In this document: in pieces, positions 1 to 64,000 of the stretch
Numbering within the stretch: the first letter of the stretch is position 1
How the letters are laid out: each line of letters opens with the position of its first letter
NCBI GenBank assembly: GCA_013298595.1
Contig: JAAFIG010000010.1
Span: 69,260-133,259 of the forward strand
DNA length: 64,000 bases
Origin: Deinococcales bacterium
Lineage (GTDB): Bacteria > Deinococcota > Deinococci > Deinococcales > JAAFIG01
Reading direction: 5' to 3'
The notes under the pieces: model-generated
Databases searched by the model: none
Seen by the model: only the letters and a program-made list of their open reading frames with translations
Told to the model about the DNA's origin: nothing
Translations under genes and position numbers: made by a program

Positions 1-215
1 ACTTTGGTTTTAATTGGGATGCTCTCGAGGATTGTTTGACCGACTGCTCATGGATGACCAAAAGCCTAGGCATTGTGTTTATTTTGAGCAACATTGCATT
101 ACTCGAAACTCGAGAAGCCAACACACTAGCCACCTTCCTCGAAATTATTGAAGTGGTCAGCAAAAAACGTCACGCACAAAAACTCGAGCCACTGTACTTC
201 ATTATTGCTGAATAG
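1..215 (+). CDS. Barstar-family ribonuclease inhibitor, C-terminal part (5' end outside window)
   Basis: An open frame enters from the left edge (first full codon at 3) and ends at TAG 213-215. It has the barstar (PF01337) core: an F-G-F-N-W-D-A-L-x-D-C-L-T-D segment near the window edge, then a hydrophobic strand, a helix rich in L and E, and a final strand L-Y-F-I-I. Barstar-like proteins bind and block barnase-type secreted or intracellular ribonucleases, usually as immunity proteins. Only the last ~70 of the usual ~90-120 residues are here, so the start and any toxin partner lie upstream. No partner gene is visible downstream; the next gene is on the other strand. Family call is from motif recognition. 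Confidence 0.75.
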   Translation, partial: FGFNWDALEDCLTDCSWMTKSLGIVFILSNIALLETREANTLATFLEIIEVVSKKRHAQKLEPLYFIIAE

Positions 216-342
216 AATGCACATCAATGCTTTGCTCGAGCACCCATTTGCGCCGCTGACCAATGTTTAAGTCCATAAACCATCATACATGAGGTGAAAG
301 CTCGAGTGGTAAGCACCAAATTATCCAGTATTTTCAAGTAAA

Positions 343-3300
343 TTAGTACATCGAAAATTCAACCTGTTGAGTCTCCACATTCCAAACGCGAATACCACGT
401 GATGACGCAATTGCTAACCACGGATTATTCGGATGCCAACTGAGATCATTTGCTGCACCTGAGATCTCAAATTTTGTACTTAAATCGGCAGTCCGAAGGA
501 TCCTTGTGGTGATACCTGCATTAAAAATTTGTGTTTCAATCACAGCAATGTTTTGCTGATCCATACTCCACTCGATGGATTTATACTTAACTTGAGCACT
601 AGCACATCGCGCATTATTTTGATTTGTGATATTAATAATACAAAAGGTACCATAGTAGTTATCCTGTGTTAAGCCAAAAGCCAACGTTTGCGAATCCGCA
701 GCCCACGAAAAATCAAGAATAACTTCGTTTGAGTTGCCCTTATTATAAATAACCTTGTTCTCTAGTAAGTCGTACACTTCTAATTGTTTTGTATTGACAG
801 TAACATAAGCAACTTTATGCCCATTATCGCTCCAAGCTACTTTCGTAGCTGGTTGATTAGAAATTCTTCTTAGGATTTGCCCAGAGTTTGCATCACGTAC
901 CACAGTAAAATCCGTAGCATCTGATGTCACAATTTGTTGACCATCAGGACTCCAATCAAATACCAGCCCAAAATTGATTTCTCGAGTTGAGCCACTGACC
1001 ACATTCCAAATAGCAGCATTACCAGCCCATAACTGAGTATTATCAGGATTCCAATTCAGCATGACCTGAGATCCAACATCTAAAGAGGTTAGTTCTTGCT
1101 GAGTACCCGCATCAAAAACCCATGTTTTTTCACCACTAGCAGCTAGTTTTTGACCATTAGGACTCCAAATAACTTGGTTATAAATTCTCGGTTGCACACT
1201 AATACTAATTTCATCAAAAATTGTGGGATCATCCCGTAAACTGGCACGAACTGTCACAGCAGTTGGGGTTGTTGGGGCGACAAATTTTTGTACACCATCA
1301 CCCTGGGGGATAAGAGAACCTGTACCTGTTAGTGTCCAATCAAGAGCAGCAACAGCTTTATCATGCGACGCAAATGCTTGTAAATTAATGGATTTCCCTT
1401 GCTGCAAAACAATATCTTTGGGAGTAATCACAACAAATTTATTAGCGGGATCAAATTTCTCTGCAACAATAGCCCATATCTCATCTTTGGTTAAACCAAT
1501 GTCAAAAACACAATTACGAAAAATTTCTGGTGTAATAATTTTTGCCGTCTTACAAGCCTTCTCTGCTAAAGCACGATCCTCAGCAGACAAGGCTGTAATA
1601 CCAAACATTGAATAGTATTTTCGATCTCGAGGAAAACTTAGGTCATTAAAATTAGTGTTACTCTCGCTATTCTCATAATCAAATAAGGATTCTGCATCAG
1701 AAATTCGCCAAGCTTCAAGAAAATTATTCAACTTAGAAAAATCAATAGGTGAACGAATTAATGTGCCATTTCGTAATCGAAAATCATCTAAACCATTACC
1801 ATTAGCATCACCTAATAAGCCCCTAATCTGCCCTCGAGTTGAAGGTGGAATCATTACTTCTAACGTGTCAATAGCCGTTCCATAATTTCCCAACTTAATA
1901 GCGTAACCTGTCGAAGTTGTCAGACTAACAGTTGAACCGTTTAAACTAAGTTTTATACCAGTACCAACATCATAAAGACCATTAACTTGAACACTCTGCC
2001 CATTGACCTTGAAAAACCATTGACCAGACTTAAAATAAATTCCAATTCGGTACCCATTTAAGCGCATAGCAATGGCTGTAGTAGCAGACCAAACTTGGGA
2101 ATCTTGTACATCCACAAAACGGGCTTGCAATTCAAAACCATCGGATAATAAAGACTTAGCTAGAATAAATTCACCAGCTTTTTGGGCTTCAAAATGCGTA
2201 CCATCAAACGAGTACATATGTGGGTCGCTTTGCACACCACCGATAGCTGGTCGGTTTGTTTCTTCGGGCGTTAGCACAGGTTTAGGTGTTTCTTTGCATT
2301 TTAAGTCCACAGGCACTTCGGCATACACAGTCGGAACAGCATCGGTACTGAGCAGTTCAGTAGAAGTTGAATAATCCCCAGGACCATTCGGGCAATCCAA
2401 TAACATATCCACGAAATCTCTTCCATTGGCTGGGACTTCCCGATCTTCAACAATGACATTGCCAAAAGGTGATTTGGACTTTGCAGTGTATTTCAGAGAT
2501 TGAGCAGATTTATTCTTAATGGTACTGGTGGCAAGCCGTTTTGCGTACACAAACTTACCAGTCTCATCGGTGTAACCTTCAATTGTTTCTTTGATAGGGC
2601 TAGAAATAACATCTAAATACGCATTTAGAGTTCTGCATTGCACATTCACCGCTACGCTAGTACTCTCGAGAATAGCCACTCCATTATCATCGGTTGCTCC
2701 TGTACTATACACAATATTAATATATCTTGTGAAATTACCTGAATTCGAGCAAAAGTACTGAACACTTGTGTTATTCGAGGGGTAATTATTTGAGTCTTTA
2801 TTGGCTTGGGTGACTGTTAAACTATCTTCGCTTGTGGGTATAGTAAATCTGTAATCCCGAATTAAACGGCTTTCAGGTGTGGGTGGCACAATCACATTTT
2901 GTAAACGCAAAGCGGCACTGGCATTATTATTCCCAGCATTGGCATTACCAAGTGGGTTGTTAGGGTTTAATAAGCTCGAGTCAATGATGTTCTCGGTGAC
3001 ATAGTATCGTTTGAACTCGAGAGTGGAATCTACATCTCCAGTGTTTTTAATTGATAGGATTTCAGTGTTTGTGGTTTGTCCGACTGTACCACTCAAAGAA
3101 ATACTCGAGGGAACAGATATTGCAGGTGTGACAGAAGTTACCCGAATCGTAAATTTATCAGGTGGAACTGCACTAGTATCTAAACGATTCCATTGTTGAG
3201 TACTTGATACAACAGCAGTGTATTCCATACCATCTTTAACGTTGGTTACGAAAGCATCACCAGGATTATTATTGCATTTATTGCGTAATGGTGGACTTTG

Positions 3301-5706
3301 ATACCAAGTATCTTTTAAGGCTGCGGAATCTGTAATAACTTGGAGTTTATAAATTCTTCTTTTTTTGTTTGGATTAAGAAATCGAATTGTAGCGGCTCGA
3401 GTTTGCAAAGAGTAAATGGGTTCGTCTTTCCATAAGTTTGCTACACCAAAATTTGTTGAAACATCAATATCTGCTTTACGAGAAGCATAATCATCAATTA
3501 TTGTGTTATTAATTTCTATAGTACAAGGTGCATTAAACATGCCGTATTGCGGGTTCTTTTCAAAAGCCTGATTCTTAGCCCAGTAATAATAAGCTCGTTC
3601 TAAACCATTTGGGAATCCAGCTGCGATTAAACCAGTATTTGCATTATTGATTGGTTGAGTTAAACCTGTTTTGAACACATTTTTTAAGTAAGGAAGCCCG
3701 ACACCAAGCCAATTACCAGCGAAAACCCAGAAGTCTTGTGCTCTATAGGCTTGGTCTGTTTCTCTTGAAGATGCGTTAAGCAGAATATCCACTTGATGTA
3801 GTGAACGATCAGTTGTTCTTTGCATGCTTGTACGACTTGATTTTTCAGCAGCAACGGCTGTACCTTCCATTATCCAAGCCCTTTTTGGGCGTAAAACATT
3901 ATCTGGTTCTACCCATCTACGTTGTACAGCATGGGTTAATTCATGTTTTATGACATCGTCTATATTTAAGTTGGCTGTAATTGTCCAACTAGTGTTTACA
4001 CAAATAACCACTTGACCATCATCGGCATTATAGTAAGCAAGTGTATCACCAGTACACTGTTCTGAACCATAAAAAACTAATTCGTGATTTGCTCGTAAAA
4101 TCGGTTTAATTGTCATTTCAAAATCAAAAATAATATTTTTTAGTTTTCTAATTAAGATATTTTGATAGGTATTTGAAACTGCTTCAGGACAATCTAAACC
4201 TGTGGTATTGCAACCAAAAACGATGTCGTTTTCATTGAGATATATCGGTATACCTTGAAAATTTTCTACTTGCTGAAGAGATAACCGATTTAAAGTCGCT
4301 ATTGATGTTTGTTTTCTTCTGACAAGCACAAAAATACCATTTGGATTAGCAAGTAGTGTTGTAGCACGAGAGATATAACCTGCTACTAAATCTTCTCTTC
4401 GTGTTGTCCAAACACTTTTATCGAAATGTGAACTAGTTAAGTATGTAGGAACAAATGCAGCAACTCTAAGTGTTTTATCAGACACAAAAGACGCAGGAAT
4501 AGGGAAATCAAAGTTTAGAAGGACATCCGTAATACTGACCACCTTTTCAGAAGTAGTTCCAATTTTTAAATAGGGTCCTATCGCTTCAAATTCGGCGGGT
4601 AAAGCTAGTTCTAGCTTTGCAGGATCAATAGATTCAACATAGACTTCCACAGGTTTCTCGATTGAATTTTGTGGAGCGACAATATTGACTCCCCAAGGTG
4701 TTGAAAAAGAACTATTTGGAGAAAGAATACCAACAGCTCGAGTACCAAATGGTAATTGCCCACCACCAAGCACATCACTGTTTAAATGACTCGAGACTTT
4801 AGCAATCGTTGTACTTTGATTCAAAGTGACTTTACCACCAGCCACAACACTACCCTCGAGATTACTACTCTGGTTAATAGTGATATTACTCGTTGCCCAA
4901 AGTGCCATCTTCCCACTCGAGCTTTGATTCAAAGTCATGTTCTGCCCAGCAATCACTGCCAGTTCACCACTCAAGCTTTGCATTCCATTATTATTACTAG
5001 TCAAGTTCTTCGCTGTGATAAGACTACTCAGTCCTGTACTCTCGAGTTTTCCATTCAAGGTTAAATCTTCATCTGTAATAATTCTCGAGTTGTTTAATAC
5101 TGTGGTTTGGTTGAACCCAGCTCCTTTAGCAATGATTCTTGTATTCTCGAGGGTTAAACCTTTATTACTATTGATGGTCTCTTGAACTATTAGTGTGGCG
5201 TTTTTAATGGTAGCAATGGTGTTTAAGTTGAGGCTACCTTTGACCAGTACAATTTTATTATCGAATCGGTTGGTAATATCACTGCTCGAGTTCAGGGTTA
5301 AACTACCTTGAATCGTACTGGTAGGAATTGCGGTGTACTTGGTTTTTAAAGCAGTGATATCTGGTTTTGGAACAGTAACAATTGCACTAATAAATTTGGG
5401 TTTACCATTCAAACAAAAACCCATACCACTATTATCAGCACAACTTGCAGCATTGGTACTCGAGACAACTCCACCATTTAAAACTATATTTCTCGAGTTG
5501 AGGATTAAACCAGTATTAGCATGGACACTCGAGTTGTTTTGCAATGTAAAACCTTGGTTACTTTGGAAGGTTAGCCCAGCGATGATACCGTGAAGCATGA
5601 TATCTCGAGGGGTGGTTAAAGCTTGGGTTGATACTTGTTGTTCTTGTATTGCTGGAGCTTGAGGACAAGCGGTGAGGGCGGATGCCAGTAATGCGGCTGT
5701 GAACAT
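343..5706 (-). CDS. Giant surface lipoprotein: beta-helix, HExxH metalloprotease, VWD and WD40 domains
   Basis: About 1787 aa. The start is chosen at 5706 because an AAAGGAGG ribosome site sits 5 bases upstream; an in-frame ATG at 5772 has none. A lipoprotein signal (ALTAC, Cys ~14) opens the protein. Residues ~40-310 are short L-N-x-S repeats like a right-handed beta-helix. Residues ~315-450 carry a domain shared with the neighbouring gene (motif QLPFGTR). Residues ~588-614 hold HELTH followed by W-I-M-E-G-T, a gluzincin zinc-protease signature. A von Willebrand type D domain (SDPHMYSFDG to GLLGDANGNG) spans ~1157-1330, an Ig-like domain ~1425-1510, and WD40-like blades with SPNG/SPDG turns fill the C-terminus. 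Predicted outer-surface protease or adhesin; substrate unknown. The protease part lacks the CTCGAG word common elsewhere. Confidence 0.8.
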   Translation of the reverse strand: MFTAALLASALTACPQAPAIQEQQVSTQALTTPRDIMLHGIIAGLTFQSNQGFTLQNNSSVHANTGLILNSRNIVLNGGVVSSTNAASCADNSGMGFCLNGKPKFISAIVTVPKPDITALKTKYTAIPTSTIQGSLTLNSSSDITNRFDNKIVLVKGSLNLNTIATIKNATLIVQETINSNKGLTLENTRIIAKGAGFNQTTVLNNSRIITDEDLTLNGKLESTGLSSLITAKNLTSNNNGMQSLSGELAVIAGQNMTLNQSSSGKMALWATSNITINQSSNLEGSVVAGGKVTLNQSTTIAKVSSHLNSDVLGGGQLPFGTRAVGILSPNSSFSTPWGVNIVAPQNSIEKPVEVYVESIDPAKLELALPAEFEAIGPYLKIGTTSEKVVSITDVLLNFDFPIPASFVSDKTLRVAAFVPTYLTSSHFDKSVWTTRREDLVAGYISRATTLLANPNGIFVLVRRKQTSIATLNRLSLQQVENFQGIPIYLNENDIVFGCNTTGLDCPEAVSNTYQNILIRKLKNIIFDFEMTIKPILRANHELVFYGSEQCTGDTLAYYNADDGQVVICVNTSWTITANLNIDDVIKHELTHAVQRRWVEPDNVLRPKRAWIMEGTAVAAEKSSRTSMQRTTDRSLHQVDILLNASSRETDQAYRAQDFWVFAGNWLGVGLPYLKNVFKTGLTQPINNANTGLIAAGFPNGLERAYYYWAKNQAFEKNPQYGMFNAPCTIEINNTIIDDYASRKADIDVSTNFGVANLWKDEPIYSLQTRAATIRFLNPNKKRRIYKLQVITDSAALKDTWYQSPPLRNKCNNNPGDAFVTNVKDGMEYTAVVSSTQQWNRLDTSAVPPDKFTIRVTSVTPAISVPSSISLSGTVGQTTNTEILSIKNTGDVDSTLEFKRYYVTENIIDSSLLNPNNPLGNANAGNNNASAALRLQNVIVPPTPESRLIRDYRFTIPTSEDSLTVTQANKDSNNYPSNNTSVQYFCSNSGNFTRYINIVYSTGATDDNGVAILESTSVAVNVQCRTLNAYLDVISSPIKETIEGYTDETGKFVYAKRLATSTIKNKSAQSLKYTAKSKSPFGNVIVEDREVPANGRDFVDMLLDCPNGPGDYSTSTELLSTDAVPTVYAEVPVDLKCKETPKPVLTPEETNRPAIGGVQSDPHMYSFDGTHFEAQKAGEFILAKSLLSDGFELQARFVDVQDSQVWSATTAIAMRLNGYRIGIYFKSGQWFFKVNGQSVQVNGLYDVGTGIKLSLNGSTVSLTTSTGYAIKLGNYGTAIDTLEVMIPPSTRGQIRGLLGDANGNGLDDFRLRNGTLIRSPIDFSKLNNFLEAWRISDAESLFDYENSESNTNFNDLSFPRDRKYYSMFGITALSAEDRALAEKACKTAKIITPEIFRNCVFDIGLTKDEIWAIVAEKFDPANKFVVITPKDIVLQQGKSINLQAFASHDKAVAALDWTLTGTGSLIPQGDGVQKFVAPTTPTAVTVRASLRDDPTIFDEISISVQPRIYNQVIWSPNGQKLAASGEKTWVFDAGTQQELTSLDVGSQVMLNWNPDNTQLWAGNAAIWNVVSGSTREINFGLVFDWSPDGQQIVTSDATDFTVVRDANSGQILRRISNQPATKVAWSDNGHKVAYVTVNTKQLEVYDLLENKVIYNKGNSNEVILDFSWAADSQTLAFGLTQDNYYGTFCIINITNQNNARCASAQVKYKSIEWSMDQQNIAVIETQIFNAGITTRILRTADLSTKFEISGAANDLSWHPNNPWLAIASSRGIRVWNVETQQVEFSMY

Positions 5707-5796
5707 AAAACCTCCTTTCTTTCTTCGGGAAGTGGCTTTAAGAATTGTAATTGGAGTTAGACGAAAAAACATAAGGAGAAGTCTACCCTTGAGCTA

Positions 5797-5853
5797 GAAA
5801 AACCCTTGTTATCTTTGACCACTCGAGATTTCAAAACGCAATTCACGCTGTGC
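5797..5853 (-). repeat. Upstream repeat, copy 1 (leader of the giant lipoprotein gene)
   Basis: About 57 bp match 7068-7123 with only a few differences (shared blocks GACCACTCGAGAT and CAATTCACGCTGTG). Both copies lie upstream of paralogous minus-strand lipoprotein genes, so they are duplicated control regions or a retained trace of gene duplication. Confidence 0.75.
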
Positions 5854-5878
5854 GAATTAGCTATTAGTTCAAATTATC

Positions 5879-6982
5879 TTATCGTCTTATGAATCCAAAT
5901 ACGACTGCTTTGTCTTGTTCAGAAATCAAAAAGGTATTACTGAAAACAGCATATTTACCACTTTGATCAAAACGTCCCGAAATTAGCCAGATTGGTGTTG
6001 TAGAAGTTGTATCTGAAAAAGTCCAACTTGGATGCAATGCAATCGGAATTACCGTCTCAATCGTTTCACCGTCAGGTAATGGAACACTAAAAAGAAAAGT
6101 ATTTTTCCCATCAAGTGTAGTAGTATCTTGTATTGCGCCAACACGAAATAATGTACCAACTAATGGTCGTGAATATGGCGGCAAATTCGCGGGATTTTCT
6201 ACTTTCACAAAAACAGGAATGTTTTCTGTCAAAGAGTTAGGTGGAGTCGTAATTTGTACACCTAACGAACTAATCCAAGGAGTATTTGGTTTTAGAATCC
6301 CTTCTTCTCGAGTGCCAAATGGTAATTGTTCAGAGTTCAAAGGGGTTTGTACATTTTTTTTAATAAACCCAAAAACAAGTGCACCGTCCGCTTCTGAAAC
6401 GAGGAAATCTATTCCAAAGCTTAAAGTTTTTCCATTTTCGATAAAACGACTGGGAAATGACTTCAGCCAAATGGGTTGATCTGATGAGTTCTCAGTAGTT
6501 TCGCTAGAAATCAACCATTTCGGAAAAAGTATAACAGGAGTAACTGAATCAGATGTTTCCCCTTCAGGAAGTGGGATATTGAAAGTAAAGTTTTTGCTAT
6601 AATCAAGAGCTGCCGTTTCTTGAGAAGCACCTACCCGATAAAGTGACCCTACAAATTTTTCAGCTAGTGGTGGTAAATGAACTGGATTCTCGACTTTTAC
6701 AAAAACAGGAATGTTTTCTTTTAATGCGTTAACTGGGGTTGAAATTTGTACACCCAATGAGCTAATCCAAGGAGTATTTGGTTTTAAAATTCCTTCTTCT
6801 CGAGTACCAAATGGTAATTGTCCATCTTTCAGCACAGCATTACTTAAACGGCTCGAGGTTTTACTTATGGTTTGTGCTTGGTTCAGTGTTGCTTTGCCAC
6901 TTGCCACAGCACTCCCCTCGAGACTCGAGAAGTGCCAACAAGTCATAAGTACGGATGCCAGCCAAGCAGCGGCTTTAAGCAT
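5879..6982 (-). CDS. Paralogous surface protein with two tandem QLPFGTR domains
   Basis: 367 aa. A signal peptide with a possible lipobox (LMTC, Cys 15) is followed directly by the tail of a beta-helix (L-E-G-S, then T-L-N-Q) that aligns with residues ~284-310 of the giant lipoprotein next door. Two tandem copies of a ~155-residue domain follow, each starting QLPFGTREEGILKPN and ending in a V-F-G-F-I strand; the giant protein has one divergent copy. It looks like a shortened paralogue in which most of the beta-helix and all protease, VWD and WD40 parts are missing while the shared domain has duplicated. The point where similarity to the giant gene starts is a CTCGAG word (around 6917). No catalytic motif is seen. 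Start preceded by AGCAGG. Confidence 0.7.
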   Translation of the reverse strand: MLKAAAWLASVLMTCWHFSSLEGSAVASGKATLNQAQTISKTSSRLSNAVLKDGQLPFGTREEGILKPNTPWISSLGVQISTPVNALKENIPVFVKVENPVHLPPLAEKFVGSLYRVGASQETAALDYSKNFTFNIPLPEGETSDSVTPVILFPKWLISSETTENSSDQPIWLKSFPSRFIENGKTLSFGIDFLVSEADGALVFGFIKKNVQTPLNSEQLPFGTREEGILKPNTPWISSLGVQITTPPNSLTENIPVFVKVENPANLPPYSRPLVGTLFRVGAIQDTTTLDGKNTFLFSVPLPDGETIETVIPIALHPSWTFSDTTSTTPIWLISGRFDQSGKYAVFSNTFLISEQDKAVVFGFIRR

Positions 6983-7067
6983 AAAACCTGCTTTGTATAC
7001 TTAGTTGGTTACTTATAGCTGGCAGAATGAACCACAAAATCATGTTAAAAGTGTACTCTATAGTTGA

Positions 7068-7123
7068 GAAAACCCTTATTGTTTTTGACCACTCGAGATA
7101 TCAAAACACAATTCACGCTGTGC
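7068..7123 (-). repeat. Upstream repeat, copy 2
   Basis: Partner of the repeat at 5797-5853; it lies in the 216-bp gap upstream of the paralogue starting at 6982. A promoter or regulator site shared by both lipoprotein genes is plausible but not proven. Confidence 0.75.
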
Positions 7124-7198
7124 CAGAAAAATCAAAGCATATACTAAGGTTACGAATTCGCAAGCTCATCTAATTTAGTTTTGACTTAAAGCCAGACT

Positions 7199-8224
7199 TC
7201 ACGCAGCTGCATCAGCTGGGCGTTTTAGTGCCAGTTGCCCACAAGCTGCCCCTGCATCACGCCCACGTGAGCGTCTGACCGATACTGGTACCCCAAGTTT
7301 CTCGAGGGTGTCGTAGAACTCTTGGATTCGTTGTTCACTCGAGGATGCAAAACCAGATCCTGCCCATGCGTTCATGGGAATTAAGTTGACATGGGCAATC
7401 AAGCCGCGCAGTTGCTCGGCGAGCAATTCAGCTTGCCAAAGGTGATCGTTGACTCCTGCTAACATACTGTACTCGAAGGTGACACGGCGTTTGCTACGAC
7501 GTTGGTATTCTCTGGCGCTCTCGAGAATATCTTTGATGCTGTGGGCATGAGCAGTGGGAATAATTTTTTTACGGGTTTCTTCGTCGGGTGCATGTAAAGA
7601 AATGGCAAGTTTAACAGTCACATCTTCGGAAGCAAGTTGAATAATTTGTTTAGGTAAACCAACCGTAGATAATGTAATACGGCGTTGGCTCATGCCCAAG
7701 CCATCGGCGTGCAATAAAATCCGAGCGGCATTTAAAGTGTTCTGATAATTCAGTAGTGGTTCGCCCATACCCATGAACACAAGGTTACGAATAGTACTTG
7801 GTTGCCAACCCTGATCTCTGGCAGCATATAAAATTTGTTCAACCACTTCACCAGCGGTTAAGTTGCGTCCAAAACCCATGCGCCCAGTAGCACAAAACGA
7901 GCATCCTGCTGGGCAGCCCACCATTGTTGAAACACAGATGGTCACTCGGTCTTGGTACGGCATTAAAACAGCTTCCATTTGCCGACCATCTAAAAGTGTG
8001 TACAGATACTTGGTGCTACCATCGGTAGAAGGAAATTTTTCGACTTTAGAAAAAGCACTTAAAGCATATGTTTGCTCGAGTTCAGCGCGAATATTTTGTG
8101 GCAAGTTACTCATATCTGCAAAATGAGCTACCCCTTGCACAAACACCCACTCAAGCAATTGTTTACGCCGATATCCCTCGAGAGGGTATGCGTCTGGGTG
8201 TAAATCAAGGAGGTAAGTTTTCAT
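7199..8224 (-). CDS. rlmN: 23S rRNA (adenine2503-C2)-methyltransferase RlmN
   Basis: 341 aa, the usual family length. This radical SAM enzyme methylates C2 of A2503 in 23S rRNA and A37 in some tRNAs. The 4Fe-4S/SAM motif is C-P-A-G-C-S-F-C (CxxxCxxC); the downstream G-M-G-E-P motif and the C-terminal A-A-C-G-Q-L-A segment with the methyl-carrying Cys are present. The start at 8224 (MKTYLLDLH) is preferred over longer in-frame starts because family similarity begins there and it lies 4 bases after the stop of the upstream gene (8229), suggesting co-transcription with the two genes behind it. Confidence 0.95.
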
Positions 8225-8228
8225 AAGA

Positions 8229-8717
8229 TTAGTACTTTTGTTGCAATTGTTGTGGTTCGTCACCATCGGTAAAAACCAGCAGAATACGGCGATCATCGGG
8301 GTAACGAACAAATCGTAAAACATTGGCTTTTGGGAAATCGGTTTTTAATTCCTCGAGTAATACTTGGGCTGCTTTGGTTTCTTCTGGGGTTAACGGGAGG
8401 CTCTCGGCTTGTAATTGTGGCGTTGGCGTACTGGGTTTATGGATTGGTGCGCCACTGCCACTTGGGTCGGCTAATGAACCATCATAGGTTTCGCCTTCAT
8501 TAGCAGCGTGTGGCAAATTGCTTTTGAAATCCTCGAGATCCGCAGCAAAAGCACCATTTTCAATCACAGCACCTGCAATTAAACTGCGCCCAATCGCAAG
8601 TTCTTCGGATAAACCAGGAAAACTGCTCGAGCCAGCAGGAATTGCTTGATCCTCGAGTTCGACTTTTTGGCTGGTACGGACTTCGCTTGGGTAGGTGTGA
8701 CCATTAACAACTATCAT
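8229..8717 (-). CDS. Conserved-looking hypothetical protein upstream of rlmN
   Basis: 162 aa, family not recognised. Residues 1-30 form a short strand-rich start; the middle (40-110) is acidic and rich in S, P and G, probably disordered; residues ~115-155 look folded (helix L-T-P-E-E-T, then V-L-R-F-V-R-Y and R-I-L-L-V-F strands). No signal peptide or membrane segment. It is sandwiched between a PATAN-like gene (27-bp gap) and rlmN (4-bp gap) on the same strand, so an operon is likely. CTCGAG density matches the neighbours, so it is native. Confidence 0.7.
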
Positions 8718-8744
8718 ATGCTTAGTTTAACACTGGAAACTGCT

Positions 8745-9269
8745 TTATGCTTTGTGTTGCAATAAAATACGTAATTCCTCGAGTGTTCCAGACAGGGTCG
8801 CAATTTGCAAAACGTCGCGTTGCAACAACATACCTTGCTCTGTTGGGTACGCATGCCAGCCTACAAAACCGCCAATACCCCGTAAATACTCGAGGGCAAT
8901 GCTCAGATTTGGCAGGACGATTTTGACCATTTTCTGGCTACTTTGAGTGGCTTCGTCTAAGTGTTGCATGGCAATTAATGCTAAGGAATGAACTGATTCG
9001 TGCATACTGCGGTGAATCGGTTGGGCAAAAAATTGGTAATTCCCGCGCCGAACTTGCAAAATTGCCAGTGCTGCTTGGCGTTGCTCGAGTCCTGGGTGAT
9101 TGGCATGGGTAATAAAATGATTTTCGATATGTAACTCGAGTTGCCCTATGCACAAGATACCAATTGCACCATTATCACTGAGCTTTTCAACTAAACTGGC
9201 AGCGCCACCAGCACTTTCTAAACGACCAAAGATAGGAATGTCTAATATATTGGGTGGTTCTAAAATCAT
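8745..9269 (-). CDS. PATAN/DUF4388-like protein
   Basis: 174 aa from the ATG at 9269, which has GGAG six bases upstream; an ATG four codons earlier is possible. The N-terminal half follows the DUF4388 (PATAN) pattern: I-F-G-R-L-E-S start, an L-V-E-K-L-S-D-N-G-A-I-G-I-L strand, an L-x-I-E-N-H-F-I-T-H-A turn, and a helix ending R-R-G-N-Y-Q-F-F. Such domains are found in gliding, signalling and response-regulator proteins. The C-terminal half (100-174) is helical and not assigned. No membrane segment. Probably the first gene of the 9269-7199 operon. Confidence 0.55.
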   Translation of the reverse strand: MILEPPNILDIPIFGRLESAGGAASLVEKLSDNGAIGILCIGQLELHIENHFITHANHPGLEQRQAALAILQVRRGNYQFFAQPIHRSMHESVHSLALIAMQHLDEATQSSQKMVKIVLPNLSIALEYLRGIGGFVGWHAYPTEQGMLLQRDVLQIATLSGTLEELRILLQHKA

Positions 9270-9371
9270 GTAAAACTCCATGCCAGTGAGACTTAATCCT
9301 TATTACAAAAACATCATAAATCACTTTTGTTACTCAAAATTGTATTTTTCCGACATTAACTTTGTAGGCTT

Positions 9372-10226
9372 TCAAACAATGTTTTTGGCTTCTTCGGCAA
9401 AACTTGCCAGTACCGCAGCACCTAAAACCAAAACAGCACCTAAAATTGTTTCGATGCGCGGTGTTTCAGCAATTAGCCACCAAGCCAGAAACGCTGCAAA
9501 CACAGGTTCAAGAGTACTGATTAAACTGGCTCGAGAAGCCCCAATTCGGGCAATCGAGGCGTACAGCATGGGTAATGCCAGCAGTGTAGAAATTATTGCC
9601 ATGGCTGCTACCACACCCCAAGCTGATAAAGAATCTGGGATTCGGTTACTACCAAAAACAATGTTCCAAATAGCAAAACCAATTGCACTGCCAAGTGCCC
9701 CATGGGCTGTAAATGCCATAGGTGGAATATGGCGTTGTGTTTCTGTTGCTACCAAGTACGCGCCATACCCAATGCCTGCCAATGCCCCACAAATCACCCC
9801 AATCGGATTGGCATCTCGAGCACTGGGTAAACCAATAATCACCAGTAAACCAGCACTCGCAAAGGCAGTTGCCAGTAACTGCTTGGATGTTGGGCGTTTA
9901 CCTAAAAAAGCACGAATCACAATCACCGCAATGGGTGATAAATAAACCAACAAAGCAGCTGTAGCAGCTGATATTCGCTCGAGCGAGGCAAAATAAAGTG
10001 CAGTAAAAACAAAGTAGGCAAGTCCAAAAGCAATCATCCGCAAACGATCTATCCAGCGAAAACCTTTGCCGTAACCAACAACAAAAAGTACTAATGCTAC
10101 CAAACCAAAACGCCAAACCAATAAACTACTCGAGGCAAAACCGAGTTGTTGGGCAAATTTCCCCCAAATTCCAAGGGTTGAAAAGCACAATGCACTGGTT
10201 GCTGCAAGTAAAACGCCAAGCCACAT
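9372..10226 (-). CDS. EamA/DMT-superfamily transporter
   Basis: 284 aa with ten predicted membrane helices in two repeats of five, as in the EamA (DUF6) family of drug/metabolite exporters; substrate unknown. Typical features are the first-helix L-L-A-A-T-S-A-L-C-F-S segment and the fourth/ninth-helix pattern (A-A-L-L-V-Y-L-S-P; L-I-S-T-L-E-P-V-F). The start at 10226 is chosen because TAGTAT lies 5 bases upstream, the leaderless pattern of this window; an ATG at 10262 is an alternative. Single gene flanked by the rlmN operon and merR. Confidence 0.85.
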   Translation of the reverse strand: MWLGVLLAATSALCFSTLGIWGKFAQQLGFASSSLLVWRFGLVALVLFVVGYGKGFRWIDRLRMIAFGLAYFVFTALYFASLERISAATAALLVYLSPIAVIVIRAFLGKRPTSKQLLATAFASAGLLVIIGLPSARDANPIGVICGALAGIGYGAYLVATETQRHIPPMAFTAHGALGSAIGFAIWNIVFGSNRIPDSLSAWGVVAAMAIISTLLALPMLYASIARIGASRASLISTLEPVFAAFLAWWLIAETPRIETILGAVLVLGAAVLASFAEEAKNIV

Positions 10227-10353
10227 ACTGCATACTAACGTGTTTACCGTGATGCAATTCATATGCTTATTGGCTTATTAAAGGATTAAGGTTTTTTGCC
10301 CGAATCTGTTTTTCTGGTTGAGCAAATAAAACAATTTTCAACTCGAGAAAAAT

Positions 10354-10755
10354 CTAGGGTTGAAGTTCAGCAATATTATGTTCGCAATCTGCCAAAGTAG
10401 AACATTGACAAAGCATGCCTAATTGCAAAATTTGTTTCATTTCTTGCGCTCGAGCTATCAGCGCTTCGATTTCAAGCAATTTGGTGGTCGCCAGTTGTTG
10501 CCAACGAGTACTCGGTCGAGTTTCGAGAGGAAACTCATAGATCAGGGTTTTAATTTCCTCGAGTTGAAATCCGGCTCGTTGAGCAATTTGAATATACTTG
10601 ATTCGCCCAACAACACTGGGCAAATACCTGCGTTGACCACTTTGGCGTTGAGGGGCAACCAGCAAACCCAGTTGTTCATAATAACGCAGGGTTGCGGTGC
10701 TAACTTTGGCTTGAGCAGCAACTTGACCAATGCTGAGTGTATTTGATGGATTCAT
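10354..10755 (-). CDS. MerR-family metal-type transcriptional regulator
   Basis: 133 aa. N-terminal winged helix (S-I-G-Q-V-A-A-Q, then A-T-L-R-Y-Y-E-Q-L-G-L-L) is classic MerR. A dimerisation helix follows, and the C-terminus has three cysteines (C-Q-C near 116-118 and another ~7 residues later), as in metal- or thiol-sensing members. The start at 10755 has AGAGGA four bases upstream. It is divergent from 10834-11154, and the palindrome between them (10767-10786) is the expected operator, so it likely controls both itself and that gene. Hg(II), Cu(I) or another soft metal is a guess. Confidence 0.85.
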   Translation of the reverse strand: MNPSNTLSIGQVAAQAKVSTATLRYYEQLGLLVAPQRQSGQRRYLPSVVGRIKYIQIAQRAGFQLEEIKTLIYEFPLETRPSTRWQQLATTKLLEIEALIARAQEMKQILQLGMLCQCSTLADCEHNIAELQP

Positions 10756-10763
10756 GGTTCCTC

Positions 10764-10794
10764 TTGACTTCAAGTCAACTTGAAGTTCTAGGCT
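10764..10794 (+). promoter_or_regulatory. MerR-type promoter with long spacer and palindromic operator
   Basis: TTGACT (10764-10769) and TAGGCT (10789-10794) are 19 bp apart, the abnormally long spacer typical of MerR-activated promoters. Between them lies a perfect palindrome: ACTTCAAGT, CA, ACTTGAAGT at 10767-10786. It faces the gene at 10834. Confidence 0.88.
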
Positions 10795-10833
10795 TGGCAC
10801 TCGAGAGAACAACTCTCGAATAAGGAGTTTATT

Positions 10834-11154
10834 ATGCCATTAAACCCAGTCATTGCTTGTCAGCTTAACGCCCACACACCAGAACAACGAGCGCGTCACC
10901 GCGAATTGTTACAGCACATATTTGCTCATAAACTCAAATTACACGAACAAACGCATGGTTACATTTTCACCTTCAAAGCTGAATTGTCCTTAGCTTTGCA
11001 AATTACTGAGTACATCATGCTTGAGCATCTCTGTTGCCCTTTCTTGGCATTAACATTGCATCTCGAGCCAGACTTGGGTTTACAACTCGAGATCAAAGGG
11101 TCAGTCGAGGCAAAACCTCTGATTTGGTCGAATCTTCAAGCTGCAATGCAGTAA
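10834..11154 (+). CDS. Small CCPF-motif protein controlled by the MerR regulator
   Basis: 106 aa. An AAGGAG site precedes the ATG by seven bases. The protein has an M-L-E-H-L-C-C-P-F-L-A-L-T-L segment in its middle; similar short proteins with an E-C-C-P-F core are often found beside MerR regulators and metal-resistance genes (family recollection, not searched). Layout is helix, strand, helix with CC, then two strands. The vicinal cysteines could bind metal. No membrane segment, so not a MerT-type carrier. Expressed from the 19-bp-spacer promoter at 10764-10794. Confidence 0.7.
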   Translation: MPLNPVIACQLNAHTPEQRARHRELLQHIFAHKLKLHEQTHGYIFTFKAELSLALQITEYIMLEHLCCPFLALTLHLEPDLGLQLEIKGSVEAKPLIWSNLQAAMQ

Positions 11155-11250
11155 AGGCTTAGCTTGAACAAAAAATTGTCATCTTAAATCAGCTTTTTAT
11201 GCAGCCTAAAACGCCGACAGCAGTATATCTCTCGAGTTAAGATATACCTT

Positions 11251-11817
11251 ATGAAACCTTGGATTTACTACATCATTGGCGCTGCAATCCTGATTGCAGG
11301 AGCAGTTTTCGCTCGAGGTTTTTCGCAAGTCAGTGTTGGTACTGTGCAACGCAACCCAACCGATGCGGTGCGTTTCCCTGAAGTGCAAGGCTCGAATCTC
11401 GAGGGGCGCAAATTTAATCTACCAACTGATTTTGCCGGTAAACTCAACCTTGTAGCAATTGCTTTTTTTCAGAGCCACCAAACCCTTGTAGACTCTTGGT
11501 CGCCCGCTGTGACACGATTACTAGGCAAATACAACACCTTAAAATTCTATGAATTACCAACGCTTTCTAAGGAAAATAGTATCGCTCGAGCATTTATTGA
11601 TGGTGGCATGCGCGCAGGTATTGCCAGCAAAGCCACTCGAGAAATTACGATTACGTTGTACTTAGATCGGGCTGCGTTTATTAAAGCCATTGGTGAAACA
11701 TCCGATCAAACCCTAATAACACTATTGGTCAATCAAAAAGGCGATATTTTATGGCGTGGACGTGGTGCGTATAGCCAAGCTCAAGAAGAATTGCTCGAGA
11801 GAATACTCAAACAATAA
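11251..11817 (+). CDS. Membrane-anchored thioredoxin-fold protein, Atp10-like
   Basis: 188 aa. Residues 5-22 form one N-terminal membrane anchor; the rest is predicted outside the cytoplasm. From ~45 the order of strands and helices fits a redoxin fold, with F-I-D-G-G-M-R-A-G-I and R-E-I-T-I-T-L-Y-L-D segments reminiscent of the Atp10 family of ATP-synthase assembly proteins. The CxxC expected of an active thioredoxin is absent: there is no Cys pair at all, so redox activity is unlikely. No clear ribosome site; TAAGAT lies 7 bases before the ATG, fitting a leaderless start. Its stop nearly touches the convergent doxX stop at 11819. Confidence 0.6.
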   Translation: MKPWIYYIIGAAILIAGAVFARGFSQVSVGTVQRNPTDAVRFPEVQGSNLEGRKFNLPTDFAGKLNLVAIAFFQSHQTLVDSWSPAVTRLLGKYNTLKFYELPTLSKENSIARAFIDGGMRAGIASKATREITITLYLDRAAFIKAIGETSDQTLITLLVNQKGDILWRGRGAYSQAQEELLERILKQ

Positions 11818-11818
11818 C

Positions 11819-12202
11819 TTATGGCTCGAGTGTTTTAGCACTGCTTAGCAATACTCGGTATTCATTTTTATACGTCCAAAGCGTCACCAGATACGTTGCA
11901 AAGACAATAATGCCGATGGGGATACCACCCGCTTGTGGGTTTGCTAAATGAATCAACAAAATATTGAGTGTGATTGGCGCTAGTACCAATAGCGTTAGTG
12001 GTACAAAACGGTTTAATAACAAAGCCACGCCTGCAACCATAATGATCACACCAACCAGCGTCCACATATAGCCTGTTTGGTCTAAAGCATCAATCAGTGG
12101 TACCCGCCAGTTGCTGGCGGGAATTGTGAAGTGCATGATGCCACCTGTCAGCATCAGTAACCCCAGCATTGTTTGTATGCCTGCTCGAGTGGTGTTTTTC
12201 AT
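11819..12202 (-). CDS. DoxX-family membrane protein (second copy)
   Basis: 127 aa, four membrane helices. The L-N-I-L-L-I-H-L-A-N segment after A-P-I-T matches its neighbour (12205-12630), so the two genes are tandem paralogues. DoxX/DoxD proteins are small membrane proteins linked to quinone or oxidative-stress metabolism; the actual role is not known. It starts 2 bases after the stop of the upstream copy without its own clear ribosome site, implying translational coupling. Confidence 0.75.
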   Translation of the reverse strand: MKNTTRAGIQTMLGLLMLTGGIMHFTIPASNWRVPLIDALDQTGYMWTLVGVIIMVAGVALLLNRFVPLTLLVLAPITLNILLIHLANPQAGGIPIGIIVFATYLVTLWTYKNEYRVLLSSAKTLEP

Positions 12203-12204
12203 GG

Positions 12205-12630
12205 TTAGTAGCTGGTTTCTAAGATGGGGGTTTTATCAGCAAGGCTCGAGTTGGGTAAGAAAAGGCTCGAGTAATACCGACGGTATAACCATGCCAACAC
12301 CAGTTGCAATGCAACTATAAAAACTGCGATTCCAATACCATCTGGGGTTGCATGAGCAAGATGAAAAAACAAGATATTCAGGGTAATCGGAGCCAGTAAC
12401 ACCAGTGCCAGTGGGATAAACCGACCTGCTAAAATTGCGATGCCAGCCAGAAGTTCAATAATACCAATCATTTGCCATAAATAACCTGTATTGACCATTG
12501 CTGTAATAAATTGGCTGTTGTTCATCGCGCCTTCTTTAACATTGGTGATATGGGTAACAAAGCCGAGCACCATCAGTAAACCCAGCAGTATCCGAGCAGC
12601 CCACCAAACAATTTTTGTTGTTAATGTCAT
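12205..12630 (-). CDS. DoxX-family membrane protein (first copy)
   Basis: 141 aa, four membrane helices, with L-L-A-G-I-A-I-L-A-G-R-F and L-N-I-L-F-F-H-L-A-H signatures of DoxX-like proteins. GAGGAAA lies upstream of the ATG. A perfect palindrome at 12648-12671 contains TAGAAT on the coding strand, so promoter and operator overlap. Because a TetR gene lies directly upstream on the same strand, control of the pair by that repressor is likely. Confidence 0.78.
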   Translation of the reverse strand: MTLTTKIVWWAARILLGLLMVLGFVTHITNVKEGAMNNSQFITAMVNTGYLWQMIGIIELLAGIAILAGRFIPLALVLLAPITLNILFFHLAHATPDGIGIAVFIVALQLVLAWLYRRYYSSLFLPNSSLADKTPILETSY

Positions 12631-12647
12631 ATATTTTTCCTCAAACT

Positions 12648-12671
12648 ATTCTACTAACCGATTAGTAGAAT
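12648..12671 (-). promoter_or_regulatory. Palindromic operator overlapping the doxX promoter
   Basis: ATTCTACTAA, CCGA, TTAGTAGAAT: ten-base perfect arms around four bases. Read toward doxX the right arm supplies a TAGAAT -10 box. Size and symmetry fit a TetR-family dimer site; no T-run follows, arguing against a terminator. Confidence 0.7.
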
Positions 12672-12694
12672 TTTTGTAGTGAAAAACACATAAT

Positions 12695-13300
12695 CTATCC
12701 TCGAGCCATGCCGTGCCAAAACATTGCGAACATCTCTCGGTGTCCTGCTGCTGACAATCCGCCTTTTTCCATACCTCGCATAGATGAAACCAGCACACAA
12801 AAACCCAGAAACATGGAACTGGCAGCACTGACATTTTTTAACTGCACTTCTTGGCGCTCGAGTGCTAAAGCAAAAGCTTGTTTAATCGGACGGAACAACT
12901 TCTCGGTACACACTTGCTGCAATTGGACTTGTTGCTCTGGCAGTAAATACTGCTGCTCGGAACGCAAAAACCGAAACGCATCAAACATCGGTTGTGCCGA
13001 TAATGCCCACGATAACGCTAAAAACTGGGCTTCACTCGAGTTCTTCGGTTTTGCAAAATGCTCGGTAATAATACCACCGTAGCGTGCAAGCATCGTCTCG
13101 AGCATAGCAACAAACAAAGCTTGTTTATTGGCAAAATGGTAAAACAAAGCAGCTTTGGTCACACCCACTTGCTCGGCAACAGTTTGTAAATTAATCGCAT
13201 CGTAACCACCATGTGCATACAAACGCTCCGCCTCTAGCAATACTTGCAACCGAGTTTGCTCGCTGCGTTTTGGTGTTTTAACTAATGGCTTACTGGGCAT
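12695..13300 (-). CDS. TetR-family transcriptional regulator
   Basis: 201 aa. The N-terminal TetR helix-turn-helix is clear: R-L-Q-V-L-L-E-A-E-R-L-Y-A, then L-Q-T-V-A-E-Q-V-G-V-T-K-A-A-L-F-Y-H-F. The C-terminal ligand-binding half is helical and not assignable. The ATG at 13300 is preceded by TAATAT at six bases, fitting a leaderless mRNA. It ends 24 bp before the palindrome at 12648-12671, its probable target, and the two doxX genes follow. Confidence 0.88.
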   Translation of the reverse strand: MPSKPLVKTPKRSEQTRLQVLLEAERLYAHGGYDAINLQTVAEQVGVTKAALFYHFANKQALFVAMLETMLARYGGIITEHFAKPKNSSEAQFLALSWALSAQPMFDAFRFLRSEQQYLLPEQQVQLQQVCTEKLFRPIKQAFALALERQEVQLKNVSAASSMFLGFCVLVSSMRGMEKGGLSAAGHREMFAMFWHGMARG

Positions 13301-13554
13301 ATAGGTATATTACTTGATTCAAAAAATTCAGACAAACCGACACTGGTAAATTCTTTGCGATTTACATTGTCTATAACTATATGTAATTTCTATCTGGCAT
13401 TACTTTACAAAAATTGCAGTAAACTAGAAATCGCTGCATAACAGTTCAAAAGAAAAAATTTACAACCCACCATAGAAGCGTACCTCGTTTGTTTCAAGCC
13501 AAACAATTTCTGAAGGATTCACTACGAACCGTAAAAGCCAACACTGGAGGTTAT

Positions 13555-15594
13555 ATGTTACTTCGTTATGCCGAACCCAATAAAGAACGTTTAATGGCTC
13601 GCACCCAAGCAATTCTTGGCGACCGTGTATCTGCCAAAGACTTTGCCAGTATTATTGCTGGGGATCTCACAACCATCGAGGAATTACCACAACCATTGGC
13701 GCGTCGTGTGCTTGATTTAACCCTACCAGAACAAGGTTTAGAAGCTATTCAAGGCAAAACCATTGATTTCCTCGAGGTTGCCAATTTAGATTTAGCCCGA
13801 GCTGCCTCGAGAAGTGTGATGCGTATTCAAGTTGGGCAAAGTCTTGGTACTGGTTTTATGATCAGCCCAACATTGTTAATGACTAATCATCATGTGCTAC
13901 CAGATTTTATCTCTGCCAGTCGTGCCAAAATTCAATTTGATTACGAAAATGATATTCATGGCGCAATCCGCGAAATCACCGAATTTAACCTCGAGCCTAA
14001 CCGTTGCTTTTTAACCAGTCCGATAGACGAGCTTGATTACACCATTGTTGCTCTTGGTACTCGTTTTCGTGGTGAAAAAGAGTTAAGCGAATTTGGTTAT
14101 TTACCATTATCCGCTGCAGGCAATAAGCACGCAATTCATGAGTTCTTAAATATTATTCAGCATCCAGAAGGTTCGCCAAAAATGATTGCTCTGCGTGAAA
14201 ATCGAGTTTTTGGGCGCGGAAAAAAAGGCTTTACGCTGTATTATGGTGCAGATACTCTACCTGGCTCGAGTGGTAGCCCTGTGCTCAATGATGAGTACGA
14301 AGTGGTGGCATTGCATCATGCAGGCGCACCAATGAATGATAAGACTTTTGAAGATGGTCGGCAAGCTGCTAGTGGCAACGAAGGTATTCGCATTAGTGCA
14401 ATTATTGACCACTTACAAAACCAAATGCCAACACTTCCAAGCGAGGCTCGAGATTTATTGAATGCAATGATTCAAACCAAGTTTCGCGGACCGAGCTTGA
14501 TGTTTGACCCTCCTTTTGAAGCGTATGCGCGTAGTCAAAAAACTTCGCAATCAGAACAAGGGGTTTTAGAAGCTGACGGTAGTGTCCGTTGGACAATCCC
14601 TGTACATCTGAGTATTAAAGTTGGTGATATTGCAGCACCAAATAAGCCAGTCACAAAAGCCATATCTCAGCCCGCTATAATCCCCCAGCAACCTGCTGTG
14701 GCACAACTCGAGAATCGTCGTCCATTGCCTGATTATGAAACGCGCCAAGGGTACGACCCAATGTTCCTTGGTGTCGAATTGCCCTTACCAAAACCCTCTA
14801 AAGTCTTAACTAAACAATTGCTCAAAATTGCAGCGAACCAAGCCAGTATCGGTGATTTAATTGGTGCACCAAAAACCGTGCTGCATTATCATCATTACAG
14901 TTTAGCTATTCATCAAGCACGAAAATTGGCTTGTTTTACCATTGTCAATATAGATGGCAGCAGCCATGTTGCAATTAAACGCGACGAAGCATTTACTCCC
15001 AGTCAAACTGTACTCGAGGCACTTGAAGGAAACGATGTTTGGATCGACGATCCGCGCATCCCGATTGGTAGTGTAACCAATCAAAAGTGGTACTCGAGTA
15101 ACAGCCGTTTTTTTGATCGTGGGCATTTGGTGCGTCGTGAAGACCCAAATTGGGATCCAGCAGGCGACCGAGATTTTATTCTTAAATGCAACGATGATAC
15201 CTTTCATTTTACCAATTGCTCACCACAAATTTGGTTCTTTAACCAAAGAACCAATCATTGGTTAGGTATCGAAGATTATGTCCTCGGTACAGCTCGAGCC
15301 TTTCAAGCACCGATTACTGTTATTTCGGGTCCGATTTTTAAGCCCGACGACCCTGAAATTGATCGTATGCAAATTCCACAAACTTTTTTTAAAATCATGG
15401 CATTCATTGATAGCCAAACCAATCAATTAAGCCATCAAGCTTTTTTAGCTAGCCAAGAAGATTTAATGAATATGCAACGACCCGCTCGAGAATTATTTGA
15501 AGCTCGAGAGGCAAAAATTGTTTATCCTGAAGCATTTGAAGCAGATATTCAAGAGATTGAAGCTTTAACGGGTTTACATTTTTCACTTTCCTAA
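13555..15594 (+). CDS. Fusion of V8/trypsin-like serine protease and DNA/RNA non-specific endonuclease
   Basis: 679 aa. Start at 13555 (MLLRYAEPN) because GGAGG lies five bases before it; an upstream in-frame TTG lacks one. Residues ~1-80 are a helical N-terminal domain of unknown type. Residues ~85-290 are a trypsin-like protease: T-N-H-H-V-L (catalytic His ~113), D-Y-T-I-V-A-L (Asp ~161) and G-S-S-G-S-P-V (Ser ~239). A linker rich in P and Q follows. Residues ~415-679 are a NUC1/EndoG-type nuclease with D-R-G-H (521-524) and the metal-binding F-T-N-C-S-P-Q segment. All core residues look intact. No signal peptide, so it probably acts in the cytoplasm. Such pairing suggests a stress- or phage-activated effector, but this is inference. 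Its last 30 codons recur at 17907-18003. Confidence 0.85.
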   Translation: MLLRYAEPNKERLMARTQAILGDRVSAKDFASIIAGDLTTIEELPQPLARRVLDLTLPEQGLEAIQGKTIDFLEVANLDLARAASRSVMRIQVGQSLGTGFMISPTLLMTNHHVLPDFISASRAKIQFDYENDIHGAIREITEFNLEPNRCFLTSPIDELDYTIVALGTRFRGEKELSEFGYLPLSAAGNKHAIHEFLNIIQHPEGSPKMIALRENRVFGRGKKGFTLYYGADTLPGSSGSPVLNDEYEVVALHHAGAPMNDKTFEDGRQAASGNEGIRISAIIDHLQNQMPTLPSEARDLLNAMIQTKFRGPSLMFDPPFEAYARSQKTSQSEQGVLEADGSVRWTIPVHLSIKVGDIAAPNKPVTKAISQPAIIPQQPAVAQLENRRPLPDYETRQGYDPMFLGVELPLPKPSKVLTKQLLKIAANQASIGDLIGAPKTVLHYHHYSLAIHQARKLACFTIVNIDGSSHVAIKRDEAFTPSQTVLEALEGNDVWIDDPRIPIGSVTNQKWYSSNSRFFDRGHLVRREDPNWDPAGDRDFILKCNDDTFHFTNCSPQIWFFNQRTNHWLGIEDYVLGTARAFQAPITVISGPIFKPDDPEIDRMQIPQTFFKIMAFIDSQTNQLSHQAFLASQEDLMNMQRPARELFEAREAKIVYPEAFEADIQEIEALTGLHFSLS

Positions 15595-15600
15595 AAACAA

Positions 15601-15638
15601 AATTTCCACCTCGAGACAATTATCTCGAGGTGGAAATT
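15601..15638. terminator. Strong hairpin terminator between convergent genes
   Basis: Sixteen-base stem AATTTCCACCTCGAGA with its complement around CAATTA, then T-rich sequence on the + side and A-rich on the other. It ends the protease-nuclease gene and probably works both ways. The stem embeds CTCGAG on each arm. Confidence 0.88.
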
Positions 15639-15649
15639 TTTATACACTT

Positions 15650-15919
15650 TTACGATCTAGCCGCTACGCTGTTACTTCTAGCAATTCGTGGTGGCATATC
15701 CGTCGGTACGTCGTATTCGGGTAAATGCCCTCTGCCCCGAAAAACAATTAAGGTGATATATTCAAATTCGCCGCTGCGTTCCTTGATTTCGGCTGGGTCG
15801 CTATCGCGTGCCCCTCGAGAGTATTTGATTGCTGCTGCCAGTTTCATTTTTTTATTTTCGACTGGCTCGAGGTCTCGGCGTTTATAAAAATCGCCTTTGT
15901 ACCAAACACCAGCCTCGAG
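15650..15919 (-). pseudogene. 3' fragment of the 166-aa gene at 18060-18560
   Basis: The frame matches the last ~87 codons of the intact copy (from L-E-A-G-V-W-Y-K-G to the stop), with a handful of substitutions. It breaks at the CTCGAG that encodes the Leu-Glu pair; upstream there is no start before an in-frame stop. It is a remnant of the duplication, not an active gene. Confidence 0.85.
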
Positions 15920-15945
15920 TTTTAGCTTTGCTCGAGTAAAAACAG

Positions 15946-15979
15946 TTTAAGAAAAAGGCGTTACAGTCGGCGTAACAAA
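15946..15979. repeat. 34-bp direct repeat, copy 1
   Basis: TTTAAGAA, three variable bases region, then GGCGTTACAGT and GGCGTAACAAA. It recurs at 17820-17853 with three mismatches. The pair brackets the lipoprotein gene inside the larger 422-bp repeats. It contains a GTTAC/GTAAC inverted repeat. Confidence 0.85.
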
Positions 15980-16049
15980 TCTTTGTATACGTCTTTCAAA
16001 GCGTTCATTCTCCTTGAGCGGGTCAACCCGAGGGGTAAGCATTTTGGGC

Positions 16050-17777
16050 TTATGGCTTAGGCTTGAGAATAGCCGCTTCAAAGTTGTTATTGGACTGGGC
16101 TAAGATGTCGCCATTGTCATTGATTTTGAGAAGGAAGGCATTTTCATAACCAGAGCCAGTCACATCAATTTTCTTGGTTGCACCATTGGTGGTGTTGTAA
16201 ACGTAATACAACCTACCTTGAGGGTTTGCAGGATCATCTGTGTAAAATAGTATTTCACCATTGTTATTGACATCCATAACCTCAAAACCATTGGTATTGG
16301 CTAAAGGTTTGGGAATACTTGTAGCAGCTTGAGCGCCCGTCCAATACTTCCAATCAAAACTAAGTTTACCGTTGATGAACGCAGTTTCTTTGGCAGCAAT
16401 CAACTCATTATCATTGAATACCATTGCGTTGCCCTTCTGGTTTGCTGCAAATGGCGTATATGCACCATTTTTTGAGATGCCTTCACTCCATAAAACACTT
16501 CCAGAAGCATTGACACCTCGAGCGTAATTGAATGAGCTACCACTTGCCATGACTGTTGTGCTAACGCCATTGTTCCAAATAAATGCCGAATTTTTAGTAC
16601 CGAGGCTTGTTCCCAAAATTGTTCCATTGTCGTTCAGACCAACAAGAGATGCGCTGTTCGGGTCAACCAATCCAAAATCAACTTCTGTTACGGTAGAACC
16701 ATTGTAGTAGACAGGCTGATTTTTCCCATCTTTGGTGGCGTAAAACATCACTTGACCACTCGAGTTGATGATTTCGCTAAAGGCAAGAATTGAGCTTCTA
16801 CCGCGTAGTAAATTTCCAAAATCAGCACTTAACCCATTTGGAAAGATTATTTTCGTCAAAGAAGCTGGCGCACCAACATGGACATCTGCGTTCAAAGAAC
16901 CAACATTGCTCCGCGTTGCAATCATGACCTGTCCAGCGTTGTTAAACCCAAAAGGAACAACTTGTACTGCGCCTTGCGGAGCTGGAATTTTAACCACGTC
17001 ATAATTGGCTGTACCACCATTTGAACTTGTCACAGTCATACTCACGGAGTTCGAGGTGATACCACCAGCACTGGCAGTGATGTTGCTTGTGCCAGTCGCC
17101 GCACCCGTGACCACACCTGCACTCGAGACTGTTGCTTTGCCTGTATCGCTCGAGGTAAAGGTAAAGGTGGGTTGCGTAGCAAGGTTTGTACCGCTCGAGT
17201 CTTTAGCAATGGCACTGCAATTGCTGCTCGTACCAACAGCAATGCTGGTTGGGGTGCAAGTCAAAGCGATGCTCGGGAGCGTATCAGGAGGGGCAACGTT
17301 TGGAACCACCAAGCTATACGTACCAAATCCAGGAATGATGACTGTCAGAATGTTCGTGGCTGTATCAAAGGTGTACGAAATTGTGATCCAAGTGCTGCCA
17401 TTAAGTTGTAATACCACAACATCAGAGATAATCGCTTGAGGGCGCAAGTGACCCAGACCAAGCGCCGCGATTTCGCTTGGCTGGAGTTTGATTTTCAGGG
17501 CGGCAGGATTGGCGAAATTACCTGTGCCACCGCCAACTGTGAAAGTCTTTCCGAGAATAAATTTTTGATTACTCGGAGCGGCTGGCGGGTTGGTGGTCTC
17601 GGTGATGGTCACAACGGTGTCCTGAGTTAATGCCCCTGTTGGGAAGACCACGCTGGCAACTCCATTGCTCGAGGTGACTGTGCCACCATTTGTGCCAATC
17701 ACTGGTGTGGGGTTTGGTTGTGGACAAGCCACCAAAACTGCTGCAAGAACTGCGCTGAGGAACAACCGACGTTTCAT
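16050..17777 (-). CDS. Surface lipoprotein with ZU5-like, Ig-like (BIG2) and HAF-type repeat domains
   Basis: 575 aa; the start at 17777 has AAGGAGGG before it and gives a lipoprotein signal (A-V-L-V-A-C, Cys 18). Residues ~28-55 (G-G-T-V, then F-P-T-G-A-L) resemble a ZU5-type domain; ~150-250 is a BIG2 bacterial Ig-like domain with a T-F-T-S-S-D motif and A-T-G-T-S-N-I-T-A; ~270-575 has recurring F-N-N-A-G-Q-V / L-N-D-N-G-T-I / V-N-N-N-G-E-I units like HAF extracellular repeats. Predicted exported and lipid-anchored. It stands between two 34-bp direct repeats and two 422-bp repeats, so it was inserted into the protease-nuclease locus. CTCGAG is present but sparser than in neighbours. Confidence 0.75.
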   Translation of the reverse strand: MKRRLFLSAVLAAVLVACPQPNPTPVIGTNGGTVTSSNGVASVVFPTGALTQDTVVTITETTNPPAAPSNQKFILGKTFTVGGGTGNFANPAALKIKLQPSEIAALGLGHLRPQAIISDVVVLQLNGSTWITISYTFDTATNILTVIIPGFGTYSLVVPNVAPPDTLPSIALTCTPTSIAVGTSSNCSAIAKDSSGTNLATQPTFTFTSSDTGKATVSSAGVVTGAATGTSNITASAGGITSNSVSMTVTSSNGGTANYDVVKIPAPQGAVQVVPFGFNNAGQVMIATRSNVGSLNADVHVGAPASLTKIIFPNGLSADFGNLLRGRSSILAFSEIINSSGQVMFYATKDGKNQPVYYNGSTVTEVDFGLVDPNSASLVGLNDNGTILGTSLGTKNSAFIWNNGVSTTVMASGSSFNYARGVNASGSVLWSEGISKNGAYTPFAANQKGNAMVFNDNELIAAKETAFINGKLSFDWKYWTGAQAATSIPKPLANTNGFEVMDVNNNGEILFYTDDPANPQGRLYYVYNTTNGATKKIDVTGSGYENAFLLKINDNGDILAQSNNNFEAAILKPKP

Positions 17778-17819
17778 AAAACCCTCCTTGAAATACTCGA
17801 GTCTCGAGTTGGGAGGCAT

Positions 17820-17853
17820 TTTAAGAAGAGGGCGTTACAGTTGGCGTAACAAA
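17820..17853. repeat. 34-bp direct repeat, copy 2
   Basis: Partner of 15946-15979. It lies 43 bp upstream of the lipoprotein start and could also hold the gene's promoter or regulator site. Confidence 0.85.
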
Positions 17854-17906
17854 ATTGTTCTTGTTGTTTTTCACGGTTTCAAATTATTTTTTCAGTTTAA
17901 TCTTTC

Positions 17907-18003
17907 TGAAGCTCGAGAGGCAAAAATTGTTTATCCTGAAGCCTTTGAAGCAGATATCCAAGAGATTGAAGCTTTAACAGGTTTGCATTTTTCACTTTCC
18001 TGA
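17907..18003 (+). pseudogene. 3' fragment of the protease-nuclease gene
   Basis: Encodes the same last ~32 residues (E-A-R-E-A-K-I-V-Y-P to L-H-F-S-L-S) as the gene ending at 15594, differing only at synonymous bases. No start belongs to it; the upstream sequence is unrelated. Confidence 0.9.
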
Positions 18004-18007
18004 AAAT

Positions 18008-18049
18008 AAATTTTCCACCTCGAGACAGTTATCTCGAGGTGGAAAATTT
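18008..18049. terminator. Duplicate of the convergent-gene terminator
   Basis: AAATTTTCCACCTCGAGA pairs with its complement across CAGTTA. The stem here gained a compensating base pair relative to copy A, so the structure is kept by selection even though the + strand gene upstream is only a fragment; it still ends the gene at 18060. Confidence 0.85.
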
Positions 18050-18059
18050 TTATCCATTT

Positions 18060-18560
18060 TTACGATCTGGCTGCTACGCCATTGCTTCTGGCTGTGCGTG
18101 GTGGCATATCAGTTGGTACATCGTACTCGGGCAAATGCCCACCGCCTCGGAAAACAATTAAGGTGATGTATTCAAATTCGCCGCTGCGTTCCTTGATTTC
18201 AGCTGGGTCGCTATCACGTGCCCCTCGAGAGTATTTGATTGCTGCTGCCAGTTTCATTTTTTTATTTTCGACTGGCTCGAGGTCTCGGCGTTTATAAAAA
18301 TCGCCTTTGTACCAAACACCAGCCTCGAGGTTTTGGGTGGTGTTGTTACGCAGTTCGGCTGGTCGAGCACCGATTAAACGCCAGTCGAAGCGTTCGGCAT
18401 TCTCGAGTGGTAAGCGTAAACCGCCGCTTTTGACAACATCGCCGCTGGTCCAACCCATTGCGCCGTGTTTGCGAAGGGCATCGTGGACTGTTTCGTGATT
18501 CTCGAGTTCAACGCTGATACTCGCGCCGAGTGGGGTTGCAAAGTGAATGGTGGTGGGCAT
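18060..18560 (-). CDS. Unknown 166-aa protein convergent with the protease-nuclease gene
   Basis: Family not recognised. AGGAGA lies four bases before the ATG. Residues 1-75 run strand, strand (I-S-V-E-L), helix (T-V-H-D-A-L-R-K-H), then G-G-L-R-L-P-L and F-D-W-R-L-I-G-A-R-P-A-E, an order that could be a small beta-grasp-like fold (weak inference). Residues 80-166 are charged, with Y-K-G-D-F-Y-K-R-R and E-Y-I-T-L-I-V-F-R; the C-terminus is basic and probably disordered. No membrane segment. Originally it must have faced the protease-nuclease gene across one shared terminator, so a functional link between the two is possible. Confidence 0.7.
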   Translation of the reverse strand: MPTTIHFATPLGASISVELENHETVHDALRKHGAMGWTSGDVVKSGGLRLPLENAERFDWRLIGARPAELRNNTTQNLEAGVWYKGDFYKRRDLEPVENKKMKLAAAIKYSRGARDSDPAEIKERSGEFEYITLIVFRGGGHLPEYDVPTDMPPRTARSNGVAARS

Positions 18561-18603
18561 GGTTTCTCCTGTATGAGCTGGTGAAGGGCGAGGGTTGACA
18601 TGG

Positions 18604-18637
18604 CGTAATTAAGGATAAAAAATCATCCTTAATTACG
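18604..18637. promoter_or_regulatory. Large perfect palindrome in the leader of the 166-aa gene
   Basis: CGTAATTAAGGAT and its exact complement (13-base arms) surround AAAAAATC. There is no T-run after the stem in either direction. It lies between a TATGAT-like -10 and the gene start on the minus strand, so it is a candidate dimeric-repressor operator or an mRNA hairpin. Confidence 0.6.
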
Positions 18638-18748
18638 TTAATATCATAACATGGGTTATGGCTCGAGTCAAGATAGTCGATTAAAAATAAGTTTTGCATA
18701 TGTAAAGCACGATCAATCATAAACTGCACATTGAATATATACTGCTTT

Positions 18749-19591
18749 ATGCGCGATCAAAACCAAATGCTCGAGATTATTCTTGCCACTGCCGAAAACA
18801 ATCCTCGAGTTCGGGCTGTGATGCTGAATGGTTCTCGAGCTAATCCAAATGCCATACCCGATATTTTTCAGGATTTTGACATTGTGTATTTAGTAACTGA
18901 ACTCGAGTGGTTTAAGCAAAACCCGAGTTGGATTGATGGCTTTGGTGAACGCATGGTGTTGCAGTGTCCAGATGATTTTGGCAATCAAACCCGAGGCAAT
19001 TCGTATGCTTATTTAATGCAGTTTTTGGATGGCAACCGACTTGATTTAACATTGCAAACGGGGCAGTTTTTGCCTGATAGTCTCAGTGTTTTGCTATTGG
19101 ATAAAGACAACGCCATACTGCCTTTGCCTGCTCCGCAGGATTACTTACCCGAACCACCAAATCATCAAACTTTTTTTGAATGTTGTAACGAATTCTGGTG
19201 GGTTTGTCCTTATGTTGCAAAAGGCTTATGGCGCAAAGAAGTGATTTACGCTCAACATCATCTCGAGATTTTACGCAGCCAAACGCTGAGAATGTTGTAT
19301 TGGCAAGTGGGTCTGCAAACCAATTTTTCGCAACCACTCGGGAAATTAGGAAAGCACTTACGGGCGTATCTGACACCAGAGCAACACACTCTGTTGCTCG
19401 AGACGTTTAGCAATGCCGAATTTACTCAGATGTGGCAAGCATTATTTGCCCTGACCAAAATTTTTAGAAATGCCGCGCTTGAGGTTGCCCAGCACTTTTC
19501 ATTCCAATACCCACTGCAAGATGACACTCGAGTTAGCCAACATTTACAGCATGTGCAAGCCCTTGCTCGAGATGCAAAAACCATGTACTGA
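18749..19591 (+). CDS. Aminoglycoside 6-adenylyltransferase (AadK/ANT6)-family protein
   Basis: 280 aa, normal for the family. Streptomycin-adenylyltransferase-type nucleotidyltransferase: G-S-R-A-N and D-F-D-I-V-Y supply the catalytic pol-beta motif near residues 29-48, and G-N-R-L-D-L-T-L the third acidic residue. ANT(6) enzymes AMP-modify streptomycin; chromosomal relatives often have unproven substrates. The ATG at 18749 has TATACT (18738-18743) five bases upstream and no ribosome site, consistent with a leaderless mRNA. CTCGAG is dense, so the gene is long resident, not a recent resistance import. Confidence 0.82.
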
Positions 19592-19611
19592 TAAAATTGG
19601 GTAGAATACCA

Positions 19612-20583
19612 ATGATGAGCAACAAGCCCTGCATTTACATCGATGGTGAAGCTGGTACGACTGGTTTGCAGATTCGTGCTCGGTTACAACATCGCTCCGA
19701 CCTCGAGTTAGTTTCGATAGACCCTGCCAAACGCAAAGATGAACTCGAGCGTAAACGCCTGTTAAATAGCGTGGATATTGCTGTACTGTGCTTACACGAT
19801 AATCTGGCTAAGGAAGCCATTGCCATGCTCGAGAATCCTGCTGTGCGAGTGTTAGATGCCAGTACAGCACATCGGGTGGCGGATAACTGGGCGTATGGTT
19901 TTCCCGAATTAACAGCCCAACAAAGTGAGTTGATCCGCGAGGCACGTTTTGTGGCTAACCCTGGTTGTTATGCCCAGAATGCGATTGCTTTGTTGCGTCC
20001 GTTGGTGAACGCTGGTGTAATACCAGCAGATTACCCACTGAGTATCCAAGGTGTACAAGGGTACAGCGGCGGTGGGCGGCAACTAATAGATGCCGTTGAA
20101 GGCAAAGGCGGGGAGCATCATCTGGCAGGAGCGTACCGTGCTTACGCGCTGAGTTTAAACCATAAGCACTTACCTGAAATAACCAAATACAGTCAACTCG
20201 AGACAGAACCGATTTTTACGCCCGCTGTTGGCAAGTGGTTCAAGGGGATGTTGGTGCAAATTCCGTTGCATTTAAAGAATCTACCAAAACGCCCCAATGC
20301 TTCAGATTTACAACATATTCTCGAGGCGCATTATGCAGGGCAGCCTTTTATCAAAGTTTTACCACTCGAAGAAAATGCTGGTGCGACTAGTATTCTCGAC
20401 CCAGAAACCTTAAATGGCAGTAATCAAATGGAACTAATGATTTTTGCTCATCCACAAAAACAACAAGTTTTGTTGGTGGCTCGAGCTGATAACCTTGGCA
20501 AAGGCGCATCTGGTGCGGCTGCTCAAAATTTAGATGTGATGCTTGGACTCGAGACAAACCAAGACTACGCTCTTGATGATTAA
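19612..20583 (+). CDS. argC: N-acetyl-gamma-glutamyl-phosphate reductase, type 2
   Basis: 323 aa. NADPH-dependent reduction of N-acetylglutamyl phosphate in arginine synthesis. The shorter type-2 form ([15 protein letters not shown]-terminal dinucleotide fold) is recognised; the catalytic Cys lies in N-P-G-C-Y-A and the G-Y-S-G-G-G segment follows. TAGAAT ends four bases before the ATG at 19612 (seven before the adjacent ATG 19615), so the start may be either; no ribosome site. It follows the adenylyltransferase by 20 bp and ends in a strong terminator. Confidence 0.93.
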
Positions 20584-20610
20584 AGAGGAAAGCATTTTGC
20601 TTTCCTCTTT
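20582..20610. terminator. Terminator between argC and the MFS gene
   Basis: AAAGAGGAAAGC, ATTTT loop, GCTTTCCTCTTT. The A/T ends make it usable in both directions between convergent genes. Confidence 0.88.
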
Positions 20611-20626
20611 AATCTTTTCTTCTACC

Positions 20627-22918
20627 CTACTCGGCAGCTGGAGCGGGCATACCCGCTGTTGAACGTAATGGTAATTCTGGTAAAGCTAAGGTCATTAAGA
20701 ACGCTAAGAATGCCACAATAACACCAAGTTTATAAATGGTGGTAATTGCGTCAGTCAGGACTTCTTTAAAGGTTTTATCGACTTTATCAATGGTTGAAAT
20801 AATCGTGGTTTTTGTTGCTTGGAGATTTTTCAAGCTACTTTGGTAAATGGAATTGGCAATGGTTTTTGGTTGTGGTTGATTTTTTGCAATGGCTGCTAAT
20901 GCGCTGTTAATTGCACCCGAAATTGCTTGTGGTGCGGCAGCATCTAAGTTCTTTTTGATTTCAACTAAAATGTCAGCTCGGCGATCTGGGTAAGTTAAAA
21001 TAGCGGCTGGAATACTGGTTAAACGCGCTTTTAATGGGGTTGGAATGCTCGGGTTCTTTGCTAAGGCTGCTAAGGCAACAGCTGGTTTTTCAGCATTCAT
21101 AGCAGCAGCAATGGCTTGGTATTGTGCCTCGAGACTTTTCCTGACTTGAGCAGCAATACCACCAGCGTTTAAAGTCTCTTTTAATTGTTGTGGAATTTGT
21201 GGATTTTTGAGTAATGCAGCTTTTGCAACAGCATCATTATCCCGAAGTGCTTTCACAATCAGATCTTGCACCCCCCGATTTTGTGCCTCGAGGAATTGCC
21301 AGAAACCACCTGCTTTCACAGCCGCTGCTAATTGGGTTTGCATTTCGGCAGGCATTTGTTTATTGGAAGCTAAGGCAGTTAAAGCTTTTAAATTATTTTT
21401 CAAAAAAGCTGCCTCGAGATTTTTTTCGGTTGCGGTAATCCCTGCAAGGGCTGTTTTCTTAACGGCTGCACCATCAAAACGCAAGTTATTATTACCACCT
21501 TCGGCATTAGCGGTTCCGCCACCAACTTGAAACTGGGCGCGTAAAGCAACAGGGACATCTTTGGTGACTTCCGTTAATTTTGGTCCAAGATTTTGCGAAA
21601 TCAAATTCCCAAAAACACTAAAGAAAATCGCTAAGCCAACGCTACTACCCATGCTGCGAAAAAACGTAGCACTCGAGGTAGCCACTCCCATTTTTTGTGG
21701 TGGAGCAGCGGTTTGGATAGCAAGAGTATAGAGGGGAATACTTGGTCCTAAGCCCATACCCATAACCAGCATTTTGGCAAAAACCTCCCAGAACGTACTT
21801 TGTGGTGTTAAGGTAAAACCAGCAATCGCAAAACCAAGCATCATGATGATTAAACCAACTAGCATCAGTGGTTTATAACGTCCAAAACGGCTGACCAATT
21901 GTCCACTCATGACATTGCCAATCACTAAACCAATCACCAGTGGTAACCCCGCAAAACCACTCGAGGTAGCACTTAAACCAACCACATTCTGCATAAAAAT
22001 TGGCAAGAAAATAATGGCAGCTAAGAAACCCATACCAACAATAAAAGCAGCAGCATTACCAATGCTAAAGGCTGGATTTTTAAAAAGATTCAAATCAAGC
22101 AAAGGGTCTTTAGCACTACGTTCAATCAAAATAAAAGCGATTAAACCAACCAAGGCTAAACCAAACATGCCGATAATTTCTGGGCTACCCCATAAAAAAC
22201 CTGTTTCGCCAGCCCGTACAACAGTTTTACCTAAGGATAAAGCTAGCAACAAAGGAATGGTTGAAACCAGCAAAGCAACTGCGCCAGCGTAATCAATACT
22301 TGGTTTATTTTGTACTAAATTAAGGTTTGGCATTTTAGAAACAATAAAAGCAATTGCCAAAGCACCAACAGGTAAATTCACAAAGAACACCCAGTGCCAC
22401 GAGAAGTTATCGGTTAAGAAACCACCAACTAGCGGACCGACCACACTCGAGAGTCCGAATACAGCGCCAAATAACCCACTGTACTTACCGCGTTCTTGAG
22501 GCGGGAACATATCAGAAATAATGGCTAATGCACTGGTAAAAAGTGCTGCACTGCCAAGCCCTTGGATGGCTCTGGCAATAATAATTTGCCAAGTATCGGC
22601 AGCCACACCACAAAAAACACTGCCTGCAAGGAAAATCGCAATACCAATTAAGAGAATGGGTTTACGACCAAAAATATCGGATAATTTTCCATAAATCGGC
22701 ACCATGACGGTACTCGAGACAATATAAGCTGTGGAAACCCAACCAAACAATGTAGCTTCGATTTTTAAGTCAGCTTGAATACTTGGACCAGCTGTAGCAA
22801 CAATAGTTTGGTCAAGTGCGGCAAGCAGAACACCAAGAAATGCACCAATTAAAGTAAACATTTTTTGTTGTTGCGTAAGTTGCGGAATTTGCGGTATTGG
22901 GAAACTCGGGGCGGACAT
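20627..22918 (-). CDS. EmrB/QacA-type 14-helix drug exporter with a large inserted domain
   Basis: 763 aa, about 250 longer than usual. The MFS DHA2 core is plain: L-D-Q-T-I-V-A-T-A-G-P (motif D1), G-K-L-S-D-I-F-G-R-K-P (motif A), G-L-G-S-A-A-L-F and G-P-L-V-G-G-F (motif C). Drug:proton antiport across the inner membrane is expected. Between helix 13 (~470) and helix 14 (~735) lies a ~250-residue hydrophilic, helix-rich region with recurring A-L-A-K-N-P / A-L-L-K-N-P units. The start at 22918 has AAGGAGT; it follows marR by 31 bp. Confidence 0.88.
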   Translation of the reverse strand: MSAPSFPIPQIPQLTQQQKMFTLIGAFLGVLLAALDQTIVATAGPSIQADLKIEATLFGWVSTAYIVSSTVMVPIYGKLSDIFGRKPILLIGIAIFLAGSVFCGVAADTWQIIIARAIQGLGSAALFTSALAIISDMFPPQERGKYSGLFGAVFGLSSVVGPLVGGFLTDNFSWHWVFFVNLPVGALAIAFIVSKMPNLNLVQNKPSIDYAGAVALLVSTIPLLLALSLGKTVVRAGETGFLWGSPEIIGMFGLALVGLIAFILIERSAKDPLLDLNLFKNPAFSIGNAAAFIVGMGFLAAIIFLPIFMQNVVGLSATSSGFAGLPLVIGLVIGNVMSGQLVSRFGRYKPLMLVGLIIMMLGFAIAGFTLTPQSTFWEVFAKMLVMGMGLGPSIPLYTLAIQTAAPPQKMGVATSSATFFRSMGSSVGLAIFFSVFGNLISQNLGPKLTEVTKDVPVALRAQFQVGGGTANAEGGNNNLRFDGAAVKKTALAGITATEKNLEAAFLKNNLKALTALASNKQMPAEMQTQLAAAVKAGGFWQFLEAQNRGVQDLIVKALRDNDAVAKAALLKNPQIPQQLKETLNAGGIAAQVRKSLEAQYQAIAAAMNAEKPAVALAALAKNPSIPTPLKARLTSIPAAILTYPDRRADILVEIKKNLDAAAPQAISGAINSALAAIAKNQPQPKTIANSIYQSSLKNLQATKTTIISTIDKVDKTFKEVLTDAITTIYKLGVIVAFLAFLMTLALPELPLRSTAGMPAPAAE

Positions 22919-22949
22919 ACGGACTCCTTTGTGACTAAATGGCTCGAGA

Positions 22950-23498
22950 TTAGTCGGTATCTGAGACAAATTGGGCTTGGACATTACTGGTCATGGTTTG
23001 CATGGTCTGAGCAAAATGCTCGAGTTCAGTAGCTGGAATATGTTCTAGTGCTCGTAAAATATGGTTACCAACACCGTGACGCATTTTTTCGACTGTAGCT
23101 TTGCCATGTTCGGTTAGTAAAACGCGAATTCTGCGTGAATCTTCGGTATCTAAACTGCGAGTGACTAAGTGTTTTTCCTCGAGTTTCTCGAGAATACGGC
23201 TGATGTCTGATGGATTGGTGGCTAAGCGAGTACAGATCAGTTTCGGGTATTCAATGCCTTCAAAAATTGCGGTCAATGCCAGAAAATCCTTAAATTCTAA
23301 ATCCAATTCTCCAATCACTTTTGGCATGATTCGTTGGCGCATGAGTTGCCCAAATGTCCACCAAGACTCGAGTAACGCTTGCGCGTGGGCGCTGCGTTTT
23401 AAGTTTGTGTCTTTGCTGGGTATTTTTGCCACAAGATTATTGTAATCCAAAATAGTTTCAAAATGCAAATAAATAAGATGGCGTATTGTCATATCCAT
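22950..23498 (-). CDS. MarR-family transcriptional regulator
   Basis: About 182 aa from ATG 23498 (23492 also possible). Winged-helix core: L-T-A-I-F-E-G-I-E-Y-P-K-L, then N-P-S-D-I-S-R-I-L-E-K-L-E-E-K-H-L-V-T-R, and the wing with D-S-R-R-I-R-V-L-L-T. It heads the operon with the EmrB-type exporter, a common pairing in which MarR represses the pump until a drug binds. It is divergent from the glycerate-kinase gene; TAGAAT at ~23534 lies in the shared 60-bp gap. Confidence 0.9.
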   Translation of the reverse strand: MDMTIRHLIYLHFETILDYNNLVAKIPSKDTNLKRSAHAQALLESWWTFGQLMRQRIMPKVIGELDLEFKDFLALTAIFEGIEYPKLICTRLATNPSDISRILEKLEEKHLVTRSLDTEDSRRIRVLLTEHGKATVEKMRHGVGNHILRALEHIPATELEHFAQTMQTMTSNVQAQFVSDTD

Positions 23499-23558
23499 GC
23501 CAATCCAATTTTGAACAGCAAGCAACCCAGTTGTAGAATCCAAGTTCAAGGTTTGTAT

Positions 23559-24797
23559 ATGTCCAACTCTATGAAATCTGTTTTACTCGAGGCATTCCAA
23601 GCAGCTGTAGCCGCTGCTCAACCTGCTGCTGCCATCCCATTGCACTTACCCAGCCCACCCAAAGGCAAAACCATGATTATTGGTTTTGGTAAAGCCGCTG
23701 CAACAATGGCTCGAGCCTTAGAGCAACATTATCCAGCGCCTCTCGAGGGAGTGGTGGTCACACGTTACGGACATATTCTCGAGCCATGCCAACAGATTCG
23801 GGTACTCGAGGCAGCCCACCCAATCCCTGATGCAAATAGTGTTTATGCAACTCAGCAAATTCTTGCGGCTGTGCAAAATCTACAACCCGAAGACTTGGTT
23901 ATTTGCCTTGTTTCAGGTGGTGGAAGTGCCTTACTTTGTGCACCCGATGGTATTACTCTCGAGACAAAAAAACTGGTAACACAAGCATTACTTTCCTCGG
24001 GTGCAAGCATCCAAGAAATGAACGTGATTCGTAAACACCTTTCCTTAGTCAAAGGTGGGCGCTTAGCCGTTGCTTGCCAACCTGCTCGAGTTCATACCCT
24101 AATTGTCTCGGATGTGGTTGGTGATGATTTAAGCAGCATTGCTTCAGGCGCAACCGTACCAGACCCGAGCACCTACGCCGATGCCCTCGAGATACTGCAA
24201 CGTTACAGCATCAACATCCCCGAAGTGCAATACCTGCTCGAACATCGAATGCACAGCGGTACTGATACGCCAAAAGCAAATCATGCAGCCTTTACTCGAG
24301 TGACAAACAATTTAATTGTCACCAATGGCATTGCCTTACAAGCCATCGAAAAAACGCTGACTCAACACAGTATCCAATCACAAATTCTTTCTGATAGCAT
24401 CGAAGGTAATGCTCGAGTCGCAGCCCAAAGCCACGCACAAGCCTTAGAAAAACTCGAGCCAAATACTGCCCTATTATCTGGAGGTGAAACCACTGTGCTT
24501 GTCCAAGGTCATGGGCGCGGCGGACGCAACTTAGAATTTATACTAGCCCTTGCCCTCGAGCAACCCAATTGTTATGCCTTAGCTGCCGATAGTGACGGTA
24601 TAGATGGCTCGAGCAATGCTGCAGGCGCGATCATTACCCCAGATACCCTGAATCGAGCTGCGGCACTGGGGTTAGATGCCAAAGCGTATCTCGAGAATAA
24701 TGATGCACACACATTTTTCGAGCATTTAGGCGATTTAGTCATAACAGGTGCAACAGGAACAAATGTGAACGATATTCGTATTCTGATTCAAGCCTAA
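23559..24797 (+). CDS. Glycerate 2-kinase (GckA/MOFRL family)
   Basis: 412 aa. Phosphorylates D-glycerate to 2-phosphoglycerate; the family was long annotated hydroxypyruvate reductase (TtuD). Motifs: G-F-G-K-A-A-A-T-M-A near 40, V-S-G-G-G-S-A-L-L near 120, R-K-H-L-S-L-V-K-G-G-R-L-A near 160 (catalytic Lys region), and the C-terminal MOFRL domain with S-G-G-E-T-T-V, G-R-G-G-R-N-L-E and D-S-D-G-I-D-G. Start at 23559 chosen because the earlier in-frame ATG would overlap marR; ATG 23571 is also possible. Fourteen CTCGAG words occur inside this gene. Confidence 0.9.
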   Translation: MSNSMKSVLLEAFQAAVAAAQPAAAIPLHLPSPPKGKTMIIGFGKAAATMARALEQHYPAPLEGVVVTRYGHILEPCQQIRVLEAAHPIPDANSVYATQQILAAVQNLQPEDLVICLVSGGGSALLCAPDGITLETKKLVTQALLSSGASIQEMNVIRKHLSLVKGGRLAVACQPARVHTLIVSDVVGDDLSSIASGATVPDPSTYADALEILQRYSINIPEVQYLLEHRMHSGTDTPKANHAAFTRVTNNLIVTNGIALQAIEKTLTQHSIQSQILSDSIEGNARVAAQSHAQALEKLEPNTALLSGGETTVLVQGHGRGGRNLEFILALALEQPNCYALAADSDGIDGSSNAAGAIITPDTLNRAAALGLDAKAYLENNDAHTFFEHLGDLVITGATGTNVNDIRILIQA

Positions 24798-24975
24798 ATA
24801 GAACCTCTATATTTAAAAATTGCCTTTCAGACATAGCTTCCACTATTCTCGAGTCTTTACAACTGGCAGAGTACTTTCGTTTTGATACTCCCGAACCAAT
24901 TAAGTATTGGCATTTTTGCAAACATCGTAGTAACTGCACTTGTTTTCTAGCCTTGCAAAACGTAACCTGCCAATC

Positions 24976-25395
24976 ATGAAGCAATACCCTCTTCCCGCTG
25001 TCGCTGCTTTAATTGCCCATCAAGGCAAAGTGTTAATTGTTCGCACCCACAAATGGAATGGATTATGGGGTGTCCCTGGTGGCAAAATAGATTATGGCGA
25101 AGACACTTTAACTGCTCTGGCTCGAGAGATGCGTGAAGAGGTTGGGTTGGAAATTCGAGATGCAGTTTATGCGTTTTACTCCGATATTATCGAGGATGCA
25201 AATTTTTATAAACCCGCACATTTTCTCAGTCTCGAGTTTGTTGCGTACTCAGATTCGGATGCAGTTGTGTGTAATGAAGAAATTGCCGAATTTGCTTGGG
25301 TCAGTCTGCAACAAGCTTTCGAGTATCCTGTGAATGTGTACACGAAACGCTTACTCGAGTGGTGCATCGAACATCACTTTCCGGTATTGGTATGA
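24976..25395 (+). CDS. Nudix hydrolase
   Basis: 139 aa. The Nudix box is complete: G-G-K-I-D-Y-G-E-D-T, then A-R-E-M-R-E-E-V-G-L, where the E-x-x-E-E residues bind Mg2+. The family cleaves nucleoside diphosphates linked to another group; substrate not predictable, perhaps a damaged nucleotide. The ATG at 24976 begins right before the first strand. The 178-bp gap upstream holds no gene. The stop overlaps the SDR start (ATGA at 25392-25395), so the two are co-translated. Confidence 0.9.
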   Translation: MKQYPLPAVAALIAHQGKVLIVRTHKWNGLWGVPGGKIDYGEDTLTALAREMREEVGLEIRDAVYAFYSDIIEDANFYKPAHFLSLEFVAYSDSDAVVCNEEIAEFAWVSLQQAFEYPVNVYTKRLLEWCIEHHFPVLV

Positions 25396-26102
25396 AAACG
25401 GCTTTAGTGACTGGCGCAGCCAAAGGGATTGGTAAAGCTATTGCTTTGCGGCTGGCTCGAGATGGGTATAGCGTAGCAGTGCATTATCACACTTCACAAA
25501 TCGAAGCTGAAAAATTGGTCAAAGAACTCGAGACATTTGGTGTTCAAGCCATTGCTTTACAAGCTGATATCCGCGACTCGAGTCAAGCTGAAAATCTGGT
25601 ACTCACCACTGCTCGAGAACTGGGTGGGCTAGGGGTGCTTGTCAATAATGTTGGTAATTACATCAAAAAACCGTTGATGGATTTAACTGTTTTAGATTGG
25701 CACGAAATGCTGAACAGCAATCTCAATAACACTTTTTATATGTGTCATGCTGCTCTGCCAATCATGCGCCATCAGCGCTATGGCAGGATTATCAATTTAG
25801 GATTTGCTGGTGCTCAAAATCTCGAGGCTCGTCCGCATATTTTGCCGTACACCATTGCAAAAACAGGGGTGATTTTACTGACCAAAAGTATTGCTAAAAC
25901 CGAAGCGGCTAATGGCATTACTGCTAACGTGGTTAGTCCTGGAGTGATCGAAAATAGTGTTTCTAAACCACTCGAGTTGATTCCTGCTGGGCGGCTTGGT
26001 TCATTCGAGGAATTAGCTGATGCCGTGATGTACTTTTTGCAACCCAACGCGGCTTACACCACTGGGCAGATTCTCGAGGTCGCAGGTGGTTTTAATTTAT
26101 AA
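25392..26102 (+). CDS. SDR-family oxidoreductase lacking the usual catalytic serine
   Basis: 236 aa Rossmann protein: T-G-A-A-K-G-I-G nucleotide loop, N-N-V-G, active Y-T-I-A-K, and the V-S-P-G-V-I segment. The residue usually Ser is Phe (I-I-N-L-G-F-A-G), and the stretch to Tyr is two residues longer than in FabG. Such forms are seen among pteridine-reductase-like and 3-oxoacyl-ACP-reductase-like SDRs, so activity is possible but changed. The gene shares ATGA with the Nudix gene and overlaps trpF at its 3' end by 11 bp, tail to tail. Confidence 0.85.
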   Translation: MKTALVTGAAKGIGKAIALRLARDGYSVAVHYHTSQIEAEKLVKELETFGVQAIALQADIRDSSQAENLVLTTARELGGLGVLVNNVGNYIKKPLMDLTVLDWHEMLNSNLNNTFYMCHAALPIMRHQRYGRIINLGFAGAQNLEARPHILPYTIAKTGVILLTKSIAKTEAANGITANVVSPGVIENSVSKPLELIPAGRLGSFEELADAVMYFLQPNAAYTTGQILEVAGGFNL

Positions 26103-26688
26103 CAGCTCGAGCTGCTGTTATAAAATTTTGAATTTTTGTTGCATCTTTAATACGAACAATACTCTCAACACCACTGGCAACATCCACTCCCCAAGGCTGT
26201 AAGGTTTGCACCGCCGCAGCCACATTCTCTGGGGTTAAACCACCCGCCAGTAACCAGCGCCGCCCTTGCAAGCTCGAGGTATCCAGTACAGACCAATCAA
26301 AGGTTTGTCCTGAACCACCCTCGAGACTATCTATCAACAGTGTTTGTGCTACGGGTAAAGCCGCGCTAAAAGCTACCACACGAATCACAGGAATATGCGT
26401 TTCGACCAGTGCAGCAAATTCATCAGATTCATGCCCATGCAATTGCACTGCACTAAGTTGTACAATTTGTGCTACACGCAAAATTTCCTCGAGAGGTGCA
26501 TCTCGAAAAATGCCTACTCTCGAGATCAACGCACCTACATGCTTAGTTATGTTGGCTGCCTCTTCGGGCAAAATAAAACGCTTAGTATTTGGTACAAAAT
26601 TTAAACCAATCGCATCTGCCCCAGCGCTTTCGGCAACCAGCGCATCCTCGAGCCGTGTGATACCACAAATTTTGATTCGCAAAGTCAT
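26092..26688 (-). CDS. trpF: Phosphoribosylanthranilate isomerase
   Basis: 198 aa, full length. Third step of tryptophan synthesis. Family motifs: K-I-C-G-I-T (catalytic Cys), G-L-N-F-V-P-N-T-K-R, V-Q-L-H-G-H-E, L-A-G-G-L-T-P-E-N-V and D-V-A-S-G-V-E (catalytic Asp). Not in a trp operon. The start is leaderless in type: TAGAAT at 26695-26700, six bases, then ATG. Divergent from the SDR/ligase operon. Confidence 0.95.
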   Translation of the reverse strand: MTLRIKICGITRLEDALVAESAGADAIGLNFVPNTKRFILPEEAANITKHVGALISRVGIFRDAPLEEILRVAQIVQLSAVQLHGHESDEFAALVETHIPVIRVVAFSAALPVAQTLLIDSLEGGSGQTFDWSVLDTSSLQGRRWLLAGGLTPENVAAAVQTLQPWGVDVASGVESIVRIKDATKIQNFITAARAVIN

Positions 26689-26694
26689 AAAAGC

Positions 26695-26700
26695 ATTCTA
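26695..26700 (-). promoter_or_regulatory. Leaderless-type -10 box of trpF
   Basis: TAGAAT six bases from the ATG with no Shine-Dalgarno; transcription would start at or next to the start codon. Confidence 0.7.
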
Positions 26701-26715
26701 CCCTTACAATGAGTG

Positions 26716-27570
26716 ATGCACCCTTTACTGCGTTTTTTGATTGCCCCACCACTCGAGGAAAATCTCGAGCGTTTAACAGCTGCGGTGAGTGAAAAAACCG
26801 TGTTAATAACAGGTGCATCTTTTGGTATTGGCGAGGCAACAGCACAATTACTTGCCAGTGCAGGTGCAACAGTTTTACTACTGGCACGCACCACAGAAAA
26901 ACTCGAGAGCCTTGTGCACACCATTAGTAGCAGCGGCGGTACAGCCTTTGCTTACTCCGTGGATTTAAGCAAACTCGAGGATATTAAAAGCATCATGGCA
27001 CAAATTCAACTCGAGCATCCACAAATTGATATTGTTATTTGTAATGCTGGAAAATCTACTCGTCGTAAAATCACGGATTCTTTTCTTCGTAACGACCTCG
27101 AGCGTTTAATCGCACTGAATTTCTCGAGTCCAAGCTCAATGCTACTGTGTTTATTGCCACGAATGCTCGAGCAAGGCGGTGGGCAAATTATTAATGTTTC
27201 CACTGTTTCGGCAAAGTTACCCGGTGTGCCAATGTGGGCAGCCTATCAAAGCAGCAAAACAGGTTTTGATCTTTGGCTTCGTGCTGTTGCTAACGAATTA
27301 CGACCACAAAAAATTCTAGTCTCGAGTATTTATATGCCTTTGGTCCGAACCCGTATGAGTTCTGCTCATCAATTTGCTAATGCACCTGCTTTAACACCAC
27401 TCGAAGCTGCACAGACCATAGCGTATGCCATTGTAAAACGCGTCCCTCGAGTTGCACCGTGGTGGTTGCGCTGGGCAGAATTGGGTGCTGTGATTCTCGA
27501 GTACCCTGTGCAACTTTTATTAACTTGGTTATTTCGGTATAGCGTCTCGAGAGCAGAAAAAAATACATAA
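26716..27570 (+). CDS. SDR-family oxidoreductase with membrane-associating C-terminus
   Basis: 284 aa from ATG 26716 (a GTG one codon earlier is also possible). T-G-A-S-F-G-I-G loop, C-N-A-G-K-S, catalytic Ser in N-V-S-T-V-S-A and Tyr-Lys in Y-Q-S-S-K, so the active site is intact. The C-terminus (W-W-L-R-W-A, then L-L-L-T-W-L-F-R-Y) is hydrophobic and could sit in the membrane. Eleven bases separate it from the acyl-ligase-like gene, forming an operon; this pair is reminiscent of lipid-modifying SDR-FadD clusters, but the substrate is unknown. Twelve CTCGAG words in 855 bp. Confidence 0.85.
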   Translation: MHPLLRFLIAPPLEENLERLTAAVSEKTVLITGASFGIGEATAQLLASAGATVLLLARTTEKLESLVHTISSSGGTAFAYSVDLSKLEDIKSIMAQIQLEHPQIDIVICNAGKSTRRKITDSFLRNDLERLIALNFSSPSSMLLCLLPRMLEQGGGQIINVSTVSAKLPGVPMWAAYQSSKTGFDLWLRAVANELRPQKILVSSIYMPLVRTRMSSAHQFANAPALTPLEAAQTIAYAIVKRVPRVAPWWLRWAELGAVILEYPVQLLLTWLFRYSVSRAEKNT

Positions 27571-27581
27571 GGCGAATTGTC

Positions 27582-29042
27582 ATGATACTGAACGATTTAC
27601 GATTTGCTTACCGCGCATTAAAACGCACAGGTGTTCTTGGTTCATCGCCACTACAACAACTGATTAGTTTGCTGCGTTGCTATATTGCTTATGGCGTATC
27701 ACTTTACACAATTTTAGCATGGGCAGCTCAACGTTATCCAACAAACACGGCTGTGCAAACCGAAAAAGAAAGTATCAATTTTTCCAGATTATTACTGAGG
27801 ACTGAAGAACTGGCAAAATCGTTAGATGCCAGTGGTTTGCAACCAAAACAAACTGTAGCATTACTGATGCAAAACAATTTGCATTTTATCGAAAATATTC
27901 TTGGCTGTGCTCGAGTTGGTGCCAATATTCTTTTACTGAACACAAAATTCTCGAGTGCAGAAATACAAGATGTATTCCAAAATCAAGCAATTCATTTGAT
28001 TATTTGCGATACCGAATTACAACATTTACTGCCAATGAACACAAAAATTCCTCTGCGACTTAGCCACACTCGAGATGGTAACCCTCAAAAAAAATTATCA
28101 AAGCGCAAAGCAGGAAGCATTTCAATACTCACATCAGGTAGTACAGGACGTGCTAAAGCAATTCGCCGTAAACCCAAACCAAAAGCCGTCCTGCAAACGC
28201 TAACATTTTTACTCGAGCAATTTTCGTTGCAATCCGAACAAAAAATCTTACTCACACTACCAATGTTTCATGGTCACGGCTTAGCAACACTGCTGTTAAG
28301 TTTAGTCACAGGTTCGACTTTGCATATTTTTAACCAAGGCAACACAAAAAACTTTCTCGAGCGCATCGAAAAGTACAACATTAATGTGCTGGTATTAGTA
28401 CCAACAATTTTGTATCGTATCCTCGAGCAAACCCTAACACCAACAAGTATCACCACGATTATCAGTGGTTCAGCACCACTCAGTCCAGAACTGGTAGTCC
28501 ACACCACCAAGCGATTTGGTCATGTGCTGTTTAACATTTATGGCTCGAGTGAAGCAGGTATTATTGCCGTTGCCACCCCCACAGATTTAGCGCAAAACCC
28601 GAGCACCGTTGGCAAACCATTACCTCATACAAAAATACAACTCCTCGAGGATCAAGAAATCCAAATTCACAGCGACTTTGCCAATGCAATCATCAACACA
28701 GGCGACCTTGGTTACCTCGAGCATCACCGCTTATTTTTACTTGGCAGAAAAGATGATCTGATTATTTGTGGAGGCGAAAATATATACCCAGAGCAACTCG
28801 AGCAAAAAATTCTACAACTCGAGCAAATTGCAGAATGCGCGGTCAAAGGCATACCCGATGACGAGTACGGACAAGCTATTCACTTATTTGTCGTACTAAA
28901 AAACAATGCCACACTCGAAGCACTCGAAGCTGATTTACAACGCATTTTACCTCGAGCTTCACGCCCAAAACGTATATCTGTATTGCTCGAATTGCCCAAA
29001 AATGCTATCGGCAAATTACAACGACATCGGCTGGATAGTTAG
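27582..29042 (+). CDS. AMP-dependent acyl-CoA synthetase/ligase
   Basis: 486 aa, at the short end for the ANL superfamily. Motifs: S-I-L-T-S-G-S-T-G-R-A-K-A (P-loop), Y-G-S-S-E-A-G (A5), T-G-D-L-G-Y-L (A7), and the terminal G-K-L-Q-R-H lysine (A10). It would activate a carboxylic acid as acyl-AMP then transfer to CoA or a carrier. An N-terminal ~40 residues are hydrophobic and unlike soluble FadD proteins. It is translated just after the SDR, so both likely act on the same acyl substrate. Confidence 0.87.
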   Translation: MILNDLRFAYRALKRTGVLGSSPLQQLISLLRCYIAYGVSLYTILAWAAQRYPTNTAVQTEKESINFSRLLLRTEELAKSLDASGLQPKQTVALLMQNNLHFIENILGCARVGANILLLNTKFSSAEIQDVFQNQAIHLIICDTELQHLLPMNTKIPLRLSHTRDGNPQKKLSKRKAGSISILTSGSTGRAKAIRRKPKPKAVLQTLTFLLEQFSLQSEQKILLTLPMFHGHGLATLLLSLVTGSTLHIFNQGNTKNFLERIEKYNINVLVLVPTILYRILEQTLTPTSITTIISGSAPLSPELVVHTTKRFGHVLFNIYGSSEAGIIAVATPTDLAQNPSTVGKPLPHTKIQLLEDQEIQIHSDFANAIINTGDLGYLEHHRLFLLGRKDDLIICGGENIYPEQLEQKILQLEQIAECAVKGIPDDEYGQAIHLFVVLKNNATLEALEADLQRILPRASRPKRISVLLELPKNAIGKLQRHRLDS

Positions 29043-29107
29043 ATACCACCACGTGCGACACTCAAACGTGTCGCTCCAAATAATAAACATGCCATTTCTC
29101 GAGTAAA

Positions 29108-29133
29108 AACCCGAGCGCCAAAGCGCTCGGGTT
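29108..29133 (-). terminator. Terminator of the sdh operon
   Basis: AACCCGAGCGC, a CAAA loop, GCGCTCGGGTT; on the minus strand the stem is followed by a run of T, directly after the sdhB stop. Confidence 0.88.
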
Positions 29134-29144
29134 ACACGCAAAAT

Positions 29145-29846
29145 TTAGGTGTTGCTGTATAAAATAGCGCGTTTGACTTGTCCAATCACATCAGTAATCG
29201 GAATATCTCGAGGGCAGGCTTCGGTGCAGTTATAGGCGGTGCGGCAACGCCAAACGCCTGTGTTTTGGTTGAGCATGGCAAGCCGAGCTGCGCCACCTTT
29301 GTCTCGAGAGTCAAAAATAAAACGGTGGGCTTGCACAATCGCGGCAGGTCCGAGGTAACTGCCATTAACCCAGAAAATTGGACAAGATGTTGTGCAGCAA
29401 GCACAAAGAATACACTTGGTGCTGGCATCGTAGATTTCGCGGTCTTCGGGGCTTTGCAAGTGCTCTCTGGCGGGCATGGCATCGTCATTAATAAAAAATG
29501 GCATGACGGCTTCGTAACTTTCAAAGAACGGAGTCATGTCCACAATTAAGTCTTTTTCGACACTTAAACCTCGGATTGGTTCGACCGTCACGGTATTACC
29601 GCCCAAATCCATCATCAGCACTTTGCAAGCTAACCGATTCTTCCCGTTAATCAGCATCGCATCCGAACCGCAAATACCATGAGCACAAGAACGCCGAAAC
29701 GATAAACTGCCATCTATTTCCCATTTGATTTTATGCAATACATCCAGCACTCGGTCTTTGGCATCTACCTCGAGTGTGTACTCCGCCCAGTACGGTTTTT
29801 TATCCTTCTCAGGATTAAATCGGTGAATTTTGAATACAGCTTGCAT
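29145..29846 (-). CDS. sdhB: Succinate dehydrogenase iron-sulfur subunit
   Basis: 233 aa. Carries the three clusters that pass electrons from FAD to quinone: 2Fe-2S ligands in S-C-A-H-G-I-C-G-S-D with a later A-C, and 4Fe-4S/3Fe-4S ligands in C-I-L-C-A-C-C-T-T-S-C-P and C-R-T-A-Y-N-C-T-E-A-C-P. GGAG precedes the ATG. Last gene of sdhCDAB; an 80-bp gap rich in G-A and C-T runs separates it from sdhA and could fold. Confidence 0.95.
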   Translation of the reverse strand: MQAVFKIHRFNPEKDKKPYWAEYTLEVDAKDRVLDVLHKIKWEIDGSLSFRRSCAHGICGSDAMLINGKNRLACKVLMMDLGGNTVTVEPIRGLSVEKDLIVDMTPFFESYEAVMPFFINDDAMPAREHLQSPEDREIYDASTKCILCACCTTSCPIFWVNGSYLGPAAIVQAHRFIFDSRDKGGAARLAMLNQNTGVWRCRTAYNCTEACPRDIPITDVIGQVKRAILYSNT

Positions 29847-29926
29847 AGTAACTCCTTCAGAAAGAGGAGAGCGAAAGGAGGAAAGTTAAACTATTTTATC
29901 TTTTCTCTTTCTGCTTTCCTCTGCTT

Positions 29927-31681
29927 TCAATACGTTCTTGGTTTTGGTTCGTATTTGCCAAGCACAACGTCTTTCCATTTGATTTCGGTTTTACCCGGCT
30001 CGAGTTGGTAGCACATGGTGTGTTTGAGGAATTCGGTGTCGTTGCGTTCGTTGAAATCTTCTCGAGCGTGTGCACCTCTGGATTCACGGCGGTTCAGAGC
30101 GCTGTGTACAAGCGCTTCGGCATTGTCGAGTAAAAAGCCAAGTTCAATCGCTTCGAGTAATTCGGTGTTGAATTTTTCACTGCGATCAGAAATTCCAATG
30201 TTTTGGTAACGAGCAATTAAGCCTCGGAGAATTTCGACTTGGGTGGACAGGGTTTCTTCGGTACGGAAAACACTGGCGTTGTCCTGCATGGATTGCTGCA
30301 TTTCCAAACGAATTTTTGCCACGCTTTCTTTACCACTGGCATTGCGAATTCGGCTAACCAAATCGGTGGCTCGAGCATCCGTATTTTCGGCAATCGGCTC
30401 GAGTGTAGCCGTATTAGCGTATTTGGCAGCCGCTACTCCTGCACGTCGCCCAAAGACAATCAGGTCGCCAAGGCTGTTGGTACCAAGTCGATTTGCACCA
30501 TGCAAGGAAACACAGGCAACTTCGCCAGCGGCGTATAAACCACGCACTTTTTGCTCGTTGGTTGTACCCCAAATCACTTCGCCATTGAGCGTAGTTGGGA
30601 TACCACCCATGGTGTAATGAGCGGTTGGTTGAATTGGCACAGGTTCTTTGGTTGGTTCAACCCGCAAATACGTGCGACTAAAATCCATGATGTCGGGCAA
30701 GCGTTCCTCGAGGATTTTAGGGTCTATATGCGTCACATCTAAATGAATGTAATCTTTGTTTGGTCCGCAACCCCGACCTTCTCGGATTTCAAAGTACATG
30801 CTTCTCGAGACAATATCGCGTGGCGCAAGGTCTTTGATAGTTGGCGCGTAGCGTTCCATAAAACGTTCACCGCTGGCATTGCGTAAAATACCACCTTCAC
30901 CACGGACACCTTCGGTTAACAGCACACCGAGTTTGTACAAACCCGTGGGGTGAAACTGATAGAACTCCATATCCTCGAGTGGAATGCCTCGACGATACGC
31001 AATGCTGGTTAGGTCGCCCGTTAAAGCATGGGCATTGGAGGTTACTTTGAACATCCGTCCGTTGCCACCTGATGCCAGTACCACGCTTTTGGCATGGAAA
31101 GTATGGATTTCGCCTGTGGCAAGCTCGTAAGCCACCACGCCCTTACAGGTTTTACCATCTATATCGTCATCGAGAATTAAATCCAGCACCACATATTCGT
31201 TGTAAAACGTGACACCATGCTTAATGCTTTGCTGGTACAGCGTTTGTAAAATCATATGCCCAGTGCGGTCGGCAGCATAACAAGCTCTGTGCACAGGGGC
31301 TTTCCCAAATTCTCTGGTATGCCCACCAAAGCGGCGCTGAGCAATTTTACCATTGGGCAAACGACTAAATGGTAAACCCATATGCTCGAGTTCAAGCACT
31401 GCTTCGATCACGTCTTTGGCAAAAATTTCGGCAGCATCTTGGTCGGTTAAGTAATCACCACCTTTGATGGTGTCAAACATATGCCATTCCCAATGATCTT
31501 CGTCTACATTACCAAGGGCGGCTCCAACACCACCTTGGGCTGCGCCTGTGTGCGAACGGGTCGGGTAGAGTTTAGAAATCACTGCCACTGTACCTTGGGC
31601 ATTTTGTTTAGCATACAAAGCAGCCATTAAACCGCTGCCACCTGCGCCAACCACAATCACATCGTATTTATGAACTTGCAT
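29927..31681 (-). CDS. sdhA: Succinate dehydrogenase flavoprotein subunit
   Basis: 584 aa. Oxidises succinate to fumarate in the citric acid cycle at the inner face of the membrane. G-A-G-G-S-G-L-M-A-A binds the FAD ADP; S-H-T-G-A-A-Q-G-G is the FAD-attachment His region; the H-P-T-G, R-G-E-G-G and H-G-A-N-R-L-G-T-N-S-L segments are all in place. AAGGAGATGT precedes the ATG. 33 bp after sdhD. Confidence 0.96.
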   Translation of the reverse strand: MQVHKYDVIVVGAGGSGLMAALYAKQNAQGTVAVISKLYPTRSHTGAAQGGVGAALGNVDEDHWEWHMFDTIKGGDYLTDQDAAEIFAKDVIEAVLELEHMGLPFSRLPNGKIAQRRFGGHTREFGKAPVHRACYAADRTGHMILQTLYQQSIKHGVTFYNEYVVLDLILDDDIDGKTCKGVVAYELATGEIHTFHAKSVVLASGGNGRMFKVTSNAHALTGDLTSIAYRRGIPLEDMEFYQFHPTGLYKLGVLLTEGVRGEGGILRNASGERFMERYAPTIKDLAPRDIVSRSMYFEIREGRGCGPNKDYIHLDVTHIDPKILEERLPDIMDFSRTYLRVEPTKEPVPIQPTAHYTMGGIPTTLNGEVIWGTTNEQKVRGLYAAGEVACVSLHGANRLGTNSLGDLIVFGRRAGVAAAKYANTATLEPIAENTDARATDLVSRIRNASGKESVAKIRLEMQQSMQDNASVFRTEETLSTQVEILRGLIARYQNIGISDRSEKFNTELLEAIELGFLLDNAEALVHSALNRRESRGAHAREDFNERNDTEFLKHTMCYQLEPGKTEIKWKDVVLGKYEPKPRTY

Positions 31682-31714
31682 ACATCTCCTTGTTCGTTGC
31701 TGATACGAGTTGCT

Positions 31715-32125
31715 TTATCCCACACCTGGTACGGGAATTTTGACAATCAGTGCGAGTAATCCAAAAACCAAAGCAGCCCCGATTAGGGTATATGCAATAC
31801 TTTTCATCCAGAATCTGGCAACAGGGTTTTTAGCGGTGGCGTCGTCTATCACATAACGTAAACCATTACCACCATGCATCATGCCTAAGCCAAGCAAGGC
31901 AAATAAGTACAGTTTATTCCACCAATCGGCATAACTCGAGGCGACAGCTTCGTAATCCCAGCCTGCTTCATCAGTTGCGATATGGTTCTTAAATAAATGA
32001 AAGAGTGTTAGTAAAACCAAAGCTGTACCAGATAAGCGCATAAAAACCCACCAGACAAGTTCTGGGTTGCTTTTAGCTTGGGCTTTGGCATCACGGAAAG
32101 AACGGGCTTTAATTGCCATTTTCAT
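31715..32125 (-). CDS. sdhD: Succinate dehydrogenase membrane anchor subunit D
   Basis: 136 aa from ATG 32125, which overlaps the sdhC stop as ATGA. Three membrane helices; the S-G-T-A-L-V-L-L-T-L-F-H-L-F helix and the G-L-G-M-M-H-G-G-N-G-L-R helix supply the haem/quinone-site His and Arg. Anchors SdhAB and passes electrons to quinone. Confidence 0.88.
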   Translation of the reverse strand: MKMAIKARSFRDAKAQAKSNPELVWWVFMRLSGTALVLLTLFHLFKNHIATDEAGWDYEAVASSYADWWNKLYLFALLGLGMMHGGNGLRYVIDDATAKNPVARFWMKSIAYTLIGAALVFGLLALIVKIPVPGVG

Positions 32126-32505
32126 CGCCCCCAAATTGTTTTATAGGTAAAAATGTCTGGAAATAAGCGCGGCAAATTAGCATACAACGTTAAAAGCATA
32201 AATAAGGCTGCCATCACCAAAGCTGCGTACCAAAGTTGGCGTTGGTATTTGACACCCCAACTTGTAAAATCCATTGCCACAATACGTAAACCATTAAACG
32301 CATGGTAAGCAACTGCTCCCGCTACACCAATTAAACCTAAACGAAACGGCATTAGTTCGTAGAGTTTATGAACGGCTCCGTACACTTCTTCACCAAGCAT
32401 AGTTGAGCCTATTGAAACAGTGTGTAGAATCAGGTACAGCAAAATGGCGACACCAGATAAGCGATGCAGAAAAAATGCCCATTGTCCTTCTCGACCTTTG
32501 TACAT
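32122..32505 (-). CDS. sdhC: Succinate dehydrogenase cytochrome b556 subunit C
   Basis: 127 aa, three helices. H-R-L-S-G-V-A-I-L-L-Y-L-I-L-H is the family signature (Ser and Arg of the quinone site), with Y-H-A-F-N-G-L-R carrying the haem His. AAGGAGGG precedes the ATG. First gene of the operon; the 149-bp gap upstream contains a TTTAAC/GTTAAA inverted repeat at 32528-32542. Confidence 0.9.
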   Translation of the reverse strand: MYKGREGQWAFFLHRLSGVAILLYLILHTVSIGSTMLGEEVYGAVHKLYELMPFRLGLIGVAGAVAYHAFNGLRIVAMDFTSWGVKYQRQLWYAALVMAALFMLLTLYANLPRLFPDIFTYKTIWGR

Positions 32506-32654
32506 ATTCCCTCCTTGTGGGAAAATTGTTTAACTAGGTTAAATATATCAGATTTGTATTCTTTGAAACAGTGACCCACGCCAAGTATACGCAATTTGTC
32601 AATAACAAACCCAGACTCAGCCCAAAGCTCGAGTCGAAAAAGGAATACTGTGTC

Positions 32655-33656
32655 CTACTGCGTTATGACTTGTATGGCATGCTCGAGCATTTCATCAGTA
32701 ATTTGAAAATGCGTCACTAAACGCACCAAATCCTCGGTCATCATTCCTGCTCGCACACCTTGCGCTGCCCATTGCTCGAGACGAGCTGGTGCATCTGATA
32801 AACGAATGTAAACCATATTGGTTTGGACTCGCTCGAGATCAATTTCAAATCCTTTAGTGGCTAGGTAGTGCCCAAGGTGCTTAGCTTGGGCATGGGTTTT
32901 CTCGAGTAAACTTTGATGATTGGTTAAAGCGTACATGCCAGCTGCTGCTAACATACCCGCTTGGCGCATACCTCCACCCAACATTTTGCGGTAACGATGA
33001 CATTCTTTAATAAAGGCTTTGGAACCTGCGATCAGACTACCAACAGGCGCACCCAAACCCTTAGATAAGCAAACCGCTGCACTATCAAAATGCTGCATCA
33101 TGACTCGAGGTTCAATATGTAAAGCAGTCAAAGCATTCCACACCCGAGCACCATCTAAATGCAGCGGAATACCTTCTTCAAGCGAAATAGCCCGAATTGC
33201 AGCAATTACATCCAGTGGCACCACCGTACCCCCAGCCCGATTATGCGTATTCTCGAGGGCAATTAACCCACTGGGGCTTTGATGCACACTGCGCCGAATG
33301 GCTTTACGCACCTCGAGTGGGTCAGGCACACCCTTAGGGGCTGGTACAAAACGCGGCACTACCCCCGCAAAAGCTGCCATCATACCCAATTCGTACTCGT
33401 AAATATGCGCTCCTTCGGTACAAATCACTTCTTGTCCACGTTGTGTATGAGCAGCAATGGCAATTTGATTGGCTTGCACTCCGCTGGTGGTAAACAAAGC
33501 AGCTTCAAAACCCAGCAAATCTGCTACAAGTTCTTGCAAGGCATTGACGGTTGGGTCTTCGCCGTAGACATCATCACCAACCGCTGCCTCAAGCATCACC
33601 TGACGCATTTGCAAAGTGGGCACTGTCACTGTATCGCTTCGTAAGTCAACAATCAT
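32655..33656 (-). CDS. ltaE: Low-specificity L-threonine aldolase
   Basis: 333 aa PLP enzyme that splits threonine or allo-threonine to glycine and acetaldehyde. Motifs: L-R-S-D-T-V-T-V start, [18 protein letters not shown] (PLP Asp) and [12 protein letters not shown] with the Schiff-base Lys. TAGAGT at 33662-33667 is five bases from the ATG, leaderless type. Divergent from 33714. Confidence 0.93.
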
Positions 33657-33713
33657 AAATTACTCTACCGTACTCGAGCCAACAGCGTCAGCAAGATGTA
33701 TTATCAACCTAAG

Positions 33714-34079
33714 ATGGCGCGAATTTGGAAAGAACAATTACCAAAAACCAAACTCCGACCACGCTGGAAATACCATGTACAGGTCTGCAGTTTTACTTTT
33801 GAATTCTGGGATTTAGCACAAGTACAAGCCACCCTCGAGTTTTACCAACAAAAAACCCATCCCAGCTCGAGATGGGCTAAACCCAAATCCTTACAAAACG
33901 AGCGTTACTCTGCCAGCAGACGCGCCGAAACACTGCGTTGGGTTCGCGCCGAAGGATATGTGGTACAACGTTGGTGGGAACGCTTACCGATGCGTTTACA
34001 ACAGAACAATAAACGCTTAAAAGTAATTAAAGCCTTACAACAAGCGCTAACAGAATTTACAAAAACCGAGTTTTCCTAA
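33714..34079 (+). CDS. Basic conserved hypothetical protein
   Basis: 121 aa from ATG 33714 (an ATG six codons earlier is possible). Not recognised. It is rich in Arg, Lys and Trp: a strand section with V-Q-V-C-S-F-T-F-E-F, a loop, then helices with R-R-A-E-T-L-R-W-V-R and a long C-terminal helix. The charge suggests nucleic-acid contact, but no known motif is visible. It precedes the Crp-type gene by 55 bp on the same strand. Confidence 0.65.
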   Translation: MARIWKEQLPKTKLRPRWKYHVQVCSFTFEFWDLAQVQATLEFYQQKTHPSSRWAKPKSLQNERYSASRRAETLRWVRAEGYVVQRWWERLPMRLQQNNKRLKVIKALQQALTEFTKTEFS

Positions 34080-34134
34080 TCTTTGTGCGTTCACACCAAA
34101 TACAATGCACACATTTTCATGTAGACTAACCCTC

Positions 34135-34830
34135 GTGGAGTACACAAGTCTTGTTTGGCACTTAAAAAGCACCAGTCTATTCGAGGATTGGGAGCTTGAT
34201 GATTTAGTAAAATTATCGCGTACCACACCATATCGTCGGTTTGCGGCGGGTGAGATTATCTACCACATGGACGACCCAGCCGATGCTATCTATTTCCTGC
34301 GTAATGGCTTAGTCAAAGTTTCTAAATTATTCCCAAATGGCAAAGAAGCCATTTTAGGTGTCGTTGGACAATACGGCGCATTTGGCGAATTGTTACTAAC
34401 ACCCGAAGAGCAACGCCCACACCAAGCCGAAGCCATCGAAGATACTGTACTCATTACGCTTCCTCGAGAAGAACTCGAGAATTTACTACGTGAACGCCCA
34501 CCACTCGCCTTGAAATTTATTCAACTCATGGCACAACGCCTCTTTGAAACCCAATCTTGGCAAGCCGAAGTCAGTGCTTTTAGCGCCCCAGCTCGCTTAG
34601 CCAGTTTGTTATACCGTTTTGCTCTCGAGTTTGGAAAACAAGGCACAGACGGAGTACGCATCCACTTAAAACTCACCCAAGAAGACTTATCACGTATGAT
34701 TGGTGCAACTCGAGAAACCGTATCACACAGCTTAAACCGCTTAAAACGCGAAGGCGCAATTGCCCGCACTCGAGCACCATTCATTGTGAATTCCGAGAAA
34801 CTCGAGGCATTCATCGCTGCTGACGAGTGA
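34135..34830 (+). CDS. Crp/Fnr-family transcriptional regulator
   Basis: 231 aa from GTG 34135, which lies seven bases after TAGACT; an upstream in-frame ATG at 34105 would place that box inside the gene. The cyclic-nucleotide fold shows F-A-A-G-E-I-I-Y and G-A-F-G-E-L-L-L; the HTH is L-T-Q-E-D-L-S-R-M-I-G-A-T-R-E-T-V-S-H-S-L-N-R-L. The cAMP-contact Arg-Ser pair is not obvious, so the ligand is uncertain. No Fe-S cysteines, so not Fnr. Deinococci have a stress-related Crp (DdrI); equivalence is only a possibility. Confidence 0.88.
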   Translation: MEYTSLVWHLKSTSLFEDWELDDLVKLSRTTPYRRFAAGEIIYHMDDPADAIYFLRNGLVKVSKLFPNGKEAILGVVGQYGAFGELLLTPEEQRPHQAEAIEDTVLITLPREELENLLRERPPLALKFIQLMAQRLFETQSWQAEVSAFSAPARLASLLYRFALEFGKQGTDGVRIHLKLTQEDLSRMIGATRETVSHSLNRLKREGAIARTRAPFIVNSEKLEAFIAADE

Positions 34831-34833
34831 ACC

Positions 34834-35115
34834 ATGTATATCTTGTACTTAGAAGTGACCCTGCCAGGAGTGGCAGACCCCGCTGCTATGGACGCATTAC
34901 GCCACCTCGGAAGAATCTTTGATACTGTCGAAGGTGTTATCAGCACACGCTTACTCCGCAACACCGAAGACCAACGCGTCATACTGCTTGAGGTTGCCAG
35001 CAAAGGCAATTTACTCGAGACAGTCCGCAAAGCAGATTTAACACTGGATAATGTGAAAACTCGAGTGTGGGCATTTGAAGTGCTGAGCGAACCAAGCAGC
35101 AAACCAAGTGCCTAG
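34834..35115 (+). CDS. Small ABM-like (ferredoxin-fold) hypothetical protein
   Basis: 93 aa, three bases behind the crp-type stop, so co-transcribed. The order strand (M-Y-I-L-Y-L-E-V), helix (D-A-L-R-H-L), strand (V-I-S-T-R-L-L), strand (R-V-I-L-L-E-V), helix, strand (T-R-V-W-A-F-E) fits a dimeric alpha-beta barrel domain like ABM proteins. No catalytic residues can be named. The pairing with a Crp regulator may be functional. Confidence 0.65.
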   Translation: MYILYLEVTLPGVADPAAMDALRHLGRIFDTVEGVISTRLLRNTEDQRVILLEVASKGNLLETVRKADLTLDNVKTRVWAFEVLSEPSSKPSA

Positions 35116-35166
35116 AAAACTTGTGCTCGAGAGATGGATGAGGAATAAATCTTGATACTTTATGAT

Positions 35167-35997
35167 TCACCTCGCCTTAAAAACTTTGTTAATTGCTTGG
35201 CGCACATCCACAGGGGTTAAACCTGCTCCTAAAAACTTGCTTTCATTTTCCAACCACACCTCGAGTAATAATCGTGCGTTGTTCTGATTGCCTCGAGTAC
35301 CATCAAGTGTGCCGCTGTTGCCAACGTATCCGATGATGTCGCCGCGTTTGACTATGCTGGCATAAGTGAGGTTCTCGGCAATTTTGGAGAGATGCCCGTA
35401 TCGTGTCACCATACCGTTGCTGTGGAGTAAATGGACTTGCCTGCCGCGTAGTACGTTCAGGTCGTCTAAACTTGCGCCATCCTTGACTTTCTCGAGTAGT
35501 TTGAGGAATTCGGCTGTGGTTAATTCTTTGAAGTTGCTGACCAGTAATTTGATTTTGCCATCTGCTACGGCTTGTACAGGCATCCCATAAGTAACACGCA
35601 CACCAGCGTCTACACCCGTAAAAACCATACCTTGCGATACGCCTCGGCGGTATGGTCGGGGGGCATTGGGTAGGTTATCCACATTTTGTGGCACGGTTGC
35701 ACTAAGAATGGGGAAGATTAACTTGGCATTTTCAAAAGCAGCGGCTTTTTCAAAAACAGCAAGTTTGGCTCGGCTTTGGGTTAATTGTGCAGTAGCACTT
35801 TGCCATTGAATGGTTGCAAATACCGAGTAAAGTAATAATCCAAGTAAAACATACCAACCAGGTCGAACTCGAGACCAAGGTACTGTACGCAAAAAACGTT
35901 GGGTTTCTTGCCAAGCTCGAGTCAGGTAACGCTGTGCACTTGGAATGCTTTTACTGAACCAAGCACGAATTTGTTGCATCGGCTCTGATGGATTCAC
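35167..35997 (-). CDS. Membrane-anchored M23/LytM-like protein with degenerate zinc site
   Basis: 276 aa. One membrane helix (~50-66), then an LytM domain at ~110-255. A normal M23 site reads HxGxD and HxH; here the first is F-T-G-V-D, the last is L-L-E-V, and only R-Y-G-H-L keeps its His. It is therefore probably not a peptidase but a regulator of cell-wall hydrolases, as in the EnvC/NlpD group. The GTG start at 35997 is preceded by TAAAGT at six bases (leaderless type); ATG 35979 is an alternative. Confidence 0.75.
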   Translation of the reverse strand: MNPSEPMQQIRAWFSKSIPSAQRYLTRAWQETQRFLRTVPWSRVRPGWYVLLGLLLYSVFATIQWQSATAQLTQSRAKLAVFEKAAAFENAKLIFPILSATVPQNVDNLPNAPRPYRRGVSQGMVFTGVDAGVRVTYGMPVQAVADGKIKLLVSNFKELTTAEFLKLLEKVKDGASLDDLNVLRGRQVHLLHSNGMVTRYGHLSKIAENLTYASIVKRGDIIGYVGNSGTLDGTRGNQNNARLLLEVWLENESKFLGAGLTPVDVRQAINKVFKAR

Positions 35998-36040
35998 CCT
36001 TTCACTTTACAGCCAATAACTGAATGCTTGCTTAGATTTT

Positions 36041-36445
36041 TCATATTCTTTGTAAACGCCAAGTTTTTGGGCGGCTGCGTTGCTCTCGGGGACGCACCGT
36101 ACGTTCTCGGCGTTCCGAAACCAGAATGGCAACCCGTTCTCTCGAGATGACTCTGTAGGGCTGGTCGGGGATATAAGCAGTGACAATATCTAACCAGCGA
36201 TACGGCGAGTAATCCACAACCACATGCAATGGAATGTGTAACTGTGGACTAAACGAAATATAACCAAGTACCAGCATCCGACAATCTTCTGGGTACACTG
36301 CTAACTCGCGTCCGTTCTCGAGTACATGTACCATGTCCGCTTCGGTGAAGCCTTCAGCTCTGGCATGCCGAGCCGCGTGGCTTTTCACGGAATAGCGTCC
36401 GTGCCACAGGAGTTCTTGAAGGTCTATGAGGCTTTCTCGTCTCAT
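36041..36445 (-). CDS. DUF4258-like protein
   Basis: 134 aa. Y-S-V-K-S-H-A-A-R-H-A-R-A-E-G near 18-32 and A-V-Y-P-E-D-C-R-M-L-V-L-G-Y later follow the DUF4258 pattern (a compact BECR/mRNase-like fold in some toxin-type proteins); function unproven. The C-terminal 30 residues are Arg-rich and disordered. GAGGGGG precedes the ATG. The mRNA leader contains a strong hairpin (36484-36509) followed by T's on this strand, suggesting attenuation. Confidence 0.65.
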   Translation of the reverse strand: MRRESLIDLQELLWHGRYSVKSHAARHARAEGFTEADMVHVLENGRELAVYPEDCRMLVLGYISFSPQLHIPLHVVVDYSPYRWLDIVTAYIPDQPYRVISRERVAILVSERRERTVRPREQRSRPKTWRLQRI

Positions 36446-36483
36446 GGTTATCCCCCTCGCGTTTCACACTTTTTAAGAAAAAG

Positions 36484-36509
36484 CCCCTCGCGCATATTTG
36501 CGCGGGGGG
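36484..36509 (-). promoter_or_regulatory. Terminator-like hairpin in the leader of the DUF4258 gene
   Basis: CCCCTCGCGCA, TATT, TGCGCGGGGGG on the + strand; read toward the gene it ends in CTTTTTC, like an intrinsic terminator 38 bp before the ATG. The distal arm could instead pair with the gene's own Shine-Dalgarno region (36451-36461), which repeats the CCCCTCGCG block. Confidence 0.6.
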
Positions 36510-36623
36510 TGATATGTGAAGTCGCGTAACCCTTAAAAGGTCATACTAAGAGTATAGCAAGAGTCTCGTAAAAATGCCACTCATTTGCGATGAGCTGCTA
36601 CCAGACAGTAGACTGCTGCTCTC

Positions 36624-37442
36624 ATGTCACGTATTGCTTTTCAAGGAGTTCCTGGCGCGTATGGCGAAATTGCTGCTCGAGCCGCCCACGACAATGCCGA
36701 ACCAATTGGTTTTCCAACCTTCCATGAGGTTTTAGAGGCGGTTGCGACCGAAGCTGCTGATTTTGGTGTGATTCCTGTGGAAAATAGTTTAGCGGGTTCG
36801 GTTTTACAAGCCGTGGATTTACTCCCCGATACCGATTTGCAAATTATTGGTGAGCGTATCGTTCGGGTTAATCATCAATTACTGGCATTACCTGGAGTGA
36901 AACTCGAGGATATCCGCCGTGTGTATTCGCATCCGCAAGCCTTAGCTCAATGTGATGGGTTTTTAGCTAAACACCATCTTGTACCAGTCAATGCTTTTGA
37001 TACGGCAGGGGCAGCTGCCGAACTTCGTGCTCGAGGTGCCCGAGATGAAGCTGTCATTGCTAGTCAAAGAGCAGCTGAGTTATACGATTTAGATATTCTA
37101 GCAGCAGGTATCGAAGATGAAACTTTTAATTTCACTCGGTTTTTAATGTTCTCGAGATTGCCAATAGCAATGCAAAATTCGCCTTATAAAACCAGTTTGG
37201 TTTTTGCTGTGCGTCACACACCAGGTTTTCTGCTCGAGACGCTGAATTTACTCAAAGGTATTAACTTAACCCGTATTGAATCCCGACCTCGCCGCGACCG
37301 AGCATTTTCTTATTTAATTTACTTAGATTTTGAAGGTGGTATGCACGAACCACACATCGCCAGTGCTGTGCAAGCTGTGATTGCAACAGCCAGTTTTGCC
37401 AAGGTAATTGGCTCTTACCCTCGAGCTGAATTACCAGAATGA
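36624..37442 (+). CDS. pheA: Prephenate dehydratase
   Basis: 272 aa monofunctional enzyme that turns prephenate into phenylpyruvate for phenylalanine. The PDT domain shows [18 protein letters not shown] and the N-F-T-R-F catalytic Thr-Arg-Phe; the C-terminal ACT domain has the E-S-R-P feedback site (L-T-R-I-E-S-R-P). TAGACT is nine bases before the ATG; no ribosome site. No chorismate mutase domain. Confidence 0.94.
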
Positions 37443-37492
37443 TTAAAATTAAAATTGTTGGTTAGTGCAGAGTTATTTTTCATCAAACGTCC

Positions 37493-37498
37493 TATACT
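37493..37498 (+). promoter_or_regulatory. Leaderless-type -10 box of the cytochrome-monooxygenase gene
   Basis: TATACT six bases before the ATG at 37505, with no Shine-Dalgarno. Confidence 0.7.
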
Positions 37499-37504
37499 TT
37501 TACA

Positions 37505-39106
37505 ATGAATACTCGAGCGGTTTTGGGTCTAACGGCAGCCTCTTTGGTTTTGCTTGGTTCAGCTGTAGCTGGGGTGCGTTTTTTCGGGGTTGGTCAAACC
37601 CGTCCTGTACAGCAACTAGCTCATGTCAAACATGGTATGGCAAATCCGCGAGAGGTGCTGAGTAAGTTGCCACCTTTGCTGCCATATATCCCCAATTATT
37701 ATTCGCATGTCCGACCAATTCTCGAGCAAAAATGTGTGGGTTGTCATACGCAAAATGGGATTGCACCAATGGTCTTAAATTCGCCCGAAATGGCAGTCAA
37801 GTACGCTCGAGCTGCTCAACTCGAGGTACAAGCCAAACGCATGCCACCGTTTTTGCCGGGGGGTGAATCCCCAGCTTTTCGGGATGATGCAAGGCTTTCT
37901 GAAAACGAAATAGCGATTATTGCCAATTGGTCTTGGGCTGGAGCGCCGCTGGGTAAACTCGAGAATGCTGCGCCTGTACTGGCTCGAGCACCTGCGCCAA
38001 AATTTGATTTAACTGTCGATATTGGCAGGGATTTTCAGCCACAGTCGGATTATTCGGACGAGTATCGTTGTTTTTTAATTGATCCACAACTGACCGAACC
38101 GCGTTGGATTAAAGGCTACGATGTGCTGCCCGGCAATCGGCAAATTGTGCATCATGTCATTGCCTATCAGGTCACTGGGCGTTTTGTTGAAGAAGCCAAG
38201 CAACTCGAGGCAAAGCAAGATGGTCGTGGTGGTTGGACATGTTTTGGTGGTCCAAATATTGGCACCGATGCTTTGCGTGATGTAGCGTACCGAGCTGCGT
38301 TATCTGGGGAAAGTTCGACGGCAACCTCAGGTGGCAATATCGAAGTGCCAAATGGCTTGCTGGGCTATGTTGGCTCGTGGGTACCCGGCGTTTCTGGGGT
38401 GCGTTTTCCCGAAGGTACGGGTGTGCTGCTGCGACCCGGTGCAAAATTGGTGGTGCAAGTGCATTACAATTTACTGGCTGGCAATGGCAAAGATCGCACA
38501 GCATTTGCTTTTCAATTTGCTGACAAAAACACGCAACTTAAACCACTGGGGTTGCTTGGCTTAGCCTCGCCTGTCGAAATTCCTTGCGCTGGTGCCTACC
38601 CAACCGATCCAACCGACCCGTGTCACCGAGAAGCAGCTTACAAAGCTGTCGAAGCGTATCAGGAACCGTGGCTGACAGGTTTATTCAAAGGTGGTTTATT
38701 ACAAACGTATTGTAAGCAAAGTTTGCCAACCCGTGGCTCGAGTGGCAAAGTGCAAACAACTTGCGATTTCCCTGTGTCGAAAACGCTTTTGGCTTTGGGT
38801 ACGCAAGGGCATATGCACACTCGAGGGGTGAGTTTAAAAATCGAGGTCAATCCTGATTCGGTGCAGCGCAAAGTGGCGTTGGATATTCCGCGTTACGATT
38901 TTCATTGGCAGAGCAGTTACTTTTTTGCCAAACCATTGCGGCTCGAGAAAGGTGATGTGGTACGGATGACGTGTGTTTTTGATAATTCTGCTGAGATGCA
39001 ACCGTGGCAAAATGGGGTGCAACAAAAACCGCGTTATATTGTTTGGGGTGAAAGTACGCAAGATGAAATGTGTGTTGGGAATTTACAAACTATCGCGGCG
39101 AATTAA
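37505..39106 (+). CDS. Cytochrome c fused to a copper type II monooxygenase-like domain
   Basis: 533 aa. An N-terminal membrane anchor/signal (8-30) exports the protein. Residues ~66-130 form a cytochrome c domain with one haem site C-V-G-C-H and an M-P-P-F axial Met candidate. The rest resembles the peptidylglycine alpha-hydroxylating (PHM/DBM) fold: I-V-H-H-V-I-A-Y (CuH His pair), V-Q-V-H-Y-N, G-H-M-H-T-R-G (CuM His pair) and D-E-M-C-V-G (CuM Met). Copper binding looks intact. A haem-copper protein of this kind could oxidise small molecules in the periplasm with electrons from the respiratory chain. The next gene starts at the base after its stop. Confidence 0.82.
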   Translation: MNTRAVLGLTAASLVLLGSAVAGVRFFGVGQTRPVQQLAHVKHGMANPREVLSKLPPLLPYIPNYYSHVRPILEQKCVGCHTQNGIAPMVLNSPEMAVKYARAAQLEVQAKRMPPFLPGGESPAFRDDARLSENEIAIIANWSWAGAPLGKLENAAPVLARAPAPKFDLTVDIGRDFQPQSDYSDEYRCFLIDPQLTEPRWIKGYDVLPGNRQIVHHVIAYQVTGRFVEEAKQLEAKQDGRGGWTCFGGPNIGTDALRDVAYRAALSGESSTATSGGNIEVPNGLLGYVGSWVPGVSGVRFPEGTGVLLRPGAKLVVQVHYNLLAGNGKDRTAFAFQFADKNTQLKPLGLLGLASPVEIPCAGAYPTDPTDPCHREAAYKAVEAYQEPWLTGLFKGGLLQTYCKQSLPTRGSSGKVQTTCDFPVSKTLLALGTQGHMHTRGVSLKIEVNPDSVQRKVALDIPRYDFHWQSSYFFAKPLRLEKGDVVRMTCVFDNSAEMQPWQNGVQQKPRYIVWGESTQDEMCVGNLQTIAAN

Positions 39107-40147
39107 ATGAAAGTATTGCGTTTTTCAGACGCTTTTTTATTTTTCTTTGCACTGTTAGCGGTCTTATGGTGGCTCATGCCAATTCCCAATACCCTGATTG
39201 AGTCTGTGTACTCGAGAGGGCTTTTTCGATTTGTGGCAACGGTGCTGATACCGCTCAGCGACTGGTTACCGATTTCGTCGGCAGGGTTGATGCTGGCGTT
39301 TACTCCAATTGCATTGATCATTTTTTTTTGGCGAAGGCGCAAGAAAATTCGTTTCTCGAGTTGGCAAATTTGGTGGCGAGTTCCACTGGTTTTGCTGGCT
39401 TTGTATGGTGTGTTTGTACTCTGTTGGGGAGCCAATTATCGGCGTTTATCAATCGAAAAATTGTATGGTTTAGAAACACAAAAAGTGCAAGCAAGCAATC
39501 TCGAGGCAGTGGTAACAGATTTACTTTTGGTTTTGCAAACAAATGCGGATGCTCCTCGAGAGGCAGCCCAAGCCCTCGCAGCGATTCGTCAGGCAATCTC
39601 GAGCGAAGTGACCAAAATAACGGGCAGTACACCTACGCTACCAACTCGAGTTAAAAGCACACCCGCTGGGCTATTACTTATCCTTAAAACCGTTGGTGTA
39701 GTTGCCCCGTGGACCCTCGAGGCACATGTGGATGCTGCTTTACCCGAGGCAATAAGGCTGGCTGTTGCCGCACACGAATTGGTGCATACCACTGGTTTTG
39801 CTGGCGAAGCTGATACCGATTTTGTGGCTGTGCTGGCAGGTTTACAAGCTGATAATGCCTATGCTAAGTACGCTGTGGCATTGTTGTATTTTGCTAAAAC
39901 CATTGGTGATATTCCACGCCAACAACAAGAAAAACTTATTCAACAATTACCTAAACAAGCCTTCGAGGATTTTGCTGCGTTACGAAAAGCCAATGCAACC
40001 TATTCCTTACCGCTGATTGGAGAACTATCGCAGCTGTTGTACGGCAATTACTTGCAAAGCCAAGGGGTCAAAGCGGGCATTGGGGATTACTCGAGAATTG
40101 GGCGTTTACTGGCAGCCGCTAAACGCCAGGGGCTGTTCAATCCATAA
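39107..40147 (+). CDS. DUF3810 membrane protein with HExxH motif
   Basis: 346 aa. Three membrane helices in the first ~110 residues, then a soluble part with A-A-H-E-L-V-H-T-T-G-F and G-E-A-D-T-D-F, the HExxH-plus-Glu pattern of DUF3810 putative membrane metallopeptidases. Start codon directly follows the TAA of the cytochrome-monooxygenase gene, so the two are tightly coupled and it may process or mature that protein. The 3' end overlaps the convergent GNAT gene by 11 bp. Confidence 0.8.
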   Translation: MKVLRFSDAFLFFFALLAVLWWLMPIPNTLIESVYSRGLFRFVATVLIPLSDWLPISSAGLMLAFTPIALIIFFWRRRKKIRFSSWQIWWRVPLVLLALYGVFVLCWGANYRRLSIEKLYGLETQKVQASNLEAVVTDLLLVLQTNADAPREAAQALAAIRQAISSEVTKITGSTPTLPTRVKSTPAGLLLILKTVGVVAPWTLEAHVDAALPEAIRLAVAAHELVHTTGFAGEADTDFVAVLAGLQADNAYAKYAVALLYFAKTIGDIPRQQQEKLIQQLPKQAFEDFAALRKANATYSLPLIGELSQLLYGNYLQSQGVKAGIGDYSRIGRLLAAAKRQGLFNP

Positions 40148-40847
40148 TTTTCTCGAGGAGATAAGCGGGTTCTGGCTCGAGGATAAAATTTGTGATTTGA
40201 TACCCACTGGCAAAGTGGGCTTGTAACGCACCGCGAATTTCCATGCGCCATTGCAAGGCTTCGGATTGTGGTAATTGCGTGAAGTTATGGGGGATAGGAA
40301 TTTTTTTTGCCTCTGGAGGAATGACTATTGTTTTCTCCTCGAGTCTTAAAAGCACATTGGGTGCGAGTAAATCCCACTCTGCCATGATACGGTCACTGGG
40401 TGTACCCGCGTTGATGCCGGTCATATCGCCGTAGTAATTTTCAAAATACAAATGGCTGGTCGCTCCAAGTTTCAGGATATTCAGTTTGGCATTGGCAAGG
40501 CGTAACGGATCAAATGTCCACCGCACTTTTTCAATACCTCGCTCGAGACACCAGTTGCGTTGCCACCATTTGAGTTGCGCCCCTAAACCTGCGCTGCGGT
40601 GCGCCTCGAGTACACCAAGGGCATGTGAGTGTTGCACATTAGCGTACTTGGTTGGTAAACCAAAAACAAATGCCACCAAGTGCTGGTCGGGGGTAAATGC
40701 CCCTGCGATCAAACCGCCTTCATCTTGAATAGCTCGCAGCAATTCTGGTGGCATGACCAAACCATCGGCTCCCCAAATTTGCCGCTCGAGATCGGGGAGT
40801 AATGCCAGTTCGTGGATGCCTTGAAATTCGCGTAACTCGTAATTCAT
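40137..40847 (-). CDS. GNAT-type acetyltransferase associated with NAAAR/MenC
   Basis: 236 aa. GNAT fold with [17 protein letters not shown] (acetyl-CoA loop) and a downstream [13 protein letters not shown] segment characteristic of the predicted GNAT enzymes found next to N-acylamino-acid racemases in deinococci. It overlaps that racemase gene (ATGA, 40844-40847), so both probably act on the same N-acyl amino acids. Confidence 0.85.
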
Positions 40848-41950
40848 TGCTTAAATTCGACTTTCGATAAGGTCACTTTCTCGAGCACTGGGTAATTGAG
40901 GCTGACTCCAATACCATGACCAGTTGGCACAGGCATTAAACCATTGGTGACTTCTAATGGCTCGAGGATAATATCTTCAACCCAGTACCGACTCGAGGAA
41001 CTGGTATCACCCGGTTTACTAAAATTGGGCAAGCTACTGAGGTGAATATTATGGGCACGTCCAACACCAGCCTCAAGCATCCCACCGCACCAAACAGGTA
41101 CAGCAAAAGCTTGGGCTAAATCATGAATTCGTCTCGCCTCGAGATGCCCGCCAACTCTGCCAACTTTGATATTCACCACTCGGCAGGCTTTGATCTCGAG
41201 GGCTTTGCGGGTGTCTATTACACTGCCGATACTTTCGTCTAAGCACAGTGGCGTACGAATACGGCGTTGCAGTTCGGCATGGTCGTGCAAATCATTCCAA
41301 GCCAGTGGTTGCTCGATATAATCTAAGTTGTATTCGTCTAAAGCCGTAAAAACTCGAGTATCAGCTAGGGTGTAAGCACTGTTGGCATCTACGGTCAACG
41401 CAATGTTTGGAAAAGCTTGGCGCACCGCTGCGACTGGCACAACATCCCAACTTGGTTTGATTTTGAGTTTAATGCGTTTATAGCCTTGCTCGAGATGCGA
41501 TGCCACCAAATCCACAGTGGCTTCAGGGGTTTTTTGAATTCCAAGGCTAACCCCAACAGGAATCTGTTGCCTTGTACCACCCAGTAATTTCCATAATGGC
41601 AACTCGAGAGAATGTGCCCACGCATCCCAGAAAGCCATTTCGATGGTGGCTTTTGCCATGTAATTGCCTCGGAAAGGCTCGAGGAAAGCTGCTAAGGCTT
41701 CGGGATTCGCAAAATCTTTACCAATCAACATGGGGAGCCACTCGGTTAAAAGCGCCATTGCACCTTGGACAGTTTCTTCGCGGTACAAAGGAAATTGGTC
41801 ATCCATGACTCCTTCGGATAAACCAGTAATACCATCGGCAGTTAAAGTTAAAAGCGGGAAAACCCGTTCAGATTGCACGCCAAACGATGTTTCAAAAGCA
41901 AAACGTAGCGGTAAACGAACAACACGTAATTCAAAACGTTCTATTTTCAT
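40844..41950 (-). CDS. Enolase-superfamily N-acylamino-acid racemase / o-succinylbenzoate synthase
   Basis: 368 aa. K-I-K-P (catalytic Lys pair region: R-I-K-L-K-I-K-P), V-D-A-N-S-A-Y (metal Asp), E-Q-P-L (metal Glu), L-D-E-S-I (metal Asp) and [10 protein letters not shown] (second Lys). [10 protein letters not shown] and F-E-T-S-F-G-V-Q at the start strongly recall the Deinococcus enzyme, which racemises N-acyl amino acids and can act as MenC. Neighbours (GNAT acetyltransferase, RpiR-type regulator) favour amino-acid racemisation over menaquinone synthesis. CTCGAG is dense. Confidence 0.9.
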
Positions 41951-41962
41951 GATTTTCCTTTT

Positions 41963-42769
41963 TCACAACTCAAAAGTTGCAAATTCTTGCCATAATTGCT
42001 CGGATTGCTCGAGTCTTTGCGTTCCGATAGCCTGAGCGCAACTAATCACTAAGGCATGGGCTAAACTGAGCACAGGGGAAATTGAATCAAACGGTACAAC
42101 TCCTTTGGTTGGCACACGAATGGTCAGTTTGGCATGTCGTACCAGTGGCGACATACCCATATCGGTAATCAGTAAAAGTACTGCGCCACGCTCAAGCAAT
42201 TGTTCGACAATTTGCCGAGTTGCTGTGGCATAACGCCGCACTGTAAATGCCAGTACAACATCACCTTGTTTTGCATCAAGCAGGATATCAGGGCGATGCG
42301 TAATTTCTGGTGTCAGCAAATGCACATCACTGCGTAAACCACCCAGAAAATGTGCCACACTATAAGCAAAAGACATTGAAACTTGCGCGCCTGTAATCCA
42401 AACACGTTGAGCTTCGACCAGCATTTGAGTGGCTTCTGGCAATGCAGTGGCTTGTTGGGCTAATTCCTCGAGGTTACGGATTTCATGTTTCCAGTAGCCT
42501 TGTAATCCATTTTTTTCGATTGGTACATTGAGGGCGAGTTGGTGTTTCATTTCTTGGCGAGCTTGGCGTTGCAAAGCTGGGTAGCCTTCGTAGCCAAGCC
42601 GCTGGGCAAAACGGGTTAAACCCGAGGAATTCAGTTGCAGTTGCGAAGCGATATCGGTCGCACTAAGAAATGGGATTTCTTGAAAATTTCTTGCCAGAAA
42701 ATCCAGAAAAGTTTGTTCGGCTTTTGAAAGATTTTCAATAGGTTGTTGTAACACTGTAAAAAGACTCAT
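41963..42769 (-). CDS. MurR/RpiR-family transcriptional regulator
   Basis: 268 aa from ATG 42769, which has GAGGTTT upstream; the frame is open 63 codons further but that would run past the promoter. N-terminal HTH_6 (S-A-T-D-I-A-S-Q-L-Q-L-N-S-S-G-L-T-R-F-A-Q-R-L-G-Y) and C-terminal SIS sugar-phosphate domain (V-W-I-T-G-A-Q-V-S, then G-D-V-V-L-A-F-T). It opens the operon with the racemase and GNAT genes; promoter TTGACG-N17-TATATT lies at 42836-42864. Confidence 0.87.
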   Translation of the reverse strand: MSLFTVLQQPIENLSKAEQTFLDFLARNFQEIPFLSATDIASQLQLNSSGLTRFAQRLGYEGYPALQRQARQEMKHQLALNVPIEKNGLQGYWKHEIRNLEELAQQATALPEATQMLVEAQRVWITGAQVSMSFAYSVAHFLGGLRSDVHLLTPEITHRPDILLDAKQGDVVLAFTVRRYATATRQIVEQLLERGAVLLLITDMGMSPLVRHAKLTIRVPTKGVVPFDSISPVLSLAHALVISCAQAIGTQRLEQSEQLWQEFATFEL

Positions 42770-42835
42770 GATGAAACCTCGAGGGTTGATTTGCCCAGAA
42801 AATTGATGATTCAAAAATATTTGTAGAATTACTAA

Positions 42836-42864
42836 AATATACAAAGTATTTTGAATATCGTCAA
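42836..42864 (-). promoter_or_regulatory. Sigma-70-type promoter of the rpiR-racemase-GNAT operon
   Basis: On the minus strand TTGACG and TATATT are 17 bp apart, about 67 bp before the ATG at 42769. Direct reading; near-consensus. Confidence 0.75.
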
Positions 42865-42940
42865 GTTGGGCATCAAGTCGTATTTGCTCCATTGCGTTCG
42901 AGTTATTCAATGGCTTGACATGAATGGGGTTACCTCGAGA

Positions 42941-42977
42941 AAACAATGCCGCCATCAATCGGATGGCGGCATTGTTT
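42941..42977. terminator. Bidirectional terminator downstream of the rhodopsin operon
   Basis: AAACAATGCCGCCATC and its full complement around AATCG, with T-rich sequence on both sides. It ends the rhodopsin operon on the minus strand and isolates it from the next operon. Confidence 0.9.
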
Positions 42978-42984
42978 TTTGTGT

Positions 42985-43191
42985 TTACTTGGTATTTGTA
43001 CTCAGCGTGTATATGTACCCAACCAACAGCGCCATCAGCCCAAAATAGACCAAGCGCAAGCCAATCAGATTTTCGCCACCAAAACCAATAAAGTAATCAA
43101 AAGCCAGTGTTAGCAACACCAAAGCGCCTAAAGCAAAACCAATCGCATTTTGATTCTGAACCACAAATTGACGTACCAAAACTTGGGTCAT
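42985..43191 (-). CDS. Small two-helix membrane protein in the rhodopsin operon
   Basis: 68 aa from ATG 43191 (an in-frame TTG two codons earlier is less likely). Two hydrophobic helices (~15-33, 42-60) joined by a short D-Y-F-I-G-F-G-G loop. Two bases separate it from the rhodopsin stop; followed by a terminator. Not recognised; it could stabilise, tune or traffic the pump. Confidence 0.72.
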   Translation of the reverse strand: MTQVLVRQFVVQNQNAIGFALGALVLLTLAFDYFIGFGGENLIGLRLVYFGLMALLVGYIYTLSTNTK

Positions 43192-43193
43192 GT

Positions 43194-44045
43194 TCAATCA
43201 CCTGCCACTACTAACTTGCTTGCGCCTACTTTATTTTCGTTATCAACACGGGTTTTCTCGAGAGCAATAAAGTAAATCAGCGTACCGAAACCAGCTTTGG
43301 CAATAATATCGGCAAGGCTATACCCAACTTGTAAAGCAACAATGCCAGTGGCGGATAAAGCACCAAAAACCAAAGGTAGCAGGTAAGCGATTGGGTAGAA
43401 ACCCCATGATCCAAACAATAATAAACGCAAGTTGCCCATCAGCAATTGAACTCGAGGCGGTTGGCTTTGTAAGGATTTACCAAGTTCAACAAACAAGGTG
43501 TAGATGATGTACAAGAATGGGATGGTGCTGAGCGTACCCCAGAGTAAACGGGTGCCAGTATCGGTTGAAACTTCGCCTGGATAACCCAGAACGATCATTG
43601 CTAAAGCTGCCACAACCAAACGTCCAATCATGCCTGAAGCGATGTTGCTGGCAAGCGCCAATACCGCAACTGCTTCGACCAACAACAATGGCACGGTCAG
43701 CACCCAATCGGCATAACGGTAAGCATCGTTGAATGGAATGCCTGTGGCTTTGTAAACACCATCCACAAAAGCATAGGATTCTTTCCAAGATTCAAAAATT
43801 CGCACGTAATGATAACAAGCGACTGCCACCACCAACGCCGAAACAAGCATGGCGGGTTGGTACTTTGCACTGAGATTTTGTTTGCCCAGCACAAAGAAAA
43901 TAAAAGCTGCTCCCATACAGGCAATAGCAATTGACAGCAATTGGTAAACCAAACCAAATTGACCTGCGCTAAGCTCGAGTGGAGCAGCCAGTGCTGAACT
44001 GCTCAGTAAGGCTGCAACTGTAACTCCTAAGACCGATTTTTTCAT
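43194..44045 (-). CDS. Proton-pumping microbial rhodopsin (DTE type)
   Basis: 283 aa with a cleavable-looking signal (A-L-A-A-P, ~1-19) and seven helices. The start at 44045 has GGAGGAG upstream. Helix C reads R-Y-A-D-W-V-L-T-V-P-L-L-L-V-E: Asp acceptor, Thr, and Glu donor, the DTE set of light-driven outward proton pumps. The spectral-tuning position equivalent to GPR 105 is Leu, predicting green absorption. Helix G has D-I-I-A-K-A-G with the retinal Schiff-base Lys. No retinal-synthesis gene (blh, crt) is in the window. It shares an operon with the 68-aa membrane protein. Confidence 0.92.
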   Translation of the reverse strand: MKKSVLGVTVAALLSSSALAAPLELSAGQFGLVYQLLSIAIACMGAAFIFFVLGKQNLSAKYQPAMLVSALVVAVACYHYVRIFESWKESYAFVDGVYKATGIPFNDAYRYADWVLTVPLLLVEAVAVLALASNIASGMIGRLVVAALAMIVLGYPGEVSTDTGTRLLWGTLSTIPFLYIIYTLFVELGKSLQSQPPRVQLLMGNLRLLLFGSWGFYPIAYLLPLVFGALSATGIVALQVGYSLADIIAKAGFGTLIYFIALEKTRVDNENKVGASKLVVAGD

Positions 44046-44461
44046 ATTTTCTCCTCCATATACATCTCGGGTCAAAAAGGCAGGTAAACCTAACCCCAAG
44101 CTAGGTTTTTCTAAAGCAATGCCTTTATGACTAATAAAATACTATTCCTCGAGATTGCCTAAGCACAGTTCAAGCGGATACCATTTCTTTTATGTATGCG
44201 TGTATATTCAAATGTACTTCGAGTTACCGAAAAACCTATTTTGCCAAAGTTTACATGTACTGTATGGCTAAAATAAGTTGTCCCTGAAAGCCCAAAAGCT
44301 ATTTTAAGAAGGGTAGCCTTGCGATACCTTAGTTGTGTTTGTAATGCTGACCTTGTTATGGTCAAATACGAGCAAAAATTGTGTCTTTTTTCGCATTGAC
44401 CTACTACATCTAGCGTTTACAAAAACGCTGACCTCGAGCAGCAGTATGCTAGACTAATACA
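44046..44461. other. Divergent intergenic region between rhodopsin and ftsK
   Basis: 416 bp. Contains the ftsK leaderless promoter at the right end, a short hairpin AAACCTA/TAGGTTT around 44092-44115 in the rhodopsin leader, and a GACC-TTGTTAT-GGTC inverted repeat near 44353-44367. A 68-codon open frame on the minus strand has no start signal or family look and is not called. No RNA gene recognised. Confidence 0.5.
44450..44455 (+). promoter_or_regulatory. Leaderless-type -10 box of ftsK
   Basis: TAGACT six bases before the ATG at 44462; CTGACC at 44428-44433 is a plausible -35 at 16 bp. Confidence 0.75.
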
Positions 44462-47400
44462 ATGGCAAGTCCCCAAGTCTCACCACCTCCTGCACCTCGA
44501 GCCAAATCGGTGCGTAAACGCAAAAAAGCGGCAGTGACCCCAACGGTTTCTCGAGCCGCCGATGTTGAAGCAATTGGTTTGATTCTTTTTGGCGCAGCAG
44601 TTGTTGCGTTGTTCACTGTGTTATCACCACCTAGTTTTGCAGCCTTTGCCAATTGGCAAAAGGCTTTACGTGGCGCTTTGGGTTGGGGTATGTATTATGT
44701 GCCTTTGCCATTTTTGGTCTTTGGTGGATTACTACTCTTAAAACAAAAAGTGGGCATCGCTGCGCGTATTTTGCTAGGCATTCTGATTATGACCGTGGCA
44801 GGGTTACTTGGCACAGCTTTATTTGATGCCAAAGCCGCAGGTAGTTTAGCCACCAGTGTGGTTGTACCAATGAAAGTGGTCACGCCATTAGCGCTGATTC
44901 TGATTGCATTTTTAGGCAGTCTTGGTTTGGAATTTTCGCTTGGTTGGCGACGCACCCGCATTGCCAGAGCCGCGGCTCGAGTCACCAGTTTGGGTATGCT
45001 CAGTGCTGCCAGTGCCACAGGAGCCGCTGCCAAACGCGCCAAAGATGCCACCAATCGGCTGACATTACAACTGGCAGCTCGTCGTGGTTTTGACAGCGCC
45101 AACCGCGACATTGCCGAATTGCTCGATTTGCACGCTGGCTCGAGCGACTTAACCACTTGGCAACGCGAAATCGAACGAAGCTCGGATCAGATTAACGACG
45201 CTGAAGAAAGCAAACTTGCTTTGTTACGTGACGAATCCAGCGAGTACCGCTCTCGAGTGGCTGCTTTTACCCAAGCTCGAGGTAAGGATTTAGCCGAAGC
45301 CTTTGCCTTAGAAGATGCTGGCATCGCAGCGTTACTCGAGGAAGCCCGTAAGCAATTACTCAATCCTGTTCTAGCGCAAAACACAGCAGCCAAAGCTTTA
45401 GACCAAGTGCGGCGCGGCTTGCAACTCGAGACCAAAAGTTTAGAGGATATCGAACGTAAAATTCTGCGTGAACGCGACACCGCCAGCCGCAATGTGGCTG
45501 CCAGTTTGCGCCCCGCCGATTTACGCCTCGAGACAGAACGTCATCAAGAACGCCTTGAACGTGGTAAGCAATTACGGGTCAAAGCCGAGCACTTGTTAAC
45601 TCGAGTGGCTCCGTTAACTGGTTGGCACGAATTTATTGCTCGACTCGAAAATCGCTCCGAAACCGATGTAGTGGCATTTATAGACAACCTCGAGTCTTCC
45701 TTAAAAAATGGTAGCGCTGATGTTCTCCCCGAGTTACCCCATTGGACCAGCGATCTTGACAGTTTAGAACGCACCTTACTGACTCGCCAAGAAGCTGCTT
45801 TGGAAAAAGAAACCCCTGTTGTTGCCCCGTGGCAACAACCAACGGTTTACAATGCCACCTTCGACCTCGAGTTTCCCAACGGCAACCATGTTAGTGGCGA
45901 AGATGCCCAACGCCTGATGTCTGGTGGTTTAGAAACCGTGGACATCGGACTCGAGGAGGATGCTCCGTGGGTTTCGCCAGCCGAACGTGCTGCTCAAAAA
46001 GTGGATGCTGCCGAGCGTGCTCGCCTGCAACGAGCCGCCAATTTAGAACAAAACACCGAGCGTCACTTCCAAGACAACCAAGGTATCGCACCCGGTATTG
46101 CCGACAGCGGTGTTGGCGAACGCTTGCGGTTTGACCCAAGTAAAGCCGTTGGGGCGATTCCAATTCAAGTGCCAAGCACGGGTTTTCTTGACCCCATGCA
46201 AGTTTCAGGCATTGATATGGTCGCTTTTGATCGCGCAGCCAGAGAACGCGGCGCAATTTTAGACGAGACCTTCAAAAATTTTGGTGTCAATGCCAAAGTC
46301 CTCACCTTTGCCAGAGGTCCAACCGTCACCCGTTTTGAAGTCGAACCCGCCCCAGGCGAAAAAATCGCCCGTATTGCCAGCCTACAAAACGACATCGCTC
46401 GAGTCTTAGCGGTTGGAGGAATCCGCATCGAAGCCCCTGTGCCGGGTAAAAGCGTGGTTGGTATCGAAGTACCAAACATTGACCGCGAACCAATTACCTT
46501 TAGGCAAGGTATCGAGAGTAAAAGTTTTCAGAGCGGTAAACAAAAATTACCACTGATGCTTGGCAAAAGCATCGATGGCGAAATGGTCATAGACGATCTT
46601 GTCCGCATGCCCCACCTGCTGATTGCAGGCAGCACAGGTTCAGGTAAATCGGTTTGCGTGAATACCCTAATCATGAGCTTGTTATTTCGCTACTTACCAA
46701 CCCAAATGCGCTTTGTGATGATCGACCCAAAAATGGTCGAGCTAACCCCCTACGATGGCATCCCACACCTTGTCCGCCCTGTTGTCACCAACCCCAACGA
46801 TGCCGCTGGTGTGTTGCTAGGTTGCGTAGCCCACATGGAACGGCGTTACAAAATGATGTCCGAAGTACAAGCCAAGAATTTAGAACAATACAACGAAAAA
46901 GCTCGAGCCACAGGCGACCCAGAATTACCATTTTTAGTGATTATCATCGACGAGTTAGCCGACCTGATGATAACCAGCCCCAAAGAAGTCGAAAGCAGCA
47001 TCATGCGACTCGCCCAAATGGCTCGAGCCACAGGTATGCACTTGGTACTAGCAACGCAACGCCCCAGCGCCGACGTGCTGACAGGTTTAATTAAAGTCAA
47101 CGTTCCAGCCCGAATTGCCTTTGCTGTCTCGAGCGGTATCGACAGCCGCACTATTCTTGATAGCACCGGAGCCGAACGTTTAACCGGCAACGGCGACATG
47201 CTTTTCTACCGCCCCGGACTGAGCAAAGCCACACGTCTCCAAGGTCCGTATATCTCCGAAGCCGAACTTGCCCGTATCACCGAATTTCTACGTAAACAAC
47301 ATTACGAAGACGATTTCGGCGAAACCTACGGCTCGGACTTTGACGGCATAGTCGAAACCGCCAGCAGCGGCAAAGTAGATGCCAGCATGATTGACTTTGG

Positions 47401-47620
47401 CGACCCCTTAATTAAAAAAGCTGCCGAAGTTGTGGTCGAAGAAGGCTACGCAGCCGTCTCGAGATTACAACGCCGATTAAGCGTCGGACATGCACGCGGT
47501 GGCAAACTCATAGATGCTCTCGAATCCATGGGTATTGTTGGTGGGTACAAAGGCAGCAAATCTCGAGAAGTGCTGATTACGTCCGATCAGTTACCAGAAT
47601 ACTTTGGCAAACCCAATTAA
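44462..47620 (+). CDS. ftsK: DNA translocase FtsK
   Basis: 1052 aa, longer than the usual ~800. Four membrane helices (~37-165) anchor it at the septum. A long linker (~190-590) has Arg/Glu/Leu-rich helices that look like coiled coils, an unusual size. The motor follows: G-S-T-G-S-G-K-S Walker A near 724, [12 protein letters not shown] Walker B, and [12 protein letters not shown]. The C-terminal gamma winged helix ([15 protein letters not shown]) reads KOPS orienting sequences. It pumps chromosome ends into daughter cells. Leaderless start. Confidence 0.95.
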
Positions 47621-47651
47621 AATCCGCTACACTACGACCAGAGGTGATGTC

Positions 47652-47915
47652 ATGACGCTGCAACTCGAGCTAACAAAAACCGCTGAACAAATCCTGACCA
47701 GAAATGCTCAGCAAAATGGCATGGAGCTTGCTGAGTACGCCACGTATTTGCTGGAGAAAAGTTTACAGAACACAACAGGTGTTGAATTACTCGAGCAGTG
47801 GTTAAGTGATAAAAACCCAGAAAGTATTACGGAACAAACCCAAACATTTCAAGAACTGCAAAAAAACCTTGATCAAAACAGAGTCCATTCAGCACGTAAA
47901 CTCTTTAGTAAATGA
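47652..47915 (+). CDS. Putative antitoxin of a PIN-domain module
   Basis: 87 aa; AGGTGAT precedes the ATG at 47652. The N-terminus (M-T-L-Q-L-E-L-T-K, then helix Q-I-L-T-R-N-A-Q-Q-N-G-M-E-L-A-E-Y) is a short strand-helix-helix DNA-binding-like start, and the rest is a helical, charged tail that would wrap the toxin. It overlaps the PIN gene by ATGA, the standard antitoxin-first layout. Confidence 0.72.
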   Translation: MTLQLELTKTAEQILTRNAQQNGMELAEYATYLLEKSLQNTTGVELLEQWLSDKNPESITEQTQTFQELQKNLDQNRVHSARKLFSK

Positions 47916-48367
47916 ACCACGTCATTTTGCTCGACACTGGACCATTAGGAATGGTGACTAACCCCAATTCTACTGCCAAAAATTTAGCTTGTACCACATG
48001 GTTGTTAACCCAAGCTCGAGCTAAAAAGCGAATTATTATTCCAGAAATTGCCGATTACGAATTGCGGCGCGAACTATTACGGGCTGATAAAATTAAGGGT
48101 TTAGAACGCCTCGAGCAGTTAATCTCGAGTTTTGAGTATTTGCCAATTGATACTTTAGCCATGCGAAATGCTGCAGCAAACTGGGCAGAAGCAAGGCGAC
48201 TCGGGCAACCAACTGCTACCGATGCTTCTTTAGATGGTGACATGATACTTGTTGGTCAGTGGCAGAGTTTGAACAGCCCACAAGCAATTATTGCAACAAC
48301 AAATGTGCAGCATATCTCAAGATTTGCTAAGGCAATGCTCTGGGAAGAAATAACAATTGAACAATAA
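47912..48367 (+). CDS. PIN-domain ribonuclease toxin (VapC-like)
   Basis: 151 aa. Acidic PIN residues are visible: L-L-D-T-G-P-L-G near 8, E-I-A-D-Y-E-L-R-R-E-L near 46, and T-D-A-S-L-D-G-D-M-I-L near 105. As a VapC-type toxin it would cut RNA when freed from the antitoxin ahead of it. Somewhat atypical G-P-L-G after the first Asp. CTCGAG words inside both genes indicate a long-resident module. Confidence 0.8.
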   Translation: MNHVILLDTGPLGMVTNPNSTAKNLACTTWLLTQARAKKRIIIPEIADYELRRELLRADKIKGLERLEQLISSFEYLPIDTLAMRNAAANWAEARRLGQPTATDASLDGDMILVGQWQSLNSPQAIIATTNVQHISRFAKAMLWEEITIEQ

Positions 48368-48443
48368 TCATTGGCACTCAAGTATTTGGATATTAACTAC
48401 ACTAATTGTGGTACACACCAAGGCTATTGACATTTCCTGATTT

Positions 48444-49616
48444 TCAAATGGCATTAAGTGCTACTGCTAATTCCTCGAGTAAATCGGCACTATCTTCTAT
48501 TCCCACCGATAAACGCAGTAAACCATCGGTGACACCAATTTTGGCTCGAGCTTCGGGGGTTAAGGCTCGGTGACTGGTGCCTGCAGGGTACGATAAGGTA
48601 CTCGAGACATCCGCCAGACTGGGTGCCAGTGGAATGGCGTGGTTGATGGTTTTAACAAAGTTCGAGGCTGCGGGTAATCCACCTTGAACTTCAAAGGACA
48701 TCATGGCACCGAAACCGTTTTTCAGAATGGCTTGGGCTAAATCGTGTTGCGCGTGCGAAGCCAATCCTGGGTAGTCCACTCGAGTGATTTTGGGGTGGGC
48801 TTCGAGAAATTGGGCGATGGCGAATCCGTTTTGGCTGTGTTGTCTCATGCGTAAACTCAGTGTTTTTGCGCCGAGCAATGCCAACCATGAATCAAAGGCT
48901 GCCATAGTGCCACCAAAGCGCAGCAGTGCAGCTCGAGCCGCTTGCACAATGCCACTGCGCCCAATCACAGCGCCACCCATGACTGCACCATGCCCTCCGA
49001 TGTACTTAGCAAGGCTATGCACCACCACGTCCGCGCCTAACTCGAGTGGATTGAGTAACGCTGGACTGGCAAAAGTATTGTCCACACAAACTGTGACACC
49101 TCGAGTTTTGGCTAATGCCGATAATTGCGTTATATCAGCAATGCGAATGGTTGGGTTAGACATACTCTCGAGATGCAACCATTTGGTATTGGCTTGGAAT
49201 GCCGCTTCTACAGCGTGAATGTCTTGTACATCAACAAAAGAAACTTCTAAACCAAAACGTGGTAAATCTGCTGTTAAAAGTGCAAAGGTTCCACCATACG
49301 CATTTTGATCGGCAATAATATGATCGCCGCTGCGTAAATTGCCGAGCAGCACAGCTGAAATAGCTGCCATACCGCTGCTGGCAACTGCTGCTGCTTCACC
49401 ATGCTCGAGTTGCTGCAAAAGCGTTTCGAGAGCTGTGGCATTGGGGTGTCCATTGCGATAATAAAAATACCCTGCTTCACCCTGAAAAACCCGTTCTAAA
49501 TCCTCTAAACTTGGGAACGCATAGACCGTACTCTGATGAATCGCTGGGTTGATAGGTGTGCCAAGTCCAAGCTCGAGTTCAAGTCCTGCTCGAGCCGCTA
49601 AAGTATTTGCTTTCAT
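48444..49616 (-). CDS. Cys/Met-metabolism PLP enzyme (cystathionine gamma-synthase / methionine gamma-lyase type)
   Basis: 390 aa fold-type I gamma-family enzyme. Y-F-Y-Y-R-N-G-H-P-N (Tyr/Arg binding the partner PLP), S-S-G-M-A-A-I, D-N-T-F-A-S-P and V-V-H-S-L-A-K-Y-I-G-G-H with the Schiff-base Lys. It could make cystathionine or cleave methionine; sequence does not decide. TACACT at 49623-49628 lies six bases from the ATG (leaderless); that box overlaps a CTCGAG. Confidence 0.88.
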   Translation of the reverse strand: MKANTLAARAGLELELGLGTPINPAIHQSTVYAFPSLEDLERVFQGEAGYFYYRNGHPNATALETLLQQLEHGEAAAVASSGMAAISAVLLGNLRSGDHIIADQNAYGGTFALLTADLPRFGLEVSFVDVQDIHAVEAAFQANTKWLHLESMSNPTIRIADITQLSALAKTRGVTVCVDNTFASPALLNPLELGADVVVHSLAKYIGGHGAVMGGAVIGRSGIVQAARAALLRFGGTMAAFDSWLALLGAKTLSLRMRQHSQNGFAIAQFLEAHPKITRVDYPGLASHAQHDLAQAILKNGFGAMMSFEVQGGLPAASNFVKTINHAIPLAPSLADVSSTLSYPAGTSHRALTPEARAKIGVTDGLLRLSVGIEDSADLLEELAVALNAI

Positions 49617-49631
49617 GGCTCGAGTGTAACC

Positions 49632-50444
49632 CTAACGAACAAGTCGCTGCAAAATTTTCCAATAACTAATCGGCATCAGCCGCGAAATCCAATCTAAAAA
49701 TATGGCATCTTGTCCAATCAAAATTCGTTTTTGATTACGCTCCAACCCACGTAAAATCGTGGCAGCTGCTACTTCGGGGCTGGTCACAAATAAGCGTTCC
49801 ATATCGGCTAAACCTTTGGCATGTTCGGCTGCGGAAATACCCAAAGAACTAGGCACTCGAGCATTTTGAGTAATGCGTGTTTTAATCCCACCGGGATGCA
49901 CACACGCCACCAAAACACCCGATCCCTCGAGTTCGTGGCGCAGCACTTCGGTAAAACCACGCACTGCAAATTTCGCAGCGCTGTACGCACTTTGCCCAGT
50001 CGGAGCAATCAAACCAAAAACACTCGAGATATTCACCAGTGCCGCAGATTGCACTTTTTTCAGATGCGGCAAAAATGCTCTCGAGCCATTGACCACACCA
50101 CCAAAGTTAATCGCAAATAACCAATCAAAATCAGCGGCACTGGTTTGTTCAAACGAACCAAACAATGCCACACCAGCATTATTAAAAACCAGATTAACCA
50201 CACCATGCGCCTCGAGTACCGCAGCCGCAAAATCGTTAACCTGCAGTGCCACACTGACATCCACAAGATGGGTCGAAACTCGAGAAGCACCATAACAACT
50301 CTTAGCGGTTTCCTCGAGTGCCACTGTGTTGATATCAGCTAATGCCAAAGCCGCACCACGCACTGCTAAAGCTTGCGCTAATGCTCGACCAATGCCACTA
50401 CCAGCGCCCGTAATCACAGCCACCAAACCCGAGTTCAGATTCAT
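49632..50444 (-). CDS. SDR-family oxidoreductase
   Basis: 270 aa classical SDR: T-G-A-G-S-G-I-G, N-N-A-G-V-A, N-I-S-S-V-F-G (Ser) and Y-S-A-A-K (Tyr/Lys), then H-P-G-G-I-K-T. Activity intact in appearance; substrate unknown. A C-terminal hydrophobic tail (F-L-D-W-I-S-R-L-M-P-I-S-Y-W) suggests membrane contact, as in the SDR at 26716. TAAACT at 50451-50456 is six bases from the ATG. Confidence 0.87.
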   Translation of the reverse strand: MNLNSGLVAVITGAGSGIGRALAQALAVRGAALALADINTVALEETAKSCYGASRVSTHLVDVSVALQVNDFAAAVLEAHGVVNLVFNNAGVALFGSFEQTSAADFDWLFAINFGGVVNGSRAFLPHLKKVQSAALVNISSVFGLIAPTGQSAYSAAKFAVRGFTEVLRHELEGSGVLVACVHPGGIKTRITQNARVPSSLGISAAEHAKGLADMERLFVTSPEVAAATILRGLERNQKRILIGQDAIFLDWISRLMPISYWKILQRLVR

Positions 50445-50450
50445 GGCTTT

Positions 50451-50456
50451 AGTTTA
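50451..50456 (-). promoter_or_regulatory. Leaderless-type -10 box of the SDR gene
   Basis: TAAACT, six bases, ATG; no Shine-Dalgarno in between. Confidence 0.68.
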
Positions 50457-52808
50457 CACAACTGGTGCAATCACACCGATTTTGAGTAAAGGTTCGAGAT
50501 CAGCAGTTTTTAAGGGTTTAGCAAAATAATACCCTTGAATCAGATTAGCACCCATACCTGTTAGCACAGCAATCTCGGCGGCCGTTTCGACACCTTCGAC
50601 TACTGTATGAAAACCAAAAGCTCGAGCAATTGAATAAACCGCATCTATTAACGGGCGGCTATCTCGAGTTTCGGTATTTAAGGCTTGTACAAAAGAACGA
50701 TCAATTTTAATAGTATCAAAAGGCAAACGATGCAAATAAGCTAAGCTCGAGTACCCTGTACCAAAATCATCCAAAGCAAAATGCACACCCAGTTGTCTTA
50801 GACGCATCATTTTCTCAGCAATATCATCAAAACGTGTCACTAAAACCCGTTCTAATAACTCGAGTTCAAGCAATTCTGGACGTAATTTGGTGCGTTGCAA
50901 CACCTCTGTAATCACTTCAACAAAATCGGGGCGTTCAAATTGCACTGTAGACACATTAACACTGACAGGCACTGCAAAACCCAGCGCATCCCAACGGGCT
51001 GCATCGGTACAGGCTTGCTCGAGCGACCAAGTACCTAAACGCACAATGATCCCGCTTTCCTCGGCAAGTGGAATAATCTGCCCAGTCGCATAGGTACGAT
51101 GCCGCAACAGCGCTTCAACTGCAATAATTTTTTGTGATGATAACTCAACAATTGGTTGGTACATCATCCAAAAAGCTGTTTCTGGTTGCTCGAGATCACG
51201 CCGTAAACGCCCCTCTATTTCTAAACGCTCCACGGTTTCGCTCCGCATTTCTGCAGAGAACTCTGCATACCGCGAACTATTACGTTTCGCAAAATACATT
51301 GCGGTATCGGCTTGTTGCTCGAGCACACTGACCGTACTGCCATTAAGTGGTGCAAAACTGATACCAATACTCATATCCAGATACAATTCGGCACTTTCAA
51401 TACAAATCGGGTTTTGTAATGTTGCTAGTAATTGCTCAACAATATCAAGCGTTGTTGCTCGAGCCGAAACAGTTTCAAGCCGTGGTAACAACAACATAAA
51501 TTCATCACCACCATGCCGAGCCAGCATTGCATTTTCGGGTAAAACTTGCTGCATACGCCAAGCAACTTCACGCAACGCCTGATCGCCAAGTGCGTGACCA
51601 AGTGAATCATTAATTTGCTTAAACCGATCCAAATCCATAAAAAGCACAGCCGTTACTCGAGTAAAGTCTGAAATCGCTGAAGATAAAGCCTGCTCGAACA
51701 CATCACGATTGGCTAAACCCGTTAATAAATCATGTGAAGCCCGAAATGATAACGCGGCTGTACGTTGCTGCACACGCTCCTCGAGTGACACCGATAATTC
51801 TTGTAATTCCTTATTGGCTTGCTCGAGATGCAAAGAAAACACCAATTGCCGTGCAATCACTAAAATAACCAAAATACCAATACCGACTTGCACACCAACT
51901 CGCTGAAAATCGGTGGTGTTTTGCGGCACAATAATAACCAATGGCAACACAACCAGTAATGCGCCATAAACACCAAATTGCCGTAAACGAACATTGGTTT
52001 TTTGCGAGGAAACGGGTGTGGACTCATGCGTAACTCGTAAGCTTTGCAACCCCGCCATTGAAAAACACAATGCCCACAAATTCCAACCTGTTTCCAATGG
52101 ATGACTGGTGGGTAAACCATTCAAAAAGCAACGCGCTAAAAAATACCCATCAGCAACACTGAAAACAACAATGCCAATCAAAAACCACCAGCCGACACGT
52201 TGAAAATTTTCCCGTGTCCAACGTCCCATACAAACCAACAAAACACCTAAAACCACCAAGTCCAGTGTCAAATACAAAGTGGCTAGTACAATCGGCAAAC
52301 CCAAAGTACCACGCGCCAAATGCGCTGCTAAAGCAGGTGCCAACAAGGCATACCAAATAAAAACCGAAACGACCATCGCAATAATTAAGGCATCCAAAGT
52401 GAGACGCAAACGTTCACGTGGATGAAAACGCCCTTCAACAAACAAAAAGAAGCCAATAATCAAAAATAATGGATTCAATGAAAAAGCAATATCTGCCACT
52501 GAAGGAAAAGGGGTTAAACCAGCAATCAACAAGACTTGATAGGTTAGTGAAGCCAACGAATAACAACCCATTGCAGCAGCCACCCATAACCAACCCAAAC
52601 GTGCCCGACCTGTATGAACTCGAGCCACCAAAAAACAAATCAGTGCTCCTAAAGCTCGAGGGACGACATACTCGAAAGCTTCAATCCACTGGTTTTGCAC
52701 CAGATTATCAAGTGTGATAAATGCCCAAACAATACTGCTCAGCGTGAGTACAACCAACAACCAAAACCACGGCATTAATTTCTGCCGCAACAATATTTGT
52801 GAATTCAC
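50454..52808 (-). CDS. Membrane GGDEF-EAL protein (cyclic di-GMP synthesis and breakdown)
   Basis: 784 aa, GTG start. Nine or so helices in the first ~310 residues form a membrane sensor. The diguanylate cyclase domain keeps H-G-G-D-E-F and the phosphodiesterase domain keeps E-A-L-L-R, D-D-F-G-T-G-Y-S-S-L, K-I-D-R-S-F-V and V-E-G-V-E-T, so both halves may be active. It would set c-di-GMP level and hence motility, adhesion or exopolysaccharide. A TATACT box lies at 52837-52842. Its stop lies over the promoter of the next gene. Confidence 0.93.
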   Translation of the reverse strand: MNSQILLRQKLMPWFWLLVVLTLSSIVWAFITLDNLVQNQWIEAFEYVVPRALGALICFLVARVHTGRARLGWLWVAAAMGCYSLASLTYQVLLIAGLTPFPSVADIAFSLNPLFLIIGFFLFVEGRFHPRERLRLTLDALIIAMVVSVFIWYALLAPALAAHLARGTLGLPIVLATLYLTLDLVVLGVLLVCMGRWTRENFQRVGWWFLIGIVVFSVADGYFLARCFLNGLPTSHPLETGWNLWALCFSMAGLQSLRVTHESTPVSSQKTNVRLRQFGVYGALLVVLPLVIIVPQNTTDFQRVGVQVGIGILVILVIARQLVFSLHLEQANKELQELSVSLEERVQQRTAALSFRASHDLLTGLANRDVFEQALSSAISDFTRVTAVLFMDLDRFKQINDSLGHALGDQALREVAWRMQQVLPENAMLARHGGDEFMLLLPRLETVSARATTLDIVEQLLATLQNPICIESAELYLDMSIGISFAPLNGSTVSVLEQQADTAMYFAKRNSSRYAEFSAEMRSETVERLEIEGRLRRDLEQPETAFWMMYQPIVELSSQKIIAVEALLRHRTYATGQIIPLAEESGIIVRLGTWSLEQACTDAARWDALGFAVPVSVNVSTVQFERPDFVEVITEVLQRTKLRPELLELELLERVLVTRFDDIAEKMMRLRQLGVHFALDDFGTGYSSLAYLHRLPFDTIKIDRSFVQALNTETRDSRPLIDAVYSIARAFGFHTVVEGVETAAEIAVLTGMGANLIQGYYFAKPLKTADLEPLLKIGVIAPVV

Positions 52809-53094
52809 GACCTGACTCCCAAAAGGTGCATAAAACAGTATACCCGAGTCAGATAAAAGAAAACGCCCTTAGATTCTGTTCAATTTAAACCCAAGAAAAA
52901 CCATAAAACACGTCCCTAACACGATACTCAAACAATCTTAACTTATCAGAAATATAGTCAGTTTAGTTTTCTAAACTCGAGCTATTCAAATACCCAAATC
53001 ACCATACCTCAAGATCAAAAGCATGTATCTCTTTTGTGCGCTCACTTCTGCTACGCTAAAGCCGACTTATCATAAAGTCGAAGGGAGCAAAATT

Positions 53095-54216
53095 ATGGAT
53101 CTGATGGGAATGATCAAAGGACAACTCAGCGAGGCTGTTGTTGGTCAACTGGGCAAAGCGGTAGGGCTTGCACCAGATGATGTCAACAAAGCCATGAGCG
53201 TCATTGTACCAGCACAAGTCAATGTACTAGCACAACACGCAGCTACACCACAAGGCGCACAAGGCATACTGGGTTTACTCGGTAACTTTGGCAATCTAGG
53301 CAACTTCGCCAGCTTACTCGGTGGCGTTGGTGGCGCAGGCAGCTTACTCAAAATTGGTGAAAGCGTATTACCTGCCTTATTTGGTAATAAATTACCAGGG
53401 GTACTATCTGGACTTGCTTCACACACAGGCTTGAACCAAGGCGCGCTCGGTAGCCTGATGAGTCTGGCTGGACCATTGGTGCTTGGGCAACTAGGCAGCC
53501 ATGCAAAAGCCACAGGGATGAATGCCGCAGGTTTAGGCGGCTTACTCGGTGGTTTACAAGGCGCAGTGGGCGGTATGCTACCCGCAGGTCTCTCGAGCGC
53601 ACTCAATCTTGGTTCGGCAGCAGGTGTGCTTGGCGCGATTCCTAACCTTGGTGGCATGATGCAAGGACTAAGCGGGATGGTTGGTGGAGCCGCTGGACAA
53701 GTTGGCGGAGCCGCCGCAGGAGCACTTGGTGCAGTTGGTAGTGTTGCCGCAGCAGGTGCAGCTGCCGCTAATGCCCCACAAAAAGCAGGAATGCCAATCT
53801 GGTTACCCATTTTAGGAGCCGCAGCTATTGGTGCACTCGGCTGGATATTTTTACGCCCTAATAACTCGAGTACCGTCACAACACCTGGTACCACAAGCAC
53901 AGATAGCACTATGTCAACAGACACCACCAACACCTCGAGCACAGCAGTCATGTGCGACAAAACCTACTCGCTAGGCGTGACCGATGGTGCAACTGTTACT
54001 GAACCATTCCAATTTGGTGGAACAGGCAAAGGCAAAGGCTACAACATCACTGTCTACCAAGCCGATGGACGCAAAATTGGCACCAAAGATTTACCAAACG
54101 ATGCCAGTTGCAACTGGGGTTACTTGAGCAAACCAACCAAAGGACAAATCAAATACGAAGTCCGCGAAATTGGCGGCACCGATATTGTTTCAACAGTTAC
54201 CTTAAACGTACAATAA
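53095..54216 (+). CDS. DUF937 (YidB-like) protein with membrane helix and Ig-like tail
   Basis: 373 aa; AGGGAG upstream of ATG 53095. Residues 1-115 are a DUF937 domain (helical, with L-P-A-L-F-G). The middle (~115-225) is extremely Gly/Ala/Leu rich. A single membrane helix (~235-255) is followed by a Thr/Ser linker and a ~80-residue beta domain with two Cys (M-C-D-K-T-Y, S-C-N-W-G-Y) likely disulfide-linked outside. Possibly an envelope protein; function unknown. A CGACTT/AAGTCG hairpin (53063-53080) abuts the ribosome site. CTCGAG is scarce here: three in 1.1 kb. Confidence 0.75.
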   Translation: MDLMGMIKGQLSEAVVGQLGKAVGLAPDDVNKAMSVIVPAQVNVLAQHAATPQGAQGILGLLGNFGNLGNFASLLGGVGGAGSLLKIGESVLPALFGNKLPGVLSGLASHTGLNQGALGSLMSLAGPLVLGQLGSHAKATGMNAAGLGGLLGGLQGAVGGMLPAGLSSALNLGSAAGVLGAIPNLGGMMQGLSGMVGGAAGQVGGAAAGALGAVGSVAAAGAAAANAPQKAGMPIWLPILGAAAIGALGWIFLRPNNSSTVTTPGTTSTDSTMSTDTTNTSSTAVMCDKTYSLGVTDGATVTEPFQFGGTGKGKGYNITVYQADGRKIGTKDLPNDASCNWGYLSKPTKGQIKYEVREIGGTDIVSTVTLNVQ

Positions 54217-54224
54217 AACATCAA

Positions 54225-54258
54225 ACTCGAGCCGCCCATAAATATGGGCGGCTCGAGT
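54225..54258 (+). terminator. Terminator of the DUF937 gene, built on CTCGAG
   Basis: ACTCGAGCCGCCCAT, AAAT, ATGGGCGGCTCGAGT then CTATTTT. Perfect 15-base stem with the genome word at its base. Confidence 0.88.
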
Positions 54259-54324
54259 CTATTTTAATGTGAGTTCGGGTTAAAGTTATGTCCGAAACCG
54301 AACGCAAAATTTAGTATTGAAACA

Positions 54325-54444
54325 GGGAGGGTACAAGACCCTCCCCTACATGAAAATCATGGTTTTGACTTTGTAGTGTGCGAGCGACCCAAGCCCGAAG
54401 GTGCTGTTGTAAGGGTCAAGAACCCTTGTGGTCGCCCTGCCCTT
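54325..54444. repeat. REP-like hairpins downstream of fadA
   Basis: First unit 54325-54349: GGGAGGG, TACAAGA, CCCTCCC, CTAC. Second unit 54411-54440: AAGGGT, CAAGA, ACCCTT then GTGGTCGCCC. They belong to the same family as 56490-56514 and 56609-56635 inside the RAYT gene (shared GGTACAAGACC and CTTGTGGTCGCCC). Noncoding. Confidence 0.75.
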
Positions 54445-54467
54445 ATCCCGAACTGACGTTATTTTAA

Positions 54468-55643
54468 TCAGTTCAGTAATTCAAAAATACCAGCCGCACC
54501 TTGCCCACCACCAACGCACATCGTCACCATGCCGTAACGCCCACCACGACGACGAAGTTCACTCAGCAAAGTCGCCGTTAATTTCGCACCCGTACAACCC
54601 AACGGATGCCCAAGCGCAATAGCACCACCATTGACATTAAGCTTATTCGGATCAATCCCCAGTTCGCGCACCACAGCCAAAGCTTGCGCGGCAAAAGCTT
54701 CGTTCAATTCAAACAAATCAATATCTTTCAACTCGAGACCCGCCAGTTTTAATGCCTTAGGCACAGCTGCAACAGGACCAATTCCCATGATTTCAGGTTC
54801 AACCCCAACACTGGCAAAACTCACAAAACGCGCAAGTGGTTTCAAACCCAGTTCTTTTGCTCGAGAAGCACTCATCAGCACGGCAGCAGCCGCACCATCG
54901 GAAAAAGGACTCGAATTACCCGCTGTTACACCACCACCCTCTTTGAAAGCACCACGCAACTTACCCAACCCCTCGAGCGTGGTATCCCGACGCAAAAGTT
55001 CATCCGTATCAAACATCAATTCACTCGAGACGGTTTTCGTACCTTTGAGCTTATCCACACGCACAGGCACAGAAACAATTTCATCCTTGAACTTACCAGC
55101 ATCCTGAGCCGCCGCTGCCCGCATATGAGACTCGAGCGCAAACGCATCCATATCCGCCCGATTAACACCATATTTTTCAGCAACATTCTCGGCAGTATGA
55201 CCCATACCAATATACGCACCCGGTCTCGAGTGCACCAAGGCATTATTAGCAGAAAAAGCAAAACCAGACATTGGCACAAGGCTCATGCTTTCCGCACCAC
55301 CAGCGATAATACAATCATTCGAGCCAGAACGAATCGCCTGAGCTGCCATCGCAATAGTTTGCAAACCAGAAGCACAAAAACGATTGATTGTCACACCAGC
55401 CACGGAATCAGGCAAACCAGCTCGCAAACTCGAGAGACGTGCAAAATTTAGTCCCTGCGAACCCTCAGGCATGGCACAACCAAGAAAAACATCCTCGACA
55501 AGATTTGGGTCAACACCCGCCCTCGAGACAGATTCTTTTAACACAACAGCCGCGAGATCATCAGCTCGAGTATTTGACAATGTGCCTTTTAAGCCACGAC
55601 CAACGGCAGTACGGACGGCGGATACGATAACAGCTTCATTCAT
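54468..55643 (-). CDS. fadA: Acetyl-CoA acyltransferase (3-ketoacyl-CoA thiolase)
   Basis: 391 aa thiolase: nucleophile Cys in R-F-C-A-S-G-L-Q-T, the [10 protein letters not shown] His and [10 protein letters not shown] Cys. Performs the last step of beta-oxidation, with the fadN-like enzyme at 57751. GAAGGAG precedes the ATG and lies inside the 3' end of the SUKH gene, whose stop overlaps the ATG. Confidence 0.92.
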
Positions 55644-56173
55644 GGGGTTGCTCCTTCGAGGGTTAGCTTGAAATAATTTTCCATATATGTATCTAGGTTC
55701 GCAGCTTGAAAAGTAATTTGAGGATCGGTATTTTCTTTTACTATTTCAGCATAAAACTGATAAAAACCTTGTTGGGCGATCATAGAATTGTCCGAATTAG
55801 AATCAAAATAATAAAATGAGCCAAGTCCCGATGCACCATCATTAGCATCATCTATTGGAATTATCTTAAAATTTTTTAACACCTTTGGATATTTTATACG
55901 GAAAATATAATCTGTATCTATTACTATTTCCTTGTAGCCCATTTTAATTGCTTTTAGATTTAATACAACATCTTGGGTCGAAGCGATAATTTGATAACTC
56001 CATCCGTTATTATCACCATAAATGCCATTAGCAAACGTATAAAAATCTCTTAAATCTTCGGGCAACACAAAACCAAGTTCGTTCTCTAATTGAGAAATTT
56101 CAGTATTTTTTGCAGAAGGACGAATATCAAAGCCCCTGTATGTAAGTTTTCTAATCGCTTCTAGCCATTGCAT
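55640..56173 (-). CDS. SMI1/KNR4 (SUKH) family protein
   Basis: 177 aa. N-terminal helix then [21 protein letters not shown] and A-N-G, the SUKH signature. Such proteins are often immunity proteins to secreted nuclease toxins, but here no toxin gene is adjacent. The gene has no CTCGAG in 534 bp and is visibly A+T richer than its neighbours, so it is probably a recent acquisition. Its last codons (E-G-A-T-P) are the ribosome site of fadA, and the stop overlaps the fadA ATG. Confidence 0.82.
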
Positions 56174-56191
56174 TTTTGCCTTTAGTGATGG

Positions 56192-56243
56192 GTAGGCTTT
56201 GCCTACGGTTTTATGTACGATATGTGGGTAAAGCCTACCTACT
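56192..56243. repeat. Inverted REP pair (REPIN-like) 3' of the RAYT gene
   Basis: GTAGGCTTTGCCTAC (56192-56206) is itself a hairpin; GTGGGTAAAGCCTACCTAC (56225-56243) is its inverted relative. Two REPs facing each other a short distance apart are a typical REPIN. It differs from the GGGCGACC family in the same area. Confidence 0.72.
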
Positions 56244-56254
56244 TTCTAATCTAT

Positions 56255-56950
56255 TCAAACTCCTTTTTCCTTCTCGAGCCACCGCGCAGGATTACCTTCA
56301 ATATAATCACGGCATCGCTCGAGTTCAGCATTATTACGAACAATACGATCATAAAACCCGCGTTGCCAAAAACGTTTTTCAAATGGCATCCAATTGTGTT
56401 CACGCACCCCACGAATGTATTGATTGGTGGTGATGGATTTGAATGCACTAATCACATTACCCAACACAGGATTCATTGCCATATTATGTGTAGGGGCGAC
56501 CCTTGTGGTCGCCCTGTGCGACACGAAATCGTTCAAAACAGTTGCATCAATATTGTTTTTCACGTCATTGAATACAGGCACGCTGATAATCGAATCGTTA
56601 TTAGTCACGCGGGCGGGTACAAGACCCGCCCCTACGGGGTTATGGACAATTGATTTGTTATTAACGCCAACCACATTTTCATTATTTCCATTCAATACGA
56701 TAATGCCGTGAACATGGTCTGGCATAATAATAAATGCGTCTAAGGTGATATCAAATTGATCGGTTAATTTCTGCCATGTCTCGAGAATCATTTGACCTGC
56801 AATATTCAGTTGCACCCCTGTTGGCGTGACCTGTCCAAACCATTCAGAGTTGCGTAATTGGCTGCAAATCGTCACGAAATACGCCCCTGCACTCAAGTAA
56901 TCGTAGGTTTCGAGGCGCATCGGTTTGCGTTGGATGAGATGTGGTGTCAT
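56255..56950 (-). CDS. REP-associated tyrosine transposase (RAYT)
   Basis: 231 aa. Y1 HUH-type fold: I-M-P-D-H-V-H-G-I (the HUH His pair) and F-W-Q-R-G-F-Y-D-R-I-V-R-N with the catalytic Tyr. RAYTs mobilise or maintain REP sequences in their genomes. Two REP units lie inside this gene in frame, encoding the V-G-A-G-L-V-P-A-R and R-A-T-T-R-V-A-P-T stretches. Its ATG overlaps the stop of the hydrolase gene (ATGA), so it is embedded in the fad operon. Three CTCGAG words inside. Nothing looks broken. Confidence 0.9.
   Translation of the reverse strand: MTPHLIQRKPMRLETYDYLSAGAYFVTICSQLRNSEWFGQVTPTGVQLNIAGQMILETWQKLTDQFDITLDAFIIMPDHVHGIIVLNGNNENVVGVNNKSIVHNPVGAGLVPARVTNNDSIISVPVFNDVKNNIDATVLNDFVSHRATTRVAPTHNMAMNPVLGNVISAFKSITTNQYIRGVREHNWMPFEKRFWQRGFYDRIVRNNAELERCRDYIEGNPARWLEKEKGV
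56490..56514. repeat. REP unit inside the RAYT gene
   Basis: GTAGGGGCGACC, CTTGT, GGTCGCCC; coding for the R-A-T-T-R-V-A-P-T stretch on the minus strand. Confidence 0.78.
56609..56635. repeat. Second REP unit inside the RAYT gene
   Basis: GCGGGCGGGT, ACAAG, ACCCGCCCCTAC; encodes V-G-A-G-L-V-P-A-R on the minus strand. Confidence 0.78.
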
Positions 56951-57705
56951 AGGTGTTCCTCGAGCCAGTTTTTCATGTCCTCCAGCACAGGTATTTTTTC
57001 TTCAAATAACCAATGCCCTGAACCTATGTATTCTTTTAATTCTATGCTCGAGTATTTTTTAACCAGTTGTCTCGAGCCTTGTACAATCACAATTCGGTCG
57101 TCTGTGCCGTGCAAAACCAGTATTGGTGCGGTGATTTTTGCAAAATCTACCCATGTTGGTTTGCCTTTGCCTGTTGCGCCAAAGCCTGCTTCAAATACAA
57201 CTTTGCCTGATTCTGGTACGAGTAATGCAAATAATTCTTTTTGCCGATTCAAAGGTAAATTGTTAAATAAGGCGTACTGGGCACGCTCGAGGCTTGGGTG
57301 TATCTGAGATTTTTCCCAGAATTTCCAACTGAATAACGCATGGCTGAGTGAACGTACCGAACTGATAGCAAACCCGTTGATGCCCGCAGCAGCGGCTGGG
57401 GCGAATAAAACCACCGCTCGAGGTTGGATTTTCACGGCGACCAATTGCGCCAGTAATCCACCCATTGAATGCCCGATCAGGACGGGTGCAGTCTCGAGCT
57501 TTAGGTTTTGAATATATTGAATTATAAATGTCACGTAATCGTGATGTGATTGTCTGGCTACTGCTTGGGCATGACCACCATTTTCATGAAATGGCAGGGT
57601 TGGAGCATAACAGGTATACCCTGCCATCTCGAGCACTTTTTGAATAGGCTCGAGGGTTGCGCCTGTGCTCCACATTCCGTGAATGAAAATAATTGGTGGT
57701 TTCAT
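56947..57705 (-). CDS. Alpha/beta-hydrolase
   Basis: 252 aa from ATG 57705. I-F-I-H-G-M-W-S-T-G oxyanion strand, nucleophile elbow G-H-S-M-G-G, acid H-G-T-D-D-R, and G-S-G-H-W-L His. Esterase or thioesterase-type; located in the fad operon, so a fatty-acyl ester or CoA substrate is possible. A palindromic REP at 57719-57738 lies just upstream. Confidence 0.88.
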   Translation of the reverse strand: MKPPIIFIHGMWSTGATLEPIQKVLEMAGYTCYAPTLPFHENGGHAQAVARQSHHDYVTFIIQYIQNLKLETAPVLIGHSMGGLLAQLVAVKIQPRAVVLFAPAAAAGINGFAISSVRSLSHALFSWKFWEKSQIHPSLERAQYALFNNLPLNRQKELFALLVPESGKVVFEAGFGATGKGKPTWVDFAKITAPILVLHGTDDRIVIVQGSRQLVKKYSSIELKEYIGSGHWLFEEKIPVLEDMKNWLEEHL

Positions 57706-57718
57706 ATTGCCTCGGGTG

Positions 57719-57738
57719 GGGCGAGGCATGCCTCGCCC
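57719..57738. repeat. Palindromic REP between hydrolase and fadN-like gene
   Basis: GGGCGAGGCATGCCTCGCCC, fully symmetric, flanked by GGGTG and TACAG. Same G/C-armed style as the other REP units. Confidence 0.75.
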
Positions 57739-57750
57739 TACAGTTTGGGT

Positions 57751-60018
57751 TTAGTTACGCAGTGGTTTGCCTGTTTTTAGGGTGTGGGCAATGCGTTCTT
57801 GGGTTTTGCGTGTGCCGCATAAGTACAAGAAGGCTTCGCGCTCGAGGTCTAAGAAGTGTTGCTCGGGTTGTTTTGTTTGGCGGTTCATATTTCCGCCTGC
57901 GAGGATTTTCGCAAGTTGCATGGCAATAATTCCGTCGTGTTCGCTGGCTTGGCGGCTGAGTTGCAATCCATGAACTGCCACTTTTAAGTTGGCAATGGCA
58001 CTTTCGCCCATGGCGATAATCTCGGCTCGAGGTTGGGGTTGCACATAGTCTTTGGCTAGCTCGAGCACCTTGGTTTTTGCGTCGGACAGGAGTCTATCGC
58101 GGTTCATGGTGATGCCGTCGGAGGCTTTTAAGTACCCAAGTTCGCGTGCCTCGAGTGCTGATGTACTGGTTTTTGCGAGGGCGATTTGTTCAAAGGCTTT
58201 GCGAACTGCACTAAATGAGTCTTCGTTGGGGAGTAGTTGTTCGGTGAAGCGTGCCAGCATTTCGGTTGTACCGCCACCGCCTGGAATTAAACCAACGCCA
58301 GCTTCGACTAAGCCCATATACAATTCGGCATGGGCTTGCACGTGGTCGGCGTATAATGAAATTTCGCAACCACCACCAAGGGCTAATCCAAAGGGTGCAG
58401 ATACGGTTGGGAATGGGCTGTACCGCATGGATAAAACAAATTTTTGAAATTGACGGATACTCAGGTCTATTTCGTCAAAATCGCCTTCTTGGGCTTGTAA
58501 TAACAGCACTGCAAGGTTGGCTCCTGCACTAAAATTATCACCTTGATTACCGACCACTAAACCCGCAAAGGATTCTGCTACCACTTTTTGGGCGTGCTGC
58601 ATGGCACGAATCATGTCTTCGCCAAGGGCATTGGCTTTGCTATGAAACTCGAGCAGTGCCACACCATCGCCAATATCCACGAGGCTTGCGCCTTGCCATG
58701 CTTTGATGGTTTTGCTCGAGTCGCGTTTAAGGTCGCGCAGCACAATCAAACCGTTCTTTTGACCTGTGGCATCGTTGTAAAAAGGTTTGCCTTGCTCGAG
58801 TAATGCTGGTACATCCAAACCGAGGGCTTTTACGCCTGCTATGACGGTGTCGTGACCAAGTGCATCGGCAAGATCAAAGGCTCCGATTTCCCAGTTAAAA
58901 CCCCATTTGAGAGCGTTGTCCACCTCGAGTACCGTGTCGGCACAGGCAGGAATATTTTTTGCAGCAAACCAAATTAAACCGTAAACATTGCGACGCACCA
59001 ATTCGCCAATATTGTTCTCGAGTTTGAGTAGTGCTTTGATACGCGCAACAGCTGTTGGTAAGGCTCGAATATCATCTGGAACTCGGACTTTACCATTGTC
59101 TTTGTACTCGAGGGTTTCGTAATCAAGCGTTAAAATAAGGCTTTTACCATCTTTACCTTTAACTCGCTTAAAGAATCCCTCACCTGTTTTTTCGCCTAAA
59201 CGCCCAGCTTCGACCAGTTTTTCCCAAATCGCAGGTGGTGCATAATCAAAACCCGTACTCGAGCCAAGATTCTTTGCGACGGCTAAACCAATATCTAAAC
59301 CCGATAAATCGTTGGTACGAAAACTGGCACTCGAGGCTCGTCCGACCAAAGGTCCAAGAATGGCATCGACTTCGTCTGGACGCAATCCAAGTTCGACAGC
59401 GTCGCGCACGGTATGCACCATGCCCCAAACACCAATGCGGTTAGCAATAAACCCAGCCACATCCTTAGCCACAACCACGCCTTTGCCTAGCACTTTATCG
59501 CCAAATTCAGAAACCGCTGCAATCACATCTGGGCGAGTATCGGCAGTTGGAATTACCTCGAGCAGTTTAAGGTACCGTGGCGGATTAAAAAAGTGCGTGC
59601 CGACAAAACGCGCTTTGAATTCAGCACTGCGGTCTTGGATTTGTAAGTGCATGGGGATGCCGCTCGAGTTACTACTGACAATCGCTTTAGTACCCGTCGC
59701 TTCGACTTTGCCCCAGAAATCTTGTTTGACATCTAAGCGCTCAAGAATCGCTTCAAAAATCCAGTCCACACCTGTTAGTTTGCCAATATCATCCTCGAGA
59801 TTCCCAATTTGAATCAGTTGTGCAGCTTTGGGGTGCATAAAGGCAGCGGGTTTAGCTTTCAATGCCCGCTCGAGACCTTTTTTGACAATTTCGTTTTTAT
59901 CTGCGCCAGTTCCAGCAATATCGAGCAGCAACACTGGAATTCCTGCATTTGCGAGGTGAGCGGCGACAGCAGCGCCCATTGTACCAGAGCCGACAACAGC
60001 GGCTTTACGAATCTTCAT
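57751..60018 (-). CDS. 3-hydroxyacyl-CoA dehydrogenase / enoyl-CoA hydratase fusion (FadN-like)
   Basis: 755 aa. The dehydrogenase is N-terminal (G-S-G-T-M-G-A-A-V-A-A-H-L NAD fold; G-T-H-F-F-N-P-P-R-Y-L-K and N-R-I-G) and a crotonase-fold part is C-terminal (~420-650: F-S-A-G-A-N-L and G-L-I-P-G-G-G-G-T oxyanion region). This order is the FadN type, the reverse of E. coli FadB. Steps two and three of beta-oxidation; thiolase at 54468 completes the pathway. AAGGAG before the ATG. Heads the operon. Confidence 0.92.
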   Translation of the reverse strand: MKIRKAAVVGSGTMGAAVAAHLANAGIPVLLLDIAGTGADKNEIVKKGLERALKAKPAAFMHPKAAQLIQIGNLEDDIGKLTGVDWIFEAILERLDVKQDFWGKVEATGTKAIVSSNSSGIPMHLQIQDRSAEFKARFVGTHFFNPPRYLKLLEVIPTADTRPDVIAAVSEFGDKVLGKGVVVAKDVAGFIANRIGVWGMVHTVRDAVELGLRPDEVDAILGPLVGRASSASFRTNDLSGLDIGLAVAKNLGSSTGFDYAPPAIWEKLVEAGRLGEKTGEGFFKRVKGKDGKSLILTLDYETLEYKDNGKVRVPDDIRALPTAVARIKALLKLENNIGELVRRNVYGLIWFAAKNIPACADTVLEVDNALKWGFNWEIGAFDLADALGHDTVIAGVKALGLDVPALLEQGKPFYNDATGQKNGLIVLRDLKRDSSKTIKAWQGASLVDIGDGVALLEFHSKANALGEDMIRAMQHAQKVVAESFAGLVVGNQGDNFSAGANLAVLLLQAQEGDFDEIDLSIRQFQKFVLSMRYSPFPTVSAPFGLALGGGCEISLYADHVQAHAELYMGLVEAGVGLIPGGGGTTEMLARFTEQLLPNEDSFSAVRKAFEQIALAKTSTSALEARELGYLKASDGITMNRDRLLSDAKTKVLELAKDYVQPQPRAEIIAMGESAIANLKVAVHGLQLSRQASEHDGIIAMQLAKILAGGNMNRQTKQPEQHFLDLEREAFLYLCGTRKTQERIAHTLKTGKPLRN

Positions 60019-60150
60019 GATTAACTCCTTGGAAGGTAAAGTGCGGATTTTTGTACTAAGTATAAATTGTAGAACACAAAGTCCATAAAATCTAGTTGCT
60101 CGAGTATAAATTCGAGGTTAGACTTGCGATGTTTTGAAATCGGGAGAAAT

Positions 60151-62670
60151 ATGGAACAATTTAATAACCAAACAGTTTTGACTGACCCTGAGATAAATCA
60201 ACCACAAAAAGAATTGCCAAAAGTACAAACTCAAAAATCCTCTATTTCATTTTTTGTCATTTGCCTTGTCATTGGTTTTGTTTTGCCGTTAAAGCCAGTA
60301 CAAGATTTTTTAGCCATCATTACTGGTGGTGCATGGAAACTTTCACCTCAAATCTCCGTTTTTACTCTTTTCCTAATCTTCCCAATGCAACACCTCGCCA
60401 TTATTATTCATGAATTTGGACATCTGGCATTTGGGTGGTTCAGTGGTTTTAAACCAAGCGGTTTAATTCTTTTTCCATTTGCATGGCTTCGTGGGAAAAA
60501 AGGTTGGATGTATCACCAAATTCCAAATGCCCCATTTGGTGGTGGTATGGCAATGATGTACCCAGTTGGATTTACCAGATTACGTGAACGTTTGTTCTGG
60601 TTTACTATAGGCGCGGGGTTAACCAATATCCTAAGCGGACTTTTATCGCTTTACTTAGGTGCTGTATTCGCATCAGGTTTTCAGGGGAAACCTTCAAGTT
60701 TTGGGCATCCTGCTTTTTACTTTGCAATCTTTGGGCTGATTTCGATTTGGATTGGCATTGGTGCGTTAATCCCACGGACATATCAATCCCGTGGTTTTAA
60801 AGGTCTTATGAGCGATGGCAAACGTGCTCAAAGATTATTGCAGAACAAAGAAATTGAGTCAGAATTAGGGTTAATTCAAATTGAAGGTTTAATCTATCAA
60901 GAACAACGCCCTCGAGAATGGTCAAATGCTTTAGTTCAAAAAATTACTTCTGAAACAATCTCAAGTTTTATAGATGTTTCTGGGCTTTATTGTTCTTATC
61001 AATCAGCTTTAGATAACAATGACATTCCCAAAGCAAAGATTCTGCTTGAGCGTGTACTTGAAAATATCCACCTCACATCTGAATTCACCCAGAGTGAGTT
61101 TCGTTATGAAGCAGCTTTTTTTGCTGCGCGATACGAAAAAAATGCAATTACTGCACGAACATGGTTTGAACAAGGCGAACTAACACTGCGTTTAGCAGAT
61201 AACACCCGTTTGCGTGCTGAAACTGCATTGCACATCATTGAAAATCGTCCAGCTCAAGCTTATGCAACTGCTCAAGAAGCTCTTGCTTTGATGGAGGAAC
61301 GAATTGACCAAGGCTTGGTGCGTTTCGAGCGCGACTTGTTCAAGCTCATGACTTTAGAGGTTGAGCACGCCGCACAAATGCCACTCGAGCCGTATCAACC
61401 AATAGAAAAATTAGAACGTAAAATCTTTACTTATATGGGAGCCATTTGGATTGTTTTAGCTTTGTTTTTGCTATTTCAAATGAGTGAAACTATTGCATTT
61501 TTAAAACCTAAAACCGCAATTCCTACTGACATGGGACTTAGACGTGCTCTAAAAGTTGCAGGTATTCCATTTGGCAGTCTGATTGCTCTTGTACTTGCGT
61601 TGCCTTTTGCAAGCATAATCACTCGAGTCGGTTATCTTATAGCTGGTATATCGGCAAGGCTTCGATTTGGCACATTTCATATCAGTGGTTTCTCGAGAAT
61701 TGTACGGCACAACAAAAAACTTAAATTTGCCACATCAGCCATTTCTGCTTTACTAGGGGAAACAGGTTTACTTGCGCCAAATACTAATCAAAGTATCAAG
61801 CGTCAGTTGCAAAAAACCCTTTGGGGTGGCTGGGGTATTTTGGTAGTCCTAGGTACAATTGGACTAGCACTTAACGAGTTCGCTGAACGTAATTTCTGGG
61901 ATCAAAAAGTTGCTATGCAGATCTTACAAATCTGGGGCGTGGAGGGTCGCACATTGCTACAAATATGGGGGATTACGACACTATTGATACCACTCATTCC
62001 TTACGGTTTTTTGCTTATTGCGTTTGGATGGCTGTTTTCTTTTCTGAGATTAAACGTTTTTGACGGAGCTTGGCGCTTAGCGTTGATGTACAAAAACGGA
62101 AAAGAAACTGAACGTGAAGCAGCTCGAGTTGCCATTATTGGTGCTGCTACCAACGGTATTCGCCCTCGAGACTGGTCAGAAGATTGGTTAAAATCCGTAA
62201 CCCAAGGTGACCCAATCTGTCCTCGAGATGTGCACATGCTTATCTGTGCTTATTTTGCAGCACTAGACCATAATCAAATTAACCAAGCTCGAGAGTACCT
62301 AGAACGAGCTAGTGCGGCTGCTCATTTTTTACCGTTTCCCTTTAATCGAGCTTTGCTTCTCGAGCAAGTCTTTTACACAGCTTGGTATGCCGAAGATGCA
62401 CAAGCCGCACGAAAAATCTTGCAACACGAATCTGGATACCGAATAGATACAACAAGTTTTCATCGTGTTCTTGCAGCTCTTTATTTTGTGGAAAACAAAT
62501 TAGATCAAGCAAAAGTAGCAATTCAAACAGCTCGAGCAAACATCGCTAAATCACAACATCCTGGCATCGCTATTTTTGAAAAAGATTGTTTGGATCAATT
62601 AGAAATTGCAATGCTCGAGAAAAAATCAAATCTCGAAATCCAAGCATCACAAAATAATCTTGAAGTTTAG
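60151..62670 (+). CDS. Internally duplicated M50-type metalloprotease / TPR membrane protein
   Basis: 839 aa from ATG 60151 (GGAGA before it). First half: helices, then H-E-F-G-H in I-I-I-H-E-F-G-H-L-A-F-G (intramembrane zinc site of M50 site-2 proteases), G-A-G-L-T-N-I-L-S-G, and a ~180-residue TPR-like section. The second half repeats this order with weaker likeness: I-I-T-R-V-G-Y-L-I-A-G sits where HEFGH was, and R-P-R-D-W-S, A-L-D-H-N-Q-I-N-Q-A-R-E-Y-L-E-R-A pair with R-P-R-E-W-S, A-L-D-N-N-D-I-P-K-A-K-I-L-L-E-R-V. So copy 1 keeps zinc ligands and copy 2 lost them. The usual third ligand Asp is not obvious even in copy 1. Substrate unknown. The first 750 bp have no CTCGAG. Confidence 0.75.
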   Translation: MEQFNNQTVLTDPEINQPQKELPKVQTQKSSISFFVICLVIGFVLPLKPVQDFLAIITGGAWKLSPQISVFTLFLIFPMQHLAIIIHEFGHLAFGWFSGFKPSGLILFPFAWLRGKKGWMYHQIPNAPFGGGMAMMYPVGFTRLRERLFWFTIGAGLTNILSGLLSLYLGAVFASGFQGKPSSFGHPAFYFAIFGLISIWIGIGALIPRTYQSRGFKGLMSDGKRAQRLLQNKEIESELGLIQIEGLIYQEQRPREWSNALVQKITSETISSFIDVSGLYCSYQSALDNNDIPKAKILLERVLENIHLTSEFTQSEFRYEAAFFAARYEKNAITARTWFEQGELTLRLADNTRLRAETALHIIENRPAQAYATAQEALALMEERIDQGLVRFERDLFKLMTLEVEHAAQMPLEPYQPIEKLERKIFTYMGAIWIVLALFLLFQMSETIAFLKPKTAIPTDMGLRRALKVAGIPFGSLIALVLALPFASIITRVGYLIAGISARLRFGTFHISGFSRIVRHNKKLKFATSAISALLGETGLLAPNTNQSIKRQLQKTLWGGWGILVVLGTIGLALNEFAERNFWDQKVAMQILQIWGVEGRTLLQIWGITTLLIPLIPYGFLLIAFGWLFSFLRLNVFDGAWRLALMYKNGKETEREAARVAIIGAATNGIRPRDWSEDWLKSVTQGDPICPRDVHMLICAYFAALDHNQINQAREYLERASAAAHFLPFPFNRALLLEQVFYTAWYAEDAQAARKILQHESGYRIDTTSFHRVLAALYFVENKLDQAKVAIQTARANIAKSQHPGIAIFEKDCLDQLEIAMLEKKSNLEIQASQNNLEV

Positions 62671-62686
62671 GGTAACGCGAAAATCT

Positions 62687-62998
62687 TCAGTGCAGATTAT
62701 CAAAGCACTTCTTGCCAAGCTCGGCAAGTTGCCAAGACTTGAGCCATCGGTCTGATTCTTCAAGGTACACCCCATTTGCATCTGGAAACACTCGAGCATA
62801 ATTGATGCTGGGGCAGAAATTCTGGAACGAAAGCACTTCATGGGGCGCGGCTATACTGAAATATCCTTGCATGGCTCGAGCTACAGCAACATCACTAGTG
62901 TGACGCACACTGCTACCATCGGTGAAGCCTAATCCAGCTGCTCGAATTTGTTTTGGGTCACTGCCTTGCACGCCTGTGTAGCCTTGGGCAAGAATCAT
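62687..62998 (-). CDS. Small hypothetical protein, possibly a remnant
   Basis: 103 aa, not recognised. No ribosome site; frame open only to a stop ~17 codons further. The residues look protein-like (G-Y-T-G-V-Q-G, F-C-P-S-I-N-Y-A-R-V-F-P-D-A-N-G, helix at the C-terminus) and the reading frame holds CTCGAG words at the local rate. It may be the 3' end of a larger ancestral gene. Convergent with the M50-TPR gene (16-bp gap), divergent from chrA. Confidence 0.45.
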   Translation of the reverse strand: MILAQGYTGVQGSDPKQIRAAGLGFTDGSSVRHTSDVAVARAMQGYFSIAAPHEVLSFQNFCPSINYARVFPDANGVYLEESDRWLKSWQLAELGKKCFDNLH

Positions 62999-63130
62999 CT
63001 CGAGACGATCAGTGAAGGTGGAATTTCGGTGTGTTGTTTATATTGGTATCTTACAACCCAACCACTCAGAGCCTGTACATCAGTCTGTGTTTTCTTTGTG
63101 ATCATTTAATGCAAAGTGGTGATTCAGGCA

Positions 63131-63150
63131 GATGTAACCGTGGTTACATC
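63131..63150. promoter_or_regulatory. Palindromic operator upstream of chrA
   Basis: GATGTAACC, GT, GGTTACATC: perfect nine-base arms. It lies ~15 bp before a TATAAA box that is itself seven bases before the ATG at 63183, overlapping where a -35 would be. Confidence 0.7.
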
Positions 63151-63182
63151 ATCGGTGTTCAACTTGAAGTATAAATTTGTTC

Positions 63183-64000
63183 ATGACTGAGTCCCCTCAA
63201 GTTTCCTTGTATCAACTCAGTGCTTATTTTTTGCGTCTGGGCGCACTTGGCTTTGGTGGTCCTGTGGCACTTGTGGCTGCCATGCGTCAAGACTTGGTAG
63301 AAACTCGAGGTTGGGTCAGTGAAGAAGAGTACAAAATTGGTTTGGCACTCTCGCAACTTGCTCCAGGTCCATTGGCAGCCCAATTAGCCATTTACTTAGG
63401 GTATTCACAATTTGGGATTTTAGGGGCAACTCTAACAGGAATTTGTTTTGTCTTACCTTCGTTTTTCATTGTGGTGCTGCTTGGTTGGGCATACACCAGC
63501 TTTGGTGGTTTACCGTGGATGAAAGCCGTGTTTTATGGTGTTGGCGCAAGTGTCATTGGAATCATTGCGTGGAGTGCGTATAAATTATCCAGTAAAACCT
63601 TGGCTCGAGATTGGTTGCTTTGGGGAATCGCAGCATCTGCCACTCTTTACACAGTTTTGACCGAATCCGAAGCCGTGATTTTGTTTTTACTAGCGGGAAT
63701 ACTGACTTGGTTACTGAAAGCACCACCTAAGCATTGGGGGCGTTTTATGCCAAGTACCAGTTTGGTATTGCTTGGGGCATTACCAAATATGCAAATGACC
63801 ACGTTACCCAGTATTTTCTGGTTTTTCTTTCAAGCAGGCGCTTTTGTGTTTGGTAGTGGTTTAGCAATTGTGCCTTTTTTGTACAGTGGTGTGGTCAAAG
63901 AAATGGCTTGGCTGACCGATGCACAATTTGTTGATGCTGTGGCAGTCGCCATGATTACACCTGGACCTGTGGTTATTACCACAGCATTTATTGGTTTTTT
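63183..64000 (+). CDS. chrA: Chromate transporter ChrA (3' end outside window)
   Basis: First ~272 residues. The CHR domain signature F-L-R-L-G-A-L-G-F-G-G-P, Q-L-A-P-G-P-L-A-A-Q and G-I-L-G-A-T begin it; a second CHR half (F-F-Q-A-G-A-F-V-F-G-S-G, then I-T-P-G-P-V-V-I-T) is starting at the edge, so this is the long two-domain form. It exports chromate or a related anion. TATAAA lies seven bases before the ATG; the palindrome 63131-63150 suggests regulation. Confidence 0.93.
   Translation, partial: MTESPQVSLYQLSAYFLRLGALGFGGPVALVAAMRQDLVETRGWVSEEEYKIGLALSQLAPGPLAAQLAIYLGYSQFGILGATLTGICFVLPSFFIVVLLGWAYTSFGGLPWMKAVFYGVGASVIGIIAWSAYKLSSKTLARDWLLWGIAASATLYTVLTESEAVILFLLAGILTWLLKAPPKHWGRFMPSTSLVLLGALPNMQMTTLPSIFWFFFQAGAFVFGSGLAIVPFLYSGVVKEMAWLTDAQFVDAVAVAMITPGPVVITTAFIGF

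Follow-up and report, generated by a model that had tools for sequence, protein, structure and literature searches.

Abundance of CTCGAG in the window and the genome

The window, that is, the whole 64,000-bp stretch of DNA analyzed here (positions 69260-133259 of contig C2 of genome G000, an assembly of 4,582,226 bp in 68 contigs), carries the hexamer CTCGAG once per 165 bp. The features of the window on which we rely are:

1-64000, no strand assigned: CTCGAG, 388 dispersed copies, from a position count and shuffles
3402-4736, no strand assigned: longest CTCGAG-free stretch of the window, GC 0.36, within a long ORF for which VWD and beta-propeller matches were found
15596-15643, no strand assigned: terminator-like hairpin, each arm containing CTCGAG, with a run of T after it, seen in the sequence
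18005-18052, no strand assigned: terminator-like hairpin, each arm containing CTCGAG, with a run of T after it, seen in the sequence
23559-24797, plus strand: gene named glycerate kinase by the original prediction, the sole source of the name; 14 CTCGAG
26716-27570, plus strand: gene named SDR by the original prediction, the sole source of the name; 12 CTCGAG

One hundred dinucleotide shuffles of the window gave a mean of 6.14 copies (sd 2.45, maximum 14); under masked Markov models (orders 1-3), 3.4-5.8 were expected. The massive over-representation that had been claimed from the letters alone is thus real, and the copies quoted for the two named genes were counted exactly. The figure of one per 5 kb given there for chance occurrence was generous, the shuffles giving about one per 10 kb. 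The whole genome of G000 averages one CTCGAG per 169 bp, 27,159 in total, versus 15 for GAGCTC, the same letters reversed. In the family of the window the word stands about 60-fold above chance, at about one per 165 bp. Two objections raised beforehand, a near-expected genome count and a single repeated element, are both answered: the count is far above expectation and the copies are dispersed.

In a 553 kb sample of G000, with genes taken as longest-ORF calls, the word was found in all three codon phases, as predicted (1680, 672 and 518 copies), most frequently in phase 0, which reads Leu-Glu. Its density was 5.88 per kb in coding and 5.97 per kb in non-coding DNA, which bears out its reported presence in gaps; the two hairpins, near-identical to each other, do the same for terminator stems. 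Four of the five longest CTCGAG gaps are AT-rich stretches (GC 0.31-0.34), and the remaining one is an 800-aa ORF with GC 0.47. The AT-rich islands are probably recent arrivals.

Distribution among relatives

All four genomes of the family (G000-G003) hold 26,600-28,200 copies each. Across 111 genomes of the order, the same set that a scan at class level yielded, family f2 was rich in CTCGAG with the exception of G007. In sampled sequence, CTCGAG was the top hexamer of G000-G004, G006, G008, G022, G024, G033 and G096, while its observed/expected ratio (O/E) was 1.4-3.0 in G044 (Thermus-like), G105 and G110. G007 showed a depletion to 0.2 of expectation in such a sample, although three relatives of the same family are rich. 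Other public Deinococcales MAGs gave O/E of 25-100, in stretches that were picked for close copies of CTCGAG and whose values therefore lean high. The enrichment is found across the greater part of the order and has been lost several times. Since enriched cultured relatives (which we infer to be Meiothermus and Marinithermus) stand beside a non-enriched genus (apparently Thermus), the order offers a testable comparison.

Acquisition of XhoI was considered as a cause of lower CTCGAG in G012-G014 and rejected: raw counts are lower there, but so is the control word. Two pattern scans for viral contigs revealed no virus with family-like enrichment. Our literature search, thin in its coverage of subscription journals, turned up no paper describing the word in this phylum. 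Outside it, pattern-selected stretches of Natrialbaceae (haloarchaea) spelled Leu-Glu as CTCGAG in 85% of cases, against 35% by codon usage, possibly an independent case of the preference (stretches L325, L333, L337, L361, L367 and others).

Preference at the DNA level and its effect on proteins

CTCGAG spells 67% of the 2,512 Leu-Glu pairs in the 553 kb sample of G000, against 1.6% predicted from codon usage elsewhere; over the four family genomes the figures are 68-75% observed and 1.6-9.5% expected. The dipeptide itself is in excess. Its O/E is 2.30 in G000, where Glu-Leu stands at 1.00 and Ser-Ser at 1.52, and in the four genomes together Leu-Glu ranges over 2.3-2.5 and Glu-Leu over 0.95-1.06. 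Across 15 genomes the Leu-Glu excess follows CTCGAG density (Spearman 0.89, p about 1e-5, kinship ignored). Because Leu-Glu is in excess, Glu-Leu is near 1.0 and the excess tracks density, we conclude that CTCGAG changes amino acids: a DNA word has altered the proteins. The original prediction was right that protein sequence does not explain the word, and the relation in fact runs the other way: here a proteome has clearly been reshaped by a DNA word.

Conservation was assessed in 27 reciprocal-best genes of G000 and G001, which share 74% nucleotide identity; four-fold sites were 43% identical, with 26% expected at saturation. Among the CTCGAG sites of G000 with unchanged amino acids, 78 of 93 were intact in G001. 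The codon pair was kept at 75% of conserved Leu-Glu and at 29% of conserved Glu-Leu. Considering the 85 conserved Leu-Glu pairs, 72% were CTCGAG in both genomes, versus 65% if usage were independent. High usage in both genomes thus accounts by itself for much of the conservation of sites.

Explanations for the enrichment

The best reading of these data is selection at the DNA level; codon bias and passive mutation explain CTCGAG less well. We think it somewhat more likely than not that CTCGAG is a palindrome of the HIP kind, present at about 6 per kb and kept by such selection, and, more tentatively, that it may be a Chi-like signal. Four other explanations were weighed.

Methylation, which the original prediction had put forward, seems unlikely. 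Here an orphan methyltransferase would modify CTCGAG, and the word would be created and kept by mismatch repair whose choice of strand is directed by the methylated site. There are precedents: every HIP-bearing cyanobacterial genome has a cognate methyltransferase (PMC4390886), and CTCGAG methyltransferases occur in Nocardia, where the word is the motif of an orphan enzyme (PMC4752239), in Halorubrum (PMC8112702) and in giant viruses (PMC7253447). The suggested search for an orphan enzyme was run with profiles PF02384, PF00145, PF01555 and PF02086 on family assemblies that are 91-94% complete, but no methyltransferase of these four families, which make up the main DNA methyltransferase types, was common to G000, G001, G002 and G003. 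G008 and G096 had no match to PF00145, PF01555 or PF02086.

The individual candidates for a CTCGAG methyltransferase were each rejected. The sole C5 enzyme found in G000 (C15, L030:1444-2574) looks like a CCGG (HpaII-like) enzyme, being 58% identical in sequence to one that adjoins an HpaII-family nuclease. The TaqI-like enzyme on C11 is unique to G000, which also speaks against methylation; TaqI-like enzymes are present in g13 (family f4), one ground for taking g13 to be probably Thermus, with g12 probably Meiothermus. The enzyme on C254 of G001 adjoins a BsuBI/PstI nuclease, the one on C66 of G000 lies in an island of GC 0.33, and the D12 enzyme on C2 of G000 sits in an operon resembling HerA-type defence. 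The operon at L302:7852-12391 encodes a D12 DNA methyltransferase together with proteins of 433 and 688 aa, and has the look of a putative HerA-type defence system. XhoI-family nucleases (PF04555) were confined to G012-G014 (L468, L469, L470), where they adjoin a methyltransferase that has an SPPY motif; the copy in G108 (L471) is degenerate, with a broken frame, and PF04555 was not found in G000-G008. A further argument comes from decay products. CTTGAG, which decay of 5-methylcytosine would be expected to give, is not foremost among those of CTCGAG, so the central CpG bears no trace of such decay. The proposed role as a methylation target was accordingly not borne out, given the lack of a shared enzyme of the four families, the CCGG-like character of the sole C5 enzyme and this decay pattern.

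A functionless drive is, in our judgement, rather unlikely. Vsr, which acts at CCWGG, is an example of a sequence-biased repair enzyme, and some enzyme of replication or repair that has its own sequence bias could make CTCGAG with no benefit to the cell. Such a process would spread the word alike over coding and non-coding DNA and override amino-acid preference, as is observed. The one-transition variants TTCGAG, CCCGAG and CTTGAG are in 1.5-3 fold excess in G000, unlike most transversion variants, as under steady decay and renewal. Direct conversion, however, predicts that near matches be depleted, and they are not. Selection and strong biased-repair drive predict similar equilibria, save for the effect of neighbouring sites.

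That effect is present. In G000, pairs of CTCGAG spaced by 9-20 bp have 0.37 of the density seen at long range, a level that is reached (1.0) by 60 bp. Likewise, the usage of CTCGAG for Leu-Glu is 0.38 when a neighbouring site lies at 9-20 bp and about 0.77 past 60 bp, beyond which there is no further dependence. The exclusion is weaker in G001-G003, chiefly under 30 bp, and was absent in moderately enriched genomes. Avoidance of hairpins was examined as its cause and rejected, since at short range there is no depletion of other GC-rich inverted hexamer pairs. The exclusion fits steric hindrance at, or redundancy of, a putative bound site. A context-free mutational drive should ignore a site 10-60 bp away, and the neighbour dependence therefore counts against it.

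That the word marks DNA for uptake in a naturally competent lineage is very unlikely. Thermus and Deinococcus are naturally competent, and uptake sequences are words found genome-wide, but one site per 165 bp is far beyond what the uptake of kilobase fragments needs, CTCGAG is a short palindrome, and the enrichment is missing from Thermus-like genomes; the suggestion in the original prediction does not suit so dense a palindrome. Explaining the word by codon bias, by a repeated element or by an artefact of assembly deserves practically no credence: Leu-Glu is indeed the most frequent phase, but codon usage predicts a tiny share of the CTCGAG spellings observed, the density outside genes is equal, and independent genomes and public records concur.

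Avoidance of other palindromes

Relative to expectation, the summed counts of the other 63 palindromic hexamers were 0.32-0.48 in G000-G003, 0.44 in G006 and 0.42 in G033; mirror hexamers were at about 1.0 in CTCGAG-rich genomes. Between 22 and 33 of about 60 palindromes fell below 0.2 in G000-G003, and the set of missing words varied by genome, the O/E of CAGCTG being 1.01, 0.60, 0.03 and 0.00 in the four. Lineage-specific missing palindromes are the usual mark of restriction avoidance. In G007, G105 and G110 the other palindromes were at 0.92-0.96, and avoidance correlated with CTCGAG density (Spearman -0.78, p 6e-4, kinship ignored). The exception is G008, which is enriched in CTCGAG and shows no avoidance (0.94). 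In a small comparison of one sample each, 31 of 64 palindromes were below 0.2 in a HIP1-bearing Nostoc plasmid, versus 10 of 60 in a stretch of E. coli. The joint avoidance of most other palindromes ties such words to restriction pressure. Among shorter words in G000-G002, CCGG is strongly depleted and GGCC nearly absent, the window having a single GGCC.

A candidate reader of CTCGAG

Returning to selection at the DNA level, each copy of CTCGAG would be a recognition site read by a protein of DNA maintenance, a single site being enough within some 20-60 bp. The reader would most likely act in double-strand-break repair or chromosome organization, and a role in recombination (Chi-like, with AddAB) or in chromosome maintenance is the leading inference. 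As a specific and tentative guess, the order's AddAB-type helicase-nuclease may treat the word as a Chi-like signal, in which case selection could act on it because these cells suffer many restriction breaks.

We detected an AddA/AddB-like pair in G002, G004, G006, G008, G012 and G024, and AddA in G033, G096 and G097, with a partial AddA in G000. Overall, 12 of the 15 searched genomes of enriched genera have AddA-type genes. None were detected in the CTCGAG-poor G007 and G110, possibly through divergence. The nuclease-domain search missed the pair in G000, G001 and G003, though G000 carries part of it, which makes these absences weak. An AddAB-type pair is also found in Thermus-like genomes and in G018, and AddA in G105, all without CTCGAG enrichment. 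In cyanobacteria no Chi site is known, and S. elongatus, like T. thermophilus, has AddAB (PMC10269773). Taken together, these distributions hint at a Chi-like role that may be worth testing. The AddA/AddB-like pair recurs across the order (L486:3531-8917, with relatives at L487, L489, L495, L496, L498 and L499), and its AddB is hardly recognized by Pfam or NCBIfam.

A bolder proposal, which we hold to be unlikely, is that CTCGAG serves, as a dense palindromic site, to control how double-strand breaks are processed in a lineage beset by restriction. Selection would there have removed most other palindromes and multiplied CTCGAG, rewriting thousands of protein positions, and HIP1 would be the same solution reached independently.

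Comparison with known systems

Known Chi sites are oriented and not palindromic. CTCGAG shares with Chi (RecBCD/AddAB) the character of a short genome-wide word, but Chi is oriented and rarer, whereas CTCGAG is its own reverse complement and much denser. AddA-type genes were found in most enriched-genus genomes searched, and the pair also in Thermus-like genomes. The DNA uptake sequences of Neisseria and Pasteurellaceae, also over-represented genome words, are longer, non-palindromic and present at about one per kb; CTCGAG is shorter, palindromic and denser.

XhoI and PaeR7I recognize the same sequence, and XhoI-family genes do occur in G012-G014, but they were not found in the CTCGAG-richest genomes, and restriction predicts avoidance rather than excess. 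In Nocardia the same word is clustered near dnaA and the cognate enzyme is present (PMC4752239), whereas in Deinococcales it is genome-wide and no shared enzyme was found.

The closest counterpart is HIP1 (GCGATCGC) with the alternate HIPs, whose function has to our knowledge been open since 1995. The likeness to HIP1 proposed in the original prediction holds for anatomy: CTCGAG is self-complementary, the top word of the genome, dispersed in coding and non-coding DNA and in all codon phases, conserved in position and lost in some relatives, and other palindromic hexamers are avoided in both. HIP1 is described as maintained by selection in the passage of PMC6604393 that cites Xu et al. 2018; for CTCGAG, conserved Leu-Glu codon pairs and neighbour dependence likewise point to selection, drive being the less probable cause. 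There are also differences. Most HIPs occur at about 500-2,500 per Mb (PMC4390886), and CTCGAG, at about 5,900 per Mb, is 2-12 times denser. The word and the phylum are others, the hosts being Deinococcales and not cyanobacteria, and the proteins show a strong dipeptide excess. The cognate methyltransferase present in every HIP-bearing genome has no equivalent, within the four families searched, that is common to the genomes of this family. With CTCGAG, a second phylum has a word of the HIP type, one that exceeds HIP1 in density and for which no methyltransferase link was found among those four families. As an independent and stronger HIP-like case, it is a new, extreme counterpart of HIP1.

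Follow-up and report, generated by a model that had tools for sequence, protein, structure and literature searches.

The window analysed here is a 64,000-nucleotide stretch of a Deinococcales genome (contig JAAFIG010000010.1). One of its open reading frames runs on the + strand from an ATG at 60151 to a stop codon at 62668-62670 (whole gene, 60151..62670), with GGGAG a few bases 5' of the ATG, and encodes 839 amino acids with no internal stops. A preliminary description of this DNA, made from the letters alone, had given the same coordinates, which are correct, and had read the product as a tandem M50-TPR protein with an active and a dead protease copy. The gene stands alone. The flanking frame at 57751-60018, which from reading its sequence we take to encode a 3-hydroxyacyl-CoA dehydrogenase/enoyl-CoA hydratase-like protein, is divergent, and the next frame at 62687-62998 is convergent. 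In a relative of the same genus (G001), different genes follow the corresponding dehydrogenase gene (89% identical), and the fused gene is absent. The convergent frame (62687-62998, -, 103 aa) is what remains of a 279-aa gene still intact in G001 (L133:4898-5734, -); this gene is xylose-isomerase-like and of the TIM-barrel type, with a weak match to PF01261.

The protein consists of two units of ~420 aa each, both with the order helices, M50-like membrane segment and TPR-like C-terminus. When the protein is cut near residue 417, the best local alignment of the two halves scores 165-167, compared to a mean of ~37 (s.d. ~5) for shuffled halves, and none of 200 shuffles reaches the real score. 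BLASTP aligns residues 233-416 with residues 234-417 of the second half (E 2e-17, 30% identity, 185 residues), and RPREWS at residue 253 in copy 1 is paired with RPRDWS at residue 671 in copy 2. The self-alignment proposed in the preliminary description as a check on the duplication thus finds significant internal similarity. This direct similarity is confined to the TPR-like part, however. The membrane parts, compared directly by BLASTP over the N-terminal 200 aa of both halves, show no significant similarity (E 0.43), so the M50-like segment of copy 2 needed other evidence.

Copy 1 (residues 1-417, 60151..61401) is the catalytically intact unit. Its zinc-binding/catalytic motif, HEFGH at residues 87-91 (60409..60423), sits within a predicted helix (65-97), and the third zinc ligand motif, SDG at residues 221-223 (60811..60819), lies on a separate segment downstream of HEFGH in a column common to the family of single-unit relatives described below. 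The AlphaFold2 model of copy 1, made from a five-sequence alignment (pLDDT 76), begins with helices 22-44 and 47-63 and the motif helix 65-97, continues with strands 100-107, 110-114, 119-123 and 132-138, and then has helices 144-175 and 185-206, followed by SDG and the TPR helices. The M50-like membrane core (residues 65-223, 60343..60819) matches RseP in structure comparison, both 7w6z (Z 12.1, rmsd 3.5 over 142; model residues 66-233) and 7w6x (Z 11.7, rmsd 3.1 over 138), and Foldseek ranks the M. jannaschii site-2 protease (S2P; 3b4r) fourth for copy 1 (prob 1.00, E 0.053). As modelled, copy 1 has the S2P core fold.

Each membrane segment is followed by a TPR-like domain, comprising residues 222-409 in copy 1 (60814..61377; RPREWS at 60907-60924) and residues 637-838 in copy 2 (62059..62664; RPRDWS at 62161-62178). 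Both are recognized by their helix hairpins and by matches to TPR structures, with Z up to 13.6 for copy 1 (LGN TPR, 173 residues, rmsd 4.7) and Z 11.6 for copy 2 (D. radiodurans 3gw4, 185 residues, rmsd 5.2), but these matches show the fold only, as helical repeats tend toward high Z. The Pfam family TPR_19 scores 11.5 bits on copy 2, under its cut-off of 25.

Single-unit relatives, for which the preliminary description had suggested a search, do exist: profile searches find them in Bacteroidota, Acidobacteriota, Burkholderiales and the window's own phylum. A hand-written consensus served as bait only, and what we state about the family is based on real sequences. The bait matches copy 1 over its full length (E 3.5e-32) and, in copy 2, the TPR part, and a contig scan with a bait-containing alignment led to three real loci, in a Burkholderiales MAG (L034), Hymenobacter translucens (L035) and an Acidobacteria MAG (L036). 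Follow-up profiles, built from these three sequences and the window protein, revealed ~20 single units in a set of 241 Hymenobacter-order genomes, one more in Acidobacteriota, one more in Burkholderiales and further ones across Bacteroidota. The window's phylum has a complete single unit (G101) and another that seems to be divided between two contig ends (G002). Most single units are 360-430 aa long. They have the same architecture and motifs as the window protein (HExGH, a GG...P segment, S/T-DG, an RPRDW-like motif and a TPR-like tail), but with one unit per protein, whereas the window protein has two, the second of them dead. In the working alignment, whose rows include both window copies, 18 of the 21 rows match Peptidase_M50 at E <= 0.01. 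L035, L071 and L082 exceed the Pfam cut-off for PF02163; the whole window protein stays under it (E 0.037, 13.8 bits, cut-off 27.2).

HExGH is kept in 20 of 21 single units that were chosen without regard to the motif, a count that excludes L142-L147, L075 and G838 because these were chosen by motif, and the Asp is kept in nearly all. The sole exception to HExGH among the 21 is acidobacterial (L036:4764-5927, the same as L039), an unfused pseudoprotease with AAAAR at the HExxH place and EG for DG. Active-site loss is therefore rare in this family, yet there is at least one further case, in a unit that is not fused. Some single units (L151, L153, L148, L034) lie beside or near ABC transporter genes. 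We do not propose an operon common to the single units, since most neighborhoods have no transporter. In the Burkholderiales MAG, a DUF898 protein (L034:2056-3303, +) is encoded near an ABC exporter and the M50+TPR gene. We found no paper on the single-unit M50+TPR architecture or its function in the open-access literature.

For copy 2 (residues 418-839, 61402..62667), the evidence on the membrane segment is indirect and comes in part from these relatives. A profile of 19 live single units, with the window copies left out of the build, gives 204 bits for copy 1 and 107 bits for copy 2. Copy 2 is colinear with profile positions 55-388 of 394, and this alignment places TRVGY (residues 491-495, 61621..61635) exactly under HElGH. 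The third-ligand motif is retained as FDG (residues 637-639, 62059..62067). BLASTP of copy 2 against the single unit L072 extends across residues 77-400 (E 2e-14); the best match of copy 2 overall is copy 1. Taken alone, the copy-2 membrane half (M50-like core, residues 474-639, 61570..62067) scores 10.6 bits against the profile, and its first 200 aa score 11.6 bits. This level is reached by none of 200 full shuffles (maximum 3.3) and by none of 20 hydrophobic segments from window proteins (maximum 2.1). Local block shuffles that keep hydropathy reach it in 1 of 1,000 cases, and in 3 of 1,000 with a larger profile.

Structure prediction, also proposed in the preliminary description, agrees with the alignment: the separately run AlphaFold2 models share the same helix order and four strands, although both models used the same five sequences and are therefore not fully independent. 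In the copy 2 model, helices 2-31 and 44-52 and the motif helix 57-84 precede strands 89-94, 96-103, 106-116 and 121-125, after which come helix 132-162, some more helices, FDG and TPR helices that match those of copy 1. Confidence in this model is moderate (pLDDT 70 overall, about 40-75 in the membrane part). No S2P appears among the matches listed for it in the fold comparison, a list filled by TPR chains, so that it does not show the S2P fold to be absent.

With both units in register on the single-unit profile and the TPR halves alike, the tandem of two like-ordered units stands as first described, and so does the contrast between a live copy 1, with HEFGH and SDG, and a dead copy 2, with TRVGY at the aligned place. 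In copy 2, T, R and Y replace H, E and H, while the Asp of the second motif is kept. That copy 2 is catalytically dead is well supported from its residues, because both His ligands and the catalytic Glu are lost, residues counted as catalytic in the S2P literature (PMC10202637). Ongoing decay is argued against by a frame that is open throughout and by the same codon-position GC pattern in the two halves (0.51/0.39/0.31 for copy 1 versus 0.53/0.40/0.29 for copy 2).

The fused arrangement was found in the window's genome only. Among ~1,270 genomes, no other has two matches in one frame, although the Bacteroidota-wide part of this search used a strict threshold and few candidates were scored per genome, so that rarer fused cases could be missed. 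A full-protein search of 111 genomes of the phylum returned the protein itself and one contig-end fragment; no fused ortholog was found, the same-genus genome G001 included. There are likewise no full-protein relatives in IMG/VR or in plasmids (tblastn), and no match in NCBIfam. The preliminary description knew of no described protein like this one. That stands for the fused pair, found only here, but not for the M50+TPR architecture, which is widespread as a single unit. The pair of copies is old. In the tree, copies 1 and 2 are not sisters, but their monophyly is not rejected (p-AU 0.17), and the long branches (2.05 for copy 2 versus 1.51 for copy 1) make the tree unsafe; it therefore decides neither for duplication nor for paralog fusion. 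Most likely, two units of an otherwise single-unit family were joined, which would have happened by tandem duplication or by fusion of divergent paralogs.

With moderate confidence, we propose that the gene encodes a site-2-protease-type (M50-like) protease fused in one chain to its own dead copy, which may serve as a fixed inactive partner. From what is known of S2Ps, copy 1 would bind zinc and cleave a substrate that spans the membrane or is associated with it. S2Ps have HExxH and, on a different membrane segment, an Asp-Gly ligand motif, and their activity drops when these are altered (PMC10202637). The TPR domains are probably cytosolic, since each follows the Asp-Gly segment, the place at which SpoIVFB carries a CBS domain in the cytosol, below its membrane core (PMC11486902); by analogy with this C-terminal CBS domain, they may dock a substrate or a regulator. 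The most tentative step of the scheme is that copy 2 would pack on copy 1 as its permanent, inactive partner and, in this position, hold, orient or block the substrate. The oligomers of SpoIVFB seen by cryo-EM are detergent artefacts in the view of their authors (PMC11486902), and natural dimerization of M50 proteases thus lends no support to such a pseudo-dimer. Gating of substrate entry by the dead half, as suggested in the preliminary description, is plausible by analogy. The stronger version, in which the dead half would control the live half from within the same chain, accepting or blocking a substrate helix at its degenerate groove while the TPRs relay a cytosolic signal, so that the protease would contain its own regulator, is a possibility that we regard as doubtful.

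Other explanations of copy 2 must be weighed against this proposal. One is that copy 2 is an evolutionary leftover, whose active site was lost under weak constraint after the joining and which has no particular role. The restriction of the fused protein to a single genome, the longer branch of copy 2 and the low confidence of the membrane part of its model would all fit a leftover. However, about 420 codons have stayed open with the codon-position GC pattern of copy 1, copy 2 retains its TPR part and FDG, and the profile matches nearly the whole of the unit, which together make this explanation rather unlikely in our judgment. Another is that copy 2 has no M50 fold: the TPR part alone would have been duplicated, the membrane segment of copy 2 would consist of unrelated helices, and the position of TRVGY under HEFGH would be a coincidence. 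This would account for the lack of direct similarity between the membrane halves, for a copy-2 membrane signal of only ~10 bits that 1-3 in 1,000 block shuffles reach, and for the lack of a listed S2P structure for the copy-2 model. It is hard to reconcile with an alignment that stays in register through the whole unit, with the BLASTP match to L072 across residues 77-400, with the same predicted order of elements, the four strands included, and with FDG at the SDG column of the family, and we consider it very improbable.

The remaining explanation drops proteolysis altogether. The protein could lack protease activity and use its doubled M50 fold as a membrane scaffold or as a transporter-type component, with TPRs that bind partners. 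A role as membrane pore components has been proposed for M50-like membrane proteins of HlyD/SecA-type gene modules (PMC4452313), and the ABC transporter genes near some single units, as well as the one acidobacterial single unit without any active site, point in the same direction. Yet the retention of HExGH in copy 1 and in 20 of 21 single units, with the Asp in nearly all, is what selection for catalysis predicts, and most single-unit neighborhoods show no transporter. A role of this kind is thus improbable, and the live protease with its dead copy as a fixed partner is the model that we carry forward.

Comparison with known systems shows where this model goes beyond them. Like the window protein, the M50 proteases RseP, SpoIVFB and M. 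jannaschii S2P have HExxH and a downstream Asp-Gly on separate segments and membrane strands after the motif helix. They differ in their accessory domains, which are PDZ in RseP and CBS in SpoIVFB and M. jannaschii S2P instead of TPR, and none of them pairs a live with a dead copy in tandem. The analogy with rhomboid pseudoproteases drawn in the preliminary description is workable, but M16 peptidases, EGY3 and the BofA/SpoIVFB system are closer. M16 peptidases, such as pitrilysin and insulin-degrading enzyme, have an active and a degenerate half of a duplicated protease in one chain; they are soluble and of unrelated fold, with no TPR and no membrane part. Within the S2P family, EGY3 is a plant chloroplast pseudoprotease, but it is a separate single-unit protein, so far reported only in plants and with no fusion to a live copy (PMC9355673). 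BofA blocks the active-site cleft of SpoIVFB in trans (PMC9042235). The likeness that we propose to BofA/SpoIVFA-SpoIVFB is a membrane partner that would occupy or control an M50 active-site cleft; BofA, however, is not a degenerate protease and is encoded separately, whereas the partner in the window protein would share the chain. Live and dead halves are thus known from M16, and separate pseudoproteases from the S2P family; of their joining within M50 we found no report in the open-access literature.

How S2Ps choose their substrates and let them in is still debated: an inhibitor protein has been modelled in the active-site cleft (PMC9042235), and another study argues for substrate gating (PMC6242693). 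A natural fusion with a dead copy fixes the stoichiometry at 1:1, and deletion or alteration of one half would give access to the role of the inactive partner. The analysis also brings to attention a widespread M50+TPR family for which we found no functional description in the open-access literature.

Several other features of the window were recorded in passing. The frame at 13489-15594 (+) encodes a fusion of a trypsin-like protein with a DNA/RNA non-specific endonuclease, and the last ~30 residues of its product (EAREAKIVYPEAF...LHFSLS) are found again at the end of a short frame at 17665-18003 (+), apparently a partial copy of the gene. From reading alone, the product of 43194-44099 (-) resembles a microbial rhodopsin (RYADWVLTVPLLL ... 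DIIAKAGFG). An IS200-like (Y1) transposase gene at 56255-56950 (-) lies between the genes for a SUKH-1 protein (55640-56173) and a hydrolase.
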